Shown: positions 1-64,000 of the stretch, piece after piece
Layout: each line of letters begins with the position of its first letter
How positions within the stretch are numbered: position 1 is the first letter of the stretch
DNA from: Haladaptatus litoreus
Lineage (GTDB): Archaea > Halobacteriota > Halobacteria > Halobacteriales > Haladaptataceae
Direction: 5' to 3'
Assembly: GCF_900156425.1 (NCBI RefSeq)
Contig: NZ_FTNO01000005.1
Location: forward strand, 310,001 to 374,000
Length of the DNA stretch: 64,000 bases
Translations under genes and position numbers: made by a program
Notes under the pieces: generated by a model
The model's database searches: none
The model's input: only the letters and a program-made list of their open reading frames with translations
What the model was told of the DNA's origin: nothing

Positions 1-1664
1 GCGCTGCCGGGCACGATGCCGAGGACAATCGACCCGGCCGCCGCGAAGAGAATCGGTCCGAGCATGAACCACGTCGATTCGTCGCCGTTCCATCTACGGT
101 GTTCCCACGCGAGGCTGTCGTCGTGACCGTGTTCCGGTCGAATGTGCGCCTCGGCTTCGCTCCGGTCGATGGCTCCTTGACCCTCGTGGTCGGGTGCGTA
201 TCCGTGGTCGTCTCGCTCGATAGAGTCGTCGTCGGGGGAACGGCCGCCATCGGTGGCCGTTCCGGCAGTTGCGTCTGCTTCACCGTATCGGCCGCCCAGC
301 ACGTTTTCGACGACCGGTTTCGGGTCGGCCTTCCCGGGCGATTCAAAAAAGGCGGTGTAGATGACCGGCCAGAAGTACGCGATGTTGAGCACGCCCGAAA
401 CGAGCAGTGCGCCGGTGAACACCACGTCCCCGGCGGTAACGGTTCCGATGAGCAGGTAGTATTTGCTGACGAATCCTGCGACCAGCGGGATTCCGGCCAT
501 CCCCAACGCCGCGATGCCGAAGGCGGTCATCGTCAACGGCATTCGCTTGCCGATACCTGCCATGTTGCTGATGTCGTCGGTATGCGTCTCGACGTGGATA
601 GCTCCCGCACAGAAGAACAGCGTGAGTTTCATGAACGCGTGTGCGGGGATGTGGAGTAGACCGCCGACGAGCGACATCGGATTCAGCACCGCCAGTCCGA
701 GGACGATGTACGAAAGCTGACTCACCGTCGAAAAGGCGAGTCGGCGCTTCAAATTGTCTTGTCGGAGCGCGATGATGCTCGCGGTGACGAGCGTGAACGC
801 CGCGACGCTTGCCAACAACAAACCGAGGCCGAGGTCTGCGACCACGTCAGGCCCGTACACGTCGAGGATGACGCGGGCGATTCCGAAGACGCCGGATTTG
901 ACGACTGCAACGGCGTGCAGGAGTCCCGAAACCGGCGTCGGAGCGACCATCGCATCGGGAAGCCACGAGTGGAGCGGCATGAGCGCGGCCTTGACGCCGA
1001 ATCCGGTCATCAACAGCGCGAACGCGGCACGAGCGAACATCGGGTCGGCGTCCGCCAAGTCGGCGATTCCGCCGGGCGTGAACGTCGTCGTGCCGGTCAT
1101 CCAAAACACCAGCACCGCGCCAGCGAGTACCGCAACGCCACCGCCGAAGGTGTACGCGAGGTACTTTCTCCCGGCGGCGCGCGCCTCGTCGGTCTCGTCG
1201 TGCGCGACGAGGGGATAGGTCGCCACCGTGAGCAGTTCGTAGAAGACGAAAAGGACGAGCAGATTAGAAGCGAAAGCGACTCCCACTGCCGCGGAAACGC
1301 TGGCCGCGAACGCCGCGAAGTATCGCGTCTGGTCGTGTTCGTCTAAGCCGCGCATGTAACCGATGCTGTAGAAACTCGTCACCAACCACAGCAGACTCGC
1401 CAACAGGCCGAACAGGATGCCGAGAGCGTCGGCTTGTAAGGAAAACTGCACGCCCTGAACGAACGTTCCGAAGTCGGTGACGTACACGTTTCCGTCGAGG
1501 ACGCCCGGAACCATGCTCGCCACGATACCGAGGTTTGCGACGGCCGCGAGGATGGTCCAAAATTCTCGAACGTTCGGCCGTCCTCGCGAGGCGAGAATCG
1601 GAACGATAGCGATAGCCGATACCAACACTGCCGCAAACGGTCTGAGGGAATCTATTTCTGTCAT
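1..1664 (-). CDS. Mnh/Nuo-like proton-translocating antiporter subunit, 3' end cut by window
   Basis: Membrane subunit of a multisubunit cation/proton antiporter, of the NuoL/MnhA/MnhD (Proton_antipo_M) type. The minus-strand frame is open from the ATG at 1664 to the window edge, giving about 554 residues without a stop. It reads as many hydrophobic helices and carries the family core, for example an HSWLPDAM loop, a KSGVFGIAR helix and a VSQLSYI helix. Further on it has an acidic, His-containing hydrophilic stretch and then another helix. The ATG overlaps the stop of the upstream mnhD by 4 nt (ATGA), so it is the last visible gene of the operon. The true stop lies outside the window. Which of the three related proton-channel subunits it matches best cannot be told here. 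Confidence 0.85.
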   Translation of the reverse strand, partial: MTEIDSLRPFAAVLVSAIAIVPILASRGRPNVREFWTILAAVANLGIVASMVPGVLDGNVYVTDFGTFVQGVQFSLQADALGILFGLLASLLWLVTSFYSIGYMRGLDEHDQTRYFAAFAASVSAAVGVAFASNLLVLFVFYELLTVATYPLVAHDETDEARAAGRKYLAYTFGGGVAVLAGAVLVFWMTGTTTFTPGGIADLADADPMFARAAFALLMTGFGVKAALMPLHSWLPDAMVAPTPVSGLLHAVAVVKSGVFGIARVILDVYGPDVVADLGLGLLLASVAAFTLVTASIIALRQDNLKRRLAFSTVSQLSYIVLGLAVLNPMSLVGGLLHIPAHAFMKLTLFFCAGAIHVETHTDDISNMAGIGKRMPLTMTAFGIAALGMAGIPLVAGFVSKYYLLIGTVTAGDVVFTGALLVSGVLNIAYFWPVIYTAFFESPGKADPKPVVENVLGGRYGEADATAGTATDGGRSPDDDSIERDDHGYAPDHEGQGAIDRSEAEAHIRPEHGHDDSLAWEHRRWNGDESTWFMLGPILFAAAGSIVLGIVPGS

Positions 1665-3184
1665 GCGAGAAGGCGTTCAATCGTTGGTTCGAGGAGCTGT
1701 CCGTACTCGAAAGCACCGAGGCCGAGAACGATGGCCAGCACTGCCGCCGCCAGAATCGTCGCTCGCATCCCCGTCGAGACAGGTGCTAGTTCGGCATCGG
1801 TTCCGTGTCCATCCGCAACGACGCTTGCGGCCATCTCGGTTTCCGCGGTTTCGACTGCTTCGGACGGTTTTGCGGGTTCACGGAAGTACATCCGCTCGAC
1901 AATCCGGATAAAGTAGGCGAGCGTGAGAAGCGTACTCGCGAGGATAACGACCGCGAGCGGCCACGCTTCCGCTTCGACTGCACCCACCGCGATGTACCAC
2001 TTCCCGACGAATCCGACTGCCGGGGGAACGCCCACCATCGCGAGCGCGAGGACGCCGAACACCGCCGCGCCGATTGACGAGCGCTCGGCGAGTCCTTCGT
2101 AACCGTCGATGGTGCGGTCACCGGTCGAGTTTGCGACCAGGCCGGTCGTCAGGAACAAGCCACCTTTCATGATGGCGTGGCCGACGAGGTGAATCATCGC
2201 ACCCGTCAGCGCGGAGACGTTGGCGACTGCGATAGCACCAACGACGAGGCCGAACTGCGAAACCGACGAGTACGCGAGCATCCGTTTGATTTCGGTCTGC
2301 GTGACCGCGAGAACGCTTCCGAGGATGATGCTCACCACGGCACCCACCACGAGGACGGTGCGAGCGAACGAATTAGCGGCCAAGAAGTCCACGGTGAAAA
2401 CCGAGAGGACGATGCGCATCAGCGCGTAGGCCGCGACGGTCGAGACGAGCGCGGAGATGTACGCACTCACCGAATCCGGTGCCCCGGCGTACGCCTCCGG
2501 TTGCCACGTGTGAACTGGGAAGACAGCCACCTTGACGAAGAGGCCAGCGACGAGGAGTCCGAAGGACGCCTGCACGAGCGTTGACGTGTACCCCTCCACC
2601 GCGAGTTGCTGTGAGAGGTCGGCCATGTTGAGCGTTCCCGTGGCGACGTAGGCGTAGCCGATTCCCAACAGGAACAGCGACGCGCCGACGGTTCCGACGA
2701 GCAGATACTTCAACGCCGCGAGCGCGGAGCGTCCGCCCCTGCCGCTTGCGACCAGCGCGTATGCCGCCAGCCCCGTGATTTCGAGGAAGACGTACATGTT
2801 GAAGATGTCGCCAGTGATGCTCATACCGGTCAGTCCGGCGACGAGGAGCAGGTACGTCGCGTAAAACGAGTTTGAACGCGGGCCCGCAACGCGTGCATAG
2901 CCAAGGACACCGAGTGCGACCACCGCGATGAGCACGACCATCGTCGCGGAAAGTCCGTCGATGACGAGTTCGATGCCGTAGGGTGCGGTGAACCCACCAA
3001 CGACGTACTGGACTGGCTGTTCGCCGAACGCCCGAATCGCAATCATTCCCGCGGCACCGAGTTGCGCGAGCGACGCGAGCACTGCAATCGGCCACCCGGA
3101 TTCCGACCGGACGAGTCCGGCGAGGAACACCATAATCGACCCGAAGATGGGGAGCGCGACCAGCAAGGGAGCGAGGTCATTCAT
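1661..3184 (-). CDS. mnhD: Cation/proton antiporter subunit D
   Basis: 507-residue polytopic protein of the MnhD/NuoN proton-channel family, a membrane subunit of the Mrp-type antiporter that exchanges cytoplasmic Na+ (or K+) for protons. Family signatures are visible: HTWQPEAYAGAPDSVSAYIS in the central helices, MLAYSSVSQFG, and a HLVGHAIMKGGLF helix with conserved His and Lys. Full length for the family. It overlaps mnhC by 8 nt and the next proton-channel subunit by 4 nt, so translation is probably coupled. Confidence 0.93.
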   Translation of the reverse strand: MNDLAPLLVALPIFGSIMVFLAGLVRSESGWPIAVLASLAQLGAAGMIAIRAFGEQPVQYVVGGFTAPYGIELVIDGLSATMVVLIAVVALGVLGYARVAGPRSNSFYATYLLLVAGLTGMSITGDIFNMYVFLEITGLAAYALVASGRGGRSALAALKYLLVGTVGASLFLLGIGYAYVATGTLNMADLSQQLAVEGYTSTLVQASFGLLVAGLFVKVAVFPVHTWQPEAYAGAPDSVSAYISALVSTVAAYALMRIVLSVFTVDFLAANSFARTVLVVGAVVSIILGSVLAVTQTEIKRMLAYSSVSQFGLVVGAIAVANVSALTGAMIHLVGHAIMKGGLFLTTGLVANSTGDRTIDGYEGLAERSSIGAAVFGVLALAMVGVPPAVGFVGKWYIAVGAVEAEAWPLAVVILASTLLTLAYFIRIVERMYFREPAKPSEAVETAETEMAASVVADGHGTDAELAPVSTGMRATILAAAVLAIVLGLGAFEYGQLLEPTIERLLA

Positions 3185-3533
3185 CGGTGGTCACCTTCTG
3201 GATAGCCTCCTCGTTCAGCGTTCCGTACTCGTTGTAGATGCGGACGATGAGGCCGAGTGCGACCGCGGTGAGACTCACGCCGACAACAATGGCCGTGAGT
3301 ATCAGCACGTGTGGAAGCGGGCTGACGTGCGGTTCCGGGGCGGTCAGCAGTGGGGGACTTCCTCCCTCGACGAACGCGGTGACGATGAAGAAGAGGAAAA
3401 TCCCCGTCTGGAAGATGTTCATACCGATGACTTTCTTCACGAGGTTCTGATTTCCTATCATCATGTACGTGCCAACACCTAGCAGAGAGAACGCGACGAG
3501 GTAGTAGATTCGAGACGCGAGTAGGTCTATCAT
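3177..3533 (-). CDS. mnhC: Cation/proton antiporter subunit C
   Basis: 118-residue MnhC/NuoK-like membrane subunit with three hydrophobic helices. It has the typical GxxLIxxxNLVKKVIGMN-like motif and a PLPHVLILTAIVVG helix that marks MnhC. Full length. It overlaps mnhB (4 nt) upstream and mnhD (8 nt) downstream within the antiporter operon. Confidence 0.93.
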   Translation of the reverse strand: MIDLLASRIYYLVAFSLLGVGTYMMIGNQNLVKKVIGMNIFQTGIFLFFIVTAFVEGGSPPLLTAPEPHVSPLPHVLILTAIVVGVSLTAVALGLIVRIYNEYGTLNEEAIQKVTTDE

Positions 3534-4018
3534 GCAGTCTCACCTCCGCTGTTCCGCATTCCGGCCGCGATGGCGAAAAAGAGGCCGGTGACGATGCTGG
3601 AAACGATGAGGCCGATGGCTAACTCCACGAACTCGATTCCGTATTTCGACGCGTGGTGGATACCGTAGACGGAGTACTCCAAGAATCCGCCGCCGAGTAT
3701 CACCGAACCGACGCCAGTCAGCAAGAAGGCAAGAACGCCGATGCTGATGAGTGCGACCGGAAGCTTCGGGCCGACCCAGTCGCGCGTCGTTTCGATGCCG
3801 AACGCAATACCGAGCATGAGGATGACGGTGCCGACGATGACGCCGCCTTGGAAGCCGCCGCCCGACGTGTCGGCACCGTGGAACATGATGAACAGTCCGA
3901 ACGTGAACACGAACGGCGTGATGACTCGGACAGTCGCCATGATGATGGGACTCTCGACGTAGGGTATCCGTGAGTCGTTCACCGCGGCCTCGTTACCCTC
4001 GTTTGTGTCTTCGTTCAT
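3530..4018 (-). CDS. mnhB: Cation/proton antiporter subunit B
   Basis: 162-residue MnhB-domain membrane protein. The signature is the helix pair around FMMFHGADTSGGGFQGG-type sequence (here IMFHGADTSGGGFQGG), which is strongly conserved in MnhB. Four hydrophobic segments follow a short acidic N-terminus. It overlaps its neighbours by 4 nt on each side. Role: membrane subunit of the Mrp antiporter. Confidence 0.93.
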   Translation of the reverse strand: MNEDTNEGNEAAVNDSRIPYVESPIIMATVRVITPFVFTFGLFIMFHGADTSGGGFQGGVIVGTVILMLGIAFGIETTRDWVGPKLPVALISIGVLAFLLTGVGSVILGGGFLEYSVYGIHHASKYGIEFVELAIGLIVSSIVTGLFFAIAAGMRNSGGETA

Positions 4019-4548
4019 TCGAACGCCTCCTTGTGGAGAACCAGCAACAGCCCAACGCCTGCCGAATAGACGACGACGGCCTCACCGAGCGTATCGAACC
4101 CACGATAGGACGCGAGGACGGCGGTCACAGCGTTTTTCACTTCCGTTTCCTCGTATGCATTTTCGAGATAGTACTCCGTTACCTCGTCGGTGGCGACCGC
4201 CGAGTCGGCGGCGCCAACCGGCGGAAGCGCGAACAGCGTCGTCGAAAGCACCGCGACGAGCGCGACCGCGACCCCCAACGCACGGAAATCGATGTTTTCG
4301 AGGGTCTGATTGTCCGTCGGTCGAACCGTCTTTGCGATGGTCAGCAGGAACAACACGGTCATCACTCCGGCACCGACTGCGGCCTCCGTGAGGCCCACGT
4401 CGGGCGCTCTGAGGAACACCCAGACGATTGCGATGCCGAGGCTGTACGCGCTGAACGCGATAATCGAACCGAGAACGTCCCGAAGGAGCGCCGTCGCGAG
4501 CGCACAGGAGAGGACGAACACCAGTAGTGCGATTTCTATCGCGCTCAT
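4015..4548 (-). CDS. MbhD/DUF4040-type antiporter subunit (MnhA C-terminal equivalent)
   Basis: 177-residue membrane protein. The N-terminal about 90 residues match the MbhD/DUF4040 unit that forms the C-terminal part of bacterial MnhA (LRDVLGSIIAFSAYSLG and DVGLTEAAVGAG are diagnostic). A further helix and an acidic loop follow, ending in YRGFDTLGEAVVVYSAGVG, which resembles the N-terminal segment of bacterial MnhB/MbhE. Haloarchaea commonly split MnhA and MnhB this way. It overlaps mnhG and mnhB by 4 nt each. Confidence 0.88.
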   Translation of the reverse strand: MSAIEIALLVFVLSCALATALLRDVLGSIIAFSAYSLGIAIVWVFLRAPDVGLTEAAVGAGVMTVLFLLTIAKTVRPTDNQTLENIDFRALGVAVALVAVLSTTLFALPPVGAADSAVATDEVTEYYLENAYEETEVKNAVTAVLASYRGFDTLGEAVVVYSAGVGLLLVLHKEAFE

Positions 4549-4859
4549 GATTCGTCCTCATCTACGGTCCACGGTTCGATACCCTGTTCGGTTGCGGCAC
4601 GAGTGATGGCGTGTGCGGCGGTTGGATTCGTGATGAACATGAACAACAGGAGCAAGACGACCTTCACGGTCGAGAGGTCGATGCCGAACGAAATTGCGAC
4701 CGCCGTGAGCGTCAACATAGCGCCAAGCGTCTCGCTCTTCGACGTGCTGTGGGCACGCGTGTAGAGGTCTGGAAGTCGAACCAGTCCGATGACGGCGACG
4801 ACGGCGAAGAAGACGCCGCCAGCGGCGAGCACGAGCACCGCGATTTCCCGTGGCGTCAT
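4545..4859 (-). CDS. mnhG: Cation/proton antiporter subunit G
   Basis: 104-residue MnhG/PhaG subunit: three hydrophobic helices with the conserved GLVRLPDLYTRAHSTSKSET motif after the first, and a C-terminal helix ending in FITNPTAAHAI. The start is the ATG whose last base is shared with the stop of mnhF (TGATG). A much longer upstream open frame exists but runs through mnhF in another frame and is not coding. Confidence 0.92.
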   Translation of the reverse strand: MTPREIAVLVLAAGGVFFAVVAVIGLVRLPDLYTRAHSTSKSETLGAMLTLTAVAISFGIDLSTVKVVLLLLFMFITNPTAAHAITRAATEQGIEPWTVDEDES

Positions 4860-5134
4860 CACAGGACACCTCCGCGTTCGACGGTGAACTTCGAGATGGC
4901 GATGCTCAACAGGAAGTTGAGCAGTGCGTACACGAGCGCGATGTCGAGCGCACCGGGTTCGCCGATAGCCGCCGCCAACAGCGCGATGACGATGACGACG
5001 TTCGAACCGATGACGTTGATGGCGATGACGCGGTCGGGCATCGTCGGGCCGCTGATGATGCGGTAGACGCCGACCAAGGAGGTGAGGACGAATCCCGCGG
5101 CGGCCGTCAACAGAATATCGTTGATGAGCGTCAT
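4859..5134 (-). CDS. mnhF: Cation/proton antiporter subunit F
   Basis: 91-residue MnhF/PhaF subunit with three hydrophobic helices and the family motif YRIISGPTMPDRVIAINVIG. It overlaps mnhE by 4 nt and touches mnhG by one base. Part of the Mrp antiporter membrane complex. Confidence 0.93.
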   Translation of the reverse strand: MTLINDILLTAAAGFVLTSLVGVYRIISGPTMPDRVIAINVIGSNVVIVIALLAAAIGEPGALDIALVYALLNFLLSIAISKFTVERGGVL

Positions 5135-6183
5135 CGAGTATCCTCCTCGTCCCTGTCCATTCGCTCAACCGGACTCGGAATGCGTGCGGCCGAGAGTCCG
5201 TAGAAAACGAATCGAACCGCTCGTTCGAGGGAACCGTCGAACAAATCCTCGCGTGAGCTACCGGTGAGCGTGTGGACGGTGAAATGTCGTCGAGAAACGT
5301 CCACCGTGAGGGTACCCGGAGTGAGGGTGATGCTGTTTGCGAGCGTCGTCACTGGCAGTTCAGACCACACGGCGGCGTCGAACTCCACCATTTTCGGGTC
5401 GATTGGAAGGTCGGGGTGGAGAACGACCCGAGCGATTTCGACGTTTGCTTTCACGATTTGCCACAGCAGATACGGGATGTACAGTGCGAACCGTCCAAGC
5501 CGTTTAATTGTCCGGATGGGGTGAACCGGGGTCGTAAGCGAGATGCCCCAAAGTGACACCGCGACGATACTGGCGGTGATTGCGCCCGTCGCGAGTTCGA
5601 ACGGCGCAAGGGAACCTGCGAGCAGCAGGTAGAACAGATACGAGACGCTGAACAGAGAAAAGAACTGTGCGAGCGTCCCGCGTTTTACCAGCAGTGGACT
5701 CCGTCGTTCTCGCTGGACTGGTGCCTCTTCGACGGAGAGACCCGTCCTGCGGACTTCAGCCTCCAACGGTGGCAGGAGCGGCGCTGTTCCAATCGGATTG
5801 AACCCGGGGTCGAACACCGCACAGTCGAGGTCGTGGTCACGAGCGTACCGGACGAAAACATCGGCGTAATCTGCAGGGCTGAACAGGTATTCGCGGGCGC
5901 CGACCATCGTGGTTTCGAGGGTCACGTCGTCGGCATTGTCGCCGAGGTCTTCTTCGGCCCAAACGGCCACTCGGTCGAGAAGCGTGTGAGCCGTCTCCGT
6001 TTCCTTCGTCTCCGAATCGTACGTGAGTCGCTCCGAGAGTGGATAGACGAAGTGGATTGTTGCCGATGAACCGGTTTCGGTGGCACGTTCGAGAGCTTCC
6101 TGAACGACATACGCAACCGTGTTCCGGAGGGTTCTCGACTCTGAAACCGGGACCAGTAGCCGTGAACTGGTCAGCGTGACCAC
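5131..6183 (-). CDS. mnhE: Cation/proton antiporter subunit E with N-terminal stress-protein-like domain
   Basis: About 350 residues from a GTG at 6183. The C-terminal part, roughly residues 190-340, is MnhE: hydrophobic helices, then an LPYLLWQIVKANVEIARVVL segment and a LANSITLTPGT motif. The N-terminal part (RLLVPVSES..., then an alternating alpha/beta pattern) resembles a universal-stress-protein fold, as in other haloarchaeal MnhE proteins. An in-frame ATG at 6300 would add 39 residues, but these are basic and unlike haloarchaeal protein. A TATA-like CTTTAAAC at 6258-6265 lies inside that extension and suits a start further downstream. First gene of the operon. Confidence 0.87.
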   Translation of the reverse strand: MVTLTSSRLLVPVSESRTLRNTVAYVVQEALERATETGSSATIHFVYPLSERLTYDSETKETETAHTLLDRVAVWAEEDLGDNADDVTLETTMVGAREYLFSPADYADVFVRYARDHDLDCAVFDPGFNPIGTAPLLPPLEAEVRRTGLSVEEAPVQRERRSPLLVKRGTLAQFFSLFSVSYLFYLLLAGSLAPFELATGAITASIVAVSLWGISLTTPVHPIRTIKRLGRFALYIPYLLWQIVKANVEIARVVLHPDLPIDPKMVEFDAAVWSELPVTTLANSITLTPGTLTVDVSRRHFTVHTLTGSSREDLFDGSLERAVRFVFYGLSAARIPSPVERMDRDEEDTR

Positions 6184-6457
6184 CTCGATAGAGGCGGGGT
6201 TGCTGTTCGAACGAGAGTAGGTGACATCGATGCTTCGCGTAACGTTTTGACCACACAGTTTAAAGGGTTTCTTTATCGAGTCAGTTTCGCCAATTCTCAT
6301 CTGATAATCTGCGACCTAGTCAAAAAATCACCCCATAATTCGACGCAACGTGTGTAGAACGGACGGTATATTCCTACTTACGCGAGAGTAGAAGTCAACA
6401 GTTCGACATCCAATCGTCGGCCAGTGCAGTCCGGGTTGTACGGACTCTCGTATTCAA

Positions 6458-6472
6458 CAGGCATATATTCCA
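6458..6472 (+). promoter_or_regulatory. TATA-like box for the Lrp gene
   Basis: An AT-rich GCATATATTC is centred about 26 nt before the ATG at 6492, the spacing expected of a leaderless haloarchaeal promoter. It lies in the 190-nt divergent region between the antiporter operon and the Lrp/TrkA/permease genes. Confidence 0.5.
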
Positions 6473-6491
6473 CGGATTCGAGAACAGGTAC

Positions 6492-6953
6492 ATGACACTC
6501 GAAGGAATTGACGAGTTAGACCAAACGATTCTTTATATGCTCCAGCGCGACGCGCGGAAAACGACCTCCAACGATATCGCCGAAGCCGCAGGCGTTTCTG
6601 CAAGCACAGTCCGGAACCGTATCGAGCGATTGGAGGAAAACGGGATTCTTCAGGGGTACGATGCTGATGTGAACTACGAACAAGCGGGCTACCAACTCTA
6701 CACACTCATCATCTGTAGCGCGTCCGTCCGTAATCGGGAGGAACTCGCCGAAGCCGCACTCAACGTTCCCGGCGTCGTTCGCGTGACGGAAGTAATGACC
6801 GGGGAGAACAACGTCCACGTCAGCGTCGTCGGGAACGATAGCGACGATTTGAGTCGTATCGGACGCGAACTCGACGAACTCGGCTTGGAGGTGGTGGACG
6901 AAGACCTCATCAGAAACGAGTACACCTGTCCGTCGGATGACTTCAAATGCTGA
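6492..6953 (+). CDS. Lrp/AsnC-family transcriptional regulator
   Basis: 153 residues. An N-terminal winged HTH (about 1-60: IDELDQTILYMLQRDARKT, then an AAGVSASTVRNRIERLEENG recognition helix) is followed by a RAM/Lrp ligand-binding domain (about 65-140), which usually binds amino acids. It precedes a TrkA-N protein and an amino-acid permease on the same strand, so control of amino-acid transport is the natural inference. An AT-rich box 26 nt upstream supports this start. Confidence 0.92.
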   Translation: MTLEGIDELDQTILYMLQRDARKTTSNDIAEAAGVSASTVRNRIERLEENGILQGYDADVNYEQAGYQLYTLIICSASVRNREELAEAALNVPGVVRVTEVMTGENNVHVSVVGNDSDDLSRIGRELDELGLEVVDEDLIRNEYTCPSDDFKC

Positions 6954-7087
6954 AGAGGACATAATAGTAAATTTTGCCCGTATTTTTCCGATAGGCGCAG
7001 AAAATAAGCTACATTTATATTCGTTCATCTCTCAAAAGAGTTCAAGGTGCTTCTCGTAGCCGAGCGAGAACAATAGAGAACTATACC

Positions 7088-7519
7088 ATGAGTCAGTCAC
7101 AGAAGGATTCGATTAACGACACACGACAGACAGACAGTCCCGACGCGTGCATCGTCGGCGGTGACCACGTCGGCCGCGACGTTGCGACCAAACTCGTCGA
7201 CAAAGGAGTGTCGGTTACGCTGGTGGATTCGATGCCACCGAGCGACCCACCCCCTGAACTGACGGTTCATCACGTCACATCGCTCGATGCGACCGAACTC
7301 CGTCACATGGACGTCCACGAAGAAACGACAATTTTGGCGATTAGTCCGAAAGACAGCGCAAATCTGTTGATAGCGCAACTGGCCCGGACGAAGTTCGGCG
7401 TCAACCGGGTCATCGCACGAGTGAACGACCCACAACGTGTGAGCGCATTCGAAGACCTCGACATCGAGGCAATCGACGCCACGGCCGCTCTTAGCCACGT
7501 GATTACGGAGCGATGGTAA
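7088..7519 (+). CDS. TrkA-N (RCK-type) NAD-binding domain protein
   Basis: 143-residue single RCK/TrkA-N domain (Rossmann fold) without the C-terminal TrkA-C domain. The glycine motif is altered: GGDHVG stands where GxGxxG is expected, so the second Gly is Asp. The distal part (ILAISPKDSANLLIAQLARTKFGVNRVIARVNDP) is typical of TrkA-N. It sits 67 nt before a permease gene and probably acts as its regulatory subunit rather than for a K+ channel; that is inference from position. A TATA-like CATTTATATT lies at about 7011-7020. Confidence 0.85.
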   Translation: MSQSQKDSINDTRQTDSPDACIVGGDHVGRDVATKLVDKGVSVTLVDSMPPSDPPPELTVHHVTSLDATELRHMDVHEETTILAISPKDSANLLIAQLARTKFGVNRVIARVNDPQRVSAFEDLDIEAIDATAALSHVITERW

Positions 7520-7586
7520 TGTCCACAATCGCAGTACAAGAGCCACCACAAGTTGTTACGCTCGATAACAGGAAGGGATTTCATAT

Positions 7587-9782
7587 ATGGTAAAAACGCT
7601 CGAACGGGACCTCGGACTCGGTGCAGTGTTCGCTATCAGTATCGGCGCGATGATTGGCAGCGGTATCTTCATCCTCCCCGCATTGGCACTCAAAATCGCA
7701 GGGCCAGCGGTGATTTTCGCGTACTTGCTCGCCGGGGTGTTAGTCGTCCCGGCCGCCCTCTCGAAATCTGAGATGGCGACAGCAATGCCCGAAGCAGGTG
7801 GCACGTACATCTACATCGAGCGCGGAATGGGGCCGATTTTGGGGACGATCGCGGGCGTCGGAACGTGGTTTTCCCTCTCGTTTAAGAGCGCGCTCGCACT
7901 CGTCGGCGGCGTCCCGTACCTCGTCCTGCTGTTCGACCTGCCGGTGAAACCCGTCGCCCTCGGACTGGCGGCGTTTCTCATTCTCGTAAACATGCTCGGC
8001 GCGAAACAGACCGGTAGACTGCAAGTCGGCATCGTCGTCATCATGCTCGCGGCGCTCGGCTGGTTCGTTGCGGGAAGCGCTGGAAGCACCCAAACGACCA
8101 ACTACGAGCCGTTTTTTGTCGGAGGCTTGGAAGGGCTGCTGGCCGCAACGGGACTCGTGTTCGTCTCCTATGCCGGAGTGACGAAAGTCGCAAGTGTCGC
8201 GGAAGAAGTAGAAGACCCGGGGAAGAACATCCCGCTAGGGATTCTCGGGTCGCTTGCGTTCACGACGTTGCTGTACGTCGCAATCGTCGCCGTCATGGTC
8301 GGCGTAACCGAGGCAGGGAGTATCGCAGGGTCGGATACCCCGGTTGCGGTCGCCGCGGAAGCGACGCTCGGGCAAGCCGGTGTGTGGGCGGTCATCGGCG
8401 CAGCAATTCTCGCGCTGGTATCGACCGCGAACGCTGGCGTCCTTTCGTCGTCGCGATACCCGTTTGCCATGAGCCGCGACAAACTCGCTCCGCCCTCGTT
8501 CGCGACGATAAATGACCGTTTCGGCACCCCGGTTTCCGCTATCACGCTGACCGGCGTCGTCGTACTGCTACTCATCGCCTTCGTTCCAATCCTCGAAATC
8601 GCCAAGTTGGCCAGCGCGTTCCAGATTCTCGTGTTCGTGCTGGTGAACCTCGCCGTCGTCGCCTTCCGTCACGGAGCCGCCGATTACGAACCCGTCTTCG
8701 AATCGCCGCTCTACCCGTGGATGCAGGGCTTCGGCGTCATCAGCGGCCTCCTGTTGCTCACGCAGATGGGACTCGTCCCGCTCGTGGGAGCGGCGATTAT
8801 CATCGTCGGGAGCATTATCTGGTATATAGTTTACGCGCGCCCACGCATCGAACGCGAGGGGGTCGCAACAGACGTTGTCCGTCGCCGAGTCGGCAAAAAC
8901 GTCCTCGCCGAAACGGAGACGCTAATGACGGGAGAATCGGTCACCGAACGGAACGGGAACGAGATACTGGTCGCACTGACACGAGACGTAGAATTGGAGC
9001 GCGAGCGGTCGCTACTGCGGCTTGCGGCCGACCTCGCCAGGCCAGACGACGGCCGCTTGATCGTCGTTCGGTTCGACGAAGTCCCCGACCAAGCACCGCT
9101 CGACCATGCCGCAGAAGTCCAGTCGCCGGCGGACGTTCGCTTCGAAGAACAGACCGACACGCTCGCCGACGAACTGGATGTCGAGGTCGAGTACGGTGAA
9201 ATCGTCAGTCACGACACGAAGCGCGCTATCGTCAATTTCGCGAGCGAGCGCGACGTATCCGCAGTCGTCGCAGAACACGAACGACTGCGTCTGCGGTCGC
9301 GGCTGTTGGCCGACCCAATCGACTGGGTCGTTCGACACGCTCCGTGTGACGTGCTGTTGGTCGAAAATCGCGGGTACGACCGACCACAGCAGGTCGTGCT
9401 CTCCAGCGAGGGTGGCCCGTATGACCCGACGACGGTCGCCGTGGCCGACGCCATCGCGCGTGAAACTGGCGGGCGCGTCACCCTCCAGTTCAGCATGGCG
9501 GACGGCCAATCAAATCAGCGCCAACAGACGATAGAGGAGTATCAGGCGGAACTCGCCGAACTGCTCTCCGCGTCGGTGTCCGCAAACGTCGTCCGGTCGG
9601 ACGGCGGCGACAACATCCCGAATCCGGAGGTCGTCATCCGTCGCGGCGTCGTCACCCGAGTATGGGGCGGAAGCGACTCGCAGGAGCGCACCGCCGTCGA
9701 TTGCACCGAGGTAACGGTCTATCCACACGAATCGCGTCGTCCCGGCCTCTTACGTCGGTTGGTAGACCGAATCGTCTTCTAG
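7587..9782 (+). CDS. APC-family amino-acid permease with C-terminal universal-stress domains
   Basis: 731 residues. About 1-430 form an APC-superfamily transporter of 12 predicted helices, opening with GAVFAISIGAMIGSGIFILP, the family's substrate-binding first helix. About 450-590 is a universal-stress-protein-like domain (EILVALTRD..., ending HAPCDVLLVENRG). A second, weaker alpha/beta domain runs to the end. Such Cat-type fusions are common in haloarchaea. Likely uptake of amino acids, possibly cationic ones; the substrate is not shown by the sequence. A T-rich tract follows the stop at about 9795. Confidence 0.9.
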   Translation: MVKTLERDLGLGAVFAISIGAMIGSGIFILPALALKIAGPAVIFAYLLAGVLVVPAALSKSEMATAMPEAGGTYIYIERGMGPILGTIAGVGTWFSLSFKSALALVGGVPYLVLLFDLPVKPVALGLAAFLILVNMLGAKQTGRLQVGIVVIMLAALGWFVAGSAGSTQTTNYEPFFVGGLEGLLAATGLVFVSYAGVTKVASVAEEVEDPGKNIPLGILGSLAFTTLLYVAIVAVMVGVTEAGSIAGSDTPVAVAAEATLGQAGVWAVIGAAILALVSTANAGVLSSSRYPFAMSRDKLAPPSFATINDRFGTPVSAITLTGVVVLLLIAFVPILEIAKLASAFQILVFVLVNLAVVAFRHGAADYEPVFESPLYPWMQGFGVISGLLLLTQMGLVPLVGAAIIIVGSIIWYIVYARPRIEREGVATDVVRRRVGKNVLAETETLMTGESVTERNGNEILVALTRDVELERERSLLRLAADLARPDDGRLIVVRFDEVPDQAPLDHAAEVQSPADVRFEEQTDTLADELDVEVEYGEIVSHDTKRAIVNFASERDVSAVVAEHERLRLRSRLLADPIDWVVRHAPCDVLLVENRGYDRPQQVVLSSEGGPYDPTTVAVADAIARETGGRVTLQFSMADGQSNQRQQTIEEYQAELAELLSASVSANVVRSDGGDNIPNPEVVIRRGVVTRVWGGSDSQERTAVDCTEVTVYPHESRRPGLLRRLVDRIVF

Positions 9783-9900
9783 CCGCCGTCGGCATTTTTT
9801 CTCTAGACCTCTGTCACGACCGAACGGCATCGACCCGAATTTGCCCCGTATTTCGGGGTGAGACGATGACGCTTAACTTTCCGGCCACGAGACGGTCGGT

Positions 9901-10518
9901 ATGGAACCGGACGACAATCATCGCAGTTGGGCCGAACGGTCGGGGGATTTTTCGCCCGCCTACTACGCCGAAATCGGCTCGAACGAGGTGAGCGACACTC
10001 TCGCCAGCGTGTTCGAGTACTACGCGGACGAGGACGCCAAAATCCTCGAAATCGGCTGTAGCTCCGGCCGTCACCTCGCCCGCCTCCGCGACGATGGCTA
10101 CACAAACCTCACCGGCATCGACATCAACGACGAGTCGTTCGACGTGATGGCCGACCGGTATCCGCGACTCGCGGAGACTGGGACGTTCCGAACTGGCGCG
10201 ATAGAGGACGTGCTTCCCGAATACCCTGACGATGCCTTCGACGTGATTTACTCGGTGGAGACGCTGCAGCACATCCACCCCGAAAACGAGTGGGTGTTCG
10301 AGGAACTGATTCGCGTCACGAGCGACCTGTTGATAACCGCCGAGAACGAGGGTAACAGCCCGCAACGAGGCCGAGGAGATGCCGAAGTCAGTTACGTGCA
10401 CGACGATTTCCCGCTCTATCACCGGAACTGGAAACAGGTGTTCTCCGGCCTCGGCCTCGCCCAACTCGTCTGCGAACCGGGGAGTCGCGACACGGTTCGC
10501 GTGTTTCGAGTGCTCTGA
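9901..10518 (+). CDS. SAM-dependent class I methyltransferase
   Basis: 205 residues with a Methyltransf_11/25-like fold: motif I is ILEIGCSSGRHLARL, motif II is the LTGIDINDES acidic loop, and motif IV is the DAFDVIYSVETLQHI segment. The substrate is unknown. It stands alone on the plus strand and converges on a small membrane-protein gene. Confidence 0.85.
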   Translation: MEPDDNHRSWAERSGDFSPAYYAEIGSNEVSDTLASVFEYYADEDAKILEIGCSSGRHLARLRDDGYTNLTGIDINDESFDVMADRYPRLAETGTFRTGAIEDVLPEYPDDAFDVIYSVETLQHIHPENEWVFEELIRVTSDLLITAENEGNSPQRGRGDAEVSYVHDDFPLYHRNWKQVFSGLGLAQLVCEPGSRDTVRVFRVL

Positions 10519-10523
10519 TGGCA

Positions 10524-10537
10524 GTTATTCGAATAAC
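10524..10537. repeat. 14-bp palindrome between convergent genes
   Basis: Perfect palindrome GTTATTCGAATAAC between the ends of the convergent genes stopping at 10518 and 10556. It may be a bidirectional terminator or a regulator site. T/A-rich flanks fit a terminator but do not prove it. Confidence 0.4.
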
Positions 10538-10555
10538 AACAAAACAACCGAGGTG

Positions 10556-10783
10556 TTAGGAGTCGGCGTCGAGCGCCGACTCCAGCGACATGAAGAAGGC
10601 GAAGTAGCCGATAACGCCAGCGAACAGGGACAGGTGGTACGCCCACGTCGGTCCCTGAAGAAGGTCGAACAGGGCGGTGACGACCGCGACCCAAATCACG
10701 GCGAAGGCGAGGTCTGCGACCATGCCAGAGCGATGTTCCCTGACGTGGTCGAGTATTGTTCCGGTGAACTGCACGTTACTCAC
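10556..10783 (-). CDS. Small two-helix membrane protein
   Basis: 75 residues from a GTG at 10783, which overlaps the stop of the universal stress gene by 8 nt and suggests coupled translation. Two hydrophobic segments (MVADLAFAVIWVAVVTALF and LSLFAGVIGYFAFFM) are separated by a short loop; the tail is acidic. A longer frame starting at 10882 would run through the stress gene and reads as basic, so it is rejected. It probably forms a unit with the upstream gene. Function unknown. Confidence 0.7.
   Translation of the reverse strand: MSNVQFTGTILDHVREHRSGMVADLAFAVIWVAVVTALFDLLQGPTWAYHLSLFAGVIGYFAFFMSLESALDADS
10559..10583 (-). terminator. Hairpin at the end of the small membrane-protein gene
   Basis: Inverted repeat with 10-bp arms GGAGTCGGCG and CGCCGACTCC around a 5-nt loop, spanning the last codons up to the stop. 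On the minus strand it is followed by a T-rich run (GTTGTTTTGTTGTTATT), which gives a terminator-like layout. Confidence 0.45.
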
Positions 10784-11249
10784 CGTCCTCCGGTTCGGCT
10801 CGCTCGTCCACGACAAGAACCGAGCGATGCGTGGAGCGGAGGACGCGTTCTGTGACGCTGCCGAGGAGCATCCGCCGGACACCGCTCCGACCGTGACTGC
10901 CCATCACGATGAGGTCGATGTCGTAGTCCTCGGCGAAATCCGCGATGACTCGGTGGGGCTGTCCAGCTCGGAAATGCTCTTCGACCGAAAGGTTTCGGTT
11001 TCGACCCTGCTCGACGACGTACTGGGTCGCTTCTCCCGCTCGGTCTTCGAGGTCGTCCATCTCGCCGAATCGACCGGCCCGGATGCGGTCGATTTGCTCG
11101 GTGCCGAGACTCACGTCCATGGCGTCGGTATCGACGACGTAGAGCGTGTAAACCTCGGCCTCGAACTTTTCGGCGATGTCGAGCGCGGATTCGACCGCCA
11201 GTTCCGCCGTTTTGCTCCCGTCCGTGGGAATGAGGATGCGTTCGTACAT
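10776..11249 (-). CDS. Universal stress protein (UspA family)
   Basis: 157 residues. It begins MYERILIPTDGSKTAELA, the usual UspA first strand. It ends with the ATP-binding-type signature GSHGRSGVRRMLLGSVTERVLR, so the nucleotide-binding subclass is likely. It is immediately upstream of a small membrane protein with overlapping frames and may act with it. Confidence 0.93.
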   Translation of the reverse strand: MYERILIPTDGSKTAELAVESALDIAEKFEAEVYTLYVVDTDAMDVSLGTEQIDRIRAGRFGEMDDLEDRAGEATQYVVEQGRNRNLSVEEHFRAGQPHRVIADFAEDYDIDLIVMGSHGRSGVRRMLLGSVTERVLRSTHRSVLVVDERAEPEDGE

Positions 11250-11303
11250 TGATTAGTGGCTTTGGGATTCGTTGATAGTTCGGTGGTGATTATCTATCGG
11301 TAG

Positions 11304-12947
11304 CTAGTCGTCTGCGGGGCTGTGTCCGCTCTTTGCATCGACGATGTCCTCGGCGCTCTGCTGTTGGCCCATCGGTTCGGGGCTGTGACACTGCCGAACG
11401 ATTTGTTTGATTCGCTCCGGCGGTTCGCTGGTCGCCATCGACACGCCGATGGTGACGGCGAACACGATTGGCGTTCCGACGAGTGCAGCCCCGACCGCTG
11501 GGAACACTTCGGCGTAAATCGGCACGAGCGGGCCGGATTCGGTGGCGAGGATGAGTTCGTTGAACACGGCGGCAGTCCAGATGAGGAGTCCGGTCGTCAT
11601 GCCCGCGAGCGCACCCTGTCGGTTGGCGTTCTCCCACCACAGGCCGAGGAAGAACATCGGGAACAACACCAGTCCGGCCAGCGAGAAGGCGAGCGCGACG
11701 AGTTCGCCGACCAGCGCTGGCGGATCGAGTGCGGTAACCGTCACGATGGCCCCCAGCACGATGATGGTGGTACGACCGATGAGCAGTTGTTGGCGCTGTG
11801 TCGCATCGGGGTTGATGATGTTCGTGTAGATGTCGTGCGCCGCGGCCGACGAGGCGGCGATGAACAGCCCGGCGGTCGTCGCAATCGCGGCAGCGATACC
11901 GCCCGCCGCGACGAGGCCGACGAACCACGTCGGGAGGTTCGCGAGTTGCGATGCGAGAACGACGATTACGTCACCCTCTGCGCCGCTCATTCCATTCGCT
12001 CCGTAGACGGGGCCGACATTCTTCGCGTAGAGGTCGGTTCCGAACGCCGCGAACGCGGGGGCGCTCAGGTACAGTAGGCAGATGAAAAACAGCCCCCAGA
12101 CGGTTGACCAGCGAGCGGTTCGCTCGCTTTCGACCGTGTAGAACCGAACCAGCACGTGCGGAAGGCCGCAGGTGCCGACGATGAGCGAGAACGCCGTCGC
12201 AATCCACAGGAAGTAGCTAGTCCCGCTGAACGGTTCGGTGAACTCCGAATTCAGTTGGCTCAACAGCGCGCCGTACTCGATTTGCGGCAGGAAGGTCGAA
12301 TAACCCTGTGTGTAGCCGACGGCGTACAGGCCTGCGAGGAACGCCACTATGAGGATGACGTACTGGACGGCCATGTTTTTCGTCGCTCCGAGCATTCCCG
12401 ACAGCGCGAGATAGCCGACGGTGATTCCCATCATGAGAATCACCATAGTGGCGTAGTCGCCACCGAAGACGTAGATACCGACCAATCCCATGCCGCGGGC
12501 CTGTCCGACCGAGTAGACGAACCCGATGAGAATCGTCGTCAGCGCGCCGATTGCGCGTGCGGTGTCCGAGTTGAATCGGTCGCCGACGAAGTCGGGTGCG
12601 GTGTACTTGCCGAACCGGCGCATCTGCGCGGCCATGAAGATGAGTAGGACGAAGTAGCCGGTTGACCAGCCGACAACGAACGCGAGTCCGTAATACCCCG
12701 ACAGCGCAATGAGTGCGGCCATACCGAGGTACGACGCCGCCGACATCCAGTTGGACCCGATTGCCATCCCGTTTTCGACGTTACCGATGGAACGACCGGC
12801 GACCCACAGGTCTTCGGTGTCGGCCACGCGGAATGCGTATCCGATGCCCAGAAACAGCAGTAACATTCCCGAAACGATGGCGGCCGGGACGATTTTGAAC
12901 GACGCGTTGAGCGCGTCCGGAAGCAGTTGAAGCGGCGTGAAGGTCAT
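11304..12947 (-). CDS. Sodium:solute symporter, large subunit (acetate-permease-like)
   Basis: 547 residues and about 13 predicted helices of the SSS family. It opens with a RVADTEDLWVAGRSIGNVENG segment like that of ActP. Further signatures are AIGSNWMSAASYLGMAALI and GTCGLPHVLVRFYTV. It overlaps by 4 nt the upstream DUF4212 protein, which is the usual small partner of this symporter class. Placed directly after acs, uptake of acetate or another short organic acid with Na+ is the best inference. Confidence 0.9.
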   Translation of the reverse strand: MTFTPLQLLPDALNASFKIVPAAIVSGMLLLFLGIGYAFRVADTEDLWVAGRSIGNVENGMAIGSNWMSAASYLGMAALIALSGYYGLAFVVGWSTGYFVLLIFMAAQMRRFGKYTAPDFVGDRFNSDTARAIGALTTILIGFVYSVGQARGMGLVGIYVFGGDYATMVILMMGITVGYLALSGMLGATKNMAVQYVILIVAFLAGLYAVGYTQGYSTFLPQIEYGALLSQLNSEFTEPFSGTSYFLWIATAFSLIVGTCGLPHVLVRFYTVESERTARWSTVWGLFFICLLYLSAPAFAAFGTDLYAKNVGPVYGANGMSGAEGDVIVVLASQLANLPTWFVGLVAAGGIAAAIATTAGLFIAASSAAAHDIYTNIINPDATQRQQLLIGRTTIIVLGAIVTVTALDPPALVGELVALAFSLAGLVLFPMFFLGLWWENANRQGALAGMTTGLLIWTAAVFNELILATESGPLVPIYAEVFPAVGAALVGTPIVFAVTIGVSMATSEPPERIKQIVRQCHSPEPMGQQQSAEDIVDAKSGHSPADD

Positions 12948-13372
12948 TGTTCGGTCCCTCCGTCGGGCGCGACGGTTTCGGTGTCCGGCGCGGCCTGCTT
13001 TGTGGAGTGGTCGATACCGTACTTCTCGTCCAGTTGGTCACGCTTTCGCGCGTAGATGAACGAGAGAATCAGCGCACCACTCGGCGCACCCATCGCGGTC
13101 AGCAGGTAGTGCAGTGGGAACCCGAGGACGGTGATGCTCGTCATGACGTCGGGTGCGAGAAACGTCGCCGTTACGGGGCCAAATACGATGATGGCCCACA
13201 CGACGAACATCGTCCACACGATTTTGAGGTGGTCGCGCATGAACGGTGTCGCCGGTTTGAAAATGTTGATTTGCGCGTCGAGATAGTTGACGTTCCGCCG
13301 ACTGGTCTGGACGCCGCCGTCCGTCTCGATGTCGGGAGCTGTCCCGTCTGATTGTGAGCTATTATCTGTCAT
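12944..13372 (-). CDS. DUF4212 small symporter subunit
   Basis: 142 residues. An acidic N-terminus is followed by the DUF4212 core: LDAQINIFKPATPFMRDHLKI, then two hydrophobic helices (VWTMFVVWAIIVFGPV and HYLLTAMGAPSGALILSFIYA), and an acidic tail. DUF4212 proteins pair with SSS-family permeases, as here, where the permease start overlaps this stop by 4 nt. It lies 63 nt after acs. Confidence 0.9.
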   Translation of the reverse strand: MTDNSSQSDGTAPDIETDGGVQTSRRNVNYLDAQINIFKPATPFMRDHLKIVWTMFVVWAIIVFGPVTATFLAPDVMTSITVLGFPLHYLLTAMGAPSGALILSFIYARKRDQLDEKYGIDHSTKQAAPDTETVAPDGGTEQ

Positions 13373-13435
13373 TGTTGACTGGTTTCGATGAGTTGTGGTC
13401 GTCCCGATTCGTGGTCGTCCTGATTCGAGCGGCGT

Positions 13436-15427
13436 TCAGTCGTCTCCGACCGTTTCCGCGATGTCTTCGACGACATCCGGATTGCGGAGGGTCGAAGTGT
13501 CGCCCAACTCCTCGCCGTTGGCGATGTCTTCCAGTAACCGACGCATGATTTTCCCGGAGCGCGTTTTCGGCAGTTCCGGCGTGAACACGATTTCCTCGGG
13601 GCGCGCGATTGGACCGATGGCGTCTTCGACGCCCTCGACGATTCGGTCGTGCAGGTCATCGTTGCCCTCGGAATCCTCCTCCGTGATGACGTAGGCGTAC
13701 ACAGCCTCGCCTTTGATGTCGTGTTGGCCACCGACGACGGCGGCCTCGGCGACGCCTTGCACGCCGACGATTGCGCTCTCGATTTCCATCGTTCCGAGGC
13801 GATGGCCGGAGACGTTGATAACGTCGTCCACGCGCCCGAGAACCGTGATGTAGCCGTCCTCGTCTATCTTCGCGCCGTCTTCGGGGAAGTACACCCAGTC
13901 CGCCGGGTCGTCGCTCTCGGTGTCCGAGTATTCGGCCCAGTACTCCGAAATGAAGCGCTCGTCGTTGTTGTACAGCGTCCGGAGCATCCCCGGCCACGGC
14001 TTGTTGACCGTGAGGTAGCCTGCCCGTCCGGGGTCGACTTCCTCACCGCGCGTATCGACAACGCGAATGTCGATGCCGGGAAGTGGCGGGCCAGCACTGC
14101 CGGGTTTCGCGTCCTTCACGCCGGGAAGCGTGGTGAGCATCATGCCGCCGGTTTCGGTCTGCCACCACGTATCCACGATTGGGCAGTCCTCGTTTCCGAT
14201 GTGCTTGTAGTACCATTTCCACGCGCGCGGGTTGATGGGTTCACCGACGGTGCCGAGCAATCGGAGCGAGGAGAGGTCGTGTCGTTCCGGATACTGACTG
14301 CCCCACTTCATGAACGCGCGAATTGCGGTTGGAGCAGTGTAGAGTTGGTCTACCTCGTACCCGTCCACGATTTCCCAGAGACGGTCACGGTCGGGATAAT
14401 CCGGCGTTCCCTCGTACATCACGCTCGTCGTCCCGAGCGCGAGCGGGCCGTAGACGATGTACGAATGGCCGGTAATCCAGCCGATGTCCGCCGCACACCA
14501 GTAGGTGTCCTCCGGTTTGATGTCCAGAACCGCCTGCGATGTCCACGACGCCCACGAGAGATAGCCCGCCGTCGTGTGTTTCACGCCCTTCGGTTGTCCG
14601 GTCGTTCCGGACGTGTACATCAAAAAGAGCATGTCTTCTGCATCCCGCGACACGGGTTCGACGTCTGCTCCCGCGTTTTCGGCCACGAGGTCGTCGTAAT
14701 CGTGGTGCGTCTCGGCCATCGGATGGTCGTACTCGTCGCCGAGTCGATCAACGACGGCCACCGCGGATACCTCGTGGTCTACGCCCGAAAGCCCCTCGTC
14801 GGCCTTCGCTTTGTGTTCGAGGGCGTCACCGCGACGGTAGTAACCGTCGCAGGTGACGAGGAACTCGGAATCCGCCGCATTCATCCGGGTTGCGAGCGCG
14901 TCCGCGGAGAATCCGGCGAAGACGACGCTGTGGGGTGCGCCGATTCGCGCACACGCCAGCATCGCTATCGGCAGTTCCGGCACCATCGGCATGTACAGCG
15001 TAACGATGTCGTCCTCACCGACGCCGAGGTCGCGTAGTGCTGCTGCGAACTCGTTGACCTCCCGATGGAGGTCGTTGTAGGTGTAAGTTCGGTCGTCCTC
15101 GTCGGTCGGTTCCCCGACCCACTCGATTGCGACCTCGTCCCCGCGATTTTCGAGATGGCGGTCGAGGCAGTTCGCCGAGGCGTTCAGCGACCCGCCCGTG
15201 AACCACTCGTAAAACGGTGGGTTCGAATCGTCGAGAACCGTATCGTACTCCGCTTCCCAATCGAGCAAATCGGCCGCTTGCGTCCAACACTCCGGCCAGT
15301 TCTGCTCGAACTCGTCGTAGATGGCGTCGTCCACGATGTTCGCCTGCTCGACAAACGACTGTGGGGGCTCGAACCGCTCTCGGTTTTCGAGACGCGCTTC
15401 GAGTTCGACATCGTTATTTTCCGTCAT
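13436..15427 (-). CDS. acs: Acetyl-CoA synthetase (acetate--CoA ligase)
   Basis: 663-residue ANL-superfamily enzyme forming acetyl-CoA from acetate, ATP and CoA through acetyl-AMP. Seen: an N-terminal Acs extension, the P-loop-like core YTSGTTGQPKGVKHTT, the WWQTETGG motif, and the C-terminal PKTRSGKIMRR with the catalytic lysine. Full length. A strong TATA-like box at 15451-15463 lies about 30 nt before the ATG. The symporter pair follows downstream, probably as one operon for uptake and activation. A second acs-like gene lies upstream beyond the regulator. Confidence 0.95.
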   Translation of the reverse strand: MTENNDVELEARLENRERFEPPQSFVEQANIVDDAIYDEFEQNWPECWTQAADLLDWEAEYDTVLDDSNPPFYEWFTGGSLNASANCLDRHLENRGDEVAIEWVGEPTDEDDRTYTYNDLHREVNEFAAALRDLGVGEDDIVTLYMPMVPELPIAMLACARIGAPHSVVFAGFSADALATRMNAADSEFLVTCDGYYRRGDALEHKAKADEGLSGVDHEVSAVAVVDRLGDEYDHPMAETHHDYDDLVAENAGADVEPVSRDAEDMLFLMYTSGTTGQPKGVKHTTAGYLSWASWTSQAVLDIKPEDTYWCAADIGWITGHSYIVYGPLALGTTSVMYEGTPDYPDRDRLWEIVDGYEVDQLYTAPTAIRAFMKWGSQYPERHDLSSLRLLGTVGEPINPRAWKWYYKHIGNEDCPIVDTWWQTETGGMMLTTLPGVKDAKPGSAGPPLPGIDIRVVDTRGEEVDPGRAGYLTVNKPWPGMLRTLYNNDERFISEYWAEYSDTESDDPADWVYFPEDGAKIDEDGYITVLGRVDDVINVSGHRLGTMEIESAIVGVQGVAEAAVVGGQHDIKGEAVYAYVITEEDSEGNDDLHDRIVEGVEDAIGPIARPEEIVFTPELPKTRSGKIMRRLLEDIANGEELGDTSTLRNPDVVEDIAETVGDD

Positions 15428-15450
15428 GGGCCAAGTTCACAAGACTCACG

Positions 15451-15463
15451 ATATTATATAAGT
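15451..15463 (-). promoter_or_regulatory. TATA box for acs
   Basis: On the minus strand ACTTATATAATAT, centred about 30 nt before the ATG at 15427, typical of haloarchaeal leaderless or near-leaderless promoters. It lies in the 159-nt gap after the regulator gene. Confidence 0.6.
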
Positions 15464-15586
15464 GGTGGAGCTAACTATACAAAACAGTCGATTTTCCAAC
15501 ACAGAGACGCTCCTCGGGGAGGGTAGGAGTTCACTACCGACGAGAGAGGACGAATCCGACGCCAGCAGCCGAGTGAAATTAAACAG

Positions 15587-17482
15587 TTAGTGTCTATTTG
15601 CGTCCGCCGACCCGCTGTCGTCCTCGAACACTGTATCGAACACTTTCTGTTGTGCCTTCCGGAGGTGGTTGTGAAGCGTCGGCGACGAAACGTCCATCGA
15701 CGCCGCGAGTTCCTCGGCGGTACTCCCGCGGGGCCACTCGAAATATCCGGCGAGATAGGCGGCCCGGAGAACCGTCTGCTGGCGCTCGGTCAACCGGTCG
15801 TGTACCGTCTGCTGGACATTGACCGTGCTCCGGGCGGGTTCGGAAACCTTGCGTTTCGAGCGCAAATCCGTCGCCGGAAACGACCGTTCGACGGTTTCCA
15901 CGACGCGACGAATATCTACCTGCTCCGAAAAAACGCCGGAAACGTCGAGGACACCCGATTCGGCCGACAGTTCGCGGACGGTGCCGCCGCGTTCCACGAG
16001 TATCGTCGCGAGCGAGTCGCCGGAAACGACGAACTCGAAAAGCGCGTCGTCCTCGTAGTCGCGGATGAGACGAGCATCCTCGACAGCGTCCGCGGCGGTT
16101 ATCCTATCGAGAACGTCGCCGACGGCGGCCCCGCTGGCCGTGACGAAGTAGAGCAGCGAATGGTTCGCTATCGGCACCACACCTTCGAGCGCGAACCGAC
16201 AGTCGAGTTCCGCCGAAGCCGAAACGAGAAAGACACCATCGTCGGTGCTGCGCAGCGAAAGCACTACGCCGGTGTCCGCCAACAACAGGCGTTTGCGCGC
16301 AATCGACGTGATAGTTCGGCCGACTCGTCTGCCGACATCGGCGAGGAGCGTCCTGTCTGTCGGCCGAAACGCGTCGTTGGCGACACAGAGCAGTCCGTGA
16401 ACGGTTTCGTTCGACCGGAGCGGCGCGACGGCGAACGAACACCGGGACAGCGGCCCGGTAAGCGGCACTTTATCGACCGACGAAGTAGCCGACATATCGG
16501 CCGACACACCGACCGACGACCCATCGGCTGATGGGTCGTCGGTCACCGCTTCGCCGACTATCGTCACGTCGGGAATCTCGTCTTTCAGCACGCCGATACC
16601 GTCGAGGACGGCATCGAGAACGTCGTCAGTGTTGTTTCGTTCGGGCATAGCACTCGTTCGTGGCGAGCCGTCCGCGTCGCAAATCCAGACGGCGCGGTAG
16701 ATGCCCGAGAGATGGTCGCAAACGGTGCGTTCCACGGCTTCAGTCGTGGACGCCTCCGCGAGGGTTTCGCCCAACTCACCCATACATCGAAGCAGTTCGG
16801 AGCGGCGAGAGTCCGCCCGGCTATTGTGTTCGCGGTGGTCGTGTTCCCAGTGGTCGTCTTTGCAGGGGTCGTGACGGTGTTCGCGGTGGTCGTAACGGCG
16901 GCCGACCCGGCCGCCGTTACGACTCGATTGCCGGTGCGGCTTCGCGAACGCGTCGATAATGTCGGTCGTGGTCGGCCTGTCGAGATACGGGGCGAGGCTT
17001 TCGAGGCTCTTCCACCCACCGACGGTCTGCACCACCCGCGTGTCGATGTCCTCCTCGACGAGGCTCCGCCACGCGAAGTACTTGCGGAGGTCGCGGCAGG
17101 TAACGTCTCGAAGGTCGTCAACGCGGTCTGCGACGTCGCTTACCACCATCTGAACGCGGCGTGGTGACACCGCGATAAACGGGTCGTACCGGGAAACGTC
17201 GTTCGCGGTAGCGAACTTTCGGAGGTCGTGGGCGATTTCGGGCGGGACGTATGCCGCCCGCGTTTCGCCGTCTCCATCTGGGACGGAGAGGAAATAGAAT
17301 CGTTCTCCGTCGCGTTCGCGCTCGGTGATGTCGGCGGGACAAATGCGGGTCAGTTCCGAGGGACGGAGTCCGACGCGTCCTGCCAGCGCCACGACGAGGT
17401 CTTCACGGTAGGTTTCGGTTCCGCGACGGAGACGCTCGTACTCCGGCGTCGTCAGGAACTCCGTGTCTTCCGCACCGCTCAT
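15587..17482 (-). CDS. Bat-type regulator: tyrosine-recombinase-like domain + GAF + HTH_10
   Basis: 631 residues. About 1-180 resemble the catalytic core of XerC/D-type tyrosine recombinases: Arg in GLRPSELTRI (R40), RDLR in place of HxLR (R133), and Tyr in APYLDRP (Y166). The two catalytic His positions appear as Arg and Gly/Trp, so strand cleavage is doubtful and DNA binding more likely. A His/Asp-rich linker (about 197-219) is followed by a GAF-like sensor, the bacterio-opsin-activator middle domain, and a C-terminal HTH_10 (LTERQQTVLRAAYLAGYF). Lying between two acs genes, it probably regulates acetate metabolism. The ATG at 17482 is favoured by a TATA-like box at 17506-17514. Confidence 0.85.
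   Translation of the reverse strand: MSGAEDTEFLTTPEYERLRRGTETYREDLVVALAGRVGLRPSELTRICPADITERERDGERFYFLSVPDGDGETRAAYVPPEIAHDLRKFATANDVSRYDPFIAVSPRRVQMVVSDVADRVDDLRDVTCRDLRKYFAWRSLVEEDIDTRVVQTVGGWKSLESLAPYLDRPTTTDIIDAFAKPHRQSSRNGGRVGRRYDHREHRHDPCKDDHWEHDHREHNSRADSRRSELLRCMGELGETLAEASTTEAVERTVCDHLSGIYRAVWICDADGSPRTSAMPERNNTDDVLDAVLDGIGVLKDEIPDVTIVGEAVTDDPSADGSSVGVSADMSATSSVDKVPLTGPLSRCSFAVAPLRSNETVHGLLCVANDAFRPTDRTLLADVGRRVGRTITSIARKRLLLADTGVVLSLRSTDDGVFLVSASAELDCRFALEGVVPIANHSLLYFVTASGAAVGDVLDRITAADAVEDARLIRDYEDDALFEFVVSGDSLATILVERGGTVRELSAESGVLDVSGVFSEQVDIRRVVETVERSFPATDLRSKRKVSEPARSTVNVQQTVHDRLTERQQTVLRAAYLAGYFEWPRGSTAEELAASMDVSSPTLHNHLRKAQQKVFDTVFEDDSGSADANRH
16511..16544. repeat. Perfect inverted repeat, 15-bp arms, in the Bat-type regulator
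   Basis: Left arm GACCGACGACCCATC at 16511-16525, 4-nt loop, exact reverse complement at 16530-16544. It is inside the coding region and encodes a Ser/Asp/Gly-rich loop (VTDDPSADGSSVG), probably surface-exposed in or beside the GAF domain. Confidence 0.85.
16826..16893. repeat. 17-bp direct repeat encoding a duplicated DHREH motif
   Basis: GTGTTCGCGGTGGTCGT occurs exactly at 16826-16842 and 16877-16893, with degenerate GTGGTCGT copies between. On the minus strand this encodes a linker with seven His in about 21 residues, including DHREH twice. Confidence 0.8.
16889..16923. repeat. Perfect inverted repeat, 16-bp arms, in the Bat-type regulator
   Basis: Left arm GTCGTAACGGCGGCCG at 16889-16904, 3-nt loop, exact reverse complement at 16908-16923. 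It is the longest stem found and overlaps one copy of the 17-bp direct repeat. It encodes SRNGGRVGRRYD at the join of the recombinase-like domain and the His-rich linker. Confidence 0.88.
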
Positions 17483-17505
17483 ATTTCGTATTTCTCTGGA
17501 GAGAC

Positions 17506-17514
17506 GAATAAATC
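17506..17514 (-). promoter_or_regulatory. TATA-like box for the Bat-type regulator
   Basis: On the minus strand GATTTATTC, centred 28 nt before the ATG at 17482. It supports a leaderless transcript and this start rather than an upstream alternative at 17572. Confidence 0.5.
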
Positions 17515-17639
17515 TTCGGGTAAGAACGGACAGCTCTCGACTGTTCTTCCCCTCGAAAGAAGAGAACTGCACAAAATTAGGTGAGAACCGTTTTCCAGAG
17601 CGGGAACGAGTCGTTTCGTCTTTGTGCGAAAGCGCGAAA

Positions 17640-19574
17640 CTACTCGTTCAGAAGCGATTCGAGTTCCCCGACGACCTCCGGGTTTCGGAGCGCGCTCGTG
17701 TCGCCGAGGTCTTCTCCGTTTGCGATGGCTTTCAGATACCGCCGGACGACTTTGCCCGACCTCGTTTTCGGTAGAGATGGCGTGAACGTGACGGAATCGG
17801 GTGCCGCAATCGACCCGATGGCCGATTCGACGGCCGACTGGACGCGCGTTCTGAGCACCTCGTCGCCCGCGACGTTCGATTCGGGACTGACGAACGCGTG
17901 AACTTTCGACCCTTTCATCGTGTCCGTCCCGCCGACGACGGCGGCTTCCGCGACGCCGTCTACGCCGACGATGGCCGATTCGATTTCCGCCGTACTCAAC
18001 CGACGGCCAGACACGTTGAGCACGTCGTCGGCCCGCCCGAGAAGGTGGAGATAGCCGTCCTCGTCCCGGACGGCGTTGTCGCCGGTGTCGTACTGCCACT
18101 GGCCGTCGGCACGACTCGTTCGGCGGACACCCCATCCAGCGTCTTCGCAAAGCGACCGCGCCATCCCCGGCCACGGGCGAGTGAGAACCAAGCGTCCCGA
18201 TTCTCTGGGCGGGACTTCCTCACCGACTTCGTTGACGACTGTCGCCCCGATTCCGGGGAGTTCCCGTCCGACTGCACCCGGTCGCATTCGGTCTGCACCG
18301 GGGAGCGTCGAAAGGACGACGCCGCCGGTTTCGGTCTGCCACCACGTATCCACGATTGGACATTCGCCGCCGCCCACGTGTTCGCGGTACCAGCGCCACG
18401 CAGTTTCGTCGATGGGTTCGCCCACGGTTCCGAGAAGTCGAAGGCTGGAGAGGTCGTGTTGTTCTGGATATTCGCTTCCCCACTTCATGAACGCCCGAAT
18501 GGAGGTCGGCGCGGTGTAGAACACGTCCACCTCGTTGCGCTCGATGACTTCCCAGAGACGGTTCTTTTCGGGATGGTCGGGCGTCCCTTCGTACAAAATG
18601 GTCGTCGCCCCGAGCGCGAGGGGGCCGTAAACGGCGTAGGAGTGGCCGGTAATCCAGCCGACGTCGGCAGAACACCAGTGCGTGTCCTCCGGCTTGAGGT
18701 CGAACACCGCGTGGCTCGTCCACGCGACGTGTGACAGATAGCCACCGGTCGTGTGCTCGACTAACGTCGGTTCGCCCGTGGTTCCCGAGGTGTAGATGAG
18801 AAACAGAGAATCGTCCGAATCGCGCTCGACGGGGTCGATTTCGACCCCGTCGTGGTCGGCAACGAGGTCGGCGTAGGAACGAGCGTCACCGATTTCCCCG
18901 TCGTCACCGAGTCGATTGACGACGATTTGTTCGACGTCCTGTTCGACGGAGAGACAGGCATTGTCGGCCATGCTTTTGAGATGGAGCGCGGTTCCCCGGC
19001 GGTAGTAACCGTCGCAGGTGACGAGATATTCGGAGTCTGCACCGGCCAACCGAGTTGCGAGCGCGTTGGCCGAAAAACCGGCGAAGACGACGCTGTGGGG
19101 TGCGCCGATTCGCGCACACGCCAGCATCGCAATCGGCAGTTCCGGAACCATCGGCATATAGAGCGTGACGACGTCGTCCTCGCCGACGCCGAGATTTCGG
19201 AGGGCCGCCGCGAACGCATTCACTTCATCCCGAAGTTGGTGGTAGGTGTAGGTTCGCGTCTCCCCGAGTTTTCCTTCCCAAATAAGCGCCGTCTCGTCGC
19301 CGCGACCATTCGCTACGTAGCGGTCGATGCAGTTGTGCGAGGCGTTCAACCGACCGCCGGGAAACCAGCGCGTCGAACCATCGTCGTCCAGTACCGCGTC
19401 GAACGAACGATGCCAGTCCAGAAGTTCGGCGGCGGTCTTCCAGCACGACGGCCATCCCGTTTCGCGGAGGGCGTCGCGGTCGCCCGCGGTGACGTTTGCT
19501 CCGCTAACGAACGACGATGGCGGCGTCTCCCAGTCGCGTCCGTGGGTTGTCTCCTTTCTACTCCCGTTGGCCAT
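17640..19574 (-). CDS. Acetyl-CoA synthetase paralogue
   Basis: 644 residues, collinear with the first acs product: WWQTETGG motif and C-terminal PKTRSGKVVRRYL with the catalytic lysine. The phosphate-binding loop differs: YTSGTTGEPTLVEHTT, where most Acs and the paralogue have a lysine in TTGxPKG. It should still be an acyl-CoA ligase, but activity or substrate (acetate, propionate) may differ. It lies 107 nt after the methylaspartate-cycle operon on the same strand, so it may be read with it or from its own promoter. Confidence 0.88.
   Translation of the reverse strand: MANGSRKETTHGRDWETPPSSFVSGANVTAGDRDALRETGWPSCWKTAAELLDWHRSFDAVLDDDGSTRWFPGGRLNASHNCIDRYVANGRGDETALIWEGKLGETRTYTYHQLRDEVNAFAAALRNLGVGEDDVVTLYMPMVPELPIAMLACARIGAPHSVVFAGFSANALATRLAGADSEYLVTCDGYYRRGTALHLKSMADNACLSVEQDVEQIVVNRLGDDGEIGDARSYADLVADHDGVEIDPVERDSDDSLFLIYTSGTTGEPTLVEHTTGGYLSHVAWTSHAVFDLKPEDTHWCSADVGWITGHSYAVYGPLALGATTILYEGTPDHPEKNRLWEVIERNEVDVFYTAPTSIRAFMKWGSEYPEQHDLSSLRLLGTVGEPIDETAWRWYREHVGGGECPIVDTWWQTETGGVVLSTLPGADRMRPGAVGRELPGIGATVVNEVGEEVPPRESGRLVLTRPWPGMARSLCEDAGWGVRRTSRADGQWQYDTGDNAVRDEDGYLHLLGRADDVLNVSGRRLSTAEIESAIVGVDGVAEAAVVGGTDTMKGSKVHAFVSPESNVAGDEVLRTRVQSAVESAIGSIAAPDSVTFTPSLPKTRSGKVVRRYLKAIANGEDLGDTSALRNPEVVGELESLLNE
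18827..18852. repeat. Perfect inverted repeat, 12-bp arms, in the acs paralogue
   Basis: CGACGGGGTCGA at 18827-18838, 2-nt loop, exact reverse complement at 18841-18852. It encodes DHDGVEIDPVER. The first acs product aligns here without a gap but its DNA has no such stem. Confidence 0.85.
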
Positions 19575-19681
19575 TCGTTTCGAGGTTCGTGCAAAAAGAC
19601 AAAAATCGTTCGCCTACACAGAGTTGACGAAAGTGACAGAAAGAGACGTGCGAAAAGCGGGCACGTTTCCGCTAGGTCGGA

Positions 19682-20704
19682 TTATCGGAGTGCGAGCGCC
19701 CGGTCGAGCAACCCGTCGTCGTACCGTTCTTTCGTCTGCTCGTCCTGCATCCCGTGGACGATAGCAACCGTCTCGACCGTGTTTTCGAAGTTCTTCAGCG
19801 TCGCTTCGTCCACCATCTGACCGTCGATTGCGACCGCCCCCGTCCCGGTTCCTTTCGCTTCGACGAACGTCTCGATTTTCGAAACCGCGGTGCGAAGTTC
19901 GTCGGTGGTCGGCAGGTGGATGCGGTTCGCTTGCGCGGTCTGATTGGGGTGGAGCGACCAACTGCCGTCGAGGCCGACCCGCGCTTCGCGCTCGACGTGG
20001 TCGGCGTAGCCGTCGCCGTTGTAGAACGTGACACCCGCGCGCTCGCGGAACAGGCGGTCGAACGGCCCGCCAATCGAAAGCAGGTCGTTCGCGCTCGCTT
20101 CGTTCGAGAGGGCTTCGCAGAGTCCCGACCAGTCGGGTCGTTTCCCGATTTCGCGCCCGCCGAGTTCCGCGGTGTAATCGACCGGCCCGAACACGAGCGC
20201 GGTCAGAAGGGATTCGTGCCCGAATTTGGATATCTCCCGAAGGTCAGAACGGGCGCGCGCCGATTCGACGATGACGGCCAGTTCGATGTCAGTGCCGGTT
20301 TCGCGGCCCGCGGCGGCGACCGCCGATTCCGCGGCGTTCACGTCTTCGAGACGCCCGACTTTCGGAACCACGAATCCATCGACGTGTTCGCCGACGGTTT
20401 CGGCGAGCGTCTCGATTTGTTCGACGCCGCGCTCGCGGAGCGATTCGCTGTCGTAGGCCCACTCGACGCGCGGCCAGATCTCGCCGGAGAATGCGGGCGC
20501 GTACTCCGGAAGCAACTCCCGGACGTTTTCGAGCGCCTCGTCTTTCATCTCCGGCGCGGTGCCGTCTTCGAGGTCGGGCACCAGCCAGTCGGGGGCCGAA
20601 AATCCCTCCGCGGTGAGGCCGGAGCGGAGGTATTTCGCGCTGTCGTCCCGGGGGACGGCGGCGGGTGCGGTCTGGAACGTTCGGCAGAGTCTCGTCTTTG
20701 TCAT
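19682..20704 (-). CDS. mcl: Beta-methylmalyl-CoA lyase (HpcH/CitE family)
   Basis: 340-residue HpcH/HpaI/CitE TIM-barrel enzyme. Visible signatures: PDLEDG, VVPKV, VIVESARA with the metal-ligand Glu, FGPVDYTAELG with the second acidic ligand, and GLDGSWSLHPNQ. As the last gene of a glutamate-mutase/methylaspartase/mesaconyl-CoA cluster it should cleave beta-methylmalyl-CoA to glyoxylate and propionyl-CoA, the final step before malate synthesis. A CitE-like lyase of another substrate cannot be excluded by sequence alone. It lies 32 nt after the hydratase gene. Confidence 0.88.
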   Translation of the reverse strand: MTKTRLCRTFQTAPAAVPRDDSAKYLRSGLTAEGFSAPDWLVPDLEDGTAPEMKDEALENVRELLPEYAPAFSGEIWPRVEWAYDSESLRERGVEQIETLAETVGEHVDGFVVPKVGRLEDVNAAESAVAAAGRETGTDIELAVIVESARARSDLREISKFGHESLLTALVFGPVDYTAELGGREIGKRPDWSGLCEALSNEASANDLLSIGGPFDRLFRERAGVTFYNGDGYADHVEREARVGLDGSWSLHPNQTAQANRIHLPTTDELRTAVSKIETFVEAKGTGTGAVAIDGQMVDEATLKNFENTVETVAIVHGMQDEQTKERYDDGLLDRALALR

Positions 20705-20736
20705 TGGTATTTCGTGGGTGTGTTTCGTGATTTCGC

Positions 20737-21810
20737 CTACTGGTTTCGTTTCTGAATCAGTGCGGTTCGGGTGCCGGAGTACACCGGTTCGTCGCGCTGG
20801 TTGAACGCGTAGTGTTCGAACGTGACTTCCCCGGCCTCCGAGTCGTCCGTGTCCTCGGTAGCGAGGACACGGGTGAATCCATAGATTGTGTCGCCGACGG
20901 TCACGAAGTCGTGAAATTGCTCGTCGCCGTATCCGATTTCGCGGTAGGTTCGTTCGTCCGAGCGTGCGTGCCCGAGCGCGACCGACCGGGTCACGTCGCC
21001 ATACGCAACGATTTCGCCGGATGGCGAGTCGGCCATGTAGTCGTCGTTGTGGTGCTGTTTCGCCGTGTTGAGCGTCACGAGCGGCAGTGTCGCCACCATC
21101 ACGTCGTCCATCGTTCGCCCGCGTTCGTGGCGGTAAGCGACCGCCGCATCACGGTTGGTCGTTCGTTCGTGAGCGTCGCGGAAGTCCTCGAAATACGGGC
21201 CGTCGGGCGAAACGAACTCGCTCGGGAGGCCGGAGTCGTCGGTTTCCCCGGTCGCGCGAGAGTCCGTCGGACTCTCGCGCCCGCCGTCCGTGGCCATCGG
21301 TTCCCGGCGCGGAATCATGTTCGTTCGGGTGTACGACAGGAGGGAGTCGCCCGTTTCGGCGTCGAATCCGGTCGTCTCCCACGTCACGATGCCGTAGTCG
21401 GGACGGGAACTCGATTCGCGTTTGGCTTCGACCATCGATTCGACGCGAATCTCGGTTCCCGGCGCGACCGTCGGGTCGTGAATCGACACGTCGTCTCTGC
21501 CGAGGAAGTAGCCGCCTTTCTCGCTCAAATCCTCGACGCTCGGCCCCATCACGCTGGCGAGCAGGTAATCCGGATGAATCGGGGAGTCGTCGTAGCCAAC
21601 TGCTCGCGCGGCGTCGGACCGCCAGTAGACCGGGTCGTGATTGAGCGTTTGGCTCATCCACAGCTCGTTGGCGTGCGCCGAGAGCGTGAGTCCCGCCGCG
21701 TGTTCGATAGTCTGTCCCTCGCTGAAATCCTCGAAGCAGCTCCCCTTTTCCAGCGTCTCTGCTCGCTCCAGCGCGTTCGAAAACGTTCGTGAGTCTGTCC
21801 AATCTGTCAT
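20737..21810 (-). CDS. mch: Mesaconyl-CoA hydratase (MaoC-like double hotdog)
   Basis: 357 residues with two MaoC/hotdog-type halves: about 20-160 (YWRSDAARAVGYDDSPIHPDYLLASVMGP) and about 215-355 (HHNDDYMADSPSGEIVAYGDVTRS). Between them is a low-complexity acidic linker (about 170-195). It should hydrate mesaconyl-C1-CoA to beta-methylmalyl-CoA in the methylaspartate cycle. Only 3 nt separate it from the methylaspartase gene. Both the linker and a C-terminal loop are encoded by perfect DNA hairpins. Confidence 0.88.
   Translation of the reverse strand: MTDWTDSRTFSNALERAETLEKGSCFEDFSEGQTIEHAAGLTLSAHANELWMSQTLNHDPVYWRSDAARAVGYDDSPIHPDYLLASVMGPSVEDLSEKGGYFLGRDDVSIHDPTVAPGTEIRVESMVEAKRESSSRPDYGIVTWETTGFDAETGDSLLSYTRTNMIPRREPMATDGGRESPTDSRATGETDDSGLPSEFVSPDGPYFEDFRDAHERTTNRDAAVAYRHERGRTMDDVMVATLPLVTLNTAKQHHNDDYMADSPSGEIVAYGDVTRSVALGHARSDERTYREIGYGDEQFHDFVTVGDTIYGFTRVLATEDTDDSEAGEVTFEHYAFNQRDEPVYSGTRTALIQKRNQ
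20847..20872. repeat. Perfect inverted repeat, 11-bp arms, in mch
   Basis: CCGTGTCCTCG at 20847-20857, 4-nt loop, exact reverse complement at 20862-20872. It encodes the loop RVLATEDTDD of mesaconyl-CoA hydratase. Confidence 0.8.
21254..21280. repeat. Perfect inverted repeat, 13-bp arms, in the mch linker
   Basis: GCGCGAGAGTCCG at 21254-21266, one base, exact reverse complement at 21268-21280. It encodes GRESPTDSRA in the acidic linker between the two hotdog halves. Confidence 0.85.
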
Positions 21811-21813
21811 CTG

Positions 21814-23124
21814 TTATCTCCGAGTTTCATTCGGTGTCTCTTTCGTTCCTATCTGCTTCGTCCGTGCTTTGCGGCGGGAAATCGCCCGCCGCATTTCGTT
21901 TTCCATCACCATGTACCCTTCATCGAAGCCCATGCCCGGTTTGGCGAGGGTCTGGGCGGCGTCGGTGGCGAGCGCGACGTGCGCGCACGCTCGCGCGGAG
22001 GTGACCGTTTCGTTGCACGTCCCGCCGAGATACGCGCGAGTGTCGGTACCGTCGCAGTACAGCACTGCTTCCGCGCTTCGCCCGATGCCGCCGAGGTCGG
22101 GCGTCTTGATTTGCACCACGTCGGCCGCGCCCGCGTCCACGAATGCCCGCACGTCCTCGAACGTATTGCACCATTCGTCGGCCACGATGTCCACGTTAAC
22201 GCCCGCGTCGGCGAGTCCGTCGCGGAGTTCGGCCATGGCGTAAATCTGTTCTTCCCGTCCGCCAACGTCCATCGGCCCTTCGACCTGCAACGGGAACGGG
22301 GCCGCGGCCTCCCGGAGGTCGGCGAAGTAGTCCGCGATTTCCGCGCGGTCGTACGGCGGCACGAAAAGTTCCCCGAGGATGCCGTACACGTCAACGTGGA
22401 ATCGCGGGTCGTAGCCCTCCGGGCCGAGTTCGACCGCACGGTTCGAGAGCCACGCCAGATACTCGACCAATCGCTCGCCGTCCGAACCCACCTTCTCGAC
22501 GCTGTTGAATAGACCGTGGGGGAGGACGGGAACGCCCTTCAACAGCATCTTTTCTGCGTTTTTGCGCCGATTGTCGCCCGACTGCCCGAAGACGGGAACC
22601 GGGTCGCTCGCGGGAACAGTCCCGTAGGTGTCGGCCAGAACGTCGGTTTTCGTACCGTGGCGGGCGATTGCGGCGGCGTCGAGCAGCGCCTGCGAGACGC
22701 CGTACCGAATCGCGGTGTGCAGTCGTTCGCCGTCGGTGGTGAGTCCTTCGAGGATGTCCGCGTTGTCGCGGAACTGTCCCGCGGCGCGTCCGACGAGTGA
22801 ATCCGAAACGATTTCTTCGATTACCGGCGCGAACTCCGGCGCTCGAAAGAGCGAATCGCGGCCGCCCGCGCCGGAGTACTGAACTGCGGCACAGTCGCCG
22901 CGAGCGACTGTGCCGTCGGAGAGTTCGAGCAGGACACTGACGGCCTCTCCGGCCTGTCGAACGCGGTCGAAACCGGGCGTCACCGGGTCGCCCCGATACG
23001 CGAATCCGTCCTGTTCTGCGCCCGCCTTGATGGCGCGCTGGTCGTCGAAGAAAAATCCGGAGACGGCGGGCACCGCACGAACTGATTCGATGATTCTCGT
23101 GTGGCCGGATTCGGCGGAAGTCAC
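21814..23124 (-). CDS. mal: Methylaspartate ammonia-lyase
   Basis: 436-residue MAL of the enolase superfamily, converting threo-3-methylaspartate to mesaconate and ammonia. Seen: the N-terminal capping motif GDCAAVQYSGAGGR, QALLDAAA, FHVDVYG with the first metal ligand, LQVEGPMD, VADEWCNT, and QIKTPDLGGIG with the catalytic Lys. Length is typical. It overlaps glmE by 4 nt and is followed by mch, so it is central to the methylaspartate operon. Confidence 0.95.
   Translation of the reverse strand: MTSAESGHTRIIESVRAVPAVSGFFFDDQRAIKAGAEQDGFAYRGDPVTPGFDRVRQAGEAVSVLLELSDGTVARGDCAAVQYSGAGGRDSLFRAPEFAPVIEEIVSDSLVGRAAGQFRDNADILEGLTTDGERLHTAIRYGVSQALLDAAAIARHGTKTDVLADTYGTVPASDPVPVFGQSGDNRRKNAEKMLLKGVPVLPHGLFNSVEKVGSDGERLVEYLAWLSNRAVELGPEGYDPRFHVDVYGILGELFVPPYDRAEIADYFADLREAAAPFPLQVEGPMDVGGREEQIYAMAELRDGLADAGVNVDIVADEWCNTFEDVRAFVDAGAADVVQIKTPDLGGIGRSAEAVLYCDGTDTRAYLGGTCNETVTSARACAHVALATDAAQTLAKPGMGFDEGYMVMENEMRRAISRRKARTKQIGTKETPNETRR
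22887..22915. repeat. Perfect inverted repeat, 12-bp arms, in mal
   Basis: CGGCACAGTCGC at 22887-22898, 5-nt loop, exact reverse complement at 22904-22915. It encodes DGTVARGDCAA, part of which is a conserved MAL motif, so the stem here overlaps functional sequence. Confidence 0.8.
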
Positions 23125-24569
23125 GCTCCGCCACCCCCGGACTGACTGCTTCCGCGACGGCCGATGAGTCGGCCGTCGCTGATGGCGTCCACGTCGTCCG
23201 CGACCATCTGAAACGAAGTGGTTCGGTTCTCCGCGCGCGCCCGGCGGTCGAGTCGGTTGGTGTGAACCGACTTGAGTTCCGGTTCGAGCGCGAGGTCGCC
23301 GAATTCGAGGATTCGAACCCGCCCGTCGTCGTCGCGGGCCGGTAACACCGCGCTCTTCGCGCTATCGCTTGGAGCGAACGGAACGTCGATGGTTCCGGTT
23401 TCGAACGCCGCAACAATGCCCTGTGCAACGTCTTCGTCGCCGAGTTCGAGAATCGTGTCCAGCAGCGACCGCACGGAGTCCTCGATGAACTCGCGCTCCT
23501 CCTCGATGCCGTCCACGTCGATGTCCTGTTCGCACACCATATCGAGTATCTGTCTGGTGGTTCGCAGTCCTGCGGCGTTTGCCTCCTTCGTTGGAACGCC
23601 GCCGAACTCCTGCGGCGATTTGGTGATAACCTTGTCCGGGTTTGCGATTGCGGCGGTGGCCGCGCCGAGCGCGATGACGCCGTTCGCGCGGGCCTCGTCG
23701 GGTGGGAAACCACCCATCCATTCGTGGAAAACCGTCGTCACGGTCACGTCGCCGGGAAGGTATTCCTCGCCGAGTTCACGAAGGGCTTGCAGGGCAGCGA
23801 TGTCCTGCACGAGGTTGCCGACTTGTCCGTAGCCGAGCGTGATGCTCCGAACACCCTGCGTGACGGCGAGTAAGCCTTCGACCACCCCGATTGCAATCGC
23901 GATGCACGGCGGGACGAGCGTGCCGGTCAGCGGGCCGAACGGTTCGCGGTTGATTTCGACGCCGCGTGCGGTGTAGGCCCCGGCGAGGCGGTCAACGTAC
24001 TGCCAGTGTTCGATTGTCTGGGCGAGGTCGCGCTCTTTCGTGTACGGAATATTGTACGAGATTGGGCCGCCCTCGAAACTCTGAAACCCGCCAGCGAAGG
24101 TGACGGCCGCGAGGAGGCGAGCGTCGGGCGTTCCGTGGCGCACTTCGATTGGGGCGTCAACGCCTTCGATGAGTTTCCGACAACCTTCGACGCCGTGGTT
24201 GACGGCGGGAAACCCGTTGAGCGTGTCGTCGCCACTTTCGCGGGCGTTTTCGAGGCCCTGCTGGGCTTTTTCGTACTCGTTGTCCCGCGTGTACGAGTCG
24301 ATGGTCGTCGGGAGCAAGTCCGCGCCGCCCGCGCCTTCGAGGTGGCGGAGAAGTGCGATTTGGTCGTCCAGCCGCGGAACGCCAGCGCGGGGTTGGAGAA
24401 GCGGCCGGTCGGCGCGCTGGAGCACCTTCGCAAACCGCTTTTTGTCGGGAAGCGAGTCGTGGTAGGCGACTGCTTCCTCGAAATCGAACGGCTCGACCGA
24501 CCAGTCGTCGCGTATTCGTTCGTCGATTCGTGACAGCTTCTCTGCGGAAAGTCGTGTATCGCGTAACAT
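23121..24569 (-). CDS. glmE: Glutamate mutase epsilon (catalytic) subunit
   Basis: 482 residues, the catalytic subunit (MamB/GlmE/MutE) of coenzyme-B12-dependent glutamate mutase, which rearranges L-glutamate to threo-3-methylaspartate. Family signatures: PRAGVPRLDDQIALLRHLE, TTIDSYTRDNEY, PVNHGV-like AVNHGVEGC, RHGTPDARLL and PFGPLTGTLVPPCIA. The start is the ATG at 24569, 11 nt after the sigma-subunit gene, and gives the usual length; an upstream frame to 24710 is not coding. First committed step of the methylaspartate cycle. Confidence 0.94.
   Translation of the reverse strand: MLRDTRLSAEKLSRIDERIRDDWSVEPFDFEEAVAYHDSLPDKKRFAKVLQRADRPLLQPRAGVPRLDDQIALLRHLEGAGGADLLPTTIDSYTRDNEYEKAQQGLENARESGDDTLNGFPAVNHGVEGCRKLIEGVDAPIEVRHGTPDARLLAAVTFAGGFQSFEGGPISYNIPYTKERDLAQTIEHWQYVDRLAGAYTARGVEINREPFGPLTGTLVPPCIAIAIGVVEGLLAVTQGVRSITLGYGQVGNLVQDIAALQALRELGEEYLPGDVTVTTVFHEWMGGFPPDEARANGVIALGAATAAIANPDKVITKSPQEFGGVPTKEANAAGLRTTRQILDMVCEQDIDVDGIEEEREFIEDSVRSLLDTILELGDEDVAQGIVAAFETGTIDVPFAPSDSAKSAVLPARDDDGRVRILEFGDLALEPELKSVHTNRLDRRARAENRTTSFQMVADDVDAISDGRLIGRRGSSQSGGGGA
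23154..23179. repeat. Perfect inverted repeat, 11-bp arms, in glmE
   Basis: GCGACGGCCGA at 23154-23164, 4-nt loop, exact reverse complement at 23169-23179. It encodes SDGRLIGRR near the C-terminus. Confidence 0.8.
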
Positions 24570-24580
24570 GGGGAGGGGAT

Positions 24581-25021
24581 TCAGGACGTGAGCCTCGTTC
24601 GTTCGGCTTCGGATTCCGTGATGTTCATGTCCGCTTTGAGGGCGGCAATCGCTTCCATCGGCTTCGTTTCGGAGTCGAAAACGCGGTCGAACCCCATCGC
24701 TCGGAAGCACGCCTTCGTCTGCTCGAAGTCGTCCTGCCCGACGGCGAGATTACCGCCGATGTAGGTGATGGGGTCGAGACCGGCGGACTCGATGGCCTCG
24801 TGGAAACCACGGCAGTCCTGTTCGGCGTGGCCGTACAACGAGGAGACGAGTACCGCATCACCCTCGTGTGCTTCCACCGCGCTGATGAAGTCCTGCTGGC
24901 TGGACTGGACGCCGATGTTGACGACATCGAAGCCAGCCGTCGAGAGCGCTTGGTCGAGTATCGTGATGCCGACGGCGTGTGCGTCGGACCCGATAACACC
25001 GAGGATTATTGTAGCAGACAT
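24581..25021 (-). CDS. glmS: Glutamate mutase sigma (B12-binding) subunit
   Basis: 146 residues, the cobalamin-binding subunit (MamA/GlmS/MutS). It carries the full base-off/His-on signature: D13-A-H15-A-V-G18 (DxHxxG), the VSSLYGH strand, and the YIGGN loop. It is the first gene of the minus-strand operon glmS-glmE-mal-mch-mcl. A TATA-like TTTAAC at about 25046-25055 is centred 29 nt before the ATG. Confidence 0.95.
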   Translation of the reverse strand: MSATIILGVIGSDAHAVGITILDQALSTAGFDVVNIGVQSSQQDFISAVEAHEGDAVLVSSLYGHAEQDCRGFHEAIESAGLDPITYIGGNLAVGQDDFEQTKACFRAMGFDRVFDSETKPMEAIAALKADMNITESEAERTRLTS

Positions 25022-25173
25022 CGCATCGGTATCTACAATGGACAGAAGTTAAAGGTAATGTTTTTTCATGATTAATGCGTTTAAGGCCCTTTAGGGAGCT
25101 AGTGTGTGCCTAATTCACAAACCACATTATTAATTGATAAGGTTTTTGTTTCGGGTTAGCGACGGATGGAGCG
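25022..25173. promoter_or_regulatory. Divergent promoter region of the methylaspartate-cycle genes
   Basis: 152-nt AT-rich region between glmS (minus) and mct (plus). Minus-strand TATA-like box at 25046-25055 (29 nt from the glmS ATG) and plus-strand ATTATTAAT at about 25127-25135 before mct. A short CCCT-TT-AGGG inverted repeat at 25087-25096 lies midway and might bind a shared regulator; this is only suggestive. Confidence 0.55.
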
Positions 25174-26328
25174 ATGCCAGCGCTCGATGACCTGCGCGTT
25201 CTCGACCTCACACAGGTGCTCGCCGGGCCGTACTGCACGATGCTTCTCGCGGATTTGGGAGCCGACGTGGTAAAAGTAGAACGCCCCGGCGGCGACCTCA
25301 TCAGGCCGAACCCGCCGTTCGTCGGGGACGACGACGCCTACGGAGGGTATTTCCAGAGTATCAACCGTGGTAAACGAAGTCTCGAACTCGACCTGACCGA
25401 CGAGGACGACCGCGCGGATTTCCTCCGACTGGCCGAGGACGCCGACGTGGTCGTGGAGAACTTCCGCGCCGGGACGATGGAGAAGTTCGACCTCGAATAC
25501 GAAACCCTCCGCGAACGCAACTCCGAACTGGTGTACGCGTCAATCCGCGGATTCGGCGACCCGCGCACGGGCGAAACCCACCGCCAGGGGCAACCTTCCT
25601 TCGACCTCATCGCGCAAGCCCTCGGCGGCGTGATGCAGATTACCGGCGACGAGGACGGCCCGCCGACGAAAGTCGGGCCGGGAATCGGCGACCTGTTCAC
25701 CGCCACGCTGAACGCCGTCGGCATCCTCGCCGCGCTCCACCACCGCGACCGAACCGGCGAGGGCCAGTACGTCGATACCGCGATGTACGATTCGATGATT
25801 TCGCTGTGCGAACGAACCGTCTATCAGTACTCCTACACCGACGAGGTTCCGAATCGCCGCGGCAACTCCCATCCGACGCTGTTTCCCTACAACGCCTTCG
25901 AAACCGCGGACGGCTACGTCGTCATCGCCGCGTTCGGCGACAACCACTGGACCGCGCTCTGCGAGGCGATGGAGCGCCCCGACCTCGCCGCCGACTATCC
26001 AACGACGGCCGACCGTCTGAAGCACCGAGAGCTGCTCCGTGGGGTAATCGCGGAGTGGACGGCCGTCCACTCCGCTGACGACGTGTGCACCGTCCTCGAA
26101 GGCTCGGTTCCCTGCGCCCCGGTGCAGGACGTGGCCGACGTGTTCGAGGACGACCACGTCGATGCCCGCGACATGCTCGTGAACGTCGAACAACCGGGAA
26201 CGGACGAGTCGGTGACTATCGCAGGGTCGCCCATCAAAATGAGCGAAACGCCGCCGAAACCCGGCACCCGCGCGCCCTTGCTGGACGAACACCGCGAGGA
26301 ACTGCTCGGCGAGGAAAAATCCGTCTGA
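25174..26328 (+). CDS. mct: Succinyl-CoA:mesaconate CoA-transferase (class III, CaiB/BaiF)
   Basis: 384-residue class III CoA-transferase: N-terminal LDLTQVLAGPYCTMLLADLGADVVKVE, the ENFRAGTMEKFDL motif, and the probable catalytic Asp in GIGDLFTA (D173). In this setting it should move CoA from succinyl-CoA to mesaconate, giving mesaconyl-C1-CoA for the hydratase. The family is broad; the specific call rests on the divergent neighbours glmS-glmE-mal-mch-mcl. It starts at the ATG at 25174; another ATG 8 nt upstream is out of frame. Confidence 0.88.
   Translation: MPALDDLRVLDLTQVLAGPYCTMLLADLGADVVKVERPGGDLIRPNPPFVGDDDAYGGYFQSINRGKRSLELDLTDEDDRADFLRLAEDADVVVENFRAGTMEKFDLEYETLRERNSELVYASIRGFGDPRTGETHRQGQPSFDLIAQALGGVMQITGDEDGPPTKVGPGIGDLFTATLNAVGILAALHHRDRTGEGQYVDTAMYDSMISLCERTVYQYSYTDEVPNRRGNSHPTLFPYNAFETADGYVVIAAFGDNHWTALCEAMERPDLAADYPTTADRLKHRELLRGVIAEWTAVHSADDVCTVLEGSVPCAPVQDVADVFEDDHVDARDMLVNVEQPGTDESVTIAGSPIKMSETPPKPGTRAPLLDEHREELLGEEKSV
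26050..26075. repeat. 26-bp perfect palindrome in mct
   Basis: Half-site GCGGAGTGGACGG at 26050-26062 followed at once by its exact reverse complement. It encodes AEWTAVHSA. Confidence 0.85.
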
Positions 26329-26400
26329 AGGCGGAAACGGCCGGTTACAGAAGGCGAAATTTCACCCGACAGTTATCCCCCTTGCCACCGTTTTCAACCT

Positions 26401-27441
26401 ATGGCGCTCTACGATGAAGTCAAAGACCTCCCGCTCTCCATCGAAACCTGCGAGTACGAAACCCACGAACGCGAAACGTCCAGCGATTTCACGCGTGTCA
26501 CCACAGAAATCGTTCTGCGCGGCGCTGACGAAACCGGCAGAGGTGAGGACGTAACCTACGACGCGGACGACCAGTACGCGCTGGCCGACGCGGCGTTCGA
26601 TTTGTCCGGGGAATACACGTTCGACGAGTTTTCCGCGAAAATTTCAGACCTCGATTTGTTTCCCGAAGGGCCATCGCGCGACGATTTCCGCCACTACAGA
26701 CAGTGGGGATTCGAGAGTGCGGCGTTGGATTTGGCGCTCCGGCAGGCCGACACCGACCTGCCGACCGCGCTGGGTCGCACGCCGTCTCCGGTGACGTTCG
26801 TGATGAGCACACGACTTGGCGACCCGCCAAGTGCGGAGCGCGTGACGCGATGGCTCGACATCGACCCTTCGCTGGCGTTCAAACTCGACCCGACGCCGGA
26901 GTGGTCTGCCGACCTGATTTCGGCACTCGCCGACACCGAAAAAGTCCGAATCGTGGATTTGAAATCCCAGTACGAAAACACCGAGGTCGGCCAATCCGCG
27001 GACCCCGAACTGTATCGTCGCGTTCGGGACGGACTCCCGAGCGCGATTATCGAAGACCCGGCGTACACCGACGAAACCGAACCGATTCTCGACGCCGCAC
27101 AGGAGCGGATTTCGTGGGACGTGCCGATTACCGGCGTCGAAAGCGTGGAGTCACTCCCGTTCGAACCCGACTGGTTGAACATCAAGCCGTCGCGGTTCGG
27201 AAGCGTGAAATCGCTGTTCGACACGCTGGAACACTGTGACCGCAACGGAATACAGTTGTACGGCGGCGGCCAGTTCGAGTTGAGCATCGCCCGCGGACAG
27301 ATTCAACTGCTCGCGTCTCTGTTCTACCCGGATTCGCCGAACGACGTGGCTCCGCGCGGCTACAACGACCCGGAACCGACCGAAGGCCTCCCGTCGAGTC
27401 CGCTAGATGCGCCGACAGTCGAAGGATTTCGGCGAGAGTGA
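26401..27441 (+). CDS. Enolase-superfamily protein of unknown function
   Basis: 346 residues. The C-terminal half reads as an enolase-superfamily barrel: DLKSQYE (Asp/Lys pair), AIIEDPAY (Glu-Asp), an ITGVESVE strand, LNIKPSRFGSV with a Lys at the usual base position, and GGGQFELSIARGQIQLLASLFYPDSPND. The N-terminal part has no clear capping-domain motif that I recognise. It begins 72 nt after mct on the same strand, so it may be co-transcribed. A role alongside mesaconate or methylmalyl metabolites, or in an unrelated dehydration, is possible but unproven. Confidence 0.75.
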   Translation: MALYDEVKDLPLSIETCEYETHERETSSDFTRVTTEIVLRGADETGRGEDVTYDADDQYALADAAFDLSGEYTFDEFSAKISDLDLFPEGPSRDDFRHYRQWGFESAALDLALRQADTDLPTALGRTPSPVTFVMSTRLGDPPSAERVTRWLDIDPSLAFKLDPTPEWSADLISALADTEKVRIVDLKSQYENTEVGQSADPELYRRVRDGLPSAIIEDPAYTDETEPILDAAQERISWDVPITGVESVESLPFEPDWLNIKPSRFGSVKSLFDTLEHCDRNGIQLYGGGQFELSIARGQIQLLASLFYPDSPNDVAPRGYNDPEPTEGLPSSPLDAPTVEGFRRE

Positions 27442-27448
27442 AACGAAC

Positions 27449-29692
27449 TCAATCGAGTTGAATCCGAAATCGTGCACCGCCGTCGCTCCCTTCGTCCGCC
27501 GAAATCGTCCAGTCGTGCGCTTCGGAAATACCTTTCACGATTGACAACCCCAACCCCGACCCACCATCAGCGGTCGTGTGACCGTGGTCGAACACCGCTT
27601 CGCGCTCGGCGGGTGGGATGCCGTCGCCGTCGTCTTCGACGTAGAAGCCGGTAAAATCGTCCGTTTCGGCGTCCACCGACTCGTCAGCTATCTCGCCGAC
27701 GCGAACCGTCGTTTCGCTCCCCGCGTGTTCGACGGCGTTGCGAAACAGATTCTCGAACAGTTCTTGCAGTCGTCCCCTGTCCGCGTCGATTTCCGTCTGC
27801 GTCTCAACGACGAGCGTACTTTCTTCCGTCTCGACGTTCGCCCACGCTTGCCGAACGATTGTTTCCAACTTGACCGGTTCGGTGTCGCTGACGACCAATC
27901 CCTGCCGGGCCAGCGTTAACAGGTCGGCGATGAGAGTTCCCATTCGGTCGAGGGCGCCTCCAGCCTTCTCGAAATGGATTTCGTCGCCGCGCTCTCGTGC
28001 GAGTTCGAGATGCCCCTGTGCGACGTTCAGCGGATTTCTGAGGTCGTGTGAGACGACGCTCGCGAACTCCTCCAGTCGCTCGTTCTGACGTTTGAGTTCC
28101 TGTTTTCGCTCCGTCACGTCGCGGGCCGACCCGAGTTGCGCCGCTTCTCCCTCGTACGTGATTTCGCGCACGTTGAACTCCGCATATCGAAGGTCGCCAT
28201 CTTTCGTCACGACGCGGGCGTCGTAATGTGGCGGATGATTGCCGCGACTACGTTCCCGTGCGATGTGTTTGACCCGTTCGCGCTCGTCTGGATGTATCAA
28301 CTCCCAGAGATTCATTTCGGCGAGTTCGTCGCGGTCGTAGCCGGTGAGTTCACACACGCGCCGGTTGACGAACACGAAGCTGTCGTCGCGGTAGATGTAA
28401 ATCGCGTCGTGGCTCTGTTCGACCAGCGTCCGGTACTTTTCTTCGCTCTCGCGGAGTGCGGTTTGCGAGTGGATTCGACGGAGCGCCTCCGTGGTGTGTG
28501 AAAGAAGCAGCTCGGCCAGTTCCGCGTCGTCGTGGTCGAACGCGCCGACCTCTCGTGACCCGGCTTGGAATATCCCTTCCTCGCCAATCGGCGCGCTCAA
28601 CAGCGACCGGTATTCGGCCTGCGCCGGGGCTGCATCTGCCTCCTCGCGCACGTCATCCAGCACGCACGTTTCGTGGTTCTGGTAAGAACGCCCTGCAACG
28701 CCTTGGTCGGTTCGGAGTTTGGTGTAGCCGTCGTCGGTCATCCCCGTCGAGATTGCTTTCGGAATGAAGTAGCCGTCTTCGGCGAGGTCAACGCCGCAGA
28801 TATCGAATTCGAGGATACTTTCGGCGGCATCGACGGTCAACTCACAGATTTCATCCGCGGTTTGACACGCCTCCATCTCGGAGGCGATTTCGTGGAGGTC
28901 TTCGATTTTTTCTTTCTGTTCGCGCAGCGCCGCTTTGATTCGCTCGTGGTCTGCGATGCTCCGGAGAACGCCGACGGTGCCGCGAAATTCGTCTCGGTGG
29001 GTCAGCAGGCCGATTCTGGCCTCACACGGAATACCGCCACCGTCTGCGGTTTTGAGTTCCGCTCTGAGTTCGCCGACATCCGCGTCACCCTGAAGCAGAC
29101 TTTTGATGAGTCGGTCGCCGCGCGATACGTCCACGCCATCCAAGAGAAGCGAGATATGTTCGCCGACGAGTTCGTCGCGGTCGTACAGTGACATCTCCAA
29201 CAGAGTGTCGTTGACGGCGGTGACATAGCCCTCCGTGTCCAGCGTGTAGACACCGTCCCCCATCGCCTGCACGATAGACTGATACCGGTCGAATCGCTCG
29301 GGGGGACGCCGAGCATCGGTGGTGACGCGCGTAATCGTCTTGGAAAGTGTGGTAACGCGCGATTCGTCCGTTTCGGTCGGGACGTAGCCGTCGATTCCCG
29401 TTTCGAAAGCGTCGCTCGCAATTCGCTCGCTCCCGGACGTGGTACAGAGAACGAACGGAACGTCCGGGAACTGGTCACGGACTCGTTTCGATAGCGAGAT
29501 TCCATCCCCCTCCGGAAGTGTATAGCCACTGACAACGCAGTCGACGTTCTCGTCGGAAATCGCGTCGAGAACAGCGCGTTCGTCGTCCGCGGTACGAACC
29601 ACTAGCTCCGGTGCATCTCGCTCCAAATCGCTCGGAATGACGCCCGTGTCGGCAAGTGGGTCAATGTATAGCACCCGGAAATTCGTCGTCAT
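27449..29692 (-). CDS. Sensor histidine kinase: pseudo-receiver, PAS, GAF, PAS, HisKA, HATPase
   Basis: 747 residues, soluble. About 1-120 is a response-regulator-like receiver, but the phospho-acceptor Asp is replaced by Gly (VSGYTLPEGDG, G56). Then PAS (about 133-245), GAF (about 260-410), PAS (about 415-530, followed by the GSARDVTERK PAC motif), HisKA with H549 (SVVSHDLRNPLN), and a C-terminal HATPase (N652 in FRNAVEHAG; G-rich DGDGIP and SGLGLSIVK). Typical of orphan haloarchaeal kinases; the partner is unknown. Convergent with the enolase-like gene, with 7 nt between stops. Confidence 0.9.
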   Translation of the reverse strand: MTTNFRVLYIDPLADTGVIPSDLERDAPELVVRTADDERAVLDAISDENVDCVVSGYTLPEGDGISLSKRVRDQFPDVPFVLCTTSGSERIASDAFETGIDGYVPTETDESRVTTLSKTITRVTTDARRPPERFDRYQSIVQAMGDGVYTLDTEGYVTAVNDTLLEMSLYDRDELVGEHISLLLDGVDVSRGDRLIKSLLQGDADVGELRAELKTADGGGIPCEARIGLLTHRDEFRGTVGVLRSIADHERIKAALREQKEKIEDLHEIASEMEACQTADEICELTVDAAESILEFDICGVDLAEDGYFIPKAISTGMTDDGYTKLRTDQGVAGRSYQNHETCVLDDVREEADAAPAQAEYRSLLSAPIGEEGIFQAGSREVGAFDHDDAELAELLLSHTTEALRRIHSQTALRESEEKYRTLVEQSHDAIYIYRDDSFVFVNRRVCELTGYDRDELAEMNLWELIHPDERERVKHIARERSRGNHPPHYDARVVTKDGDLRYAEFNVREITYEGEAAQLGSARDVTERKQELKRQNERLEEFASVVSHDLRNPLNVAQGHLELARERGDEIHFEKAGGALDRMGTLIADLLTLARQGLVVSDTEPVKLETIVRQAWANVETEESTLVVETQTEIDADRGRLQELFENLFRNAVEHAGSETTVRVGEIADESVDAETDDFTGFYVEDDGDGIPPAEREAVFDHGHTTADGGSGLGLSIVKGISEAHDWTISADEGSDGGARFRIQLD

Positions 29693-29810
29693 ACTATCGA
29701 CTCTTCCTACTGTAGGAGTTTATCCCTAAAAACTAATACTATTTGTTTTGTTCGTTTATTGCCACTATCGGACTGATAATTAAGCAGAGGGTCAAATCAC
29801 ATATATTGTT

Positions 29811-29824
29811 TATACTGCAGTATA
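29811..29824. promoter_or_regulatory. Palindromic site upstream of the aldo/keto reductase
   Basis: Perfect 14-bp palindrome TATACTGCAGTATA about 93 nt before the reductase ATG, in the AT-rich 224-nt region between the divergent kinase and reductase genes. It could be an operator; no second copy was seen in the window. Confidence 0.35.
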
Positions 29825-29916
29825 GAGCAGTCACGTCGAGTTGCGACACGCACCGAGTGAAGACGGTAAGTTCTCCCTGCCGTACCTTTTTGCCATCAGC
29901 ACGCGAGAACCGAGGT

Positions 29917-30891
29917 ATGGAGTACACGACGCTCGGAGACACGGGAATGGAGGTCAGTCGAATCTGTCTCGGTTGTATGAGTTTTGGGTCGAGCGACTGG
30001 CGCGAGTGGGTGCTGGACGAGGACGAAAGCATGCCCATACTCGACCGAGCAATCGACCTCGGCATCAACTTCTTCGATACCGCGAACATGTATTCGCGGG
30101 GCGAGAGCGAACGAATCCTCGGGAAAGCGTTGGAGGGACGGCGCGACGAGATGGTCGTCGCCACGAAGGGCTACTTTCAGATGGACGAAACCGACCCGAA
30201 CTCGGGCGGCCTCTCGCGGAAAGCTATCGAGCAGGAACTCGATAACTCGCTCTCCCGACTCGGCATGGACACCGTGGACCTGTATCAGACCCATCGGTGG
30301 GACAAAGAGACTCCAATCGACGTAACCCTGCGAGCGTTGGACGACGCGGTTCGGCGCGAGAACGTTCGATATTTCGGCGCGAGTTCGATGTGGGCACACC
30401 AGTTCGCCGAGTCGCTTCACACGAGCGAACGCCTCGGACTCGACCGATTCGTTACGATGCAGAATCACTACAACCTCGTCTACCGCGAGGAAGAACGCGA
30501 GATGCTCCCGCTCTGCGATAAAGAAGGAATCGGCGTCGTTCCGTGGAGTCCGCTCGCTCGCGGCTATCTCACCCGGCCGCACGAGGAGTTCGAAGACACG
30601 ACGCGGGGCAAGACCGACGATTACGCCCACGAACATCCCTACGCCGATAACGGGGGCGCGGAAATCAACGAGCGCGTACAGGAACTCGCCGCGCAAAAGG
30701 GCGTGACGATGGCACAGATTTCGCTCGCGTGGCTGTTCCACAAGGAGGAAGTTGACGCGCCAATCGTCGGTACGACCAGCATCGAACATCTGGAGGCCGC
30801 TGTGGAAGCACTGGACATCAGCCTCTCGTCGGGCGATATGGCCTATCTCGAAGAACCATACGAACCGGTTCCCGTGTCGGGGCATCAGTAG
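29917..30891 (+). CDS. Aldo/keto reductase
   Basis: 324-residue NADPH-type AKR barrel: N-terminal MEYTTLGDTGMEVSRICLGCM, FFDTANMYSRGESE with the catalytic Asp and Tyr region, TKGYF with Lys, and a YQTHRWD strand with the His. The tail GTTSIEHLEAAVEAL is the cofactor-binding end. Substrate unknown. The ATG at 29917 follows a GAGGT ribosome-binding-like stretch; the 58-residue upstream extension is not haloarchaeal in composition. Confidence 0.92.
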   Translation: MEYTTLGDTGMEVSRICLGCMSFGSSDWREWVLDEDESMPILDRAIDLGINFFDTANMYSRGESERILGKALEGRRDEMVVATKGYFQMDETDPNSGGLSRKAIEQELDNSLSRLGMDTVDLYQTHRWDKETPIDVTLRALDDAVRRENVRYFGASSMWAHQFAESLHTSERLGLDRFVTMQNHYNLVYREEEREMLPLCDKEGIGVVPWSPLARGYLTRPHEEFEDTTRGKTDDYAHEHPYADNGGAEINERVQELAAQKGVTMAQISLAWLFHKEEVDAPIVGTTSIEHLEAAVEALDISLSSGDMAYLEEPYEPVPVSGHQ

Positions 30892-30956
30892 CTGACTATT
30901 TCAACTGTGCCATAGCTTTGAAATCCCTGAAGAGCGACAGCGTTCTGTGGGGTATC

Positions 30957-31586
30957 ATGGGGCATCCAACAAACTATCTATCACGACGGCAATTGCTCGC
31001 AGGAGGGACGGTTCTTCTCACGGGAGCAATCGCTTCGGGAGTTGCACAGCGAACGACGAGTTCGACCGGCGGCGGTTCACAGTCCGCGACCGGAAGCCAA
31101 CTGCTCGTGGAAAATCCGACGGAACAGCCACACCAGTTCTCGCTTTCGGTGTCGAATCGGCCGATTTCGGCGTATCGAATAACGAGTCGGGATGGAAAAA
31201 CGGAGACGATAGAACTCGGAAACGAGGACGGAGACGAGGACTTCCCGTTCCCGGTTCTCATGCAGGCCGAGGCGAGAGCAATCAAGCCGGCAAGTAACGT
31301 GATTTTCGACCGAGAGTACAGCATTCCACCCGATTCCGCACACTCGTTTCTGTTGGAGGGGATGCCGGAACAGGGCGAACTGCTCTACACGCTACGAGAA
31401 AGCCCGAAATCGGCGGACGAGGCTACCGTCGTCGAATCGTGGGGAACGATGGGATGCGATTCGCGCTTCGAGGTGTACTTTACGCCGTCCGAAACCCGGA
31501 GTTCCTGTGGCAGTCCGCTCCCGGACGTGGACGAACCGAGAGGGGCGAAACAGCATACGATAGAACTGCAAGGTGCATCACAGTAG
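30957..31586 (+). CDS. Tat-exported protein of unknown function
   Basis: 209 residues from the ATG at 30957. Twin-arginine signal YLSRRQLLAGG is followed by a hydrophobic stretch to about residue 33, then Ser/Thr/Gly-rich spacer. The mature part looks like a beta-rich domain with two Cys (GTMGCDSRFEVYF and SSCGSPL) that could form a disulfide. No family recognised. Confidence 0.7.
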   Translation: MGHPTNYLSRRQLLAGGTVLLTGAIASGVAQRTTSSTGGGSQSATGSQLLVENPTEQPHQFSLSVSNRPISAYRITSRDGKTETIELGNEDGDEDFPFPVLMQAEARAIKPASNVIFDREYSIPPDSAHSFLLEGMPEQGELLYTLRESPKSADEATVVESWGTMGCDSRFEVYFTPSETRSSCGSPLPDVDEPRGAKQHTIELQGASQ

Positions 31587-31697
31587 CGCGCTCTCACTCT
31601 CACGATGTTGATGAGAACGACAAAAAACGCGGAAAGTAGCGGAATCTCTTGCAGTCGTCCCTACGACTAACTCCGTGCCGAACTAACTCGACACAGC

Positions 31698-32381
31698 ATG
31701 CCCTTCGATTCCGAGCGCGTGACGACCCTCACGTTCGACTCCTACAGCACGCTGGTTGACGTTGACGCCGCCGAAAACGCCCTCGCAGAGCGTGTCGAAA
31801 CGCCGGAACCAATCTCGAAACTCTGGCGCGCCCGCTCGCTCGAATACACCTTCGTCGCCAACCACACCGACTCCTACCAGCCGTTTTACGAGATGAACCG
31901 GGACGCCCTCCAGTACGCGCTGTCGGCCCACGACGCCGATATTTCGGAGAGCGAGCGCGACGAAATCCTCGCCGTCTACCACGAACTCGACGTATTCGAC
32001 GACGTGCGCGACGGCATCGAACGCCTCCGCGACGGCGGCTACGACTGCTACGTCCTTTCGAACGGCAATCCCGAAATGCTGGATTCGATGGTCGAACACG
32101 CCGGCATCGACAACCTCCTCACGGACACCATCAGCGCCGACGAGATTGAGAGGTTCAAACCCGACGCCGAACTCTACCGCCACGCCGCGGGACGAACCGG
32201 AACACCAATCGAGGAAATCGCACACGTCACCGCCGGGTGGTTCGACGTGCAGGGCGCGAAACACGCCGGAATGCAAGGGGTGTGGGTAGACAGAAAAGGA
32301 ACGCCGTGGGAACCGTTCGGCGACGAACCGGATTTGGTTATCGAATCGTTCTACGATTTGGCCAACGAGTTGGGAGTCTAA
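31698..32381 (+). CDS. HAD-superfamily hydrolase (haloacid-dehalogenase type II-like)
   Basis: 227 residues. Motif I is TLTFDSYSTLVDVD with the nucleophile Asp; motif II is VLSNGNPEML; motif III is the Lys in ERFKPDAELYRHA; motif IV is HVTAGWFDVQGAKHAG. The SYSTL start and the helical cap resemble L-2-haloacid dehalogenases, but phosphatase activity is equally possible. Convergent with the S9 peptidase gene, overlapping by 4 nt at the 3' ends. Confidence 0.88.
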   Translation: MPFDSERVTTLTFDSYSTLVDVDAAENALAERVETPEPISKLWRARSLEYTFVANHTDSYQPFYEMNRDALQYALSAHDADISESERDEILAVYHELDVFDDVRDGIERLRDGGYDCYVLSNGNPEMLDSMVEHAGIDNLLTDTISADEIERFKPDAELYRHAAGRTGTPIEEIAHVTAGWFDVQGAKHAGMQGVWVDRKGTPWEPFGDEPDLVIESFYDLANELGV

Positions 32382-34165
32382 ACGTGTTCATCCAAAAAGT
32401 CCGAAATTCGTTCGAACTCCTCGATTAGATTCGCCCGCGAGGTCGTGTGGTGGCCCTCGTCCTCGAAGATACACGTCTCGACCGGAACGCCGCGCTCTCG
32501 AACTTTCTCCGCAATCTGTTCGGCTTCTCCGACCGGAACACGGGGGTCGTTCGCGCCGTGCTGGATGAACAGCGGGCAAGAAATCCGGTCGGCCTTGTGA
32601 ATCGGGCTTATTCGTTCGAGCAGTTCTGGCTCGTCTAACGAACCGTACTCCTGTGCGCGGTGCGAACGCCGCCACTCTCCAGTGTTTTCGAGGAACGTTT
32701 CGAAGTCGGCGATGCCGACGAAATCGACCGCGGCAGACCAGAGGTCGGGATACTCCGTAATCGCGGCGAGTACCATGAACCCACCATACGAACGACCATA
32801 CGCGACGATTCGGTCGGAGTCCACCGCCTCGTGGTTGTGAAGCCATTCGACCGCGGATTCGATGTCGGCGACGGAATCCATCCGCTTTTCCACGTCGTCC
32901 AGATGGGTGTATTCCGTGCCGTAGCCCGACGACCCGCGGACGTTCGGCTCGAAAATCGCGTACCCCTGTTGGAGGAAATACTGCTTGGTCGGGTAGAACC
33001 ACGGCCTGCGCTGATGTTCCGGCCCGCCGTGAATATCGACAATCACTGGTGTTTCGCCGGGAGATGCGTTTTCGGGAAGCGTCCAGTAGGCCGGAATCTC
33101 CCGCCCGTCAAACGTCTCGTATCGAATCGTCTCCGGTTCGAGGAGACTCTCTTCGGGGATGCCGAGCGTTCCGGGATTCGTCCATCGCTCCGATTCGCCC
33201 GTCTCCAAGTCGAGAACGTAGACGCTTCTCGGGTCGTCGCTTCGGCTGAGCGAGAGGGCACACTGCTCGCCATCCGGGGCGAAGGTCAGGTCGTATGCGA
33301 CGCCCTCCGGAAGCTTTGGCTCTGCAAGTGCTTCGATTTCCCCGTCCGCGAGACGACCAGCGTGAACCTCGGAGTAACCATCGACGTTGCGACTCCACAC
33401 GACGTTCCCGGTTTCGCCATGGAGCGCGAACCCTTCGACGTTCCAGTCGCCGCCCGCCTGAATCGTTCTGTGCGTTCCGTCGCCGAGGTCGATTCGGGCG
33501 ATATCGGCCGTGTCCGAGTCGTAGTTCGTCACGCAGTACAGTTCGTCCTCCGGACCGAATCGGACGTTTCCGTAGCGAGTTTCGGTGTCATCGCTCAGTC
33601 TTCGATGGTCGCCCGTTTCCGGGTCGAGCAGGAACAGGTCGTAGTCGAAACTGGCGTAGGCCTTCGAGAGGACGATGCCGGGTTCGCCCCACGTTTCGAT
33701 GGAAAGGAAACCGCCCTCGCCCTCGTGGACGAGCGTCGCCTCCGAATCGTCTCGGCCCTGCACGTACACGTCGAAGGTGTCCGACTGGCGGCGATTCGCC
33801 GTGAACGCGAATCGCTCACCGTCGGGACTCCACCTGCCCCAGAGGTGAATCGAACTGGGGTCGTCCGTGAGCGGCGTTTCGGTACCATCTCGCAGGTCGT
33901 ACCGGAACAACTGGTCGTGTTCGTTGCTTCCCTCGTCCATGCCGAAGATGATTTCCGGGCGAGTCGGCGAGGCCGAAACGAACGAAATCCGTTCGTCGTG
34001 TGCGGTGCGTCGAGACGGGTAGGTGTCCGGCGCGTCGAGCGACCAGACCTGCGGCGTCCCGGTCGTGTCGGAGCAAAAGACGAGGTCGCCATCGACCGAA
34101 ATCGTCGGCGACTCGGTGCTGTCGATGCTCAGATACCGTGCGACTGAATACCGTGGTTCGGACAT
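32378..34165 (-). CDS. S9-family (prolyl-oligopeptidase-like) serine peptidase
   Basis: 595 residues from the ATG at 34165. About 1-350 form a beta-propeller with WD/TolB-like repeats; about 370-595 form the alpha/beta-hydrolase domain. The catalytic triad is visible: Ser459 in YGRSYGGF, Asp540 in HGANDPRVP, and His572 in DEGHHTTS. No signal peptide, so probably a cytoplasmic oligopeptidase or acylaminoacyl-peptidase. A 49-residue extension upstream of this ATG is poor in acidic residues and rejected. Confidence 0.93.
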   Translation of the reverse strand: MSEPRYSVARYLSIDSTESPTISVDGDLVFCSDTTGTPQVWSLDAPDTYPSRRTAHDERISFVSASPTRPEIIFGMDEGSNEHDQLFRYDLRDGTETPLTDDPSSIHLWGRWSPDGERFAFTANRRQSDTFDVYVQGRDDSEATLVHEGEGGFLSIETWGEPGIVLSKAYASFDYDLFLLDPETGDHRRLSDDTETRYGNVRFGPEDELYCVTNYDSDTADIARIDLGDGTHRTIQAGGDWNVEGFALHGETGNVVWSRNVDGYSEVHAGRLADGEIEALAEPKLPEGVAYDLTFAPDGEQCALSLSRSDDPRSVYVLDLETGESERWTNPGTLGIPEESLLEPETIRYETFDGREIPAYWTLPENASPGETPVIVDIHGGPEHQRRPWFYPTKQYFLQQGYAIFEPNVRGSSGYGTEYTHLDDVEKRMDSVADIESAVEWLHNHEAVDSDRIVAYGRSYGGFMVLAAITEYPDLWSAAVDFVGIADFETFLENTGEWRRSHRAQEYGSLDEPELLERISPIHKADRISCPLFIQHGANDPRVPVGEAEQIAEKVRERGVPVETCIFEDEGHHTTSRANLIEEFERISDFLDEHV

Positions 34166-34413
34166 GCTGTGGTCGAAGAACGGGGACGGCAAAAGGATTC
34201 GGCTGTGGTGCGTGTTTCCCCGGTACTCACGTCGAGAGCAGTGGTTAGCAGTAGGCAAATTTTTTGAGAGGGTATTGTACGAGCTGAGCAATACGAATAC
34301 GGGCACCTTCACAGGAACACCATTACAGGGGGTGGGACGAACTCCGAACCACGATAGATGTTTGCACGAAACGACCTCAACTACTAACTACTCACGCCGT
34401 GTAGTCAGCCGCG

Positions 34414-34809
34414 ATGACCTACTACGACAAGCAGCACGTCAGCGGCGAGTTCGAAGAAGTCGTCGAAGAAACCACGGACGCCCTGAGCGACGAGGGGTTC
34501 GGCATTCTGAGCGACATCGACGTGAGCGAAGCGTTCGCGAAAAAACTCGACATCGAAGAGTATCCCGAATATCGGATTCTGGGCGCATGCAACCCGCCGC
34601 TGGCGAAGGAAGGATTGGATGCCGAAACCGACCTCGGAGTGCTCCTGCCCTGTAACGTCGTCGTCTACGAAACCGACGACGGCGTCGTGGTCAGCATGGT
34701 TGACCCAGAAACGATGCTCTCGGTCGTGGACAACCCCGAGTTGGACGACATCGCAGAAGACGTTCGGGCACGTTTCGACCGCGTTCTGGATTCGCTTTCT
34801 GCGAGCTAG
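34414..34809 (+). CDS. DUF302 domain protein
   Basis: 131-residue DUF302 protein: EEVVEETTDALSDEGFGILSDIDVSEA at the start, then YRILGACNPPLAKEGLDAE with the family's Cys-Asn-Pro, and LLPCNVVVYE. Small soluble protein; the biochemical role is unknown. It stands alone between the S9 peptidase promoter and a Tat-exported protein. Confidence 0.9.
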   Translation: MTYYDKQHVSGEFEEVVEETTDALSDEGFGILSDIDVSEAFAKKLDIEEYPEYRILGACNPPLAKEGLDAETDLGVLLPCNVVVYETDDGVVVSMVDPETMLSVVDNPELDDIAEDVRARFDRVLDSLSAS

Positions 34810-34933
34810 CGATTCGCTTCGCGCTCTTCACCGAAGGGGACACGAGGGAAGAGGAGTAGGGAATTTGTCCACAAACAAAACAATAATACGAGCTTATATG
34901 TTTGAATGACCAACATCCAAACTGCGGTCGAAT

Positions 34934-35413
34934 ATGGCAGAGAGTGAAAGAATAGACACAGACGACTCGGGAGAGGGCGCTGGGGGCGTCTTTGCAAACG
35001 AGTCACGCCGAACGTTCATGAAAAAGGGCGCGCTTGCGACGGGTGCGCTCGCACTCGGTCTGGGCAGTGCTGGGACTGCTGTCGCGCAGGACTCCACAAG
35101 CGTCCTCGTGTACACGTATGCCTACCACCCGAACGTGCCGTTCCGCGTCACGAACGCGCTCGAACAGTCAACCACGGTGCGACTGCTCGAACGTCCCGGT
35201 GGGGGCGACGTGGACGAAATCAGCCAACCCGACGACTACAGCGGGTGGGTCATCCGCTACGACCTCGGAGGCCGGAATGGGGCAATCACGACGATAATGT
35301 TCTCGCGCGATGCGAGCTTCAGTCAGGGTGACCGACGGCGGTTCTCTGGAGACGCAACCGTCTTCAGTAGCCAACTCAATCTGCTGAGCACCACGGTTCG
35401 GAGTCCAGAGTAA
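34934..35413 (+). CDS. Small Tat-exported protein of unknown function
   Basis: 159 residues. A long acidic N-region (about 25 residues) leads to the twin-arginine motif SRRTFMKKGALATGALALG and a cleavage-like AVAQD at about residue 55. The mature part, about 105 residues, is beta-rich without Cys. Family not recognised. Confidence 0.65.
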   Translation: MAESERIDTDDSGEGAGGVFANESRRTFMKKGALATGALALGLGSAGTAVAQDSTSVLVYTYAYHPNVPFRVTNALEQSTTVRLLERPGGGDVDEISQPDDYSGWVIRYDLGGRNGAITTIMFSRDASFSQGDRRRFSGDATVFSSQLNLLSTTVRSPE

Positions 35414-35494
35414 AACTGTGGGGAATGGGGGACTCCCTCGCCCACGCTCAATTTTACCTACCATCGCGTTAGCCAGCAATCGCTTTACCCGTTA

Positions 35495-36037
35495 TCACGA
35501 GTCGAGAGAGCGAGCGAACGCGGTCGCGAACCTCTCAACTTCGTCCCAATCGGTGTACTCGTAATCGCGCGAGGTGTCCGTCCCGCCGCCCTTCTTCCGT
35601 GCGACGTACTTCATCAGCAGCCGCGTAAGAAGTCCGTATCGACTGTATTTCAGCGCACCGGCAACGACCGCCGTTCGGTCAGGGTTCCAGCCGGTAGCAG
35701 CGAGAAATTCCGTAACCAAGTTCTCCGCGGTCATCCGCGCCTCGTCGGTATCCTCTACAGCGGTCAGGCTCACCGAGAAGAACGCCGACGGCAATCGGTT
35801 CAACTCTTTTGCGTGCTCCCGGACGAACTGTTCAACGTATTTCTGATGATGTCCTTTATGAACCGACGCGCCGACGACGACTGCGTCGTACTCCGACAGT
35901 CGAAATTCCTCCGGAACGCGATTGCCGTGAATCAGCGTCGAGTCGTGACCCGCGGAGGCCAACACCTCGGCGGTTCGCTCCGCGATTGTCGCGGTCTGGC
36001 CCTCCGTTGAACCGTAGAGGACGAGCACGCGCGCCAT
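35495..36037 (-). CDS. Flavodoxin-domain protein (HemG-like)
   Basis: 180-residue flavodoxin fold: VLYGSTEGQTATIAE is the FMN phosphate-binding loop, and VVGASVHKGHHQKYVEQFV resembles menaquinone-dependent protoporphyrinogen IX dehydrogenase (HemG). The C-terminus (TDWDEVERFATAFA) also fits. A role in haem synthesis or another flavin electron transfer is possible; neighbours give no help. Confidence 0.83.
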   Translation of the reverse strand: MARVLVLYGSTEGQTATIAERTAEVLASAGHDSTLIHGNRVPEEFRLSEYDAVVVGASVHKGHHQKYVEQFVREHAKELNRLPSAFFSVSLTAVEDTDEARMTAENLVTEFLAATGWNPDRTAVVAGALKYSRYGLLTRLLMKYVARKKGGGTDTSRDYEYTDWDEVERFATAFARSLDS

Positions 36038-36212
36038 CAGCCGTGCCTCTCAAGAAGTGCACAATTGGAACCACGCCATACCCACCGATTTCGATGTGAC
36101 CGGGAATCGTATGCTACCATCGTACCACTCCAAATCAGCATCGACAGCTATCGACTAAAACGTCCGGTGGTCGAACCTCCGTGGACTGTGAGACACTTCG
36201 AAGTCGAAAAAA

Positions 36213-37625
36213 TCACTGATAGCCGAGCGCCTTCAACTGGTTCGATACCTCGGATGGAACGTCGCCCGATTCGTCGTCCCCGTCGGTTTCGATTCGCTCG
36301 ATTCGCGTCTCGACCGCGTCGTGAAGGCGGCTTGCGAGTTCGGAACCCTCGTACTCGTCCCACAGATTGTCCTGTTCGGTCGGGTCGCGGCGTCTATCGT
36401 ACAGTTCCCGATTCTCGGAGTCGGTGTGGTAGATGTACGACCACTCGGCGGTTCGGGCACTCACAAGGAGTTCGCCGTCGTCCAGATGGCGCGGAATCGG
36501 TTGCCGAGTGACGTGTTCGCCGCGAACGGCGACGGAGGTTATCGGCGTCGTATCACCCGGAGCACCGGGGTCGGTTTCGGAACCGGATTCGACAACGGCG
36601 TCAAGCAAACTCGGGGCCGAAAAGTCGTGTTCGACGCCCATCGCGTCACAGATGGTCGCGGGAATCGACGCCAAACCGACCGCTTGCTGGACCGATTTCC
36701 TATCTGCGCTCTGTTTTTTGTCGTCGGGGTGCTGAACGATGAACGGGACGTGGGTCAGTTCCTCGTACAGTTTCGGATAATGCGCCAAATGGCCGTGTTC
36801 CATGAACTCCTCACCGTGGTCGCCCGCGAGAACGACGCAGGCGTCGTCACGAAAGCCGCGTCGGTCGAGTGCCGACAGCACTCGGCCGACGCTTTCGTCC
36901 ACCTGCCGAACCGCGGCCCGGTACAGCGATTCGAGGTCGGCAAGCGCGTCGTGGCCGACTTCGCGCCCCAATCCGGCCCGGAGGTGGGCGCGAAGCATCT
37001 TCAGCGACCCGACGTTCGCGCCGGTTTCGTCGCGGACGAACTTCGGCGCGGGAACGTAGGGCGTGTGAACGTCCATGTAATGAACCCAGAGGAAAAACGG
37101 CGGTTCTGCCCGTTCCACGAAGTCGATTGCGCTACGTTCTACGTCGAGCATCCGCGAGATATTTTTCGCGCCGCCTTTCTGTCCGAGTAGTCGCCGAACC
37201 GGCGACGTGACGACTTGAAGCCACGCCTGCACGGTCGGATGGGCGGTGAGATATTTGCTGTAGAGACTGTCGCCCGTCCCGGAGGTGAACGTCTCGAACT
37301 CGTCGAATCCACGGTCGTACCCCCAGTGTTCGGTTAAAAATCCGTTCGCGCCGTTGAATCCCGCGGTCGAAACGCCCGCTTCCGAGAGGGTTTCGGCCAG
37401 CGTCGGGGCATCGGCGACGCCGATGCCCCGCGAATCCGTAAACACCTGTTTCGCGCCGAGAATCGACGGGAACGAGAAGGGCGTCCAGTTCCCGTGAGCG
37501 AATGCGTTTTCGAAGGTGGTTCCACGTTCACCGAGAGCAGCGACGACGCCGTCGGACGTGAAAGCGTCCGCTCGGAGCGAATCGACGGTGAACAGCACGG
37601 TAACAGAGGTGTCATTTGCGCTCAT
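36213..37625 (-). CDS. Sulfatase-family (alkaline-phosphatase fold) hydrolase
   Basis: 470 residues from the ATG at 37625. Fold markers: LFTVDSLRADAF (metal Asp), WTPFSFPSI at the nucleophile position, LWVHYMDVHTPY, and VVLAGDHGEEFMEHG with metal-binding Asp/His. The nucleophile slot is Ser51 (SFPS) rather than Cys, so the usual formylglycine cannot come from Cys here. It may be a Ser-type sulfatase, a phosphodiesterase, or an inactive homologue. Preceded by small unrelated genes; the 175-nt gap to the flavodoxin gene shows nothing else. Confidence 0.8.
   Translation of the reverse strand: MSANDTSVTVLFTVDSLRADAFTSDGVVAALGERGTTFENAFAHGNWTPFSFPSILGAKQVFTDSRGIGVADAPTLAETLSEAGVSTAGFNGANGFLTEHWGYDRGFDEFETFTSGTGDSLYSKYLTAHPTVQAWLQVVTSPVRRLLGQKGGAKNISRMLDVERSAIDFVERAEPPFFLWVHYMDVHTPYVPAPKFVRDETGANVGSLKMLRAHLRAGLGREVGHDALADLESLYRAAVRQVDESVGRVLSALDRRGFRDDACVVLAGDHGEEFMEHGHLAHYPKLYEELTHVPFIVQHPDDKKQSADRKSVQQAVGLASIPATICDAMGVEHDFSAPSLLDAVVESGSETDPGAPGDTTPITSVAVRGEHVTRQPIPRHLDDGELLVSARTAEWSYIYHTDSENRELYDRRRDPTEQDNLWDEYEGSELASRLHDAVETRIERIETDGDDESGDVPSEVSNQLKALGYQ
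37404..37430. repeat. Perfect inverted repeat, 13-bp arms, in the sulfatase-family gene
   Basis: CGGGGCATCGGCG at 37404-37416, one base, exact reverse complement at 37418-37430. It encodes RGIGVADAP in a predicted loop. Confidence 0.85.
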
Positions 37626-37755
37626 TCTGTCGGGCACGGTGACTCCGCTACCCGAAAATTCGTCACGGAGGTAAAATACCTTTTGCGCGAACAGTCGATA
37701 CCATCGGACGAGATTCAATAGCACTCCATATTCCACAGGACAGCAAGGGTGTTTT

Positions 37756-38094
37756 TCAACTACTTTTGCTGCGAAGCGGCGGGAGCGAAAGTCGTTCGAT
37801 GAGGCCCAACTGACCGAACAGGAGTATTACCATCGAGACGACCACGCCGCCGAAAAACACGACAAGAACGACAGGGCCGCTCTCGATAAAGGGAAGCGAA
37901 GAAACCGAAAGCGAAAACAGCACCCACCCGAACGCCAGCCATTTTTTCCCTCGTCGATAGCGAACGAATCCGCTGGCGAGGCCGAGAAGGATGAGTAACC
38001 CGAGGACGATTTCAGGAGGGACGAGTTCCGAAACCATGAGAGCACCGAGAACGCTCATTGAGATAAATCCGAGATTGTCAACATCGTCCATCAT
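37756..38094 (-). CDS. Small membrane protein, three to four helices
   Basis: 112 residues from the ATG at 38094 (an adjacent in-frame ATG lies at 38091). Hydrophobic segments: LGALMVSELVPPEIVLGLLILLGLASG, LAFGWVLFSLSVSSLPF and VVLVVFFGGVVVSMVILLFG. A TATA-like box (ACTATATCG, about 38117-38125) lies 27 nt upstream and supports a leaderless start. No family recognised. Confidence 0.65.
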   Translation of the reverse strand: MMDDVDNLGFISMSVLGALMVSELVPPEIVLGLLILLGLASGFVRYRRGKKWLAFGWVLFSLSVSSLPFIESGPVVLVVFFGGVVVSMVILLFGQLGLIERLSLPPLRSKSS

Positions 38095-38145
38095 TCGGTG
38101 AAAAAACACGTTCGGGCGATATAGTCGTTTCCGTGTTTTCAGCGT

Positions 38146-39483
38146 TTATTCTACAGGTTCGAGTTCAGCGCTGAAGTGGCGCAGTTCCTCCATCTCGGGT
38201 TCGGCGACGACTTCCAGACCCGTGAGTTCGTCGCGTCGCTCGGCGACTTTCTCGAACGACTCCGCGATGTGCACGAGATGGTCGCGGAAGTACGACCGGC
38301 GGGGGAGACACAGACGAACGAGTTGCGGACGGTCTTCACCGGGGAAGGCGAACTCGCCGAGTTCGACGCCGCGAACGCCACCCTCGCGGTAGAGTTCGCA
38401 GGTGAGAACCTGTCCCGGGAACTCCTCACGGGGGATTTCCGGCAGGAACTCCTCGGCGTCCACGTACACGGCGTGGCCCCCCGTCGGGGCGAAAATCGGA
38501 ACACCTGCTTCCTGAAGCAAGTCGCCGAGTTCCGCGACCTGTTCGACGCGGTCTTCGATGTAGCTCTCGGTGACGGCCTCACGGAGGCCGACCGCCATCG
38601 CTTCCAAGTCGCGCCCCGCCAGTCCGCCGTAGGTCGTGAATCCTTCGTAGAGGATACCGCGCTGTTTCGTGGCTTCGAACAAGGATTCGTCGCGCACGCC
38701 GACGAATCCGCCGATGTTCGACAGTGCATCCTTCTTGCCGCTCATGACGATTGCGTCGGCGTAGGAGAGTTCTTCGCGGGCGATGTCGGCGACACTGGCG
38801 TCCGAAAATTCGTCCTCGCGCTGTTGGACGAAATACGCGTTTTCGGCGAATCGGCAGGCGTCGATGACGAACGTGGCGTCGATTTCGTCTGCCACGTCGC
38901 GCGCCTCGCGGATGTTCTCGACGCTCACGGGTTGGCCTGCCATCGAGTTGTTCGTGATGGTGACCACGAGTGCGGGGATGTTCTCCGCGCCAACGTTGTC
39001 CGCCAGTTCCCGGACTTTGTCGGGGTCGAGGTTCCCTTTGAACGACTCTTCGTCCTCGGCATCCACGTCGATTGGGCAGTCGACGGGTTTCCCGCCGTTG
39101 TTCACGATGTGCGCCCGCGTCGTGTCGAAGTGCGTGTTGTTCGGGACGTAGTCGCCCTCGGAGATGAGGACACCGTAGAGGACGTTTTCGGCACCTCTGC
39201 CTTGGTGAGCGGGGACGATTTTCTCGAAGCCCATCACGTCGTCCACGCTCTCTTGAAGGCGTTTGAAACTGTCACTGCCAGCGTAGGCCTCGTCGCCGCG
39301 CATCATCGCGGCCCACTGTTCGTCGCTCATGGTTCCGGTTCCGCTGTCGGTCAACAGGTCGATGAAAACGTCCTCCGCGTCGAGGTTGAACACGTTGTAG
39401 CCCGCGGATTCGAGGTTGGCCTCGCGTTCGTCTCGGTCGGGAAGGTGAATCGGTTCGACGACTTTCGCCCGATAGGCTCGCAT
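38146..39483 (-). CDS. tnaA: Tryptophanase / beta-eliminating lyase
   Basis: 445-residue PLP enzyme of the tryptophanase/tyrosine phenol-lyase family. Seen: LLTDSGTGTMSDEQWAAMM, PAHQGRGAENVL, the ITNNSMAGQPVS loop, FVIDACRFAENA, and the PLP lysine K251 in MSGKKDALSNIGG. It should split tryptophan to indole, pyruvate and ammonia; tyrosine as substrate cannot be excluded. Start at the ATG at 39483, with a TTAAGA box 27 nt upstream; a TTG 9 nt earlier is less likely. Confidence 0.92.
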   Translation of the reverse strand: MRAYRAKVVEPIHLPDRDEREANLESAGYNVFNLDAEDVFIDLLTDSGTGTMSDEQWAAMMRGDEAYAGSDSFKRLQESVDDVMGFEKIVPAHQGRGAENVLYGVLISEGDYVPNNTHFDTTRAHIVNNGGKPVDCPIDVDAEDEESFKGNLDPDKVRELADNVGAENIPALVVTITNNSMAGQPVSVENIREARDVADEIDATFVIDACRFAENAYFVQQREDEFSDASVADIAREELSYADAIVMSGKKDALSNIGGFVGVRDESLFEATKQRGILYEGFTTYGGLAGRDLEAMAVGLREAVTESYIEDRVEQVAELGDLLQEAGVPIFAPTGGHAVYVDAEEFLPEIPREEFPGQVLTCELYREGGVRGVELGEFAFPGEDRPQLVRLCLPRRSYFRDHLVHIAESFEKVAERRDELTGLEVVAEPEMEELRHFSAELEPVE

Positions 39484-39609
39484 ATCCGACAACGCGGCGG
39501 CGTCGTTCTTAACCTTGCTGAGATAACGTCGGGGGAAAACGAGCGATTCCGGGCGTCAGGGGGCGAAATTGACCATCGTTAGTAGGGGAAGTCCATTGCT
39601 AATTTCTCG

Positions 39610-40161
39610 CTAATATGGGTAGTCCATCTGTACTTTGATAGCGTCGCGGGTTTCCTCGTCCTCCAGTTCGGCGCAGAGCCACAGGCCGAGGTCGATACCC
39701 GAACTGACGCCACCCGCCGTCGCCACTGTCCCATCCACGACGATTCGCTCTTCGACAACTTCGCAAAAATCCGCCAATCGTTCGTAGGCGTCGGGGTGCG
39801 TCGTCGCTTGTTTGCCCTCCAAGAATCCCGCCGAACCGAGCAGAAGCGACCCAGTACAGACGGACGTGACCCACTCCGCATCCGCGGTTGCCAGCCACGA
39901 AGTGAACTCATCGTCCTCGGCGAGTTCGCGGGCGATAAATCCGCCCGGAACGACCAACATGTCGTAGCCCGAAAGCGATTCGTCCACCACGTCGGGAACG
40001 ATTTCGAGTCCTGCGTTCGCGGTAACGCGTTCGGTTCGGGCGCACACGTCCCACGAAACGTCGTCTCGGAAGCCCATTGTATCGAGTCTGGTCAGTGGGT
40101 CGTAGATGCCGACGAAATCCAGCGCGGTCATGCCGTCGTATGCGACGAACGCGATGTGCAT
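39610..40161 (-). CDS. DJ-1/PfpI family protein
   Basis: 183 residues with the class I glutamine-amidotransferase-like fold: YDGMTALDFVGIYDPL at the start, LVVPGGF, and the nucleophile elbow SVCTGSLLLGSAGFLEGKQATTH with Cys and His. It resembles the isonitrile-hydratase/AraC-associated subgroup. Start at the ATG at 40161; an upstream frame to 40212 is not supported. It lies 127 nt from the tryptophanase start on the same strand. Confidence 0.88.
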   Translation of the reverse strand: MHIAFVAYDGMTALDFVGIYDPLTRLDTMGFRDDVSWDVCARTERVTANAGLEIVPDVVDESLSGYDMLVVPGGFIARELAEDDEFTSWLATADAEWVTSVCTGSLLLGSAGFLEGKQATTHPDAYERLADFCEVVEERIVVDGTVATAGGVSSGIDLGLWLCAELEDEETRDAIKVQMDYPY

Positions 40162-40218
40162 GTAGAAGGGTTCGGAGGGGGACTGCTTGACTGTTGGCGT
40201 CGGAATCCACAAAACCGC

Positions 40219-40968
<750 letters not shown>

Positions 40969-41123
40969 ACCCACAGTTACCACTTCGACTGTCTAAACCC
41001 TGCCCCATAGCACGAATGTCGGATGGCGGAAAATAAGCGAGGCGGAGGGCGACACCTCGCGGCAATCGGCAATCCGGAACCAGCACCCGGAACTTCTTGC
41101 CCACACCTCACGACCATCCACCT

Positions 41124-42353
41124 ATGAAAATCGACGGCGACCGACTACGGGAGGATATCGAAGCGAACGCCGAGTTCGGTGCGCTCGACGTGGAAGGCCA
41201 CGGACGAACCGTTCTCACCGGAACCGACGCGAACCGAAAGGCGCGCGAGTATTTCGTGGAACGACTGGAAGATGCCGGACTCGACGTTCGCGTGGATTCG
41301 GTCGGTAACATCGCGGGACGCTGGACGCCCGAAAGCGCAGACCCGGAATCCAAACCAGTCGCGGCGGGGAGCCACCTCGATTCGGTTCCCGAGGGGGGAA
41401 TCTTCGACGGGCCACTCGGCGTCTACGCCGCACTTGAGGCGGTTCGGGCGATGCAGGACGCCGAAATCGAACCCAGTCGCCCGATAGATGTCGTTTCGTT
41501 CACAGAGGAGGAGGGCCAGCGGTTCGCCGACGGACTCCTCGGGTCGTCCGTCGCGGTCGGAGAGCGGTCGGTGGAGGAGGCACTCGAACTGCGGGACGGA
41601 CGGACGACGCTGGCGGATGCACTCGATACGATGGATTTCGATGGCGAGGGCAGAATCGACGCGAGCGAGTGGGATTCGTGGCTCGAACTCCACGTCGAAC
41701 AGAGCAGGCGACTCGAACGCGCCGACTGCCCGGTCGGGGTCGTAACGACGATTACCGGAATTACGCACTGCGCCGTCGAAGTACTGGGTGAAGCAAATCA
41801 CGCGGGAGCGACCCCGATGCCGGAGCGAACGGACGCGCTGGTCGCCGCGAGCGAATTCGTTCGGGATGTCGAGGACGGGGCGAACGAAGTCGGCGAAACC
41901 ACGGTTGGCACGGTCGGTAAACTCGACGTTCGTCCCAACGCGACGAACGTCGTTCCGGGCGCAGTCGAGATGGGCGTCGATATTCGAGACGTGAGTTATG
42001 ATGCGATGAACGAACTCGTCTCGCTGGCGCGAGACTCGCTTTCCCGCCTCGAATCGGAGCGCGGCGTAGAGACGACTTTCTCCCGCGAGTTCGACCTCGA
42101 ACCGACCGAGATGAGCGCCCGCTGTCGGCGGGCGCTCCACGAAGCGGGGGACGAAGCGAACATCGAACTGCTCGATATGCACTCCGGGGCGGCCCACGAC
42201 ACGATGCACGTCGGAGACGTGACAGACGCAGCGATGCTGTTCGCACGGTCGCGGGACGGCATTTCACATAATCCGGCAGAGTGGACAGAGTGGGGAGACT
42301 GTGCCGCCGCGACGCGAGTGCTCGCTGGCGCACTCACGTCGCTGGCGCGGTGA
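41124..42353 (+). CDS. M20-family amidase/hydantoinase (N-carbamoyl-L-amino-acid hydrolase type)
   Basis: 409-residue metallo-amidohydrolase. Metal-site motifs: GSHLDSVPEGGIFDGPLGV (His, Asp), the SFTEEEGQRF Glu pair, the LHVEQ His, and SGAAHDTMH (C-terminal His). The N-terminal GNIAGRW strand and GHANHAGATPMPERTDAL-like dimerisation part (EANHAGATPMPERTDAL) fit allantoate amidohydrolase or beta-ureidopropionase as well. Start at the ATG at 41124. Confidence 0.9.
   Translation: MKIDGDRLREDIEANAEFGALDVEGHGRTVLTGTDANRKAREYFVERLEDAGLDVRVDSVGNIAGRWTPESADPESKPVAAGSHLDSVPEGGIFDGPLGVYAALEAVRAMQDAEIEPSRPIDVVSFTEEEGQRFADGLLGSSVAVGERSVEEALELRDGRTTLADALDTMDFDGEGRIDASEWDSWLELHVEQSRRLERADCPVGVVTTITGITHCAVEVLGEANHAGATPMPERTDALVAASEFVRDVEDGANEVGETTVGTVGKLDVRPNATNVVPGAVEMGVDIRDVSYDAMNELVSLARDSLSRLESERGVETTFSREFDLEPTEMSARCRRALHEAGDEANIELLDMHSGAAHDTMHVGDVTDAAMLFARSRDGISHNPAEWTEWGDCAAATRVLAGALTSLAR
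42113..42137. repeat. Perfect inverted repeat, 10-bp arms, in the amidase gene
   Basis: GAGCGCCCGC at 42113-42122, 5-nt loop, exact reverse complement at 42128-42137, encoding SARCRRAL. Confidence 0.7.
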
Positions 42354-42375
42354 GTTTCGTACTTTCGTCTTCGTT

Positions 42376-43077
42376 TCAATGCTTCCGTTTGACTGCGTCG
42401 TAGCCCGTCAACTGCCGAAGTTCCTCTTCGGTCAAACCATTTGCACTGGCGTTCATCTCGTCTAATCCGACGCCGCTCGTCACGATGCCGCGGAACGCCT
42501 CTTCCAACGTGAGGTCGACGTCCACGAGATCGTCCTCGGGGACGTTGACGACGAATCCGCCCATGACGGGGTTCGGAGCCATCGGGAGGAAAACGGTCGT
42601 CATCGGGCCTTCGTCGAGCGCGCTTTCGATACCTTCGGGCGTGTCCGCCGTCACGAACGCGAAGGTGTAGGTGCCGTCGGTCGGAAATTCGAGCAGTTTC
42701 ACGTCGCGGAAATGGTCGGCGTCGCTCTCGACCATGGCGTCGCCCATCCGCCGGAAACTGCGGTAAATCGTGCCGAGTCCGGGAACTTGGCTGATAGCTT
42801 GGTCGAAGTTGTCGATTGCTCGTTCGCCCATCGGAGAGTGAGCGATGAATCCGATGACGAGAATCAACGCGGAAACGGTCGCCATGGTGACGCCGCCCAA
42901 GACGTATATCGAGTCGATAGAGACGAATTTGAGGAGCGGCCGCAACACTTTCGCGACGAAATCGAGCAACACGACGAGTACGTACACCGTAATGAGCAGT
43001 GGGACGACGACGGTGATACCAGTCAGCGCCGCCTCCCGAAGCATACCGAGTGGAGAGAGACTCTCGGAGTCGTCCAT
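42376..43077 (-). CDS. DUF502 membrane protein
   Basis: 233-residue DUF502 protein. Two N-terminal helices (EAALTGITVVVPLLITVYVLVVLLDF and VTMATVSALILVIGFIA) precede the family's soluble part, with PGLGTIYRSFRRM and VFLPMAPNPVMGGFVVNVPEDDLVDVDL. Function unknown; in other archaea it is a widespread inner-membrane protein. Convergent with the amidase gene (22-nt gap). Confidence 0.92.
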   Translation of the reverse strand: MDDSESLSPLGMLREAALTGITVVVPLLITVYVLVVLLDFVAKVLRPLLKFVSIDSIYVLGGVTMATVSALILVIGFIAHSPMGERAIDNFDQAISQVPGLGTIYRSFRRMGDAMVESDADHFRDVKLLEFPTDGTYTFAFVTADTPEGIESALDEGPMTTVFLPMAPNPVMGGFVVNVPEDDLVDVDLTLEEAFRGIVTSGVGLDEMNASANGLTEEELRQLTGYDAVKRKH

Positions 43078-43205
43078 CGTTCAGGGAACTCGGACGCTCC
43101 ATAAAGAGCGTACCGCCTGCGTGTGCCGGCAGAAGGTGCAGCCTATCCGAAATGTCAATCCCATTTGCCAGCAGAGTCATCCGTGAGAAGGCCCTAAGAC
43201 GGTGT

Positions 43206-43874
43206 ATGAGTACAATCGCCATCGTGCGACTCCCTGCCGATGGATTCGCACTGCAGGCGACGCTCGAACGAGTTCCCGGCGTCTCATTCGAAGTCGAACG
43301 CGTCGTCGCCTCGGAGGCCGGGCGAGTGATGCCGTACATCTGGGCGACGGCGGAATCCGAGCAGTTCGAACCCCTCCGAAATGCGCTTGAAGAGGACCCG
43401 ACGACCGAGGACGTGGAACTACTCGTCGATTTGGACGACGAGTGGCTGTACCGAATGTCGTGGGTCAGCCAAACCACGTTCGCCATCCACCTCCTCGTCG
43501 AGGAAAATGGCACCATCATCGACGCGAACGGAAAGGGCGAGGAGTGGCAACTCAGAATTCTATTTCCCAACCGGGACGCCCTCTCCGCAACCTACGAGTT
43601 CTGCGAGACGAACGATATCCCAATCGAAATCGAGCAGATATACCAGTTGGACGAATCCCCGCGGCGGGGCCAGTACGGACTCACCGAAGAGCAGTACGAA
43701 ACGCTCGTGGCCGCGCTCGAATCAGGGTACTACGACATTCCCCGCGGAATCTCCGGCGAGGAACTGTCGGACGACCTCGGCATCTCGCATCAGGCGCTCT
43801 CGGAGCGCCTGCGACGAGCCTACAAAAACCTCATTTCGAACGCGCTCGTCGTCGGAGAAAACGAACTGCGGTAG
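43206..43874 (+). CDS. Bat-type HTH_10 transcriptional regulator
   Basis: 222 residues from the ATG at 43206. About 1-150 form the bacterio-opsin-activator-like sensor half without PAS or GAF (DEWLYRMSWVSQTTFAIHLLVEENGTI). About 160-215 is the HTH_10 domain: YGLTEEQYETLVAALESGYYDIPRGISGEELSDDLGISHQALSERLRRAY. Probably a DNA-binding regulator; the target is unknown. An upstream frame to 43050 overlaps the divergent DUF502 promoter and is not needed. Confidence 0.9.
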   Translation: MSTIAIVRLPADGFALQATLERVPGVSFEVERVVASEAGRVMPYIWATAESEQFEPLRNALEEDPTTEDVELLVDLDDEWLYRMSWVSQTTFAIHLLVEENGTIIDANGKGEEWQLRILFPNRDALSATYEFCETNDIPIEIEQIYQLDESPRRGQYGLTEEQYETLVAALESGYYDIPRGISGEELSDDLGISHQALSERLRRAYKNLISNALVVGENELR

Positions 43875-43916
43875 TTGCAGATTCTGTCACGATGTTCTAA
43901 CTGCGGTAGTTGCAGA
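43864..43916. repeat. 18-bp direct repeat at the end of the HTH_10 gene
   Basis: AACTGCGGTAGTTGCAGA occurs at 43864-43881 and again at 43899-43916, 35 nt apart. The first copy contains the stop codon of the regulator gene. TCACGATGT follows each copy at a different distance, suggesting a decayed tandem duplication. Confidence 0.75.
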
Positions 43917-43939
43917 CGCTTCCACGGTTTCTCACGATG

Positions 43940-45139
43940 TCACGACCGGGTCGAGGAATCCTCGGAACCGAACTCACCACGGTCACGTTCCTCAAATTTC
44001 GACTTTCTCGCACCACTCTCTTCTCCCGTATCGCTCTCCCCCGTTTCGGACGGCGCGTCGGGCGCGCCCGACGCGCCGGGGAGCATGTCCGGAAACACCA
44101 CCCAGAGGAACTGGACGGCGATGACCATGATGAGCGGGCCGAGAAAGATGCCGTACCAGCCGAAAATCGGCGGGCCGAGGAGGTAGGCGAACATGATGAG
44201 TCCAGTGTGGAACATGCGCCCCGAGAGATACGGGCGGACGTAGGTGCGAATGACGTTGTCGAAGACGAGCGCCATGAAGAGGTAAAAGAAGATGGGAAAC
44301 CAGAGCCGTGTCGGGTCGGTTTCGACTGCAATAATCGCGAGGTAGAGGACGACCACGAGGTAGACGATGGAACGTCCGACCAGTGGAATCAAGGTTGCGA
44401 GTCCGGTCGCAACCGCGACGAGCATCGTCTGTGGAATCGCCATTCCGGGCGGTGCGATGAGATTCAGACCGTTGTAAATCAGTGCGGACGTGATGATGAT
44501 GACGAAGATGGTCAGTGTGTAGCCGAAAAAGACCGAGTTCAGGCCGCGGTCGATGGCGCGAAGGTACTCGTGACTCGTCGTCCCGCTTCCGGCCACGGTC
44601 GTTTCGAACCAACCCGAAATCCGGTCTTCGTCGCGCACCAGAAAGAAGACGAAGACGAGCGCGAGAAACAGGTTGTACGACTGTGTGGCGAACGTCCCGA
44701 CGAAGCCCCCGAACTGGCCGAGTACGTTTCTGATGGACGGTTCGCGGAGCAACTGCGTGGCAGCGTCGTACAACTGCGCTGGGTCGGTCGGAATCGTTCC
44801 CGTCTCGAATCCGGGAAACAGCGTTTGCGCGAGTTGCTCGATGTCGGCGGGTCGAATTGCAGACAGTTGTCCGAACGTGACGACGACGATAGCCCCGAGC
44901 AGGCCCACGAACGGGAGGATGATGAGCGCAAGCGTGAGCAGCGACGCAAGCCCGGGCGACAGTCCTCGATTCCGCAACCGTCTGGCTATCGGCCGGGCGA
45001 CGTAGTACAGAAACAGCCCGAACACTATCCAGCCGAGATACGTATCGAGCGAGACGACGAGAACGATAGCCAGGGCGATTCCGAATAGCCACCAGCTGAT
45101 TCCTACACCGTCAGACTCCCGTTCATCCCAGAGTTTCAC
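43940..45139 (-). CDS. AI-2E-type transporter family protein
   Basis: 399 residues from a GTG at 45139. Eight predicted helices and the family layout: paired N-terminal helices (WWLFGIALAIVLVVSLDTYLGWIVFGLFLYYVARPI), a large central soluble domain, then GLNLIAPPGMAIPQTMLVAVATGLATLIPLVG. The C-terminal tail is acidic. Members export AI-2 in a few bacteria, but in archaea the role is unknown and some act as Na+/H+ carriers. A longer frame to 45412 runs across the upstream HxlR gene in another frame and is rejected. Confidence 0.88.
   Translation of the reverse strand: MKLWDERESDGVGISWWLFGIALAIVLVVSLDTYLGWIVFGLFLYYVARPIARRLRNRGLSPGLASLLTLALIILPFVGLLGAIVVVTFGQLSAIRPADIEQLAQTLFPGFETGTIPTDPAQLYDAATQLLREPSIRNVLGQFGGFVGTFATQSYNLFLALVFVFFLVRDEDRISGWFETTVAGSGTTSHEYLRAIDRGLNSVFFGYTLTIFVIIITSALIYNGLNLIAPPGMAIPQTMLVAVATGLATLIPLVGRSIVYLVVVLYLAIIAVETDPTRLWFPIFFYLFMALVFDNVIRTYVRPYLSGRMFHTGLIMFAYLLGPPIFGWYGIFLGPLIMVIAVQFLWVVFPDMLPGASGAPDAPSETGESDTGEESGARKSKFEERDRGEFGSEDSSTRS
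44051..44078. repeat. 28-bp perfect palindrome in the AI-2E gene tail
   Basis: Half-site CGGCGCGTCGGGCG at 44051-44064 followed by its exact reverse complement. It encodes GASGAPDAP in the C-terminal tail. Confidence 0.85.
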
Positions 45140-45200
45140 CGCGCTCCCCCTCAGAGGGGACGAGTGGAACGAAGATAATGTATTCGGAGAAGAATGTGGG

Positions 45201-45575
45201 TCACACGACGGACGATTCCGGGGTTTCTGCGGGAGCGAGATACTCCGTTCCCCAGTCGCGCATGGAGACGATGACCGGGCGAAGCGATTCGCCGTGCTTC
45301 GTGAGCGAATATTCGACGCGAACCGGTTTTTCGTTGACAATTTCCCGCGACACGAGCTGTTTCGATTCGAGGTCTTCGAGACTATCGGAAAGAACTTTAC
45401 TCGAAATGCCATCGACGGCCCGTTTCAACTCGTTGAAGCCGCTTGGGCCGTATTCGAGCAACCGGTGAATGATTACCGGGTGCCACTTCTTCCCGATGAG
45501 TGTCGTCGTGGAAGTAATCGGGCACCACTCATCACCCTGATACCACACGTGGAGTTGATTGAGCGTCTCTGTCAT
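45201..45575 (-). CDS. HxlR-family transcriptional regulator
   Basis: 124-residue winged-helix protein of the HxlR type: CPITSTTTLIGKKWHPVIIHRLLEYG, FNELKRAVDGISSKVLSDSLEDLE, then a wing with VRVEYSLTKHGESL. The Cys near residue 18 is in the place of the redox-sensing Cys of some HxlR proteins. It lies 61 nt before the AI-2E gene on the same strand and may control it. Confidence 0.92.
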   Translation of the reverse strand: MTETLNQLHVWYQGDEWCPITSTTTLIGKKWHPVIIHRLLEYGPSGFNELKRAVDGISSKVLSDSLEDLESKQLVSREIVNEKPVRVEYSLTKHGESLRPVIVSMRDWGTEYLAPAETPESSVV

Positions 45576-45611
45576 CCTACTCTGTCTATAGTCGCTCAGC
45601 GAGCATAGCGG

Positions 45612-45622
45612 TACCTCAGGTA
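45612..45622. promoter_or_regulatory. Possible operator upstream of the HxlR gene
   Basis: Inverted repeat TACCT-C-AGGTA 37 nt before the HxlR ATG. A related ACTCAGGTA string recurs at about 45716-45724 in the same 219-nt intergenic region, nearer the divergent small-protein gene. It may mark autoregulation; the match is short. Confidence 0.3.
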
Positions 45623-45794
45623 ACTCAGTTTTGACGAGTAATCGGATATGTTCGAGTCGAATGAGATGCGCGGAGATCTCCCCGGCGCAGTGGATCGTTG
45701 ATTCGTCAGGTACAACTCAGGTAGGCGGGAACTACAGCCACGCAATTCACATATACTCTTACCACGGACGGACGTGATTCGAACTCGACCGTCG

Positions 45795-46064
45795 ATGAAT
45801 CAAAACACTATCGAAAGCGAAAGCGAGCACCCGTCTCGCGGCCGGAAATCCTGCAAACGCTGTCGAAGCGACGCGATATTTCGGGTCGTTCGAACTGCAA
45901 TGGACGGAGCCTCCCACCCGGTGCAAAAGCCCTCACCCGCCGCATCAACGCTGTGTCAGGACTGTTTTGCACAACTTCGTGCAGACCCGAACGAATCGTT
46001 CGCAACGCTGTTCGACGGGGAATTTCAGGCCGTGAATCAGTATATAAAAGTCAAACGACTGTAG
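45795..46064 (+). CDS. Small zinc-ribbon-like protein
   Basis: 89 residues. Two Cys pairs (CKRC near residue 23 and CQDC near residue 59) could bind one zinc, as in many small haloarchaeal Zn proteins. A TATA-like CATATACTC at about 45750-45758 lies upstream, and an in-frame GTG at 45774 is an alternative start. No family recognised. Confidence 0.6.
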   Translation: MNQNTIESESEHPSRGRKSCKRCRSDAIFRVVRTAMDGASHPVQKPSPAASTLCQDCFAQLRADPNESFATLFDGEFQAVNQYIKVKRL

Positions 46065-46348
46065 GTGCTCGGCACGGTTCTCTATTCCTCGGAGACACCG
46101 CGGAACGGAATCCCTTATCCCGAAGGCGCTAAAAAACGGCGTCAGTCCGCCGTCTGACGCGGTTTGAAGAGGGATGCGAACGTCAGTAACCGACGATGAC
46201 GCGGAGGCGGCAAAATCGGGAGTCGTTAGCACACTGTTACGGGTCGACTCTGCTGACAGTTCGCAGTGCCGGACGACCCGACGTGAGCGTCGGGCAACTG
46301 CTCGCGTGGGTCGTCTCGCATTCTCCAATACATTATCAAAAAGGCGAT
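46065..46348. other. Intergenic region with no supported gene
   Basis: 284 nt. It holds a GCGTCAG / CTGACGC inverted repeat with an 8-nt loop at about 46140-46161, possibly a terminator for the small zinc protein gene, and a CCCGACG / CGTCGGG hairpin at about 46278-46295. An AT-rich ACATTATCA near 46330 may be the promoter for the next gene. Confidence 0.4.
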
Positions 46349-46654
46349 ATGCGGCGCGATTACGGTTGGACGAGTGCCCTGCTCCGCGCCGTTTGTTCGG
46401 TCAGCGCGGTAGGACTGGGTATTCGAGCGCTGCTGACGGGACTGTTCGTGGCGTTCGTTACGACGAATATCGCCCTCGTGGTGCTGTTCAACCTCTGCCT
46501 GACGGCGTTCGTCGGGCGACTGCTCCTTTCGAGCGTGAAAATACATCCCAAAGACCACCGCCAACGACAGCTACGAAACGGATGGACGCGACCGCTGCGG
46601 ACGGACACCCGCCAGCAGTCACGCAATTCGGGGACGAAAATAGACCGGTTGTAG
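46349..46654 (+). CDS. Small membrane protein
   Basis: 101 residues from the ATG at 46349. Two hydrophobic helices (WTSALLRAVCSVSAVGLGI and LLTGLFVAFVTTNIALVVLF) are followed by a third weak one and a basic, polar tail. An AT-rich box about 20 nt upstream could serve a leaderless transcript. The frame continues upstream to 46196, but that part looks non-coding. Function unknown. Confidence 0.5.
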   Translation: MRRDYGWTSALLRAVCSVSAVGLGIRALLTGLFVAFVTTNIALVVLFNLCLTAFVGRLLLSSVKIHPKDHRQRQLRNGWTRPLRTDTRQQSRNSGTKIDRL

Positions 46655-46696
46655 CGACTGTACCGCAAAAATCACGTTTCGCGTCCGTTTCTACGA

Positions 46697-46987
46697 CTAC
46701 GCTTCGGTGAGCGTATCGAACGACGCCGGATTCTCCCAGAGTTCGCCCAGCGTCGCGGCGGCCAAATAGCGCGTCGGTGCGGCGACCCACTCGGTCGTCA
46801 CGCTGGAATCGGGGGAGGGTGCCGTCGGCTCGAACCACCACGCCACGTATCGACCGTCGGTGAGTTTCGCGGTGGGATACATCTGCCCATTTACCGAAAC
46901 ATCGACCCGGGAGTTGGCTTCGACGGCCGGGGCGTCCTCCGGCGAATCCGCGATTAGCACCTCTATTTGAACGCTTCGTTCGGTCAT
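46697..46987 (-). CDS. Small conserved-looking soluble protein
   Basis: 96 residues, acidic, no Cys, no membrane helix. It reads as a small beta-rich domain (VQIEVLIADSPEDAPAVEA, VAWWFEPTAPS). It follows two even smaller minus-strand frames at 47137-47342 and may be read with them. Family not recognised. Confidence 0.6.
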   Translation of the reverse strand: MTERSVQIEVLIADSPEDAPAVEANSRVDVSVNGQMYPTAKLTDGRYVAWWFEPTAPSPDSSVTTEWVAAPTRYLAAATLGELWENPASFDTLTEA

Positions 46988-47136
46988 ACAGGCTCACCGG
47001 CGACTGTCGCATCCGCTGTGTCGGTTCCGCAGAATGCGACAGTTACGAGTACCATATCACGACCCAACGACGACTACCTACAAGAAAGTCAGTCAGGCGT
47101 GTGTCTGACGGAGCCGGTTTCTGGCGGAGGGATGTG

Positions 47137-47259
47137 CTACTGGCGAACTTCGACCGCCGTATCCGACATCAACCACTCCTCGTCTGTTTCGTCCGGGTTT
47201 CGAATCTCTATCCAGCCGGTTTCGGAGACGACCATCTCACAGGTCGGCTCTTGCGTCAT
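47137..47259 (-). CDS. 40-residue acidic microprotein
   Basis: ATG at 47259, stop TAG at 47137-47139. The 40-residue product is acidic with two Trp, no membrane segment and one Cys (MTQEPTCEMVVSETGWIEI near the start, EEWLMSDTAVEVRQ at the end). Composition is typical of haloarchaeal protein. Its ATG overlaps the stop of another tiny frame (ATGA), suggesting coupled translation. Confidence 0.55.
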   Translation of the reverse strand: MTQEPTCEMVVSETGWIEIRNPDETDEEWLMSDTAVEVRQ

Positions 47260-47342
47260 TGGACAGCCTCGCAGTGGTCACAGACGGTTATAAGACGGTT
47301 CTCGGTTCCGTGTTGTGTGTGATTCGAGGCGAACATGGGCAT
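47256..47342 (-). CDS. Possible 28-residue CxxC microprotein
   Basis: ATG at 47342 (or 47336) to a TGA overlapping the ATG of the next microprotein by 4 nt. The product contains VCDHCEAVQ at its end, a single CxxC pair. Together with the downstream frame it could form a two-gene unit, or the two may be a split form of one small zinc protein. Weak but not random in layout. Confidence 0.3.
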   Translation of the reverse strand: MPMFASNHTQHGTENRLITVCDHCEAVQ

Positions 47343-47473
47343 TTCTTCACCGAAAGAGACACTCGAAATCCACTTTGGTATGACTAGCCTGTTGTGAAGT
47401 AGTCGGTACCTACTCGACAATATATGTGAAATTTTTGAAACCCATGGCCTAAGTTTGGAATATGTGTAATCGG

Positions 47474-47493
47474 CAGTTTCGCGCGCGAAACTG
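47474..47493. repeat. 20-bp perfect palindrome, intergenic
   Basis: CAGTTTCGCG followed by its exact reverse complement, about 53 nt before the small membrane-protein ATG at 47546. It might be an operator. Confidence 0.6.
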
Positions 47494-47545
47494 ACGACGA
47501 ACTCGCCCATCATCTTTATTCTCGTTCTGCCCGTTTCGGGTGTCT

Positions 47546-47704
47546 ATGCGAATGGGGAAATCAAAGATGCGAGAGGCGGGCGAATCTGAAGCCGAACGAG
47601 CGACCGAAACGAAAGAAGCAGGCATCCGAATGGTTGCCCTCTGGATACTGCTCACGATTGCGCTGTTCGTCCTCGGCAGACGAGCGCGCAGACGCGGAGA
47701 GTAG
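47546..47704 (+). CDS. 52-residue tail-anchored microprotein
   Basis: ATG at 47546, stop at 47702-47704. A charged, Glu/Arg-rich N-terminal half is followed by one hydrophobic helix (MVALWILLTIALFVLGRR) and an Arg-rich end, the layout of a tail-anchored membrane protein. It is 75 nt before an O-methyltransferase gene on the same strand. Function unknown. Confidence 0.6.
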   Translation: MRMGKSKMREAGESEAERATETKEAGIRMVALWILLTIALFVLGRRARRRGE

Positions 47705-47779
47705 ATGAGAAAAAGATAGTGGGCCGAGTTCACGAACCACACACCGAACGTTAACCGCGCCGCCATCGTTTCGTCCTGT

Positions 47780-48436
47780 ATGACGGACATCCTACCGGAG
47801 GAGACGGAACGGTTCGTGCGCGCAGCGCTCCCCGAAGCGGACGAGACGCTGAAAGCGATGGAAGAACGCGGAGAGGGGTTTCCGACCGTCGGGCGCGAAG
47901 TCGGGCAGTTCCTTCGATTGCTCGCACACGCCGTGGACGCGGAGCGAATCTTCGAGTTCGGGTCGGGATTCGGCTACTCGGCGTACTGGTTCGCCGACGC
48001 GCTTCCCGAGGACGGTGAAATCGTCCTCACCGAATACGACGCAGACGAACTGCGCGAGGCCCGCGAGTTCCTCGAATCGGCGGGATTCGCAGACCGCGCG
48101 GTTTTCGAAAACGGTGATGCGATGGACGCAATCGAGCGCCACGACGGGCCGTTCGATGTCGTTCTCATCGACCACAACAAAGACGGCTATCCCGAGGCGC
48201 TAGAAGCAGTCCGCGACAAAGTCGCACCCGGCGGCGTCGTCGTCGCAGACAACGCGATGGTCAGCGGGATACAGGATTTCGACGCGATTCTCGCCGCACT
48301 GGAGGGGGACGACCCCGAATTAGACGAGGACAGTCGCGGCATCGCGGAGTACCTACTGACGATGCGCGAAGACGAGACGTTCGAGACGTCAGTCGTGCCA
48401 CTCGGCGAGGGCATCGCGGTGAGCTACCGTCGATGA
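47780..48436 (+). CDS. O-methyltransferase (COMT-like, class I)
   Basis: 218 residues of the Methyltransf_3 family. Motif I is IFEFGSGFGYSAYWFA, motif II ends VLTEYDADELREAREF, and the metal-binding DVVLIDHNKDGYPEAL and GGVVVADNAMVSG motifs resemble the catechol/caffeoyl-CoA O-methyltransferase group. SAM-dependent; substrate unknown. Confidence 0.9.
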   Translation: MTDILPEETERFVRAALPEADETLKAMEERGEGFPTVGREVGQFLRLLAHAVDAERIFEFGSGFGYSAYWFADALPEDGEIVLTEYDADELREAREFLESAGFADRAVFENGDAMDAIERHDGPFDVVLIDHNKDGYPEALEAVRDKVAPGGVVVADNAMVSGIQDFDAILAALEGDDPELDEDSRGIAEYLLTMREDETFETSVVPLGEGIAVSYRR

Positions 48437-48634
48437 CGGGTTTCGATAGCGGAAAGAATTTCGTAAAATTCGAGGCTAATTTCGATTAAGTTCTCAATCG
48501 AGTTGACTGACTATTTTTATTCTTTTTTCCTGTACTAAATTTATTACTATTTTTCTGTAGAATTATTGAAATGGCCGAAACTGTTTTTCAGTGAGGAATG
48601 TATTACTCACATCAGTACCGTCGAGAGAGAAGCC

Positions 48635-49672
48635 ATGAGCAGTGGAACGGAGGTCACCCCCGATTCAGGAGTAGGACAGACCGAGAACCATCTCGATTCC
48701 CTGCTTCAGCTTTTGGACGGCACCGACTCGCTCGCCATCGTCTGTCACGACAATCCCGACCCCGACAGCATCAGTAGCGCGCTCGCGCTCTCGGCCATCG
48801 CGGATTCGGTCGGCGTCGAAGCGGTTACTCTCTACTATGGCGGTGAGATTACGCATCAGCAGAACCGCGCGATGGTCAACGTTCTCGACGTAGACCTCCA
48901 TCGGTTCACCGAGGGATGTCTCCGTACCGCTTCGCTCGTCGCGTTCGTCGACCACGCCAAACCCGGCGTCAACAACTCCGTTCCTGAAGGAACGACCCCC
49001 GACATCGTCATCGACCATCACCCCGTCTCAGGAATCGATGCGCAGTACATCGACCATCGGGTCGATGTCGGGGCGACGGCATCAATCCTCACCGACTATC
49101 TCACCTGCCTCGACATCGAACTCGACACGCGACTCGCGACGGCGCTCCTGTTCGGCATCCGCCGGGAAACCCTCGCGTTCATGCGAAGCGCCACCCCGGC
49201 AGAGTACACGAGCGCCCGATTGTTACATCCGCACGCGGACATCAACCTCCTCCGCGAACTCACCGATTCTCTGTTCACCCACGAAACGCTGGATTCGCTC
49301 GGGAAGACGATTCAAAACCGCACGGTTCGAGGCTCGTATCTCGTCACGCACACGGGAAGAACCGACGAACGGGATACGCTTCCGCAGGCCGCGGATTACC
49401 TGCTCAATCTGGAAGGAATCACTACGACGTTCGTGTTCGGCATCATCGAGGATACTGTTCATCTCAGCGCCCGCACCCGCGACCCGCGGATTCACATCGG
49501 CGACGTGCTGACCACGGCGTTCGACGGATTCGGAAGCGCGGGAGGTCACCGCGACATGGCGGGCGGCATCGTTCCATTAGGTGTTTTCGGGGAGTTGGAC
49601 GACGACGACGAACTCGTCTCTTTGCTCGCCGAGGCGCTGACAGAGCGATTTTTCGACTGCACGATGGGATGA
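48635..49672 (+). CDS. DHH/DHHA1 phosphoesterase
   Basis: 345 residues from the ATG at 48635. DHH motifs: CHDNPDPDSISSALAL, AFVDHAKPG, and DIVIDHHPVSG. A C-terminal DHHA1 part ends with GSAGGHRDMAGG. It resembles nanoRNase/pAp-phosphatase or cyclic-dinucleotide phosphodiesterase types; without further domains the substrate is open. An upstream TTG at 48566 is disfavoured. The AT-rich stretch 48470-48560 probably holds the promoter. Confidence 0.9.
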   Translation: MSSGTEVTPDSGVGQTENHLDSLLQLLDGTDSLAIVCHDNPDPDSISSALALSAIADSVGVEAVTLYYGGEITHQQNRAMVNVLDVDLHRFTEGCLRTASLVAFVDHAKPGVNNSVPEGTTPDIVIDHHPVSGIDAQYIDHRVDVGATASILTDYLTCLDIELDTRLATALLFGIRRETLAFMRSATPAEYTSARLLHPHADINLLRELTDSLFTHETLDSLGKTIQNRTVRGSYLVTHTGRTDERDTLPQAADYLLNLEGITTTFVFGIIEDTVHLSARTRDPRIHIGDVLTTAFDGFGSAGGHRDMAGGIVPLGVFGELDDDDELVSLLAEALTERFFDCTMG

Positions 49673-49684
49673 ACTCCTCCCGAG

Positions 49685-50458
49685 TTACGGAAACAGGAGA
49701 GCAAACCCGGCCGCGACGAGCACTCCGCCGAGCGCGAGTTTTAGCCGCGACGGGTCGAGGCGGTGTGCGACCCGCCAACCGACGACGACGCCGACGAGTT
49801 CGGGAATCCCGATAGCGACAGCGAGCGGAATCGACACCGCACCCTGCATCAAATACGTCGATGCCGCAAACGCGGAGAGAAACACCGACTGCACCTGCGC
49901 AGCGGCCAACGCGTCGAGCATCGAGACGCCCAACACGACGAGGAGGGGAACGGCGATGACCGGGCCGCCGACGCCGAGTAGACCGCCCAAAACGCCGACA
50001 GCGAAGCCGAGTGTGCCGAAGACGGCGACGCCGACCGTCGAATCAATTCGAAACGACCACTTCGAACCGAGGCCCCGTTGCTCCCGATAAACGATGCTCG
50101 CGCCAGCGAGCATGGTGAACCCGGTCAGCATGAATCCGAACAGGGCGTCGGAGAGAATCGTGTTGACGAGCGCGCCGACGACGGCACCGGCGACGCTCGG
50201 AACCGTCACGAGGGCGGCGAGACGTCTGCCTGATTGGGTGCGCAGTTCGCCTGATTGGAGATAGGTGATGCTTCCAAGGATACCGGTAAAGACGAAGGTC
50301 GTCATCGCAGTTCCGGCGACGACCGAGGACGAAACATCGGTGAGCGCGAACAGGGCGACGGTGATGAAGATGCCGCCCGGCCCGACGGCGGTGATTCCGA
50401 TGCCGGAGAGGAAGGCGATGACGACCAAAACCGCCAGCATCGTCGGTTCGGGGAGCAT
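49685..50458 (-). CDS. TSUP/TauE-SafE family membrane transporter
   Basis: 257 residues and about eight helices with the family's repeated glycine-rich ends: FLSGIGITAVGPGGIFITVAL near the start and GFAVGVLGGLLGVGGPVIAVPLLV in the second half. Members export sulfite, sulfoacetate or similar anions; the substrate here is not shown. 12 nt downstream of the Nramp-like gene on the same strand, so probably co-transcribed. Confidence 0.9.
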   Translation of the reverse strand: MLPEPTMLAVLVVIAFLSGIGITAVGPGGIFITVALFALTDVSSSVVAGTAMTTFVFTGILGSITYLQSGELRTQSGRRLAALVTVPSVAGAVVGALVNTILSDALFGFMLTGFTMLAGASIVYREQRGLGSKWSFRIDSTVGVAVFGTLGFAVGVLGGLLGVGGPVIAVPLLVVLGVSMLDALAAAQVQSVFLSAFAASTYLMQGAVSIPLAVAIGIPELVGVVVGWRVAHRLDPSRLKLALGGVLVAAGFALLFP

Positions 50459-50470
50459 TCGTCTCGGGTT

Positions 50471-51751
50471 TCAGAGTCCGCCCGATGTCAGTGCGTCGAT
50501 GAACCCTGGAAGCGAAGTCACGGCAAGGTACGCCGAGAGGGCGACGAGCAGGAAGTTGAGCGTCGTGAGGGCGATTCCGTTTCGGTGGTCGCCCATCGTT
50601 TTCTTGTCATTGACCGCCCAGAACAGCAAAAGTGCGGTAATCGGCAGGCCCACGATGGCGTTGTACGCCGGGAACAGGAGAATCATGTCGATGACGCTCA
50701 GCCCCAAGAACTGGTGAACGAGTGGGGAAAGACTGCCGATGCCGACGCCGACCGCGTAGATGATTTTAAACTCCTTGCTCGCGCTGTCGGCGACTCGGCC
50801 GCGTGCGTTCTGGAACAGATACGCGGGCGTCCACATTATCGGGACGATGCTGTTGAAGGCCGCTGCAAGCGTTCCGAGGAGAAAGACGACCATCGCCCAC
50901 TCGCCGAACACGTCGGCGAGCGCGCGTCCCGGCGTGATGAACGTCTCCAGTTCGGTGTATCCGGCGGGGCGCAGCACCGCCGCCGCGACGACGACGATTG
51001 CCACGGTCGTCAGACCGCCGACGAGGTAACCGATACCGAGGTCGCGCCGCATCTCCGAGACGCCTTTTTCATCGACCCATCCCTTCTGTTTCACGAGATT
51101 GGATTCGAGGAAGAAGTTCGGCCACAGCGCGGTCGTCCCGATGATGGCGGCGGCGAGCGTCAGCGCGCCGCCAGCGGGGACCGAGGGAACGAACCCGCCC
51201 GCAACGTCGGCCATCGACGGGTTGCTCACGCCAGCCACGCTCATGTAGATGACGAGCAGGATGAGCATCATGGCCGTCATGATTCGCTCGACCCCGTCGT
51301 AGTTCAGCACGCCGATGAGGATGGCGAGAAGGCCTGTAACCAGCGCGAGCGGTTGCCAGCCGATAGCTCCGTTGAGTAGAATCGAGACACCCTTTCCGAC
51401 CGCGGCGGTGAGTTCGAGCGTCCACGCCACACAGCCGATGGAGAGGAGCGCGGCCAGCGCCGTCGCACCGGTTCCCCCGATTTTTCGGCGGGCGAACGTC
51501 ATCAGGGGTTCACCGAAAATTCCGAGTCGGGCACTCATATCCTGCGCCATGAACCCGAACAGCACCGCGCCGACGACGGCCCAGAGAAGGCTGTAGCCGT
51601 ACCGAACCCCGGCGGAACTGGCGATAAACACTGACCCCGAACCAAAGTAACTCGCAACCATCACGAATCCCAGCCCGTACTTCTGGAAGAATCCGCTCGC
51701 CGTATCACGGAGGCGCCTTCCGTAGGAACTGTGCGCCGATTTTGTTTCCAT
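50471..51751 (-). CDS. Nramp-like membrane transporter lacking the metal-site residues
   Basis: 426 residues and about 11 helices with the LeuT-like Nramp arrangement (FFQKYGLGFVMVASYFGSGSVFIASSAG in helix 1). Nramp proteins have DPGN in helix 1 and a MPH motif in helix 6. Here helix 1 reads GSGS and the helix 6 region reads TTALWPNFFLES, so the known metal ligands are missing. It may carry another substrate or use different ligands. Start at the ATG at 51751; a TTG at 51766 is the alternative. Pairs with the TSUP gene. Confidence 0.82.
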   Translation of the reverse strand: METKSAHSSYGRRLRDTASGFFQKYGLGFVMVASYFGSGSVFIASSAGVRYGYSLLWAVVGAVLFGFMAQDMSARLGIFGEPLMTFARRKIGGTGATALAALLSIGCVAWTLELTAAVGKGVSILLNGAIGWQPLALVTGLLAILIGVLNYDGVERIMTAMMLILLVIYMSVAGVSNPSMADVAGGFVPSVPAGGALTLAAAIIGTTALWPNFFLESNLVKQKGWVDEKGVSEMRRDLGIGYLVGGLTTVAIVVVAAAVLRPAGYTELETFITPGRALADVFGEWAMVVFLLGTLAAAFNSIVPIMWTPAYLFQNARGRVADSASKEFKIIYAVGVGIGSLSPLVHQFLGLSVIDMILLFPAYNAIVGLPITALLLFWAVNDKKTMGDHRNGIALTTLNFLLVALSAYLAVTSLPGFIDALTSGGL

Positions 51752-51943
51752 TACTGTTTGTTGCAAGGAGCGTTATGGGTTATTGCGGTATGGCTGTCTA
51801 CGCAAGCCCTTTTTATGACCGACAGTAATTTTAAAATAGTTGTGGCTATTTCAGTTGGCAAATAAAATGGCGATAGAAAGTTCGAGAATGAGTAACACTC
51901 CACCGAGTTTGAGAAAATATCAACTAGTAAATATCCAACGCCG

Positions 51944-52741
51944 CTACCCCCGCCGACTGCCGGGTTGCGGGTCAACGTGCGGTTTCGCCATCAAATCCGA
52001 AAATCGCGCGTCGTCCACCCAGTCGAGCAGTTTCACGAGTTGCTCCGTCGCGGCCTCAAAGATTTGTTCGCCCTTTTCGGGCGTTGCGTCGGTTTGGTCG
52101 CCGAGGACGCCGTTTTCGGTGTTGTCGATGGCGTCGTAGTAGTTGCGCGCGCCGTGAATCATGAAGTTCCCCTCCCCAAGGTTAGAGAGGCCGCCGTCCC
52201 GAGCATTTTCAAGTTGGTCAGTTCTGACCAACTCGCCCGCGATGTGCATAATCATCGCCGTCTCCTTCGGCCCGCCGTGGGGGCCGTTGTGCTCGAACAG
52301 GTCGGAGACGAGGTCGGGAATCGACTCGTCCCACATCCACTCGACTGCGAAGGCGACTTCGTCCTGACGAAGTCGCCGACCAACCTCGCGCAGGTGTTGC
52401 ATGTTCCCGCCGTGGGCGTTGACGTACACGACGCGGTCGATGCCGTGGTACGTCAAATTGCGCGTGAAGCTTTCGACGTAGTCGCGGAACACGCGCGCAT
52501 CGACCCACATCGTTCCGTGGAACTGCTTGTGGTGCGGGCTGACGCCGATGTTTATCGTCGGCGTGCAGAGGTAGCCCGCTCGGTCTGCGGCCTCGCGGGC
52601 TAACGCCTCCGCGATGAGGTGGTCGGTCGCAAGCGGCAGGTGCGGGCCATGCTGTTCGGTCGAACCCAGCGGCACGACGGCGACGGATTCTTCGGCGACG
52701 TAGTCACCCAGTTCCGGCCACGTCTTGTCGGCGAGGTACAT
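51944..52741 (-). CDS. Creatininase-family amidohydrolase
   Basis: 265 residues. Metal-site motifs are intact: PLGSTEQHGPHLPLATDHLI (Glu, His, Asp), HKQFHGT, VNAHGGNM, and EWMWDE. Family members include creatininase and a formamide hydrolase of archaeal flavin synthesis (ArfB), plus mycofactocin-type peptidases. The sequence does not decide between them. Two perfect DNA inverted repeats lie inside the gene. Confidence 0.9.
   Translation of the reverse strand: MYLADKTWPELGDYVAEESVAVVPLGSTEQHGPHLPLATDHLIAEALAREAADRAGYLCTPTINIGVSPHHKQFHGTMWVDARVFRDYVESFTRNLTYHGIDRVVYVNAHGGNMQHLREVGRRLRQDEVAFAVEWMWDESIPDLVSDLFEHNGPHGGPKETAMIMHIAGELVRTDQLENARDGGLSNLGEGNFMIHGARNYYDAIDNTENGVLGDQTDATPEKGEQIFEAATEQLVKLLDWVDDARFSDLMAKPHVDPQPGSRRG
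52212..52233. repeat. Perfect inverted repeat, 10-bp arms, in the creatininase-family gene
   Basis: AGTTGGTCAG at 52212-52221, 2-nt loop, exact reverse complement at 52224-52233, encoding ELVRTDQLE. Confidence 0.75.
52352..52377. repeat. Perfect inverted repeat, 11-bp arms, in the creatininase-family gene
   Basis: GGCGACTTCGT at 52352-52362, 4-nt loop, exact reverse complement at 52367-52377, encoding RRLRQDEVA. Confidence 0.8.
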
Positions 52742-52824
52742 GCTGAAACAAGCGTTGGGAGAGGGTATAAAATTCCGCTCGGCGGAAAACGGGTCTTGTT
52801 AGAAGCAGTAGCAGTTCGAGAGAA

Positions 52825-53295
52825 CTACAACCGCTTCGTCATCCGATGTCGTTTGATTTCGAACTCGTCTCGCCGGTACAGTGATTGGGCAATTTCGTTG
52901 TCAGCGTGAACGTCGAGCGAGAGGTGCTCACAGCCCTGTCGTCGCGCCCACGACTCCGCGCGGAGCATGAGTCGGGTGGCGATTCCGTGCTTTCTGCGAC
53001 TCCGGACGACGTACAGGCTGTCGATGTACCCCCGCGGGCCGCGGACGAACACCGGGGGAGACGCCCGCTTTTCGACGGTCACGTAGCCGACCAGTTCGTC
53101 GCCGTCGTCGGCGACGAACGTGGCGATGTCGTCGTCCGAGTAGCGGTCTTTGATGTACGAAAAAACGTTCGCACGAACCCCGTGCTCAGCGAGGGTGTCG
53201 AACTCGTCCATCGTCGCCATCTCGCGGGCGAACGGCAACCAGAGGTCGTCAACGAATCGGACGAGTTCGGTCGCACGGAGTCGCCGGATTCGCAT
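52825..53295 (-). CDS. GNAT-family N-acetyltransferase
   Basis: 156 residues: acetyl-CoA-binding segment YVVRSRRKHGIATRLMLRAESWARRQG and the C-terminal NEIAQSLYRRDEF strand, both characteristic of GNAT. Substrate unknown. Its start overlaps the stop of trpS by one base (TGATG), so the two genes are probably co-translated. Confidence 0.92.
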   Translation of the reverse strand: MRIRRLRATELVRFVDDLWLPFAREMATMDEFDTLAEHGVRANVFSYIKDRYSDDDIATFVADDGDELVGYVTVEKRASPPVFVRGPRGYIDSLYVVRSRRKHGIATRLMLRAESWARRQGCEHLSLDVHADNEIAQSLYRRDEFEIKRHRMTKRL

Positions 53296-54401
53296 CAGGC
53301 GAGTTCCTCGTCGGCGTGCTCCGCGACGTACTGTTCGACTTTCGGGCGCGCTTCCTCGCGCTTTTGCTGGTGGTCGCGCAGGAAGAGTTCCAGTCGGTCT
53401 TTGGCAATCGCTTTCAGTTCGCCCGAAAGCATCGCGCCGGATTCGTACTCCGTGCGAATCCGGCGCAGTTCGTCGTCGTCCTCCACGAGGTGGTACGCGA
53501 GCAGTTCGAACACCATGTCCTCCTCGACGTTCGCGCCCTTCTCGCGGTGTTCCTCGATACTGACCCGGCCGCCGGTTTTCGCCTCGTCGATTTTGCGCTT
53601 CGCGTCCGCAATCGAATCGGTGAGGGCGATGTAGCTTTTCGGGTCGGACGAACTCATCTTCCCGCCCTGCAATCCGCGCATGAATCTATGATACGTGCTC
53701 GCGGGCTTTAGGTACGACGCATCGCGGTAGCGCGACGCCACGTCCCGCGTCAGTCTAACGTGCGGGTCTTGGTCGATACCGACCGGAACGACCGTCGGTT
53801 TCGGCCCGCCGTGTTCCGGCGATTGCGGGCGAAGGATGTCCGCGTACTGGGTCAGCGCCGACACCATCTTTCCGGGGTCTGCGTTGCCGTAGGTCGCCTC
53901 GAACTCGTTTTGCGTGACGTGCTTAGCGAACAGTTTGCTTCGAACCTGATGGTCGTTGCCCGCCTGCGACTGGAAGTAGAAATCCGTCGAATCGAGGTCT
54001 AACCCCAGCGCGACGTAGTTCAGCAGGTACTCCTCGACCACGAGTTCGCGGGCGTCTTCGAGCGACATCTCTCTGGTCGCGTAGGACTCGATGTCCGCCG
54101 CACAGAGCGTGAGTTCTGCGCCCATGTCCTGAAACATGAGCACCTGATCGACCACGCCGAGGTGGCCGAAGTGGAACACCCCGGAGGGCATGATGCCGGT
54201 CATCATGGCGAAGGGGTCGCCCTCGTCGCGAGCATCCAGTACGGTGTCTAAGTCGCGGTGTCCGAAGACGATGTTCCGCCGAACGAGGCGGTTGTCCGGC
54301 AGTCGATCTGCGAGGTCGGCAATCGGTTCGATGCCGAACTGTTTCATCGTCGCCTCGTAGTCGGTGATTTCGACGTCGCCCCACGGGTCGATTTCGGGCA
54401 T
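53295..54401 (-). CDS. trpS: Tryptophan--tRNA ligase
   Basis: 368-residue class I aminoacyl-tRNA synthetase. The HIGH-like motif is PSGVFHFGH and the KMSKS-like motif is GGKMSSSDPKSY. The GNDHQVRSKLFAKHV and PVGIDQDPHVRLTRDVA segments match archaeal/eukaryotic TrpRS. It charges tRNA-Trp. Haloarchaea can carry two TrpRS-like genes, and this may be the shorter one. Confidence 0.88.
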   Translation of the reverse strand: MPEIDPWGDVEITDYEATMKQFGIEPIADLADRLPDNRLVRRNIVFGHRDLDTVLDARDEGDPFAMMTGIMPSGVFHFGHLGVVDQVLMFQDMGAELTLCAADIESYATREMSLEDARELVVEEYLLNYVALGLDLDSTDFYFQSQAGNDHQVRSKLFAKHVTQNEFEATYGNADPGKMVSALTQYADILRPQSPEHGGPKPTVVPVGIDQDPHVRLTRDVASRYRDASYLKPASTYHRFMRGLQGGKMSSSDPKSYIALTDSIADAKRKIDEAKTGGRVSIEEHREKGANVEEDMVFELLAYHLVEDDDELRRIRTEYESGAMLSGELKAIAKDRLELFLRDHQQKREEARPKVEQYVAEHADEELA

Positions 54402-54592
54402 CGCTATCGCTCACCTCCATAGTGCTCCTTCGCAGTCGTTCGCGGTCGCTCTATCGGTACAACAGAAGTCGTGTTACTGTGCCGCGGTCGGCCAAAATCG
54501 ACCACCGGCAGTGGCAGATGGGTACATGCCGGTTTCTACTCCAGCGGTAGCGGGCAAAAACGTTTCGTCCGGACGACAGCACGCTGGCAGAT

Positions 54593-54622
54593 TCGGTTCG
54601 GCCGCTTAAGCGGCCGAACCGA
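54593..54622. repeat. 30-bp perfect palindrome between trpS and a winged-helix gene
   Basis: Half-site TCGGTTCGGCCGCTT at 54593-54607 followed at once by its exact reverse complement. It ends 29 nt before the ATG at 54652, within the 250-nt divergent region. It could be an operator for the winged-helix protein; a terminator is less likely at this place. The rest of the region shows no gene. Confidence 0.85.
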
Positions 54623-54651
54623 CCATACGACTCGGCAACGGAAGTCAAATC

Positions 54652-54882
54652 ATGGTCACCGGGGAACCGACCATCGAGACGAAGGAAATCGTCGCCGCGA
54701 TTCGAGACGCGCCAGCGCCGGTCGTAAACACGCGGTATCTCGCGGACGAGTTCGACACCACGATAGAGCGGATGAAAAATCGGCTCACCGAACTGGTCGA
54801 AGAGGGCGTCCTCGAACATACAGAGGCCCGCAATCGGGGGCATCTGTGGTGGCTCTCCGTCGAAACAGAGATGGAGAGCTGA
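54652..54882 (+). CDS. Small winged-helix DNA-binding protein
   Basis: 76 residues: ETKEIVAAIRDAPAPVVNTRYLADEFDTTIERMKNRLTELVEEG forms an HTH with a recognition helix, followed by a short wing (HTEARNRGHLWWLS). A stand-alone transcription-factor-like domain. It begins just after the 30-bp palindrome, a natural autoregulation site. Confidence 0.75.
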   Translation: MVTGEPTIETKEIVAAIRDAPAPVVNTRYLADEFDTTIERMKNRLTELVEEGVLEHTEARNRGHLWWLSVETEMES

Positions 54883-54949
54883 AACCGCAGACACTCCGCA
54901 ATCCGCTGTGAGAATCAGAGTCCGAGTACAGTCAAAATCCGAGTGCAGT

Positions 54950-55159
54950 TTACTGTTCTGCCATGGTCCGGTTTCGTCTCCGATTGATGGTGAGCAGTGC
55001 GAAGCCGATGAGGGCGAGGGAGGCGGCGAGAACGCTAGCAAACCAGAGTCCGATGACGTCGCCGAGGAGGATGAAGTTCGGAATCAGAAGCAAAGCCAGA
55101 ATGAGATACTGGCGTCGCTTGATTCGGTGAAGTCGATTCTGGAGGGCGGATTCGTCCAT
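54950..55159 (-). CDS. Small two-helix membrane protein
   Basis: 69 residues. A charged N-terminus (ALQNRLHRIKRRQ) is followed by two helices (YLILALLLIPNFILLGDVIG and FASVLAASLALIGFALLTI) and an Arg-rich tail. Convergent with the winged-helix gene. No family recognised. Confidence 0.65.
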   Translation of the reverse strand: MDESALQNRLHRIKRRQYLILALLLIPNFILLGDVIGLWFASVLAASLALIGFALLTINRRRNRTMAEQ

Positions 55160-55266
55160 ATAGAACTGAACAAAAGTGGAACATAAAAAGTATTCTTTTC
55201 GATGACATTTGGGGAGGTCGATTGGCGTGCCGGATTGGGATTTCGACGAGGCCGCGATACGCCGTG

Positions 55267-56544
55267 CTACTGCGACGATTCCTCATCGGGAAGCATCGCG
55301 TACAATCCAAGCGCGACGGCCGACAGACCCGCGAGCACGAGAAACGCGAAGTCGAACCTGTCTGCGTCCGCAAAATAGCCGACGAAGGTGGAACCGGTCG
55401 AACCGACCAAGAAAAATCCGGTTCGAAGGAAACCCCACGCAGCGCCTTCGATATGCTCCGGAAGCGCCCCGACGACGTAGGCGTTCGTGACGGGTGCAAT
55501 CGCCATCCGGGAGCCGAGGATGGCGACGACGACGGCGAGAACGGCGGTTCCCGACGTGACTGTGAGAACCGCCGGAGTGACGACGCCGATTGCGGTGATG
55601 ACCAGAAGAACTGGCTTGACCCCGACGCGGTCTGCGGCGCTCCCGGCGGCGACCTGCGAAATCGCACCCGCGATGAACATCACGCCGAACAGCAGGGCGG
55701 CGGTCTGCTGGCTCATTCCCTTCGTCTGGAGATACGTCGGCAGAAACGCGGTGAGGCCCTGAAACACGAACAACAGGAGCGCCATGGCGACGACCGCGAG
55801 GAAAATCGAGCGGTCGGAGAGCGTTCGGCCGATGTCCCGGAGCGCGCGGCGGTTCAGAAGCGGTGTCGATTCCGATTCCGATTCCGACTCTGACTCCGAC
55901 TCCGATTCCCGACTTTTCTGGGTCGTCCTCTGCTCACGCTCGGGGACGACCCGCCACGCCAGCGCCGCGACGACGAAAAAAGGAATCGAGAGTCCAGCGA
56001 GAATGTATCGCCAGCCGACCACACCGACCACGGTGGTTGCGAGGTTCGGCAGGATTGCCGAACCGATGCTTCCGACGGCGAGCGTGACGCCGAACGCCGC
56101 GCCAGCGTTTCGAGTGTAGGTGCGCGAGAGGACGGTGCCGCGACTCGGGCCGTACAGGCCGGAACCGAGGCCGAATGCGGCGCTTCCGGCGAAGAAAACG
56201 AGGAAAACAGGGGAGAATCCGATGAGGCACAAACTGATTCCCGAAAGGCAGAGGCTCGTCGAAAGAAGCGTTCGCTCGCCGACGCGGTTGATGAGCACCC
56301 CGGCAGGAAACTGCATCAGGGCATAGCCGACCCAGAGGGCGGTGATGGCGAGTCCGGCAGTCGCGTTGGTGACTTCGAACGCCGATTTTATCTGCGGTAA
56401 CAGCGCGGGAACGAGAAATCGAAGACCGAGCGTGAACGCCCAGCCGAGGGCGACCGCGGTGAGAATCCAGCCTCGGCCGTCGCCGCGTAATCCGCGAACC
56501 GCGGTTTGCAGGTGACTCGTGACCGACCGGCGACTGGACGACAT
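55267..56544 (-). CDS. MFS transporter
   Basis: 425 residues and 12 predicted helices of the major facilitator superfamily. The A-like motif between helices 2 and 3 is GVLINRVGERTLL, and the equivalent in the second half is GSAADRVGVKPVL. The central cytoplasmic loop (about residues 205-235) carries a run of seven Ser-Glu dipeptides. Substrate unknown; the nearest families are sugar-phosphate and multidrug carriers. Confidence 0.88.
   Translation of the reverse strand: MSSSRRSVTSHLQTAVRGLRGDGRGWILTAVALGWAFTLGLRFLVPALLPQIKSAFEVTNATAGLAITALWVGYALMQFPAGVLINRVGERTLLSTSLCLSGISLCLIGFSPVFLVFFAGSAAFGLGSGLYGPSRGTVLSRTYTRNAGAAFGVTLAVGSIGSAILPNLATTVVGVVGWRYILAGLSIPFFVVAALAWRVVPEREQRTTQKSRESESESESESESESTPLLNRRALRDIGRTLSDRSIFLAVVAMALLLFVFQGLTAFLPTYLQTKGMSQQTAALLFGVMFIAGAISQVAAGSAADRVGVKPVLLVITAIGVVTPAVLTVTSGTAVLAVVVAILGSRMAIAPVTNAYVVGALPEHIEGAAWGFLRTGFFLVGSTGSTFVGYFADADRFDFAFLVLAGLSAVALGLYAMLPDEESSQ
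55868..55909. repeat. Hexanucleotide repeat encoding Ser-Glu run in the MFS loop
   Basis: Seven tandem units of GATTCC/GACTCC. They encode alternating Ser and Glu in the loop joining the two halves of the MFS protein. The unit is in-frame, so length changes would not break the gene. Confidence 0.85.
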
Positions 56545-56618
56545 CGGATGACTCGCACGATGTGTGGCGGGGTGTTAAACGAGTGGGTGCATACCCAATG
56601 TTTCCGCAAATCGTTCGT

Positions 56619-58571
56619 CTACGCGGACAGGTCGGCGTTCCGAAGTCGCTGGGCGTTGATTGCCACGATGACCGTGCTCGCGGACATGAACACCGCGCCG
56701 ATTGCCGGTGAGAGCAGGATGCCAACCGGGGCGAGGATTCCGGCGGCCAGCGGAAGCGCGAACACGTTGTATCCGGTCGCCCAGACCAAATTCTCCTGCA
56801 TTTTTCGATAGCTCGCACGACTCAGTTCCACGAGTTTCACCACGTCGAGCGGGTCGTTCTCTACGAGAACGATGTCGGCGGATTCGATTGCGACGTCGGT
56901 GCCGCTTCCGATTGCGATTCCCACGTCGGCACGCGTCAGGGCAGGCGCGTCGTTGACGCCGTCGCCGACCATGGCGACCAGTTTTCCCTGCCGTTGGAGT
57001 TCGACGACCTTCTCGTCTTTCTCGTCGGGCAGCACCTCGGCAAAGAAGGTGTCGATGGCGAGTTCGTCCGCGACGAATCGGGCGACCGCTTCGCTGTCGC
57101 CCGTCAGCATGGCGACCTCGATGTCCATCCGATGAAGGGCGTCGATGGCCCGTTTGCTCGCCTCGCGGATGACATCCGCGAGGGCGAGCGCCGAAACGAC
57201 CTCGCCGTCGAAAACGAGGTATACGACCGTCTGACCGTTTTCTCCGGCGTTTTCGGCGAACTCAAAGAGGGTCGCCGGGAGGTCTGTATCGACCAGTTCG
57301 AGTAGGTTCGGCCCCCCGACGAGCAGTTCGTGGTCTTCGACCGTCGCCCGAACGCCCCTGCCTTTGATGGCTTCGAACTCGGTAGCGTCCGGAATTTCTG
57401 CACCGGTTTCCTCGGCCTTACGGCGAATCGCCTGCGCGATGACGTGTTCCGAATCGCCCTCGACACTGGCGGTGAGCGCGAGTGCGCGTTCGTCGTCCCA
57501 GTCCGTCACGGTTTCGACGCCGACGACGCCCTGCTCGCCTCTCGTGATGGTTCCGGTTTTGTCGAAAATTATCGTATCGAGGTGCCGGGCGTCCTCCATG
57601 GCGATGCGGTCGCGGACGAGGACGCCGTTTCGGGTCGCCAACGAAGTGTTGATGGAGACGACCAGCGGAACCGCCAACCCGAGCGCGTGCGGGCAGGCGA
57701 TGACGAGAACGGTGACGACGCGTTCTACGACCGCGATGTCGAATCCGGTCGCGAGAATCCACGCAACTGCGGTAATTCCGGCGACCGAAAGCGCGATGTA
57801 GAACAGCCATCCGGCGGCCCTGTCGGCCAACACCTGCGTTCTGGATCGGCTTCCTTGGGCTTCCTCCACGAGACGCATGATTCCGGCCAACGTCGTCTTC
57901 TCACCAATTGCGGTAACGCGAACGCGAAGGCTCCCGTCGCCGGAGTTGACGGTTCCGGCGATGACTTCGTCGCCGGGTTCCTTGTCGATTGGCCGGGATT
58001 CGCCGGTAATCATCGACTCGTCGGCGGTCGAATCCCCCTCTTCGACCACGCCATCTGCCGGAATACTCGCGCCGGGTCGAACGAGAATTTGGTCACCGTC
58101 TCGGAGATTTCGGGTCGGAATCTCTTCGATTGTGCCGTCTTCTTTGATTCGCTCCGCGGTGTCGGGCATCAGTTTCGCCAGTTCGGAGAGCGCACCGGAG
58201 GCTTGCCGGACGCTTCGCATCTCCAACCAGTGGCCAAGGAGCATGACGTCGATGAGCGTCACCAATTCCCAGAAAAAGCTCATCGTGCCGGGCAGAAAGA
58301 AAAACGCCGCGATACTGTAGACGAACGCGACGGTGATAGCGAGCGAGATGAGCATCATCATCGCCGGTTCGCGGTTTTTCGCCTCCACAGAAGCCATGCT
58401 GAGAAATGGCAGACCACCGTAACCGAAGACGATGACGGCGAAAATTGGCGTTATCCACGCACTGCCCGGAAACGAAATCGCGGAGTAACCGAACGTATCC
58501 TGAACGAAGGGGCTGAAATACAGAACGGGAATCGAGAGAAAAAGGCAGACCCAAAAGCGCCGCCGGAACAT
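56619..58571 (-). CDS. copB: Heavy-metal P1B-type ATPase, CopB-like (CPH), N-terminus displaced by frameshift
   Basis: 650 residues from the ATG at 58571. Actuator motif TGES, membrane motif C293-P294-H295 (ACPHALG, typical of CopB-type copper pumps), phosphorylated D337 in DKTGT, and hinge GDGVNDAP are all intact. The sequence begins abruptly at [10 protein letters not shown], where relatives have a His-rich N-terminus. That part is present upstream in another frame (58572-58708). The core looks functional if translation starts internally; otherwise this is a frameshifted gene. Confidence 0.88.
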
Positions 58572-58708
58572 CGTCTCATGTCCGTGGTGGTCAACGTGGG
58601 GCGGTGTGTCTCACTGCGTTCGTTCTTCCCCTGTGGCGTTCGGTCGTCATGTTTCGGCGTTGCTGTCTGTTGCCGATGGTCGTGTCGCTCCTCGTGAGTA
58701 TCCACCAT
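58572..58708 (-). pseudogene. Frameshifted His-rich N-terminus of the CopB-like ATPase
   Basis: From an ATG at 58708 a frame reads MVDTHEERHDHRQQ... then NERSETHRP. The ATPase frame just before its ATG reads [10 protein letters not shown]. Joining the two needs one extra base near the C-run at about 58600-58607 and would give a continuous His-rich N-terminus as in other CopB proteins. Either a real frameshift, programmed slippage, or a base-calling error in a homopolymer. Confidence 0.7.
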
Positions 58709-58892
58709 TTTCCCCACCGACAGAGTTACGCGCGATAGAGACTTGACTCTGCTCTGCATCCGGAGACGGGCGGAAACGGCCGGAGAGCGAGACATAAGCG
58801 AATCGAGAGCGAAGAAGGACGTATGGGGATATCGGGCCGAAATCTGTCGGTGGGGACGAAATAGAACTGCTCCAAATAATGATGCGCACGGC

Positions 58893-60596
58893 ATGAGAAC
58901 ACGATATATTTCGACGGAGCGGTTCGAAAACGGGTGGCTCGGAACTCGTTTTTCGGTTCCGAGCTGGGAGAGCCTTCGCTCCGACGTTCCCGCAGGAATC
59001 GCAGTTGCACTGGTCACGATACCGGAGGCAATGGGATACGCCATCATCGCGGGTATTAATCCGATTTACGGACTGTACGCAGGGATGGTTACGACCGCAG
59101 TCGGGGCCGTGTTCGCCAGTTCGCGGTTCATGATAATCACCGCGACCAACGCGATTGCGCTCATCATCGCCGACTCCTTCGGCGTGTTTGACGGCGGTAT
59201 CCAACTGCATACATTGTTCGCGCTCACGCTGTTGGTCGGCGTCATCCAGGTGCTGTTGGGCTTATTTCGGTTGGGTAACCTCCTCAAGTACGTGAACGAC
59301 GAGGTGATGACTGGTTTCATCGTCGCCGTCGCAACGCTCCTCGCAATCGACCAACTGGACCTGCTCGTCGGTTATGAGGGAACGTTGAACGGAAGCACGC
59401 TCGTGCAGGCGGGGAACGTCATTCAGCATGCCGGGAGATGGGACATGGCCACGATGTCGGTCGGAGTCGGAACGCTTCTCCTCATTATCATTCTTCGGCG
59501 GTTCGTAACACGACGATATGCCGCACTGGTAGCGATTGCAATCACGAGCGGACTCGTCTTCGGACTCGGCCTGTCGTCGGTACAAATCGTCGGCGATATT
59601 GCGCGGATTCCGACGACCCTTCCGGTGCCGAAACCGGCGGTTCCGACGATTGATTCTAGACTCGTAACGAGCGCCGTCGCAATTGCAATCGTCGCACTCG
59701 TGGAGAGTTCTGGAATCACGGCGGCATATCCGAACCCTGGCGAATCACGCGCTGACCAGTCACGGAATTTCACCGCTCACGGGGTCGCCAACATCGTCGG
59801 GAGTCTCTTCCACGCGATGCCGGGTGGAGGGTCGTTTTCGCGAACCGGCGTCAATGTAGAGGGTGGTGCCGAAACTCGCTGGGCGGCGGTGTTCTCGGGC
59901 GTCGTACTCACGGCAATCGTAATTTTTCTCGGGAACGTCGTGGAGTACATCCCGATGGCAGGCCTCGCGGGATTGCTGGTCGTCATCGGTGTAGAAATCA
60001 TCAGCAACGAGTGGAACGATGTCGTCCAGTCGTGGCGCGTCTCGAAACACGCAAGCGCCGCGATGATAGCCACGTTTCTGGTCGCTGTCGTGATGTCGCT
60101 GGAACTCGCCGTTTTCGTCGGCGTCGGACTCTCCCTACTGCTGTACGTCGTCACGTCGGCCACCGACATCGAACTCGAACGACTCGTTCCACGTGGCTAC
60201 TGCCATTTCGAAGCCCGGTCAGTTCCCGACGAACTCCCATCCGATGACGTGATGATTCTGTATCCGAGGGGAAGTCTGTACTTTGCAAGCGTCTACGCGC
60301 TCGCCGACGCAGTCCCGGCGGACGAAAACGCGACGAACACCATCCTCGTCCTGCGACTTCGGGGGCGCGAAAACCTACCCAACACGTTGGTCAATTGGCT
60401 CGAAGAGTACATTCAACGTCTTCGGGCGAACGGGAACAAGTTACTGTTATCCGGCGTGAGCGACGAACTGATGGACGAACTGGAGCGCGTGGATTTGACG
60501 GACAAAATTGGGGCGGAGAACATCTTCACACAGGAAGCTGTTCTCGGTGCATCGACGCAGAGAGCGCTCGAATCCGCATACGAGCGAATCGCTTGA
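58893..60596 (+). CDS. SulP-family anion transporter with STAS domain
   Basis: 567 residues from the ATG at 58893. SulP helices with VPAGIAVALVTIPEAMGYAIIAGINPIYGLYAG (substrate-site region), NIVGSLFHAMPGGGSFSRTGVN, and a C-terminal STAS domain (about 460-567). Sulfate or bicarbonate are the usual substrates. A sulfatase-fold gene follows, but that link is only positional. Confidence 0.92.
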   Translation: MRTRYISTERFENGWLGTRFSVPSWESLRSDVPAGIAVALVTIPEAMGYAIIAGINPIYGLYAGMVTTAVGAVFASSRFMIITATNAIALIIADSFGVFDGGIQLHTLFALTLLVGVIQVLLGLFRLGNLLKYVNDEVMTGFIVAVATLLAIDQLDLLVGYEGTLNGSTLVQAGNVIQHAGRWDMATMSVGVGTLLLIIILRRFVTRRYAALVAIAITSGLVFGLGLSSVQIVGDIARIPTTLPVPKPAVPTIDSRLVTSAVAIAIVALVESSGITAAYPNPGESRADQSRNFTAHGVANIVGSLFHAMPGGGSFSRTGVNVEGGAETRWAAVFSGVVLTAIVIFLGNVVEYIPMAGLAGLLVVIGVEIISNEWNDVVQSWRVSKHASAAMIATFLVAVVMSLELAVFVGVGLSLLLYVVTSATDIELERLVPRGYCHFEARSVPDELPSDDVMILYPRGSLYFASVYALADAVPADENATNTILVLRLRGRENLPNTLVNWLEEYIQRLRANGNKLLLSGVSDELMDELERVDLTDKIGAENIFTQEAVLGASTQRALESAYERIA

Positions 60597-60720
60597 ACCT
60601 CCGAGTGGCGATAAAACCGCGGGGTCGATGGATGACCGAAACATCTCTCTTCATTCGATACACCATTTTTTGAATAGGTGGCCACCATCGTTTTACCGTA
60701 GTTACGTATTTGCAGTACTA

Positions 60721-62154
60721 ATGTCCCCCGCTGAAAGAGAAGCAGAGACTTCGACGCCGCGAAACGTCGTCGTCGTCTGTCTCGACACGGTGCGCGCTGA
60801 CTTCTTTTCGCAGTACGCAAAGCGTCTCCAACGTCTCGCGGATGTATCGTTCACGCAGTGTCGCGCGGTGAGTTCGTGGACGGTTCCGAGTCACGCGAGC
60901 ATGTTCACCGGAACACTGCCGTCGGAACACGGCGTTCACACGCACAACCGACGGTTCGACAGCGTTCCGCGCGAGGAGACGTTTCTCGCCGACCTCGACC
61001 ACGCCACCTTCGGTGTGAGCGCGAACGCCTTCGTCAGTTCGACCTACGGCTTCGATTCGTGGTTAGACGAGTTATCGGAAATCGAGCCGAAACACCGCTA
61101 TCCGGAAGCGACCAGCCTCAACGAAGTGGGAACGGAAACCGACACGACTGGCGTGAAAAAGTACGCAGAATACCTCCAGCAGGCGGTAAAACACGAGCAT
61201 CCGATTCTGAGCCTGAAAAATACCGCGTTTGGCTACCTCCACGAGATGACCAAAACGGGGCCGATTTCGAAACAGGTGGACGACGGCGGCTCTGCGGTGG
61301 TTCGAACCGCAAAACAGCATATCGACAGCATCGAGGAACCTTATTTCGGATTCTGCAATCTCATGGACGCGCACACGCCGCTTCATCCGTGCAAGTGGTT
61401 CGATTCGTCGCTAAACGACGTGCCGGATTCGTGGACGTCCAGCCAGTACGACGTGTGGGAGTTGATGAGCGAGTCGGAACAGCACGACGAATACTGGCAC
61501 CTCCGCGAGCAGGTGTACGGCGCGACTATCGAGTACTTAGACCGTATTCTCGCGGAGTTCGTCCACGACGTTCTGGATTCGGGAGGAAGGGAGACGACCA
61601 TCGTCGTCACCGCAGACCACGGGGAAAATCACGGGACGGAAGCCGACGATTTCCTCGCAAATCACAAAAGTAGTCTCTCGGAAGGCCTGCTTCACGTCCC
61701 GCTGTTGCTCATCAATCCGCCGGAGGGCTACGACAAGGAAGAAGACGGATACGTGTCCCAACTCGACTTTGGCGACCTCGTCGTTGGACTGGCGAACGGA
61801 GAGACGCCCGACGTGTTCCGCGACAGATTCCCCGCCGAACTAGTCGGAATGAGCGCCGGGCCGGAACCACCGGAAAACCGCGAATACTGGGACAGAATGA
61901 TTCGCTGTGTGTACGACGGAACGAGGAAGACGGTGTGGGATTCGCTCGGGACGAAGACCGAATACGAGTTAGACCCAGACCGACTCTCGTGGCAAAAGAA
62001 AGTCGAGACGGGTGAGGGAACACCCGAAGTCGAAGCGGACTTCTTCGACACGCCAATCGCGGAAGCGAAGGCGGCTGCGTCGGCAGGTAAAAATGTCACG
62101 GAAGAGATAGATTCGGCGACCGAGTCCCGTCTCGAAGAGTTGGGATACCTGTAA
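60721..62154 (+). CDS. Sulfatase-family (alkaline-phosphatase fold) protein
   Basis: 477 residues from the ATG at 60721. Fold markers: VVVCLDTVRADFF, SSWTVPSHASMFTG, FCNLMDAHTPLHP, and IVVTADHGENHGTEA. The nucleophile position is Thr (TVPS), as in LTA-synthase-like or phosphoglycerol transferase relatives, not the Cys/Ser of typical sulfatases. Together with the following flippase it may act in glycan or surface-polymer modification. Confidence 0.82.
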   Translation: MSPAEREAETSTPRNVVVVCLDTVRADFFSQYAKRLQRLADVSFTQCRAVSSWTVPSHASMFTGTLPSEHGVHTHNRRFDSVPREETFLADLDHATFGVSANAFVSSTYGFDSWLDELSEIEPKHRYPEATSLNEVGTETDTTGVKKYAEYLQQAVKHEHPILSLKNTAFGYLHEMTKTGPISKQVDDGGSAVVRTAKQHIDSIEEPYFGFCNLMDAHTPLHPCKWFDSSLNDVPDSWTSSQYDVWELMSESEQHDEYWHLREQVYGATIEYLDRILAEFVHDVLDSGGRETTIVVTADHGENHGTEADDFLANHKSSLSEGLLHVPLLLINPPEGYDKEEDGYVSQLDFGDLVVGLANGETPDVFRDRFPAELVGMSAGPEPPENREYWDRMIRCVYDGTRKTVWDSLGTKTEYELDPDRLSWQKKVETGEGTPEVEADFFDTPIAEAKAAASAGKNVTEEIDSATESRLEELGYL

Positions 62155-62302
62155 GAACCATCGGTACGCCAGTTTCACGCCGACTCCGTATTCAGTTCGA
62201 CTGCTCGACAGTTATTTCGCGTGTGCGACACATACGCTCACATACGAGGGGCGAAAGCGCAAGAGATAATCGGCTCTAATCGTATAGCCCTAATCTAAGA
62301 TA

Positions 62303-63844
62303 ATGGCTGACCAATCGTCGGACTCATCGCTCAAATCCGTTTCTCGCGGTGCGTCTTTTTTTATGGCCGGGAAGGGTCTCGACAATGGGCTTCGATTTCT
62401 GCTGAACTGGATACTCGTTCGGGGGCTGGGCGGGACGCTGTTTACGGTGTACACCCTCGGATTGGTCGTTCTCACTTTCGCGCAGGTGTTCACCAACCTC
62501 GGGACGAACCAATCCATCATGAAGTTCGTTCCGAAGTACGACGATGACCCATTGAAACGCCGCCGGATGCTCGGACTCTCCTATCTAACCTCGTTGGTCG
62601 GCGGGGTTACCGTCGGTGTGGCAATCTACCTTGCCGCCCCGTGGATTACGCAGTTCGTTGACCCGGAGTATCAGGAGTACTTCGTCGATGTGCTGCGCGT
62701 TTTCGCGTTTTTGCTCCCCCTCGATACGCTCATTAGCTGTTTCGGGAGCCTCTTCAAAAGCCTCGAAATGCCGGAGTACCAAGTCCTCATTCGAAACATT
62801 CTGACGCCACTGCTCCGCGTCGTCGGCGTTGCTATCGCGATTCTCCTCGGATTCGCCCTCATCGGGACGGTGGCCGCGACGGTCGTCGCCTCGGCCATCG
62901 TGTTCTGTCTCGCCATCTATCTGGTGGTGGAGAAATCGAACCTCAAACCGAAGTTCGGTGCCTCGCGTAAGGAGATGATAGAGTTTTATGACTTCTCACT
63001 GCCGCTCACCGCCAATCAAACCGGACAGGTTCTCGCAAGCAAAGTTGACCTCCTGATGGTCGGATTTCTGGCGGGAGCGTACATCACGACCCAAGACGCG
63101 GCAGGTATCTACAAAATCGCCACCGTCCTCGCGGGGATACTCCTCCTCCCCCTCAGCGCGTTCAGTCAACTGTTCCCGCCCATCGCGTCGAAATTGTACA
63201 ACAACGGGAAGATGGACGATTTGGAATCGCTGTACAAGCGAATCACTCGGTGGACGTTCACGCTGGGATTGTTTCCGGCAATCGGTGCGACCATCTACGC
63301 CCACGAACTGCTGGTCGTGTTCAGCGACTCGTTCGCACAGGAAGGAACGTCCGTCCTGCTGTTGCTGGTCGTCGCCCAACTCGCAAACGTGAGCGTCGGC
63401 CCGTCGGGATACGTGCTGATGATGACCGACCATCACTATCTCACGCTCGTCAATCAGTGGATGCTCGGGGTCTGTAACGTCGTTTTGAACTATCTTCTCA
63501 TCCAGCAGTTCGGACTCATCGGCGCCGCAATCGCAACCGCAAGCGTCATCATCACCATCAACACCCTCCGAATCATCGAAGTCTGGTATATGGAACGGCT
63601 GTTTCCCTACTCCAGACGGTACATCAAACCAGTGTTAGCTGGGGCCGTCTCCGCGGCCGTAATGGTCGGGACGAAAACGGTGCTCGAAGGCTACGTGACG
63701 GGATTGGGTTCCAACGCAGTCGTCGCGCTCATTCAGGGTGCCGTCGGCGGCGTCCTCGGACTCGTCGCGTTCGCTGGCGTGCTGTACCTCCTCGGGATCG
63801 AGCAGGAAGACCGAGACTTCTTCGCGGAGAACCTCCCGACCTAA
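62303..63844 (+). CDS. Polysaccharide/oligosaccharide flippase (MOP superfamily)
   Basis: 513 residues, 12-14 predicted helices of the Wzx/RfbX type: SVSRGASFFMAGKGLDNGLRFLLNWILVRGL-type opening (basic start then helix 1), the conserved FYDFSLPLTANQTGQVLASKVDLLMVGFLAG segment, and GPSGYVLMMTDHHYLTLVNQW. It probably flips lipid-linked glycans for S-layer glycosylation or exopolysaccharide. No glycosyltransferase gene is in the window. Confidence 0.9.
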   Translation: MADQSSDSSLKSVSRGASFFMAGKGLDNGLRFLLNWILVRGLGGTLFTVYTLGLVVLTFAQVFTNLGTNQSIMKFVPKYDDDPLKRRRMLGLSYLTSLVGGVTVGVAIYLAAPWITQFVDPEYQEYFVDVLRVFAFLLPLDTLISCFGSLFKSLEMPEYQVLIRNILTPLLRVVGVAIAILLGFALIGTVAATVVASAIVFCLAIYLVVEKSNLKPKFGASRKEMIEFYDFSLPLTANQTGQVLASKVDLLMVGFLAGAYITTQDAAGIYKIATVLAGILLLPLSAFSQLFPPIASKLYNNGKMDDLESLYKRITRWTFTLGLFPAIGATIYAHELLVVFSDSFAQEGTSVLLLLVVAQLANVSVGPSGYVLMMTDHHYLTLVNQWMLGVCNVVLNYLLIQQFGLIGAAIATASVIITINTLRIIEVWYMERLFPYSRRYIKPVLAGAVSAAVMVGTKTVLEGYVTGLGSNAVVALIQGAVGGVLGLVAFAGVLYLLGIEQEDRDFFAENLPT

Positions 63845-63867
63845 AGGAGCCGACGACCCACGGACGG

Positions 63868-64000
63868 CTATCCCACTTCTCCGACTTTTTCATCGACTAC
63901 CCCTTTCGCAACCGCTCGCCCACCCATCGCAGTCGCAACTATCGACAGACCGCTAGTAAAGAGGCCGATTCCGAATAGAAGTCCAACCGCCCACAGTGCG
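63868..64000 (-). CDS. C-terminal end of an HdeD-like membrane protein, partial
   Basis: The minus-strand frame enters from the window edge and stops with TAG at 63868-63870, giving 44 codons. It reads as a helix (ALWAVGLLFGIGLFTSGLSI) and a polar tail (GGRAVAKGVVDEKVGEVG), resembling the last helix of HdeD/DUF308 proteins. Convergent with the flippase gene. The family call is tentative because most of the gene lies outside. Confidence 0.5.
   Translation of the reverse strand, partial: ALWAVGLLFGIGLFTSGLSIVATAMGGRAVAKGVVDEKVGEVG

What the first reader, a model, noticed from the sequence alone, without database searches (positions are those of the whole stretch)
10559..54622. Unusual density of perfect, unrelated inverted repeats, mostly inside genes
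I read at least 16 perfect inverted repeats with arms of 10-16 bp and spacers of 0-5 nt: 10559, 16511, 16889, 18827, 20847, 21254, 22887, 23154, 26050, 37404, 42113, 44051, 47474, 52212, 52352 and 54593 (start positions). Twelve have arms of 11 bp or more. A rough estimate (64,000 positions, six spacer lengths, 4 to the power 11) expects about 0.1. The arms share no common sequence, so they are not one repeat family. Thirteen are within frames, often in loop or linker codons. A plausible cause is template switching at quasi-palindromes, which turns imperfect stems into perfect ones. Alternatives are selection for mRNA or cruciform structure.
Basis: partly seen in the sequence, partly recalled or inferred. 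Interest (0 to 1): 0.8.

Follow-up and report, generated by a model that had tools for sequence, protein, structure and literature searches.

The report
Lineage-specific burst of perfect DNA hairpins
Some salt-loving archaea carry far more tiny perfect DNA hairpins inside their genes than their relatives do, and the hairpin loops flip between species, which points to a known copying error, template switching, that has run unusually hot in certain lineages.

Summary
In detail: all 16 perfect inverted repeats (IRs) are where stated, plus two missed. The window has 14 IRs with arms >=11 bp and spacers 0-5; an order-3 Markov model gives about 0.4. In genes: 13, against a mean of 0.33 and a maximum of 3 in 200 synonymous-codon shuffles.

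The window is an ordinary sample of its genome (genus Haladaptatus). Arm>=12 IRs run at 11.4/100 kb over 464 kb, 0.35/100 kb in 56 loci of other haloarchaea, and none in 120 kb of the same genome's contigs C5 and C6. Within the family the trait is patchy.

Best explanation: scars of replication template switching. Spacers are exactly inverted between species in 19 of 92 differing comparisons (null 1.95), rising from 0.14% of all comparisons at 5-bp arms to 13% at >=12-bp arms. Changed pairs stay complementary in 73 of 108 cases. No significant G-U preference; arms still break at about three quarters of the flank rate.

Against: one-arm rewriting was not detected, and most stems seem older than the nearest species split. 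The cause is unknown.

The parts
10559..10583 (.). perfect IR, arm 10, spacer 5, intergenic
   Evidence: perfect in G002, 7/10 pairs in G004
16511..16544 (.). perfect IR, arm 15, spacer 4, in a bat-like (GAF/BAT/HTH_10) regulator gene 15587-17482 (-)
   Evidence: A-T/G-C compensated pair against G004
16889..16923 (.). perfect IR, arm 16, spacer 3, same gene; two double changes that keep pairing on the G000 branch
18827..18852 (.). perfect IR, arm 12, spacer 2, in an AMP-binding (acyl-CoA synthetase type) gene
20847..20872 (.). perfect IR, arm 11, spacer 4, in the mesaconyl-CoA hydratase gene
21254..21280 (.). perfect IR, arm 13, spacer 1, in the mesaconyl-CoA hydratase gene
22887..22915 (.). 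perfect IR, arm 12, spacer 5, in the methylaspartate ammonia-lyase gene
   Evidence: perfect in G002
23154..23179 (.). perfect IR, arm 11, spacer 4, in the methylaspartate mutase E gene; perfect in G000, G002 and G004
26050..26075 (.). perfect palindrome, arm 13, spacer 0, in a CoA-transferase III gene; 8 of 13 pairs broken in G004
37404..37430 (.). perfect IR, arm 13, spacer 1, in a sulfatase gene; four right-arm differences and none in the left arm against G004
42113..42137 (.). perfect IR, arm 10, spacer 5, in gene 41124-42353 (+)
44051..44078 (.). perfect palindrome, arm 14, spacer 0, in an AI-2E-type transporter gene; 10 of 14 pairs broken in G002
47474..47493 (.). perfect palindrome, arm 10, spacer 0, intergenic
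52212..52233 (.). perfect IR, arm 10, spacer 2, in a creatininase-family gene; spacer TT here, AA in G004 (exact inversion)
52352..52377 (.). perfect IR, arm 12, spacer 2, same creatininase-family gene
54593..54622 (.). perfect palindrome, arm 15, spacer 0, intergenic; stem also present in G002 (12 of 15 pairs) and G004 (14 of 15) with changed central bases

Best explanation
The IRs are footprints of short template switches during DNA synthesis. A polymerase stalled in one arm of a weak inverted repeat jumps to the partner arm, on the nascent strand or on the opposite strand, copies some 10-18 nt and returns. This leaves matched arms and often an inverted spacer. The process acts across the resident replicons, in genes and between them, and afterwards the stems decay by ordinary mutation. 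It has run far hotter in some Haladaptatus and g2 (Halorussus-like) lineages than in other haloarchaea. SHOWN: the excess, its patchy distribution, spacer inversion that depends on arm length, pairing-preserving double changes, continuing decay. INFERRED: that the polymerase is the agent; that the lineage difference is a rate difference set by a trans-acting factor (unknown).
For: Excess over Markov, mirror and codon controls. Exact spacer inversions in 19 of 92 differing comparisons (160 comparisons in all, duplicates removed), null mean 1.95 and maximum 8 in 5000 draws (before removing duplicates 19 of 98, null 2.04); the 19 come from about 13 distinct sites by my reading. Inverted share of all comparisons by arm length, duplicates removed: 5 bp 9 of 6437 (0.14%), 6-7 11 of 2529 (0.43%), 8-9 1 of 245 (0.41%), 10-11 6 of 60 (10%), >=12 12 of 90 (13.3%); with spacers >=3 only: 0.12%, 0.26%, 0 of 201, 6.7%, 7.8%. 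Seven polarised double changes at 6 of 95 sites, about 0.6 expected at a uniform flank rate. Where both sides of a pair differ, 73 of 108 stay complementary. 17 of 48 G000 stems (arm >=12) have >=3 unpaired positions in G002 but 0 of 20 the other way round (Fisher p 0.0015), while simulated point mutation gives 0.2 such gains per 480 kb. In G000 density is alike in and out of genes (11.3 and 12.0 per 100 kb). The same anatomy (arms 10-16, spacers 2-5, spacer flips) is documented in yeast (PMC8604942, parts 1 and 2 of 3 of the Results read).
Against: The one-arm test is at its null (12 of 73, expected 11.25; dispersion p 0.10). Most stems seem older than the G000/G002 split (30 of 41). At sites perfect in two genomes the third branch shows few double changes (0, 0 and 3, with 12, 5 and 29 single ones), so concerted change is not seen there. 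Double changes of any kind are not much commoner than in flanking control pairs (for example 4.8% v 3.2% against G004); only their complementarity stands out. Broken pairs are somewhat fewer than the flank rate predicts (47 v 63.2 in all; Poisson p 0.02), which leaves room for weak maintenance. No repair or polymerase family tested tracks the trait. Strand bias and replication dependence could not be tested.
Confidence: 0.77

Rival explanations
1. Selection for RNA hairpins or DNA cruciforms with a cellular function keeps the stems perfect and leaves the loops free to vary.
For: Arms change less than flanks on the focal branch (1.4% v 3.9%, biased by choosing perfect stems). In cross-ascertained sites broken pairs are 47 v 63.2 expected (p 0.02). 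Complementary double changes occur. Two window stems are perfect in all three genomes. In G002 and G004 density is higher outside genes (7.4 v 5.0 and 10.5 v 5.3 per 100 kb).
Against: The deficit of broken pairs is small. No significant G-U over A-C preference on the mRNA strand (133 v 112, p 0.20). In G000 density is alike in and out of genes. Only 3 of 80 stems are followed by a T-rich run. Selection on stems does not by itself invert loops.
Confidence: 0.08
2. A dedicated enzyme (a hairpin-opening nuclease, recombinase or hairpin-writing element gained by some lineages) makes or flips the stems, rather than ordinary polymerase error.
For: Patchy distribution among near relatives. None in 120 kb of C5/C6. 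Pairing ends near arm position 16-18 in three genomes. G136, the richest genome, has an extra NurA, Rad50-hook and SbcD-like set on contig C3.
Against: Arms share no sequence. No reverse transcriptase match in 28 genomes. The Rad50-hook match over cut-off is in G136 alone and extra NurA copies also occur in G128 and G131, which have no arm>=12 IR in their 20 kb. Template switching alone gives the same products in yeast.
Confidence: 0.1
3. One past burst of IR formation in an ancestor, with no present activity; the differences are only unequal decay. (This overlaps the best explanation: it differs in timing, so the odds do not add to one.)
For: 30 of 41 G000 stems look ancestral; arms keep breaking.
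Against: Spacer inversions and double changes map to the G000 branch, and one double change and one inversion to the G002 branch; 4 of 41 G000 stems have two or more pairs newly fixed.
Confidence: 0.15
4. Chance or base-composition effect.
For: None beyond G+C-rich arms (0.677).
Against: Markov, mirror and codon-shuffle controls; the other haloarchaea sampled, of higher G+C on average (0.643 v 0.601), largely lack it.
Confidence: 0.01

Closest known systems
Template switching between IR arms in Saccharomyces cerevisiae genes (PMC8604942; abstract and two of three parts of the Results read)
   Different: There it is events in 39 genes across strains, with arm homogenisation shown; here many stems per 100 kb, lineage-specific, in archaea, and one-arm homogenisation not shown
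Quasipalindrome template-switch mutation in E. coli (PMC7202029; start of the abstract and passages seen)
   Same: A short switch at an imperfect IR yields a perfect one
   Different: Measured at chromosomal reporters, not as a genome-wide accumulation; no lineage contrast in what I read
Excess of small IRs in prokaryotes (Ladoukakis and Eyre-Walker 2008, seen only as cited in PMC4060949; passages of PMC4060949 read)
   Same: Excess of IRs in coding DNA, template switching proposed
   Different: That excess is small and concerns 6-9 bp arms; PMC4060949 reports the palindrome excess to be weaker in archaea, though some bacterial genera are extreme; here arms are 10-19 bp and about 100-fold commoner in genes than in the other haloarchaea sampled
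Coding palindromes in Nematomorpha mitochondria (PMC6649704; abstract read)
   Same: Many perfect IRs inside protein genes of one lineage
   Different: Up to 284 bp, in mitochondria, presented as a compromise between protein function and secondary structure

Membership tests
Template-switch (quasi-palindrome correction) footprints | Spacer exactly inverted between relatives at perfect or near-perfect arms | tested here: met
   19 of 92 differing spacers, null 1.95; far commoner at arms >=10 than below
Template-switch (quasi-palindrome correction) footprints | Several substitutions confined to one arm that copy the other arm | tested here: inconclusive
   12 of 73 one-sided, 11.25 expected; dispersion p 0.10; flanks differ by about 10-16%, so decay in the relative blurs the test
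Template-switch (quasi-palindrome correction) footprints | Short spacer, with an arm length sufficient for foldback | tested here: met
   Excess mainly at spacers 0-7 and arms 10-17
Template-switch (quasi-palindrome correction) footprints | Dependence on replication, strand bias, effect of exonuclease or mismatch-repair mutants | not testable with these tools
   Needs experiments
Selected RNA hairpins | Compensation with tolerance of G-U pairs on the transcribed strand | tested here: not met
   GU 133 v AC 112, p 0.20; complementary double changes do occur, so only the G-U part fails
Intrinsic terminators | Stem followed by a T run, between genes | tested here: not met
   3 of 80 with a T-rich run; 65 of 80 in genes
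MITE or other dispersed repeat | Shared arm sequence among copies | tested here: not met
   2 of 3160 pairs share a 12-mer, random 0.85

The most novel reading that the evidence does not exclude
A trans-acting factor, gained or lost repeatedly within one family of haloarchaea, sets a genome-wide programme or error mode that writes and flips perfect 14-20 bp hairpins on resident chromosomes but spares recently arrived replicons, so that close relatives differ by one to two orders of magnitude in hairpin load and in how fast proteins gain multi-residue changes.
Probability: 0.25. Interest if true: 0.8.

Novelty: new variant of a known kind. Interest (0 to 1): 0.58.

Why it matters
What sets the rate of template switching in cells is, as far as I know, studied mainly with reporters and mutants. 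Here nature offers closely related species with and without a heavy load of such scars, including a pair that a single-gene tree joins (G003 with, G006 without). Gene-content comparison and mutation-accumulation lines could therefore find the controlling factor. The changes also rewrite codons: 17 of 21 compared segments with an exactly inverted spacer (>=2 nt) lay in genes and differ by 1 to 7 residues over the whole IR, so such events could mimic positive selection.

Tried and rejected
Candidate causes searched over 28 genomes of the family (9 Haladaptatus, 18 of genus g2, 1 of g47), compared by eye: PolY, MutS, NucS, Rad50 zinc hook, PolB, NurA, reverse transcriptase and SbcD/Mre11-like. 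None follows the trait by presence or absence; sequence and expression were not compared. The Rad50 hook model misses the Haloferax control, and no SbcD match passes its cut-off, so these two say little. Exonuclease VII large subunit was searched over 116 genomes of the class: no match over cut-off in G000, but only 32 of 116 have one, so it is not specific.

One-arm rewriting test: null. Codon phase and place in gene: no strong pattern. Chance, a repeat family and terminators were rejected as stated above; RNA selection is disfavoured.

Small print. Trait calls in the 18 sampled family genomes outside Haladaptatus rest on one 20-kb stretch each. In the merged set G001+G005+G006+G008 there are 3 arm>=12 IRs in 320 kb, all in G005; one search puts none of the three in genes and one search puts two in genes, because my gene caller was trained on different sets. 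The 56 'other haloarchaea' loci all surround one gene (methylaspartate ammonia-lyase), so they sample one neighbourhood, not whole genomes. Sites with gaps in the IR were dropped: 11 of 106. In one search, 24 of 177 IRs had one relative and 3 had none. Searches count some sites twice, because a site seen from two genomes or in reverse orientation was not merged; one search repeats the spacer, double-change and arm-length counts with duplicates removed and agrees. The G-U count was not repeated without duplicates. The spacer null assumes uniform substitution.
Full report
OBSERVATION. All 16 listed inverted repeats are present at the stated coordinates; two more (53094 and 57161) meet the same criterion, giving 18 with arms >=10 bp and spacers 0-5. 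Against order-3 Markov sequence the window has 18 v 1.4 (arms >=10), 14 v 0.38 (>=11) and 10 v 0.19 (>=12); mirror repeats with arms >=10, the same geometry without complementarity, give 0. The excess is weaker at spacers 6-10 and little or none beyond. In predicted genes, 13 IRs with arms >=11 compare with a mean of 0.33 and a maximum of 3 in 200 synonymous-codon shuffles.

CONTEXT. The window is G000:C7:310001-374000 of a 4.67-Mb genome in 11 contigs. The genes hit are mostly metabolic, among them methylaspartate-cycle enzymes.

THE WINDOW IS NOT SPECIAL, THE LINEAGE IS. Arms >=12, spacer 0-5, per 100 kb: window 15.6; own contigs C2 14.1 (156 kb), C3 15.0 (20 kb), rest of C7 13.3 (60 kb); own contigs C5 and C6 0 in 120 kb, where even arms >=10 are absent (Poisson probability about 2e-10 at the arms >=11 rate of the others). 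Larger sets: G000 53 in 464 kb, G002 26 in 480 kb, G004 30 in 480 kb. Other haloarchaea: 4 in 1147 kb, of which 1 is in genes in 961 kb of coding DNA, against 44 in about 389 kb in G000, roughly a hundredfold. Bacterial loci: 1 in genes in 272 kb of coding DNA. C5 and C6 have low gene density (0.58 and 0.47) and lower G+C.

PATCHY DISTRIBUTION. Within Haladaptatus G001, G006 and G008 have none with arms >=12 in 80, 80 and 60 kb, G007 1 in 76 kb, G005 3 in 100 kb, and G003 3 in 80 kb plus 1 in 40 kb more. A single-gene tree of 6 of the 9 genomes joins G003 with G006 and places G001 with the rich species. Of 17 g2 genomes (probably Halorussus, by inference from the named loci; 20 kb each) G136 has 9, G127 3, G125 2, G141 2, G130 1, G132 1 and 11 have none. 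In G136 nine of the ten IRs have arms of 14-20 bp, which looks like an undecayed set (inference).

ANATOMY. Stems reach 10-17 bp, at most 19 in G000; pairing falls to background near arm position 16-18 in all three Haladaptatus genomes. Density in and out of genes is 11.3 and 12.0 per 100 kb in G000, but 5.0 and 7.4 in G002 and 5.3 and 10.5 in G004. Arms are unrelated to each other.

COMPARISON BETWEEN SPECIES. IRs from the three genomes were aligned to the other two (150 of 177 with both relatives). Spacers change fastest: 11.9% on the focal branch, v 3.9% in flanks and 1.4% in arms; the arm figure is biased low because stems were chosen for being perfect. Spacer changes include exact inversions such as TTC/GAA, CGC/GCG, CGA/TCG, CTGT/ACAG and TT/AA. 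With duplicates removed they are 19 of 92 differing comparisons (160 in all), null 1.95, maximum 8 of 5000, from about 13 distinct sites by my reading (undeduplicated 19 of 98 v 2.04). By arm length, the inverted share of all comparisons is 0.14% at 5, 0.43% at 6-7, 0.41% at 8-9, 10% at 10-11 and 13.3% at >=12; with spacers of 3 or more 0.12, 0.26, 0, 6.7 and 7.8%. This step between arms of 9 and 10 is the strongest evidence, and matches the yeast report, where inversions were seen only at arms longer than 9 bp.

ARMS. Seven double changes at 6 of 95 sites map to a focal branch; about 0.6 are expected at a uniform rate. Pairs changed on both sides stay complementary in 73 of 108. Results against a simple story: changes are not confined to one arm (12 of 73 v 11.25 expected); at sites perfect in two genomes the third branch shows 0, 0 and 3 double changes, no clear excess; double changes of all kinds are not much commoner than in flanking control pairs. 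30 of 41 G000 stems with arms >=12 are already perfect in a majority ancestor, and 4 of 41 show two or more pairs newly fixed. 17 of 48 G000 stems have >=3 broken pairs in G002 and 0 of 20 G002 stems have >=3 broken pairs in G000. This fits more making in G000 or more loss in G002; the ancestor analysis favours loss in G002 for most and making in G000 for a few.

LITTLE SIGN OF MAINTENANCE. Stems perfect in two genomes break in the third at 13 v 17.2, 5 v 9.9 and 29 v 36.1 mismatched pairs expected from the flanks (13, 12 and 19 sites), 47 v 63.2 in all, a modest deficit (p 0.02) that coding constraint, arm homogenisation or weak selection could each give. GU is not significantly favoured over AC on the mRNA strand (133 v 112, p 0.20). 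So the stems look mainly like mutational scars.

CONSEQUENCES. 17 of 21 compared segments with an exact spacer inversion lie in genes; they differ by 1 to 7 residues over the whole IR, not the spacer alone (which counts some sites from both sides). In the window the creatininase-family gene carries TT where G004 carries AA.

CAUSE. Eight repair or polymerase families do not separate rich from poor genomes by presence.

LITERATURE. Yeast shows the same anatomy at far lower number (PMC8604942; abstract and parts 1 and 2 of 3 of the Results read). Loop inversion and compensatory change by template switching are described for RNA genes (PMC8794818; abstract and passages). The prokaryote-wide IR excess is described as small for 6-9 bp arms and the palindrome excess as weaker in archaea (PMC4060949 passages). 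A search for haloarchaea with inverted repeats and template switching found 0 papers; Haladaptatus with palindrom- found 3, and their listing shows no such subject (papers not opened). Subscription papers are mostly not held, so this is no proof of absence.

VERDICT. A real, strong and lineage-specific feature; known mechanism, unusual intensity, cause open.

Noticed in passing
G000 contigs C5 and C6 (L017-L022): Two contigs of about 400 kb with no IRs of arm >=10 in 120 kb sampled, low coding density and lower G+C; they may be recently acquired or decaying megaplasmids.
   Followed up: partly
G136:C3:27-5324: The genome richest in IRs carries an extra NurA match, a Rad50-hook match in a 936-aa frame and an SbcD-like match close together on contig C3.
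   Followed up: no
G004:C1, about 1.34-1.42 Mb and 1.89-1.97 Mb (L038-L045): 78,151 bp identical at 100% in two places about 552 kb apart; either a very recent large duplication or an assembly artefact in NZ_CP085301.
   Followed up: partly
window 15587-17572 (-): Bat-like GAF/BAT/HTH_10 regulator with a borderline Phage_integrase match at residues 138-198 (27.7 bits, cut-off 27.1).
   Followed up: no
L046:1734-1983 (G005): Four IRs start within 250 bp (arms 10, 10, 14, 14), unlike the scattered pattern elsewhere.
   Followed up: no
L057:17297 and 17349 (Haloarculaceae archaeon H-GB1-1): Two IRs with arms 12 and 13 some 50 bp apart, outside the Haladaptatus/Halorussus group.
   Followed up: no
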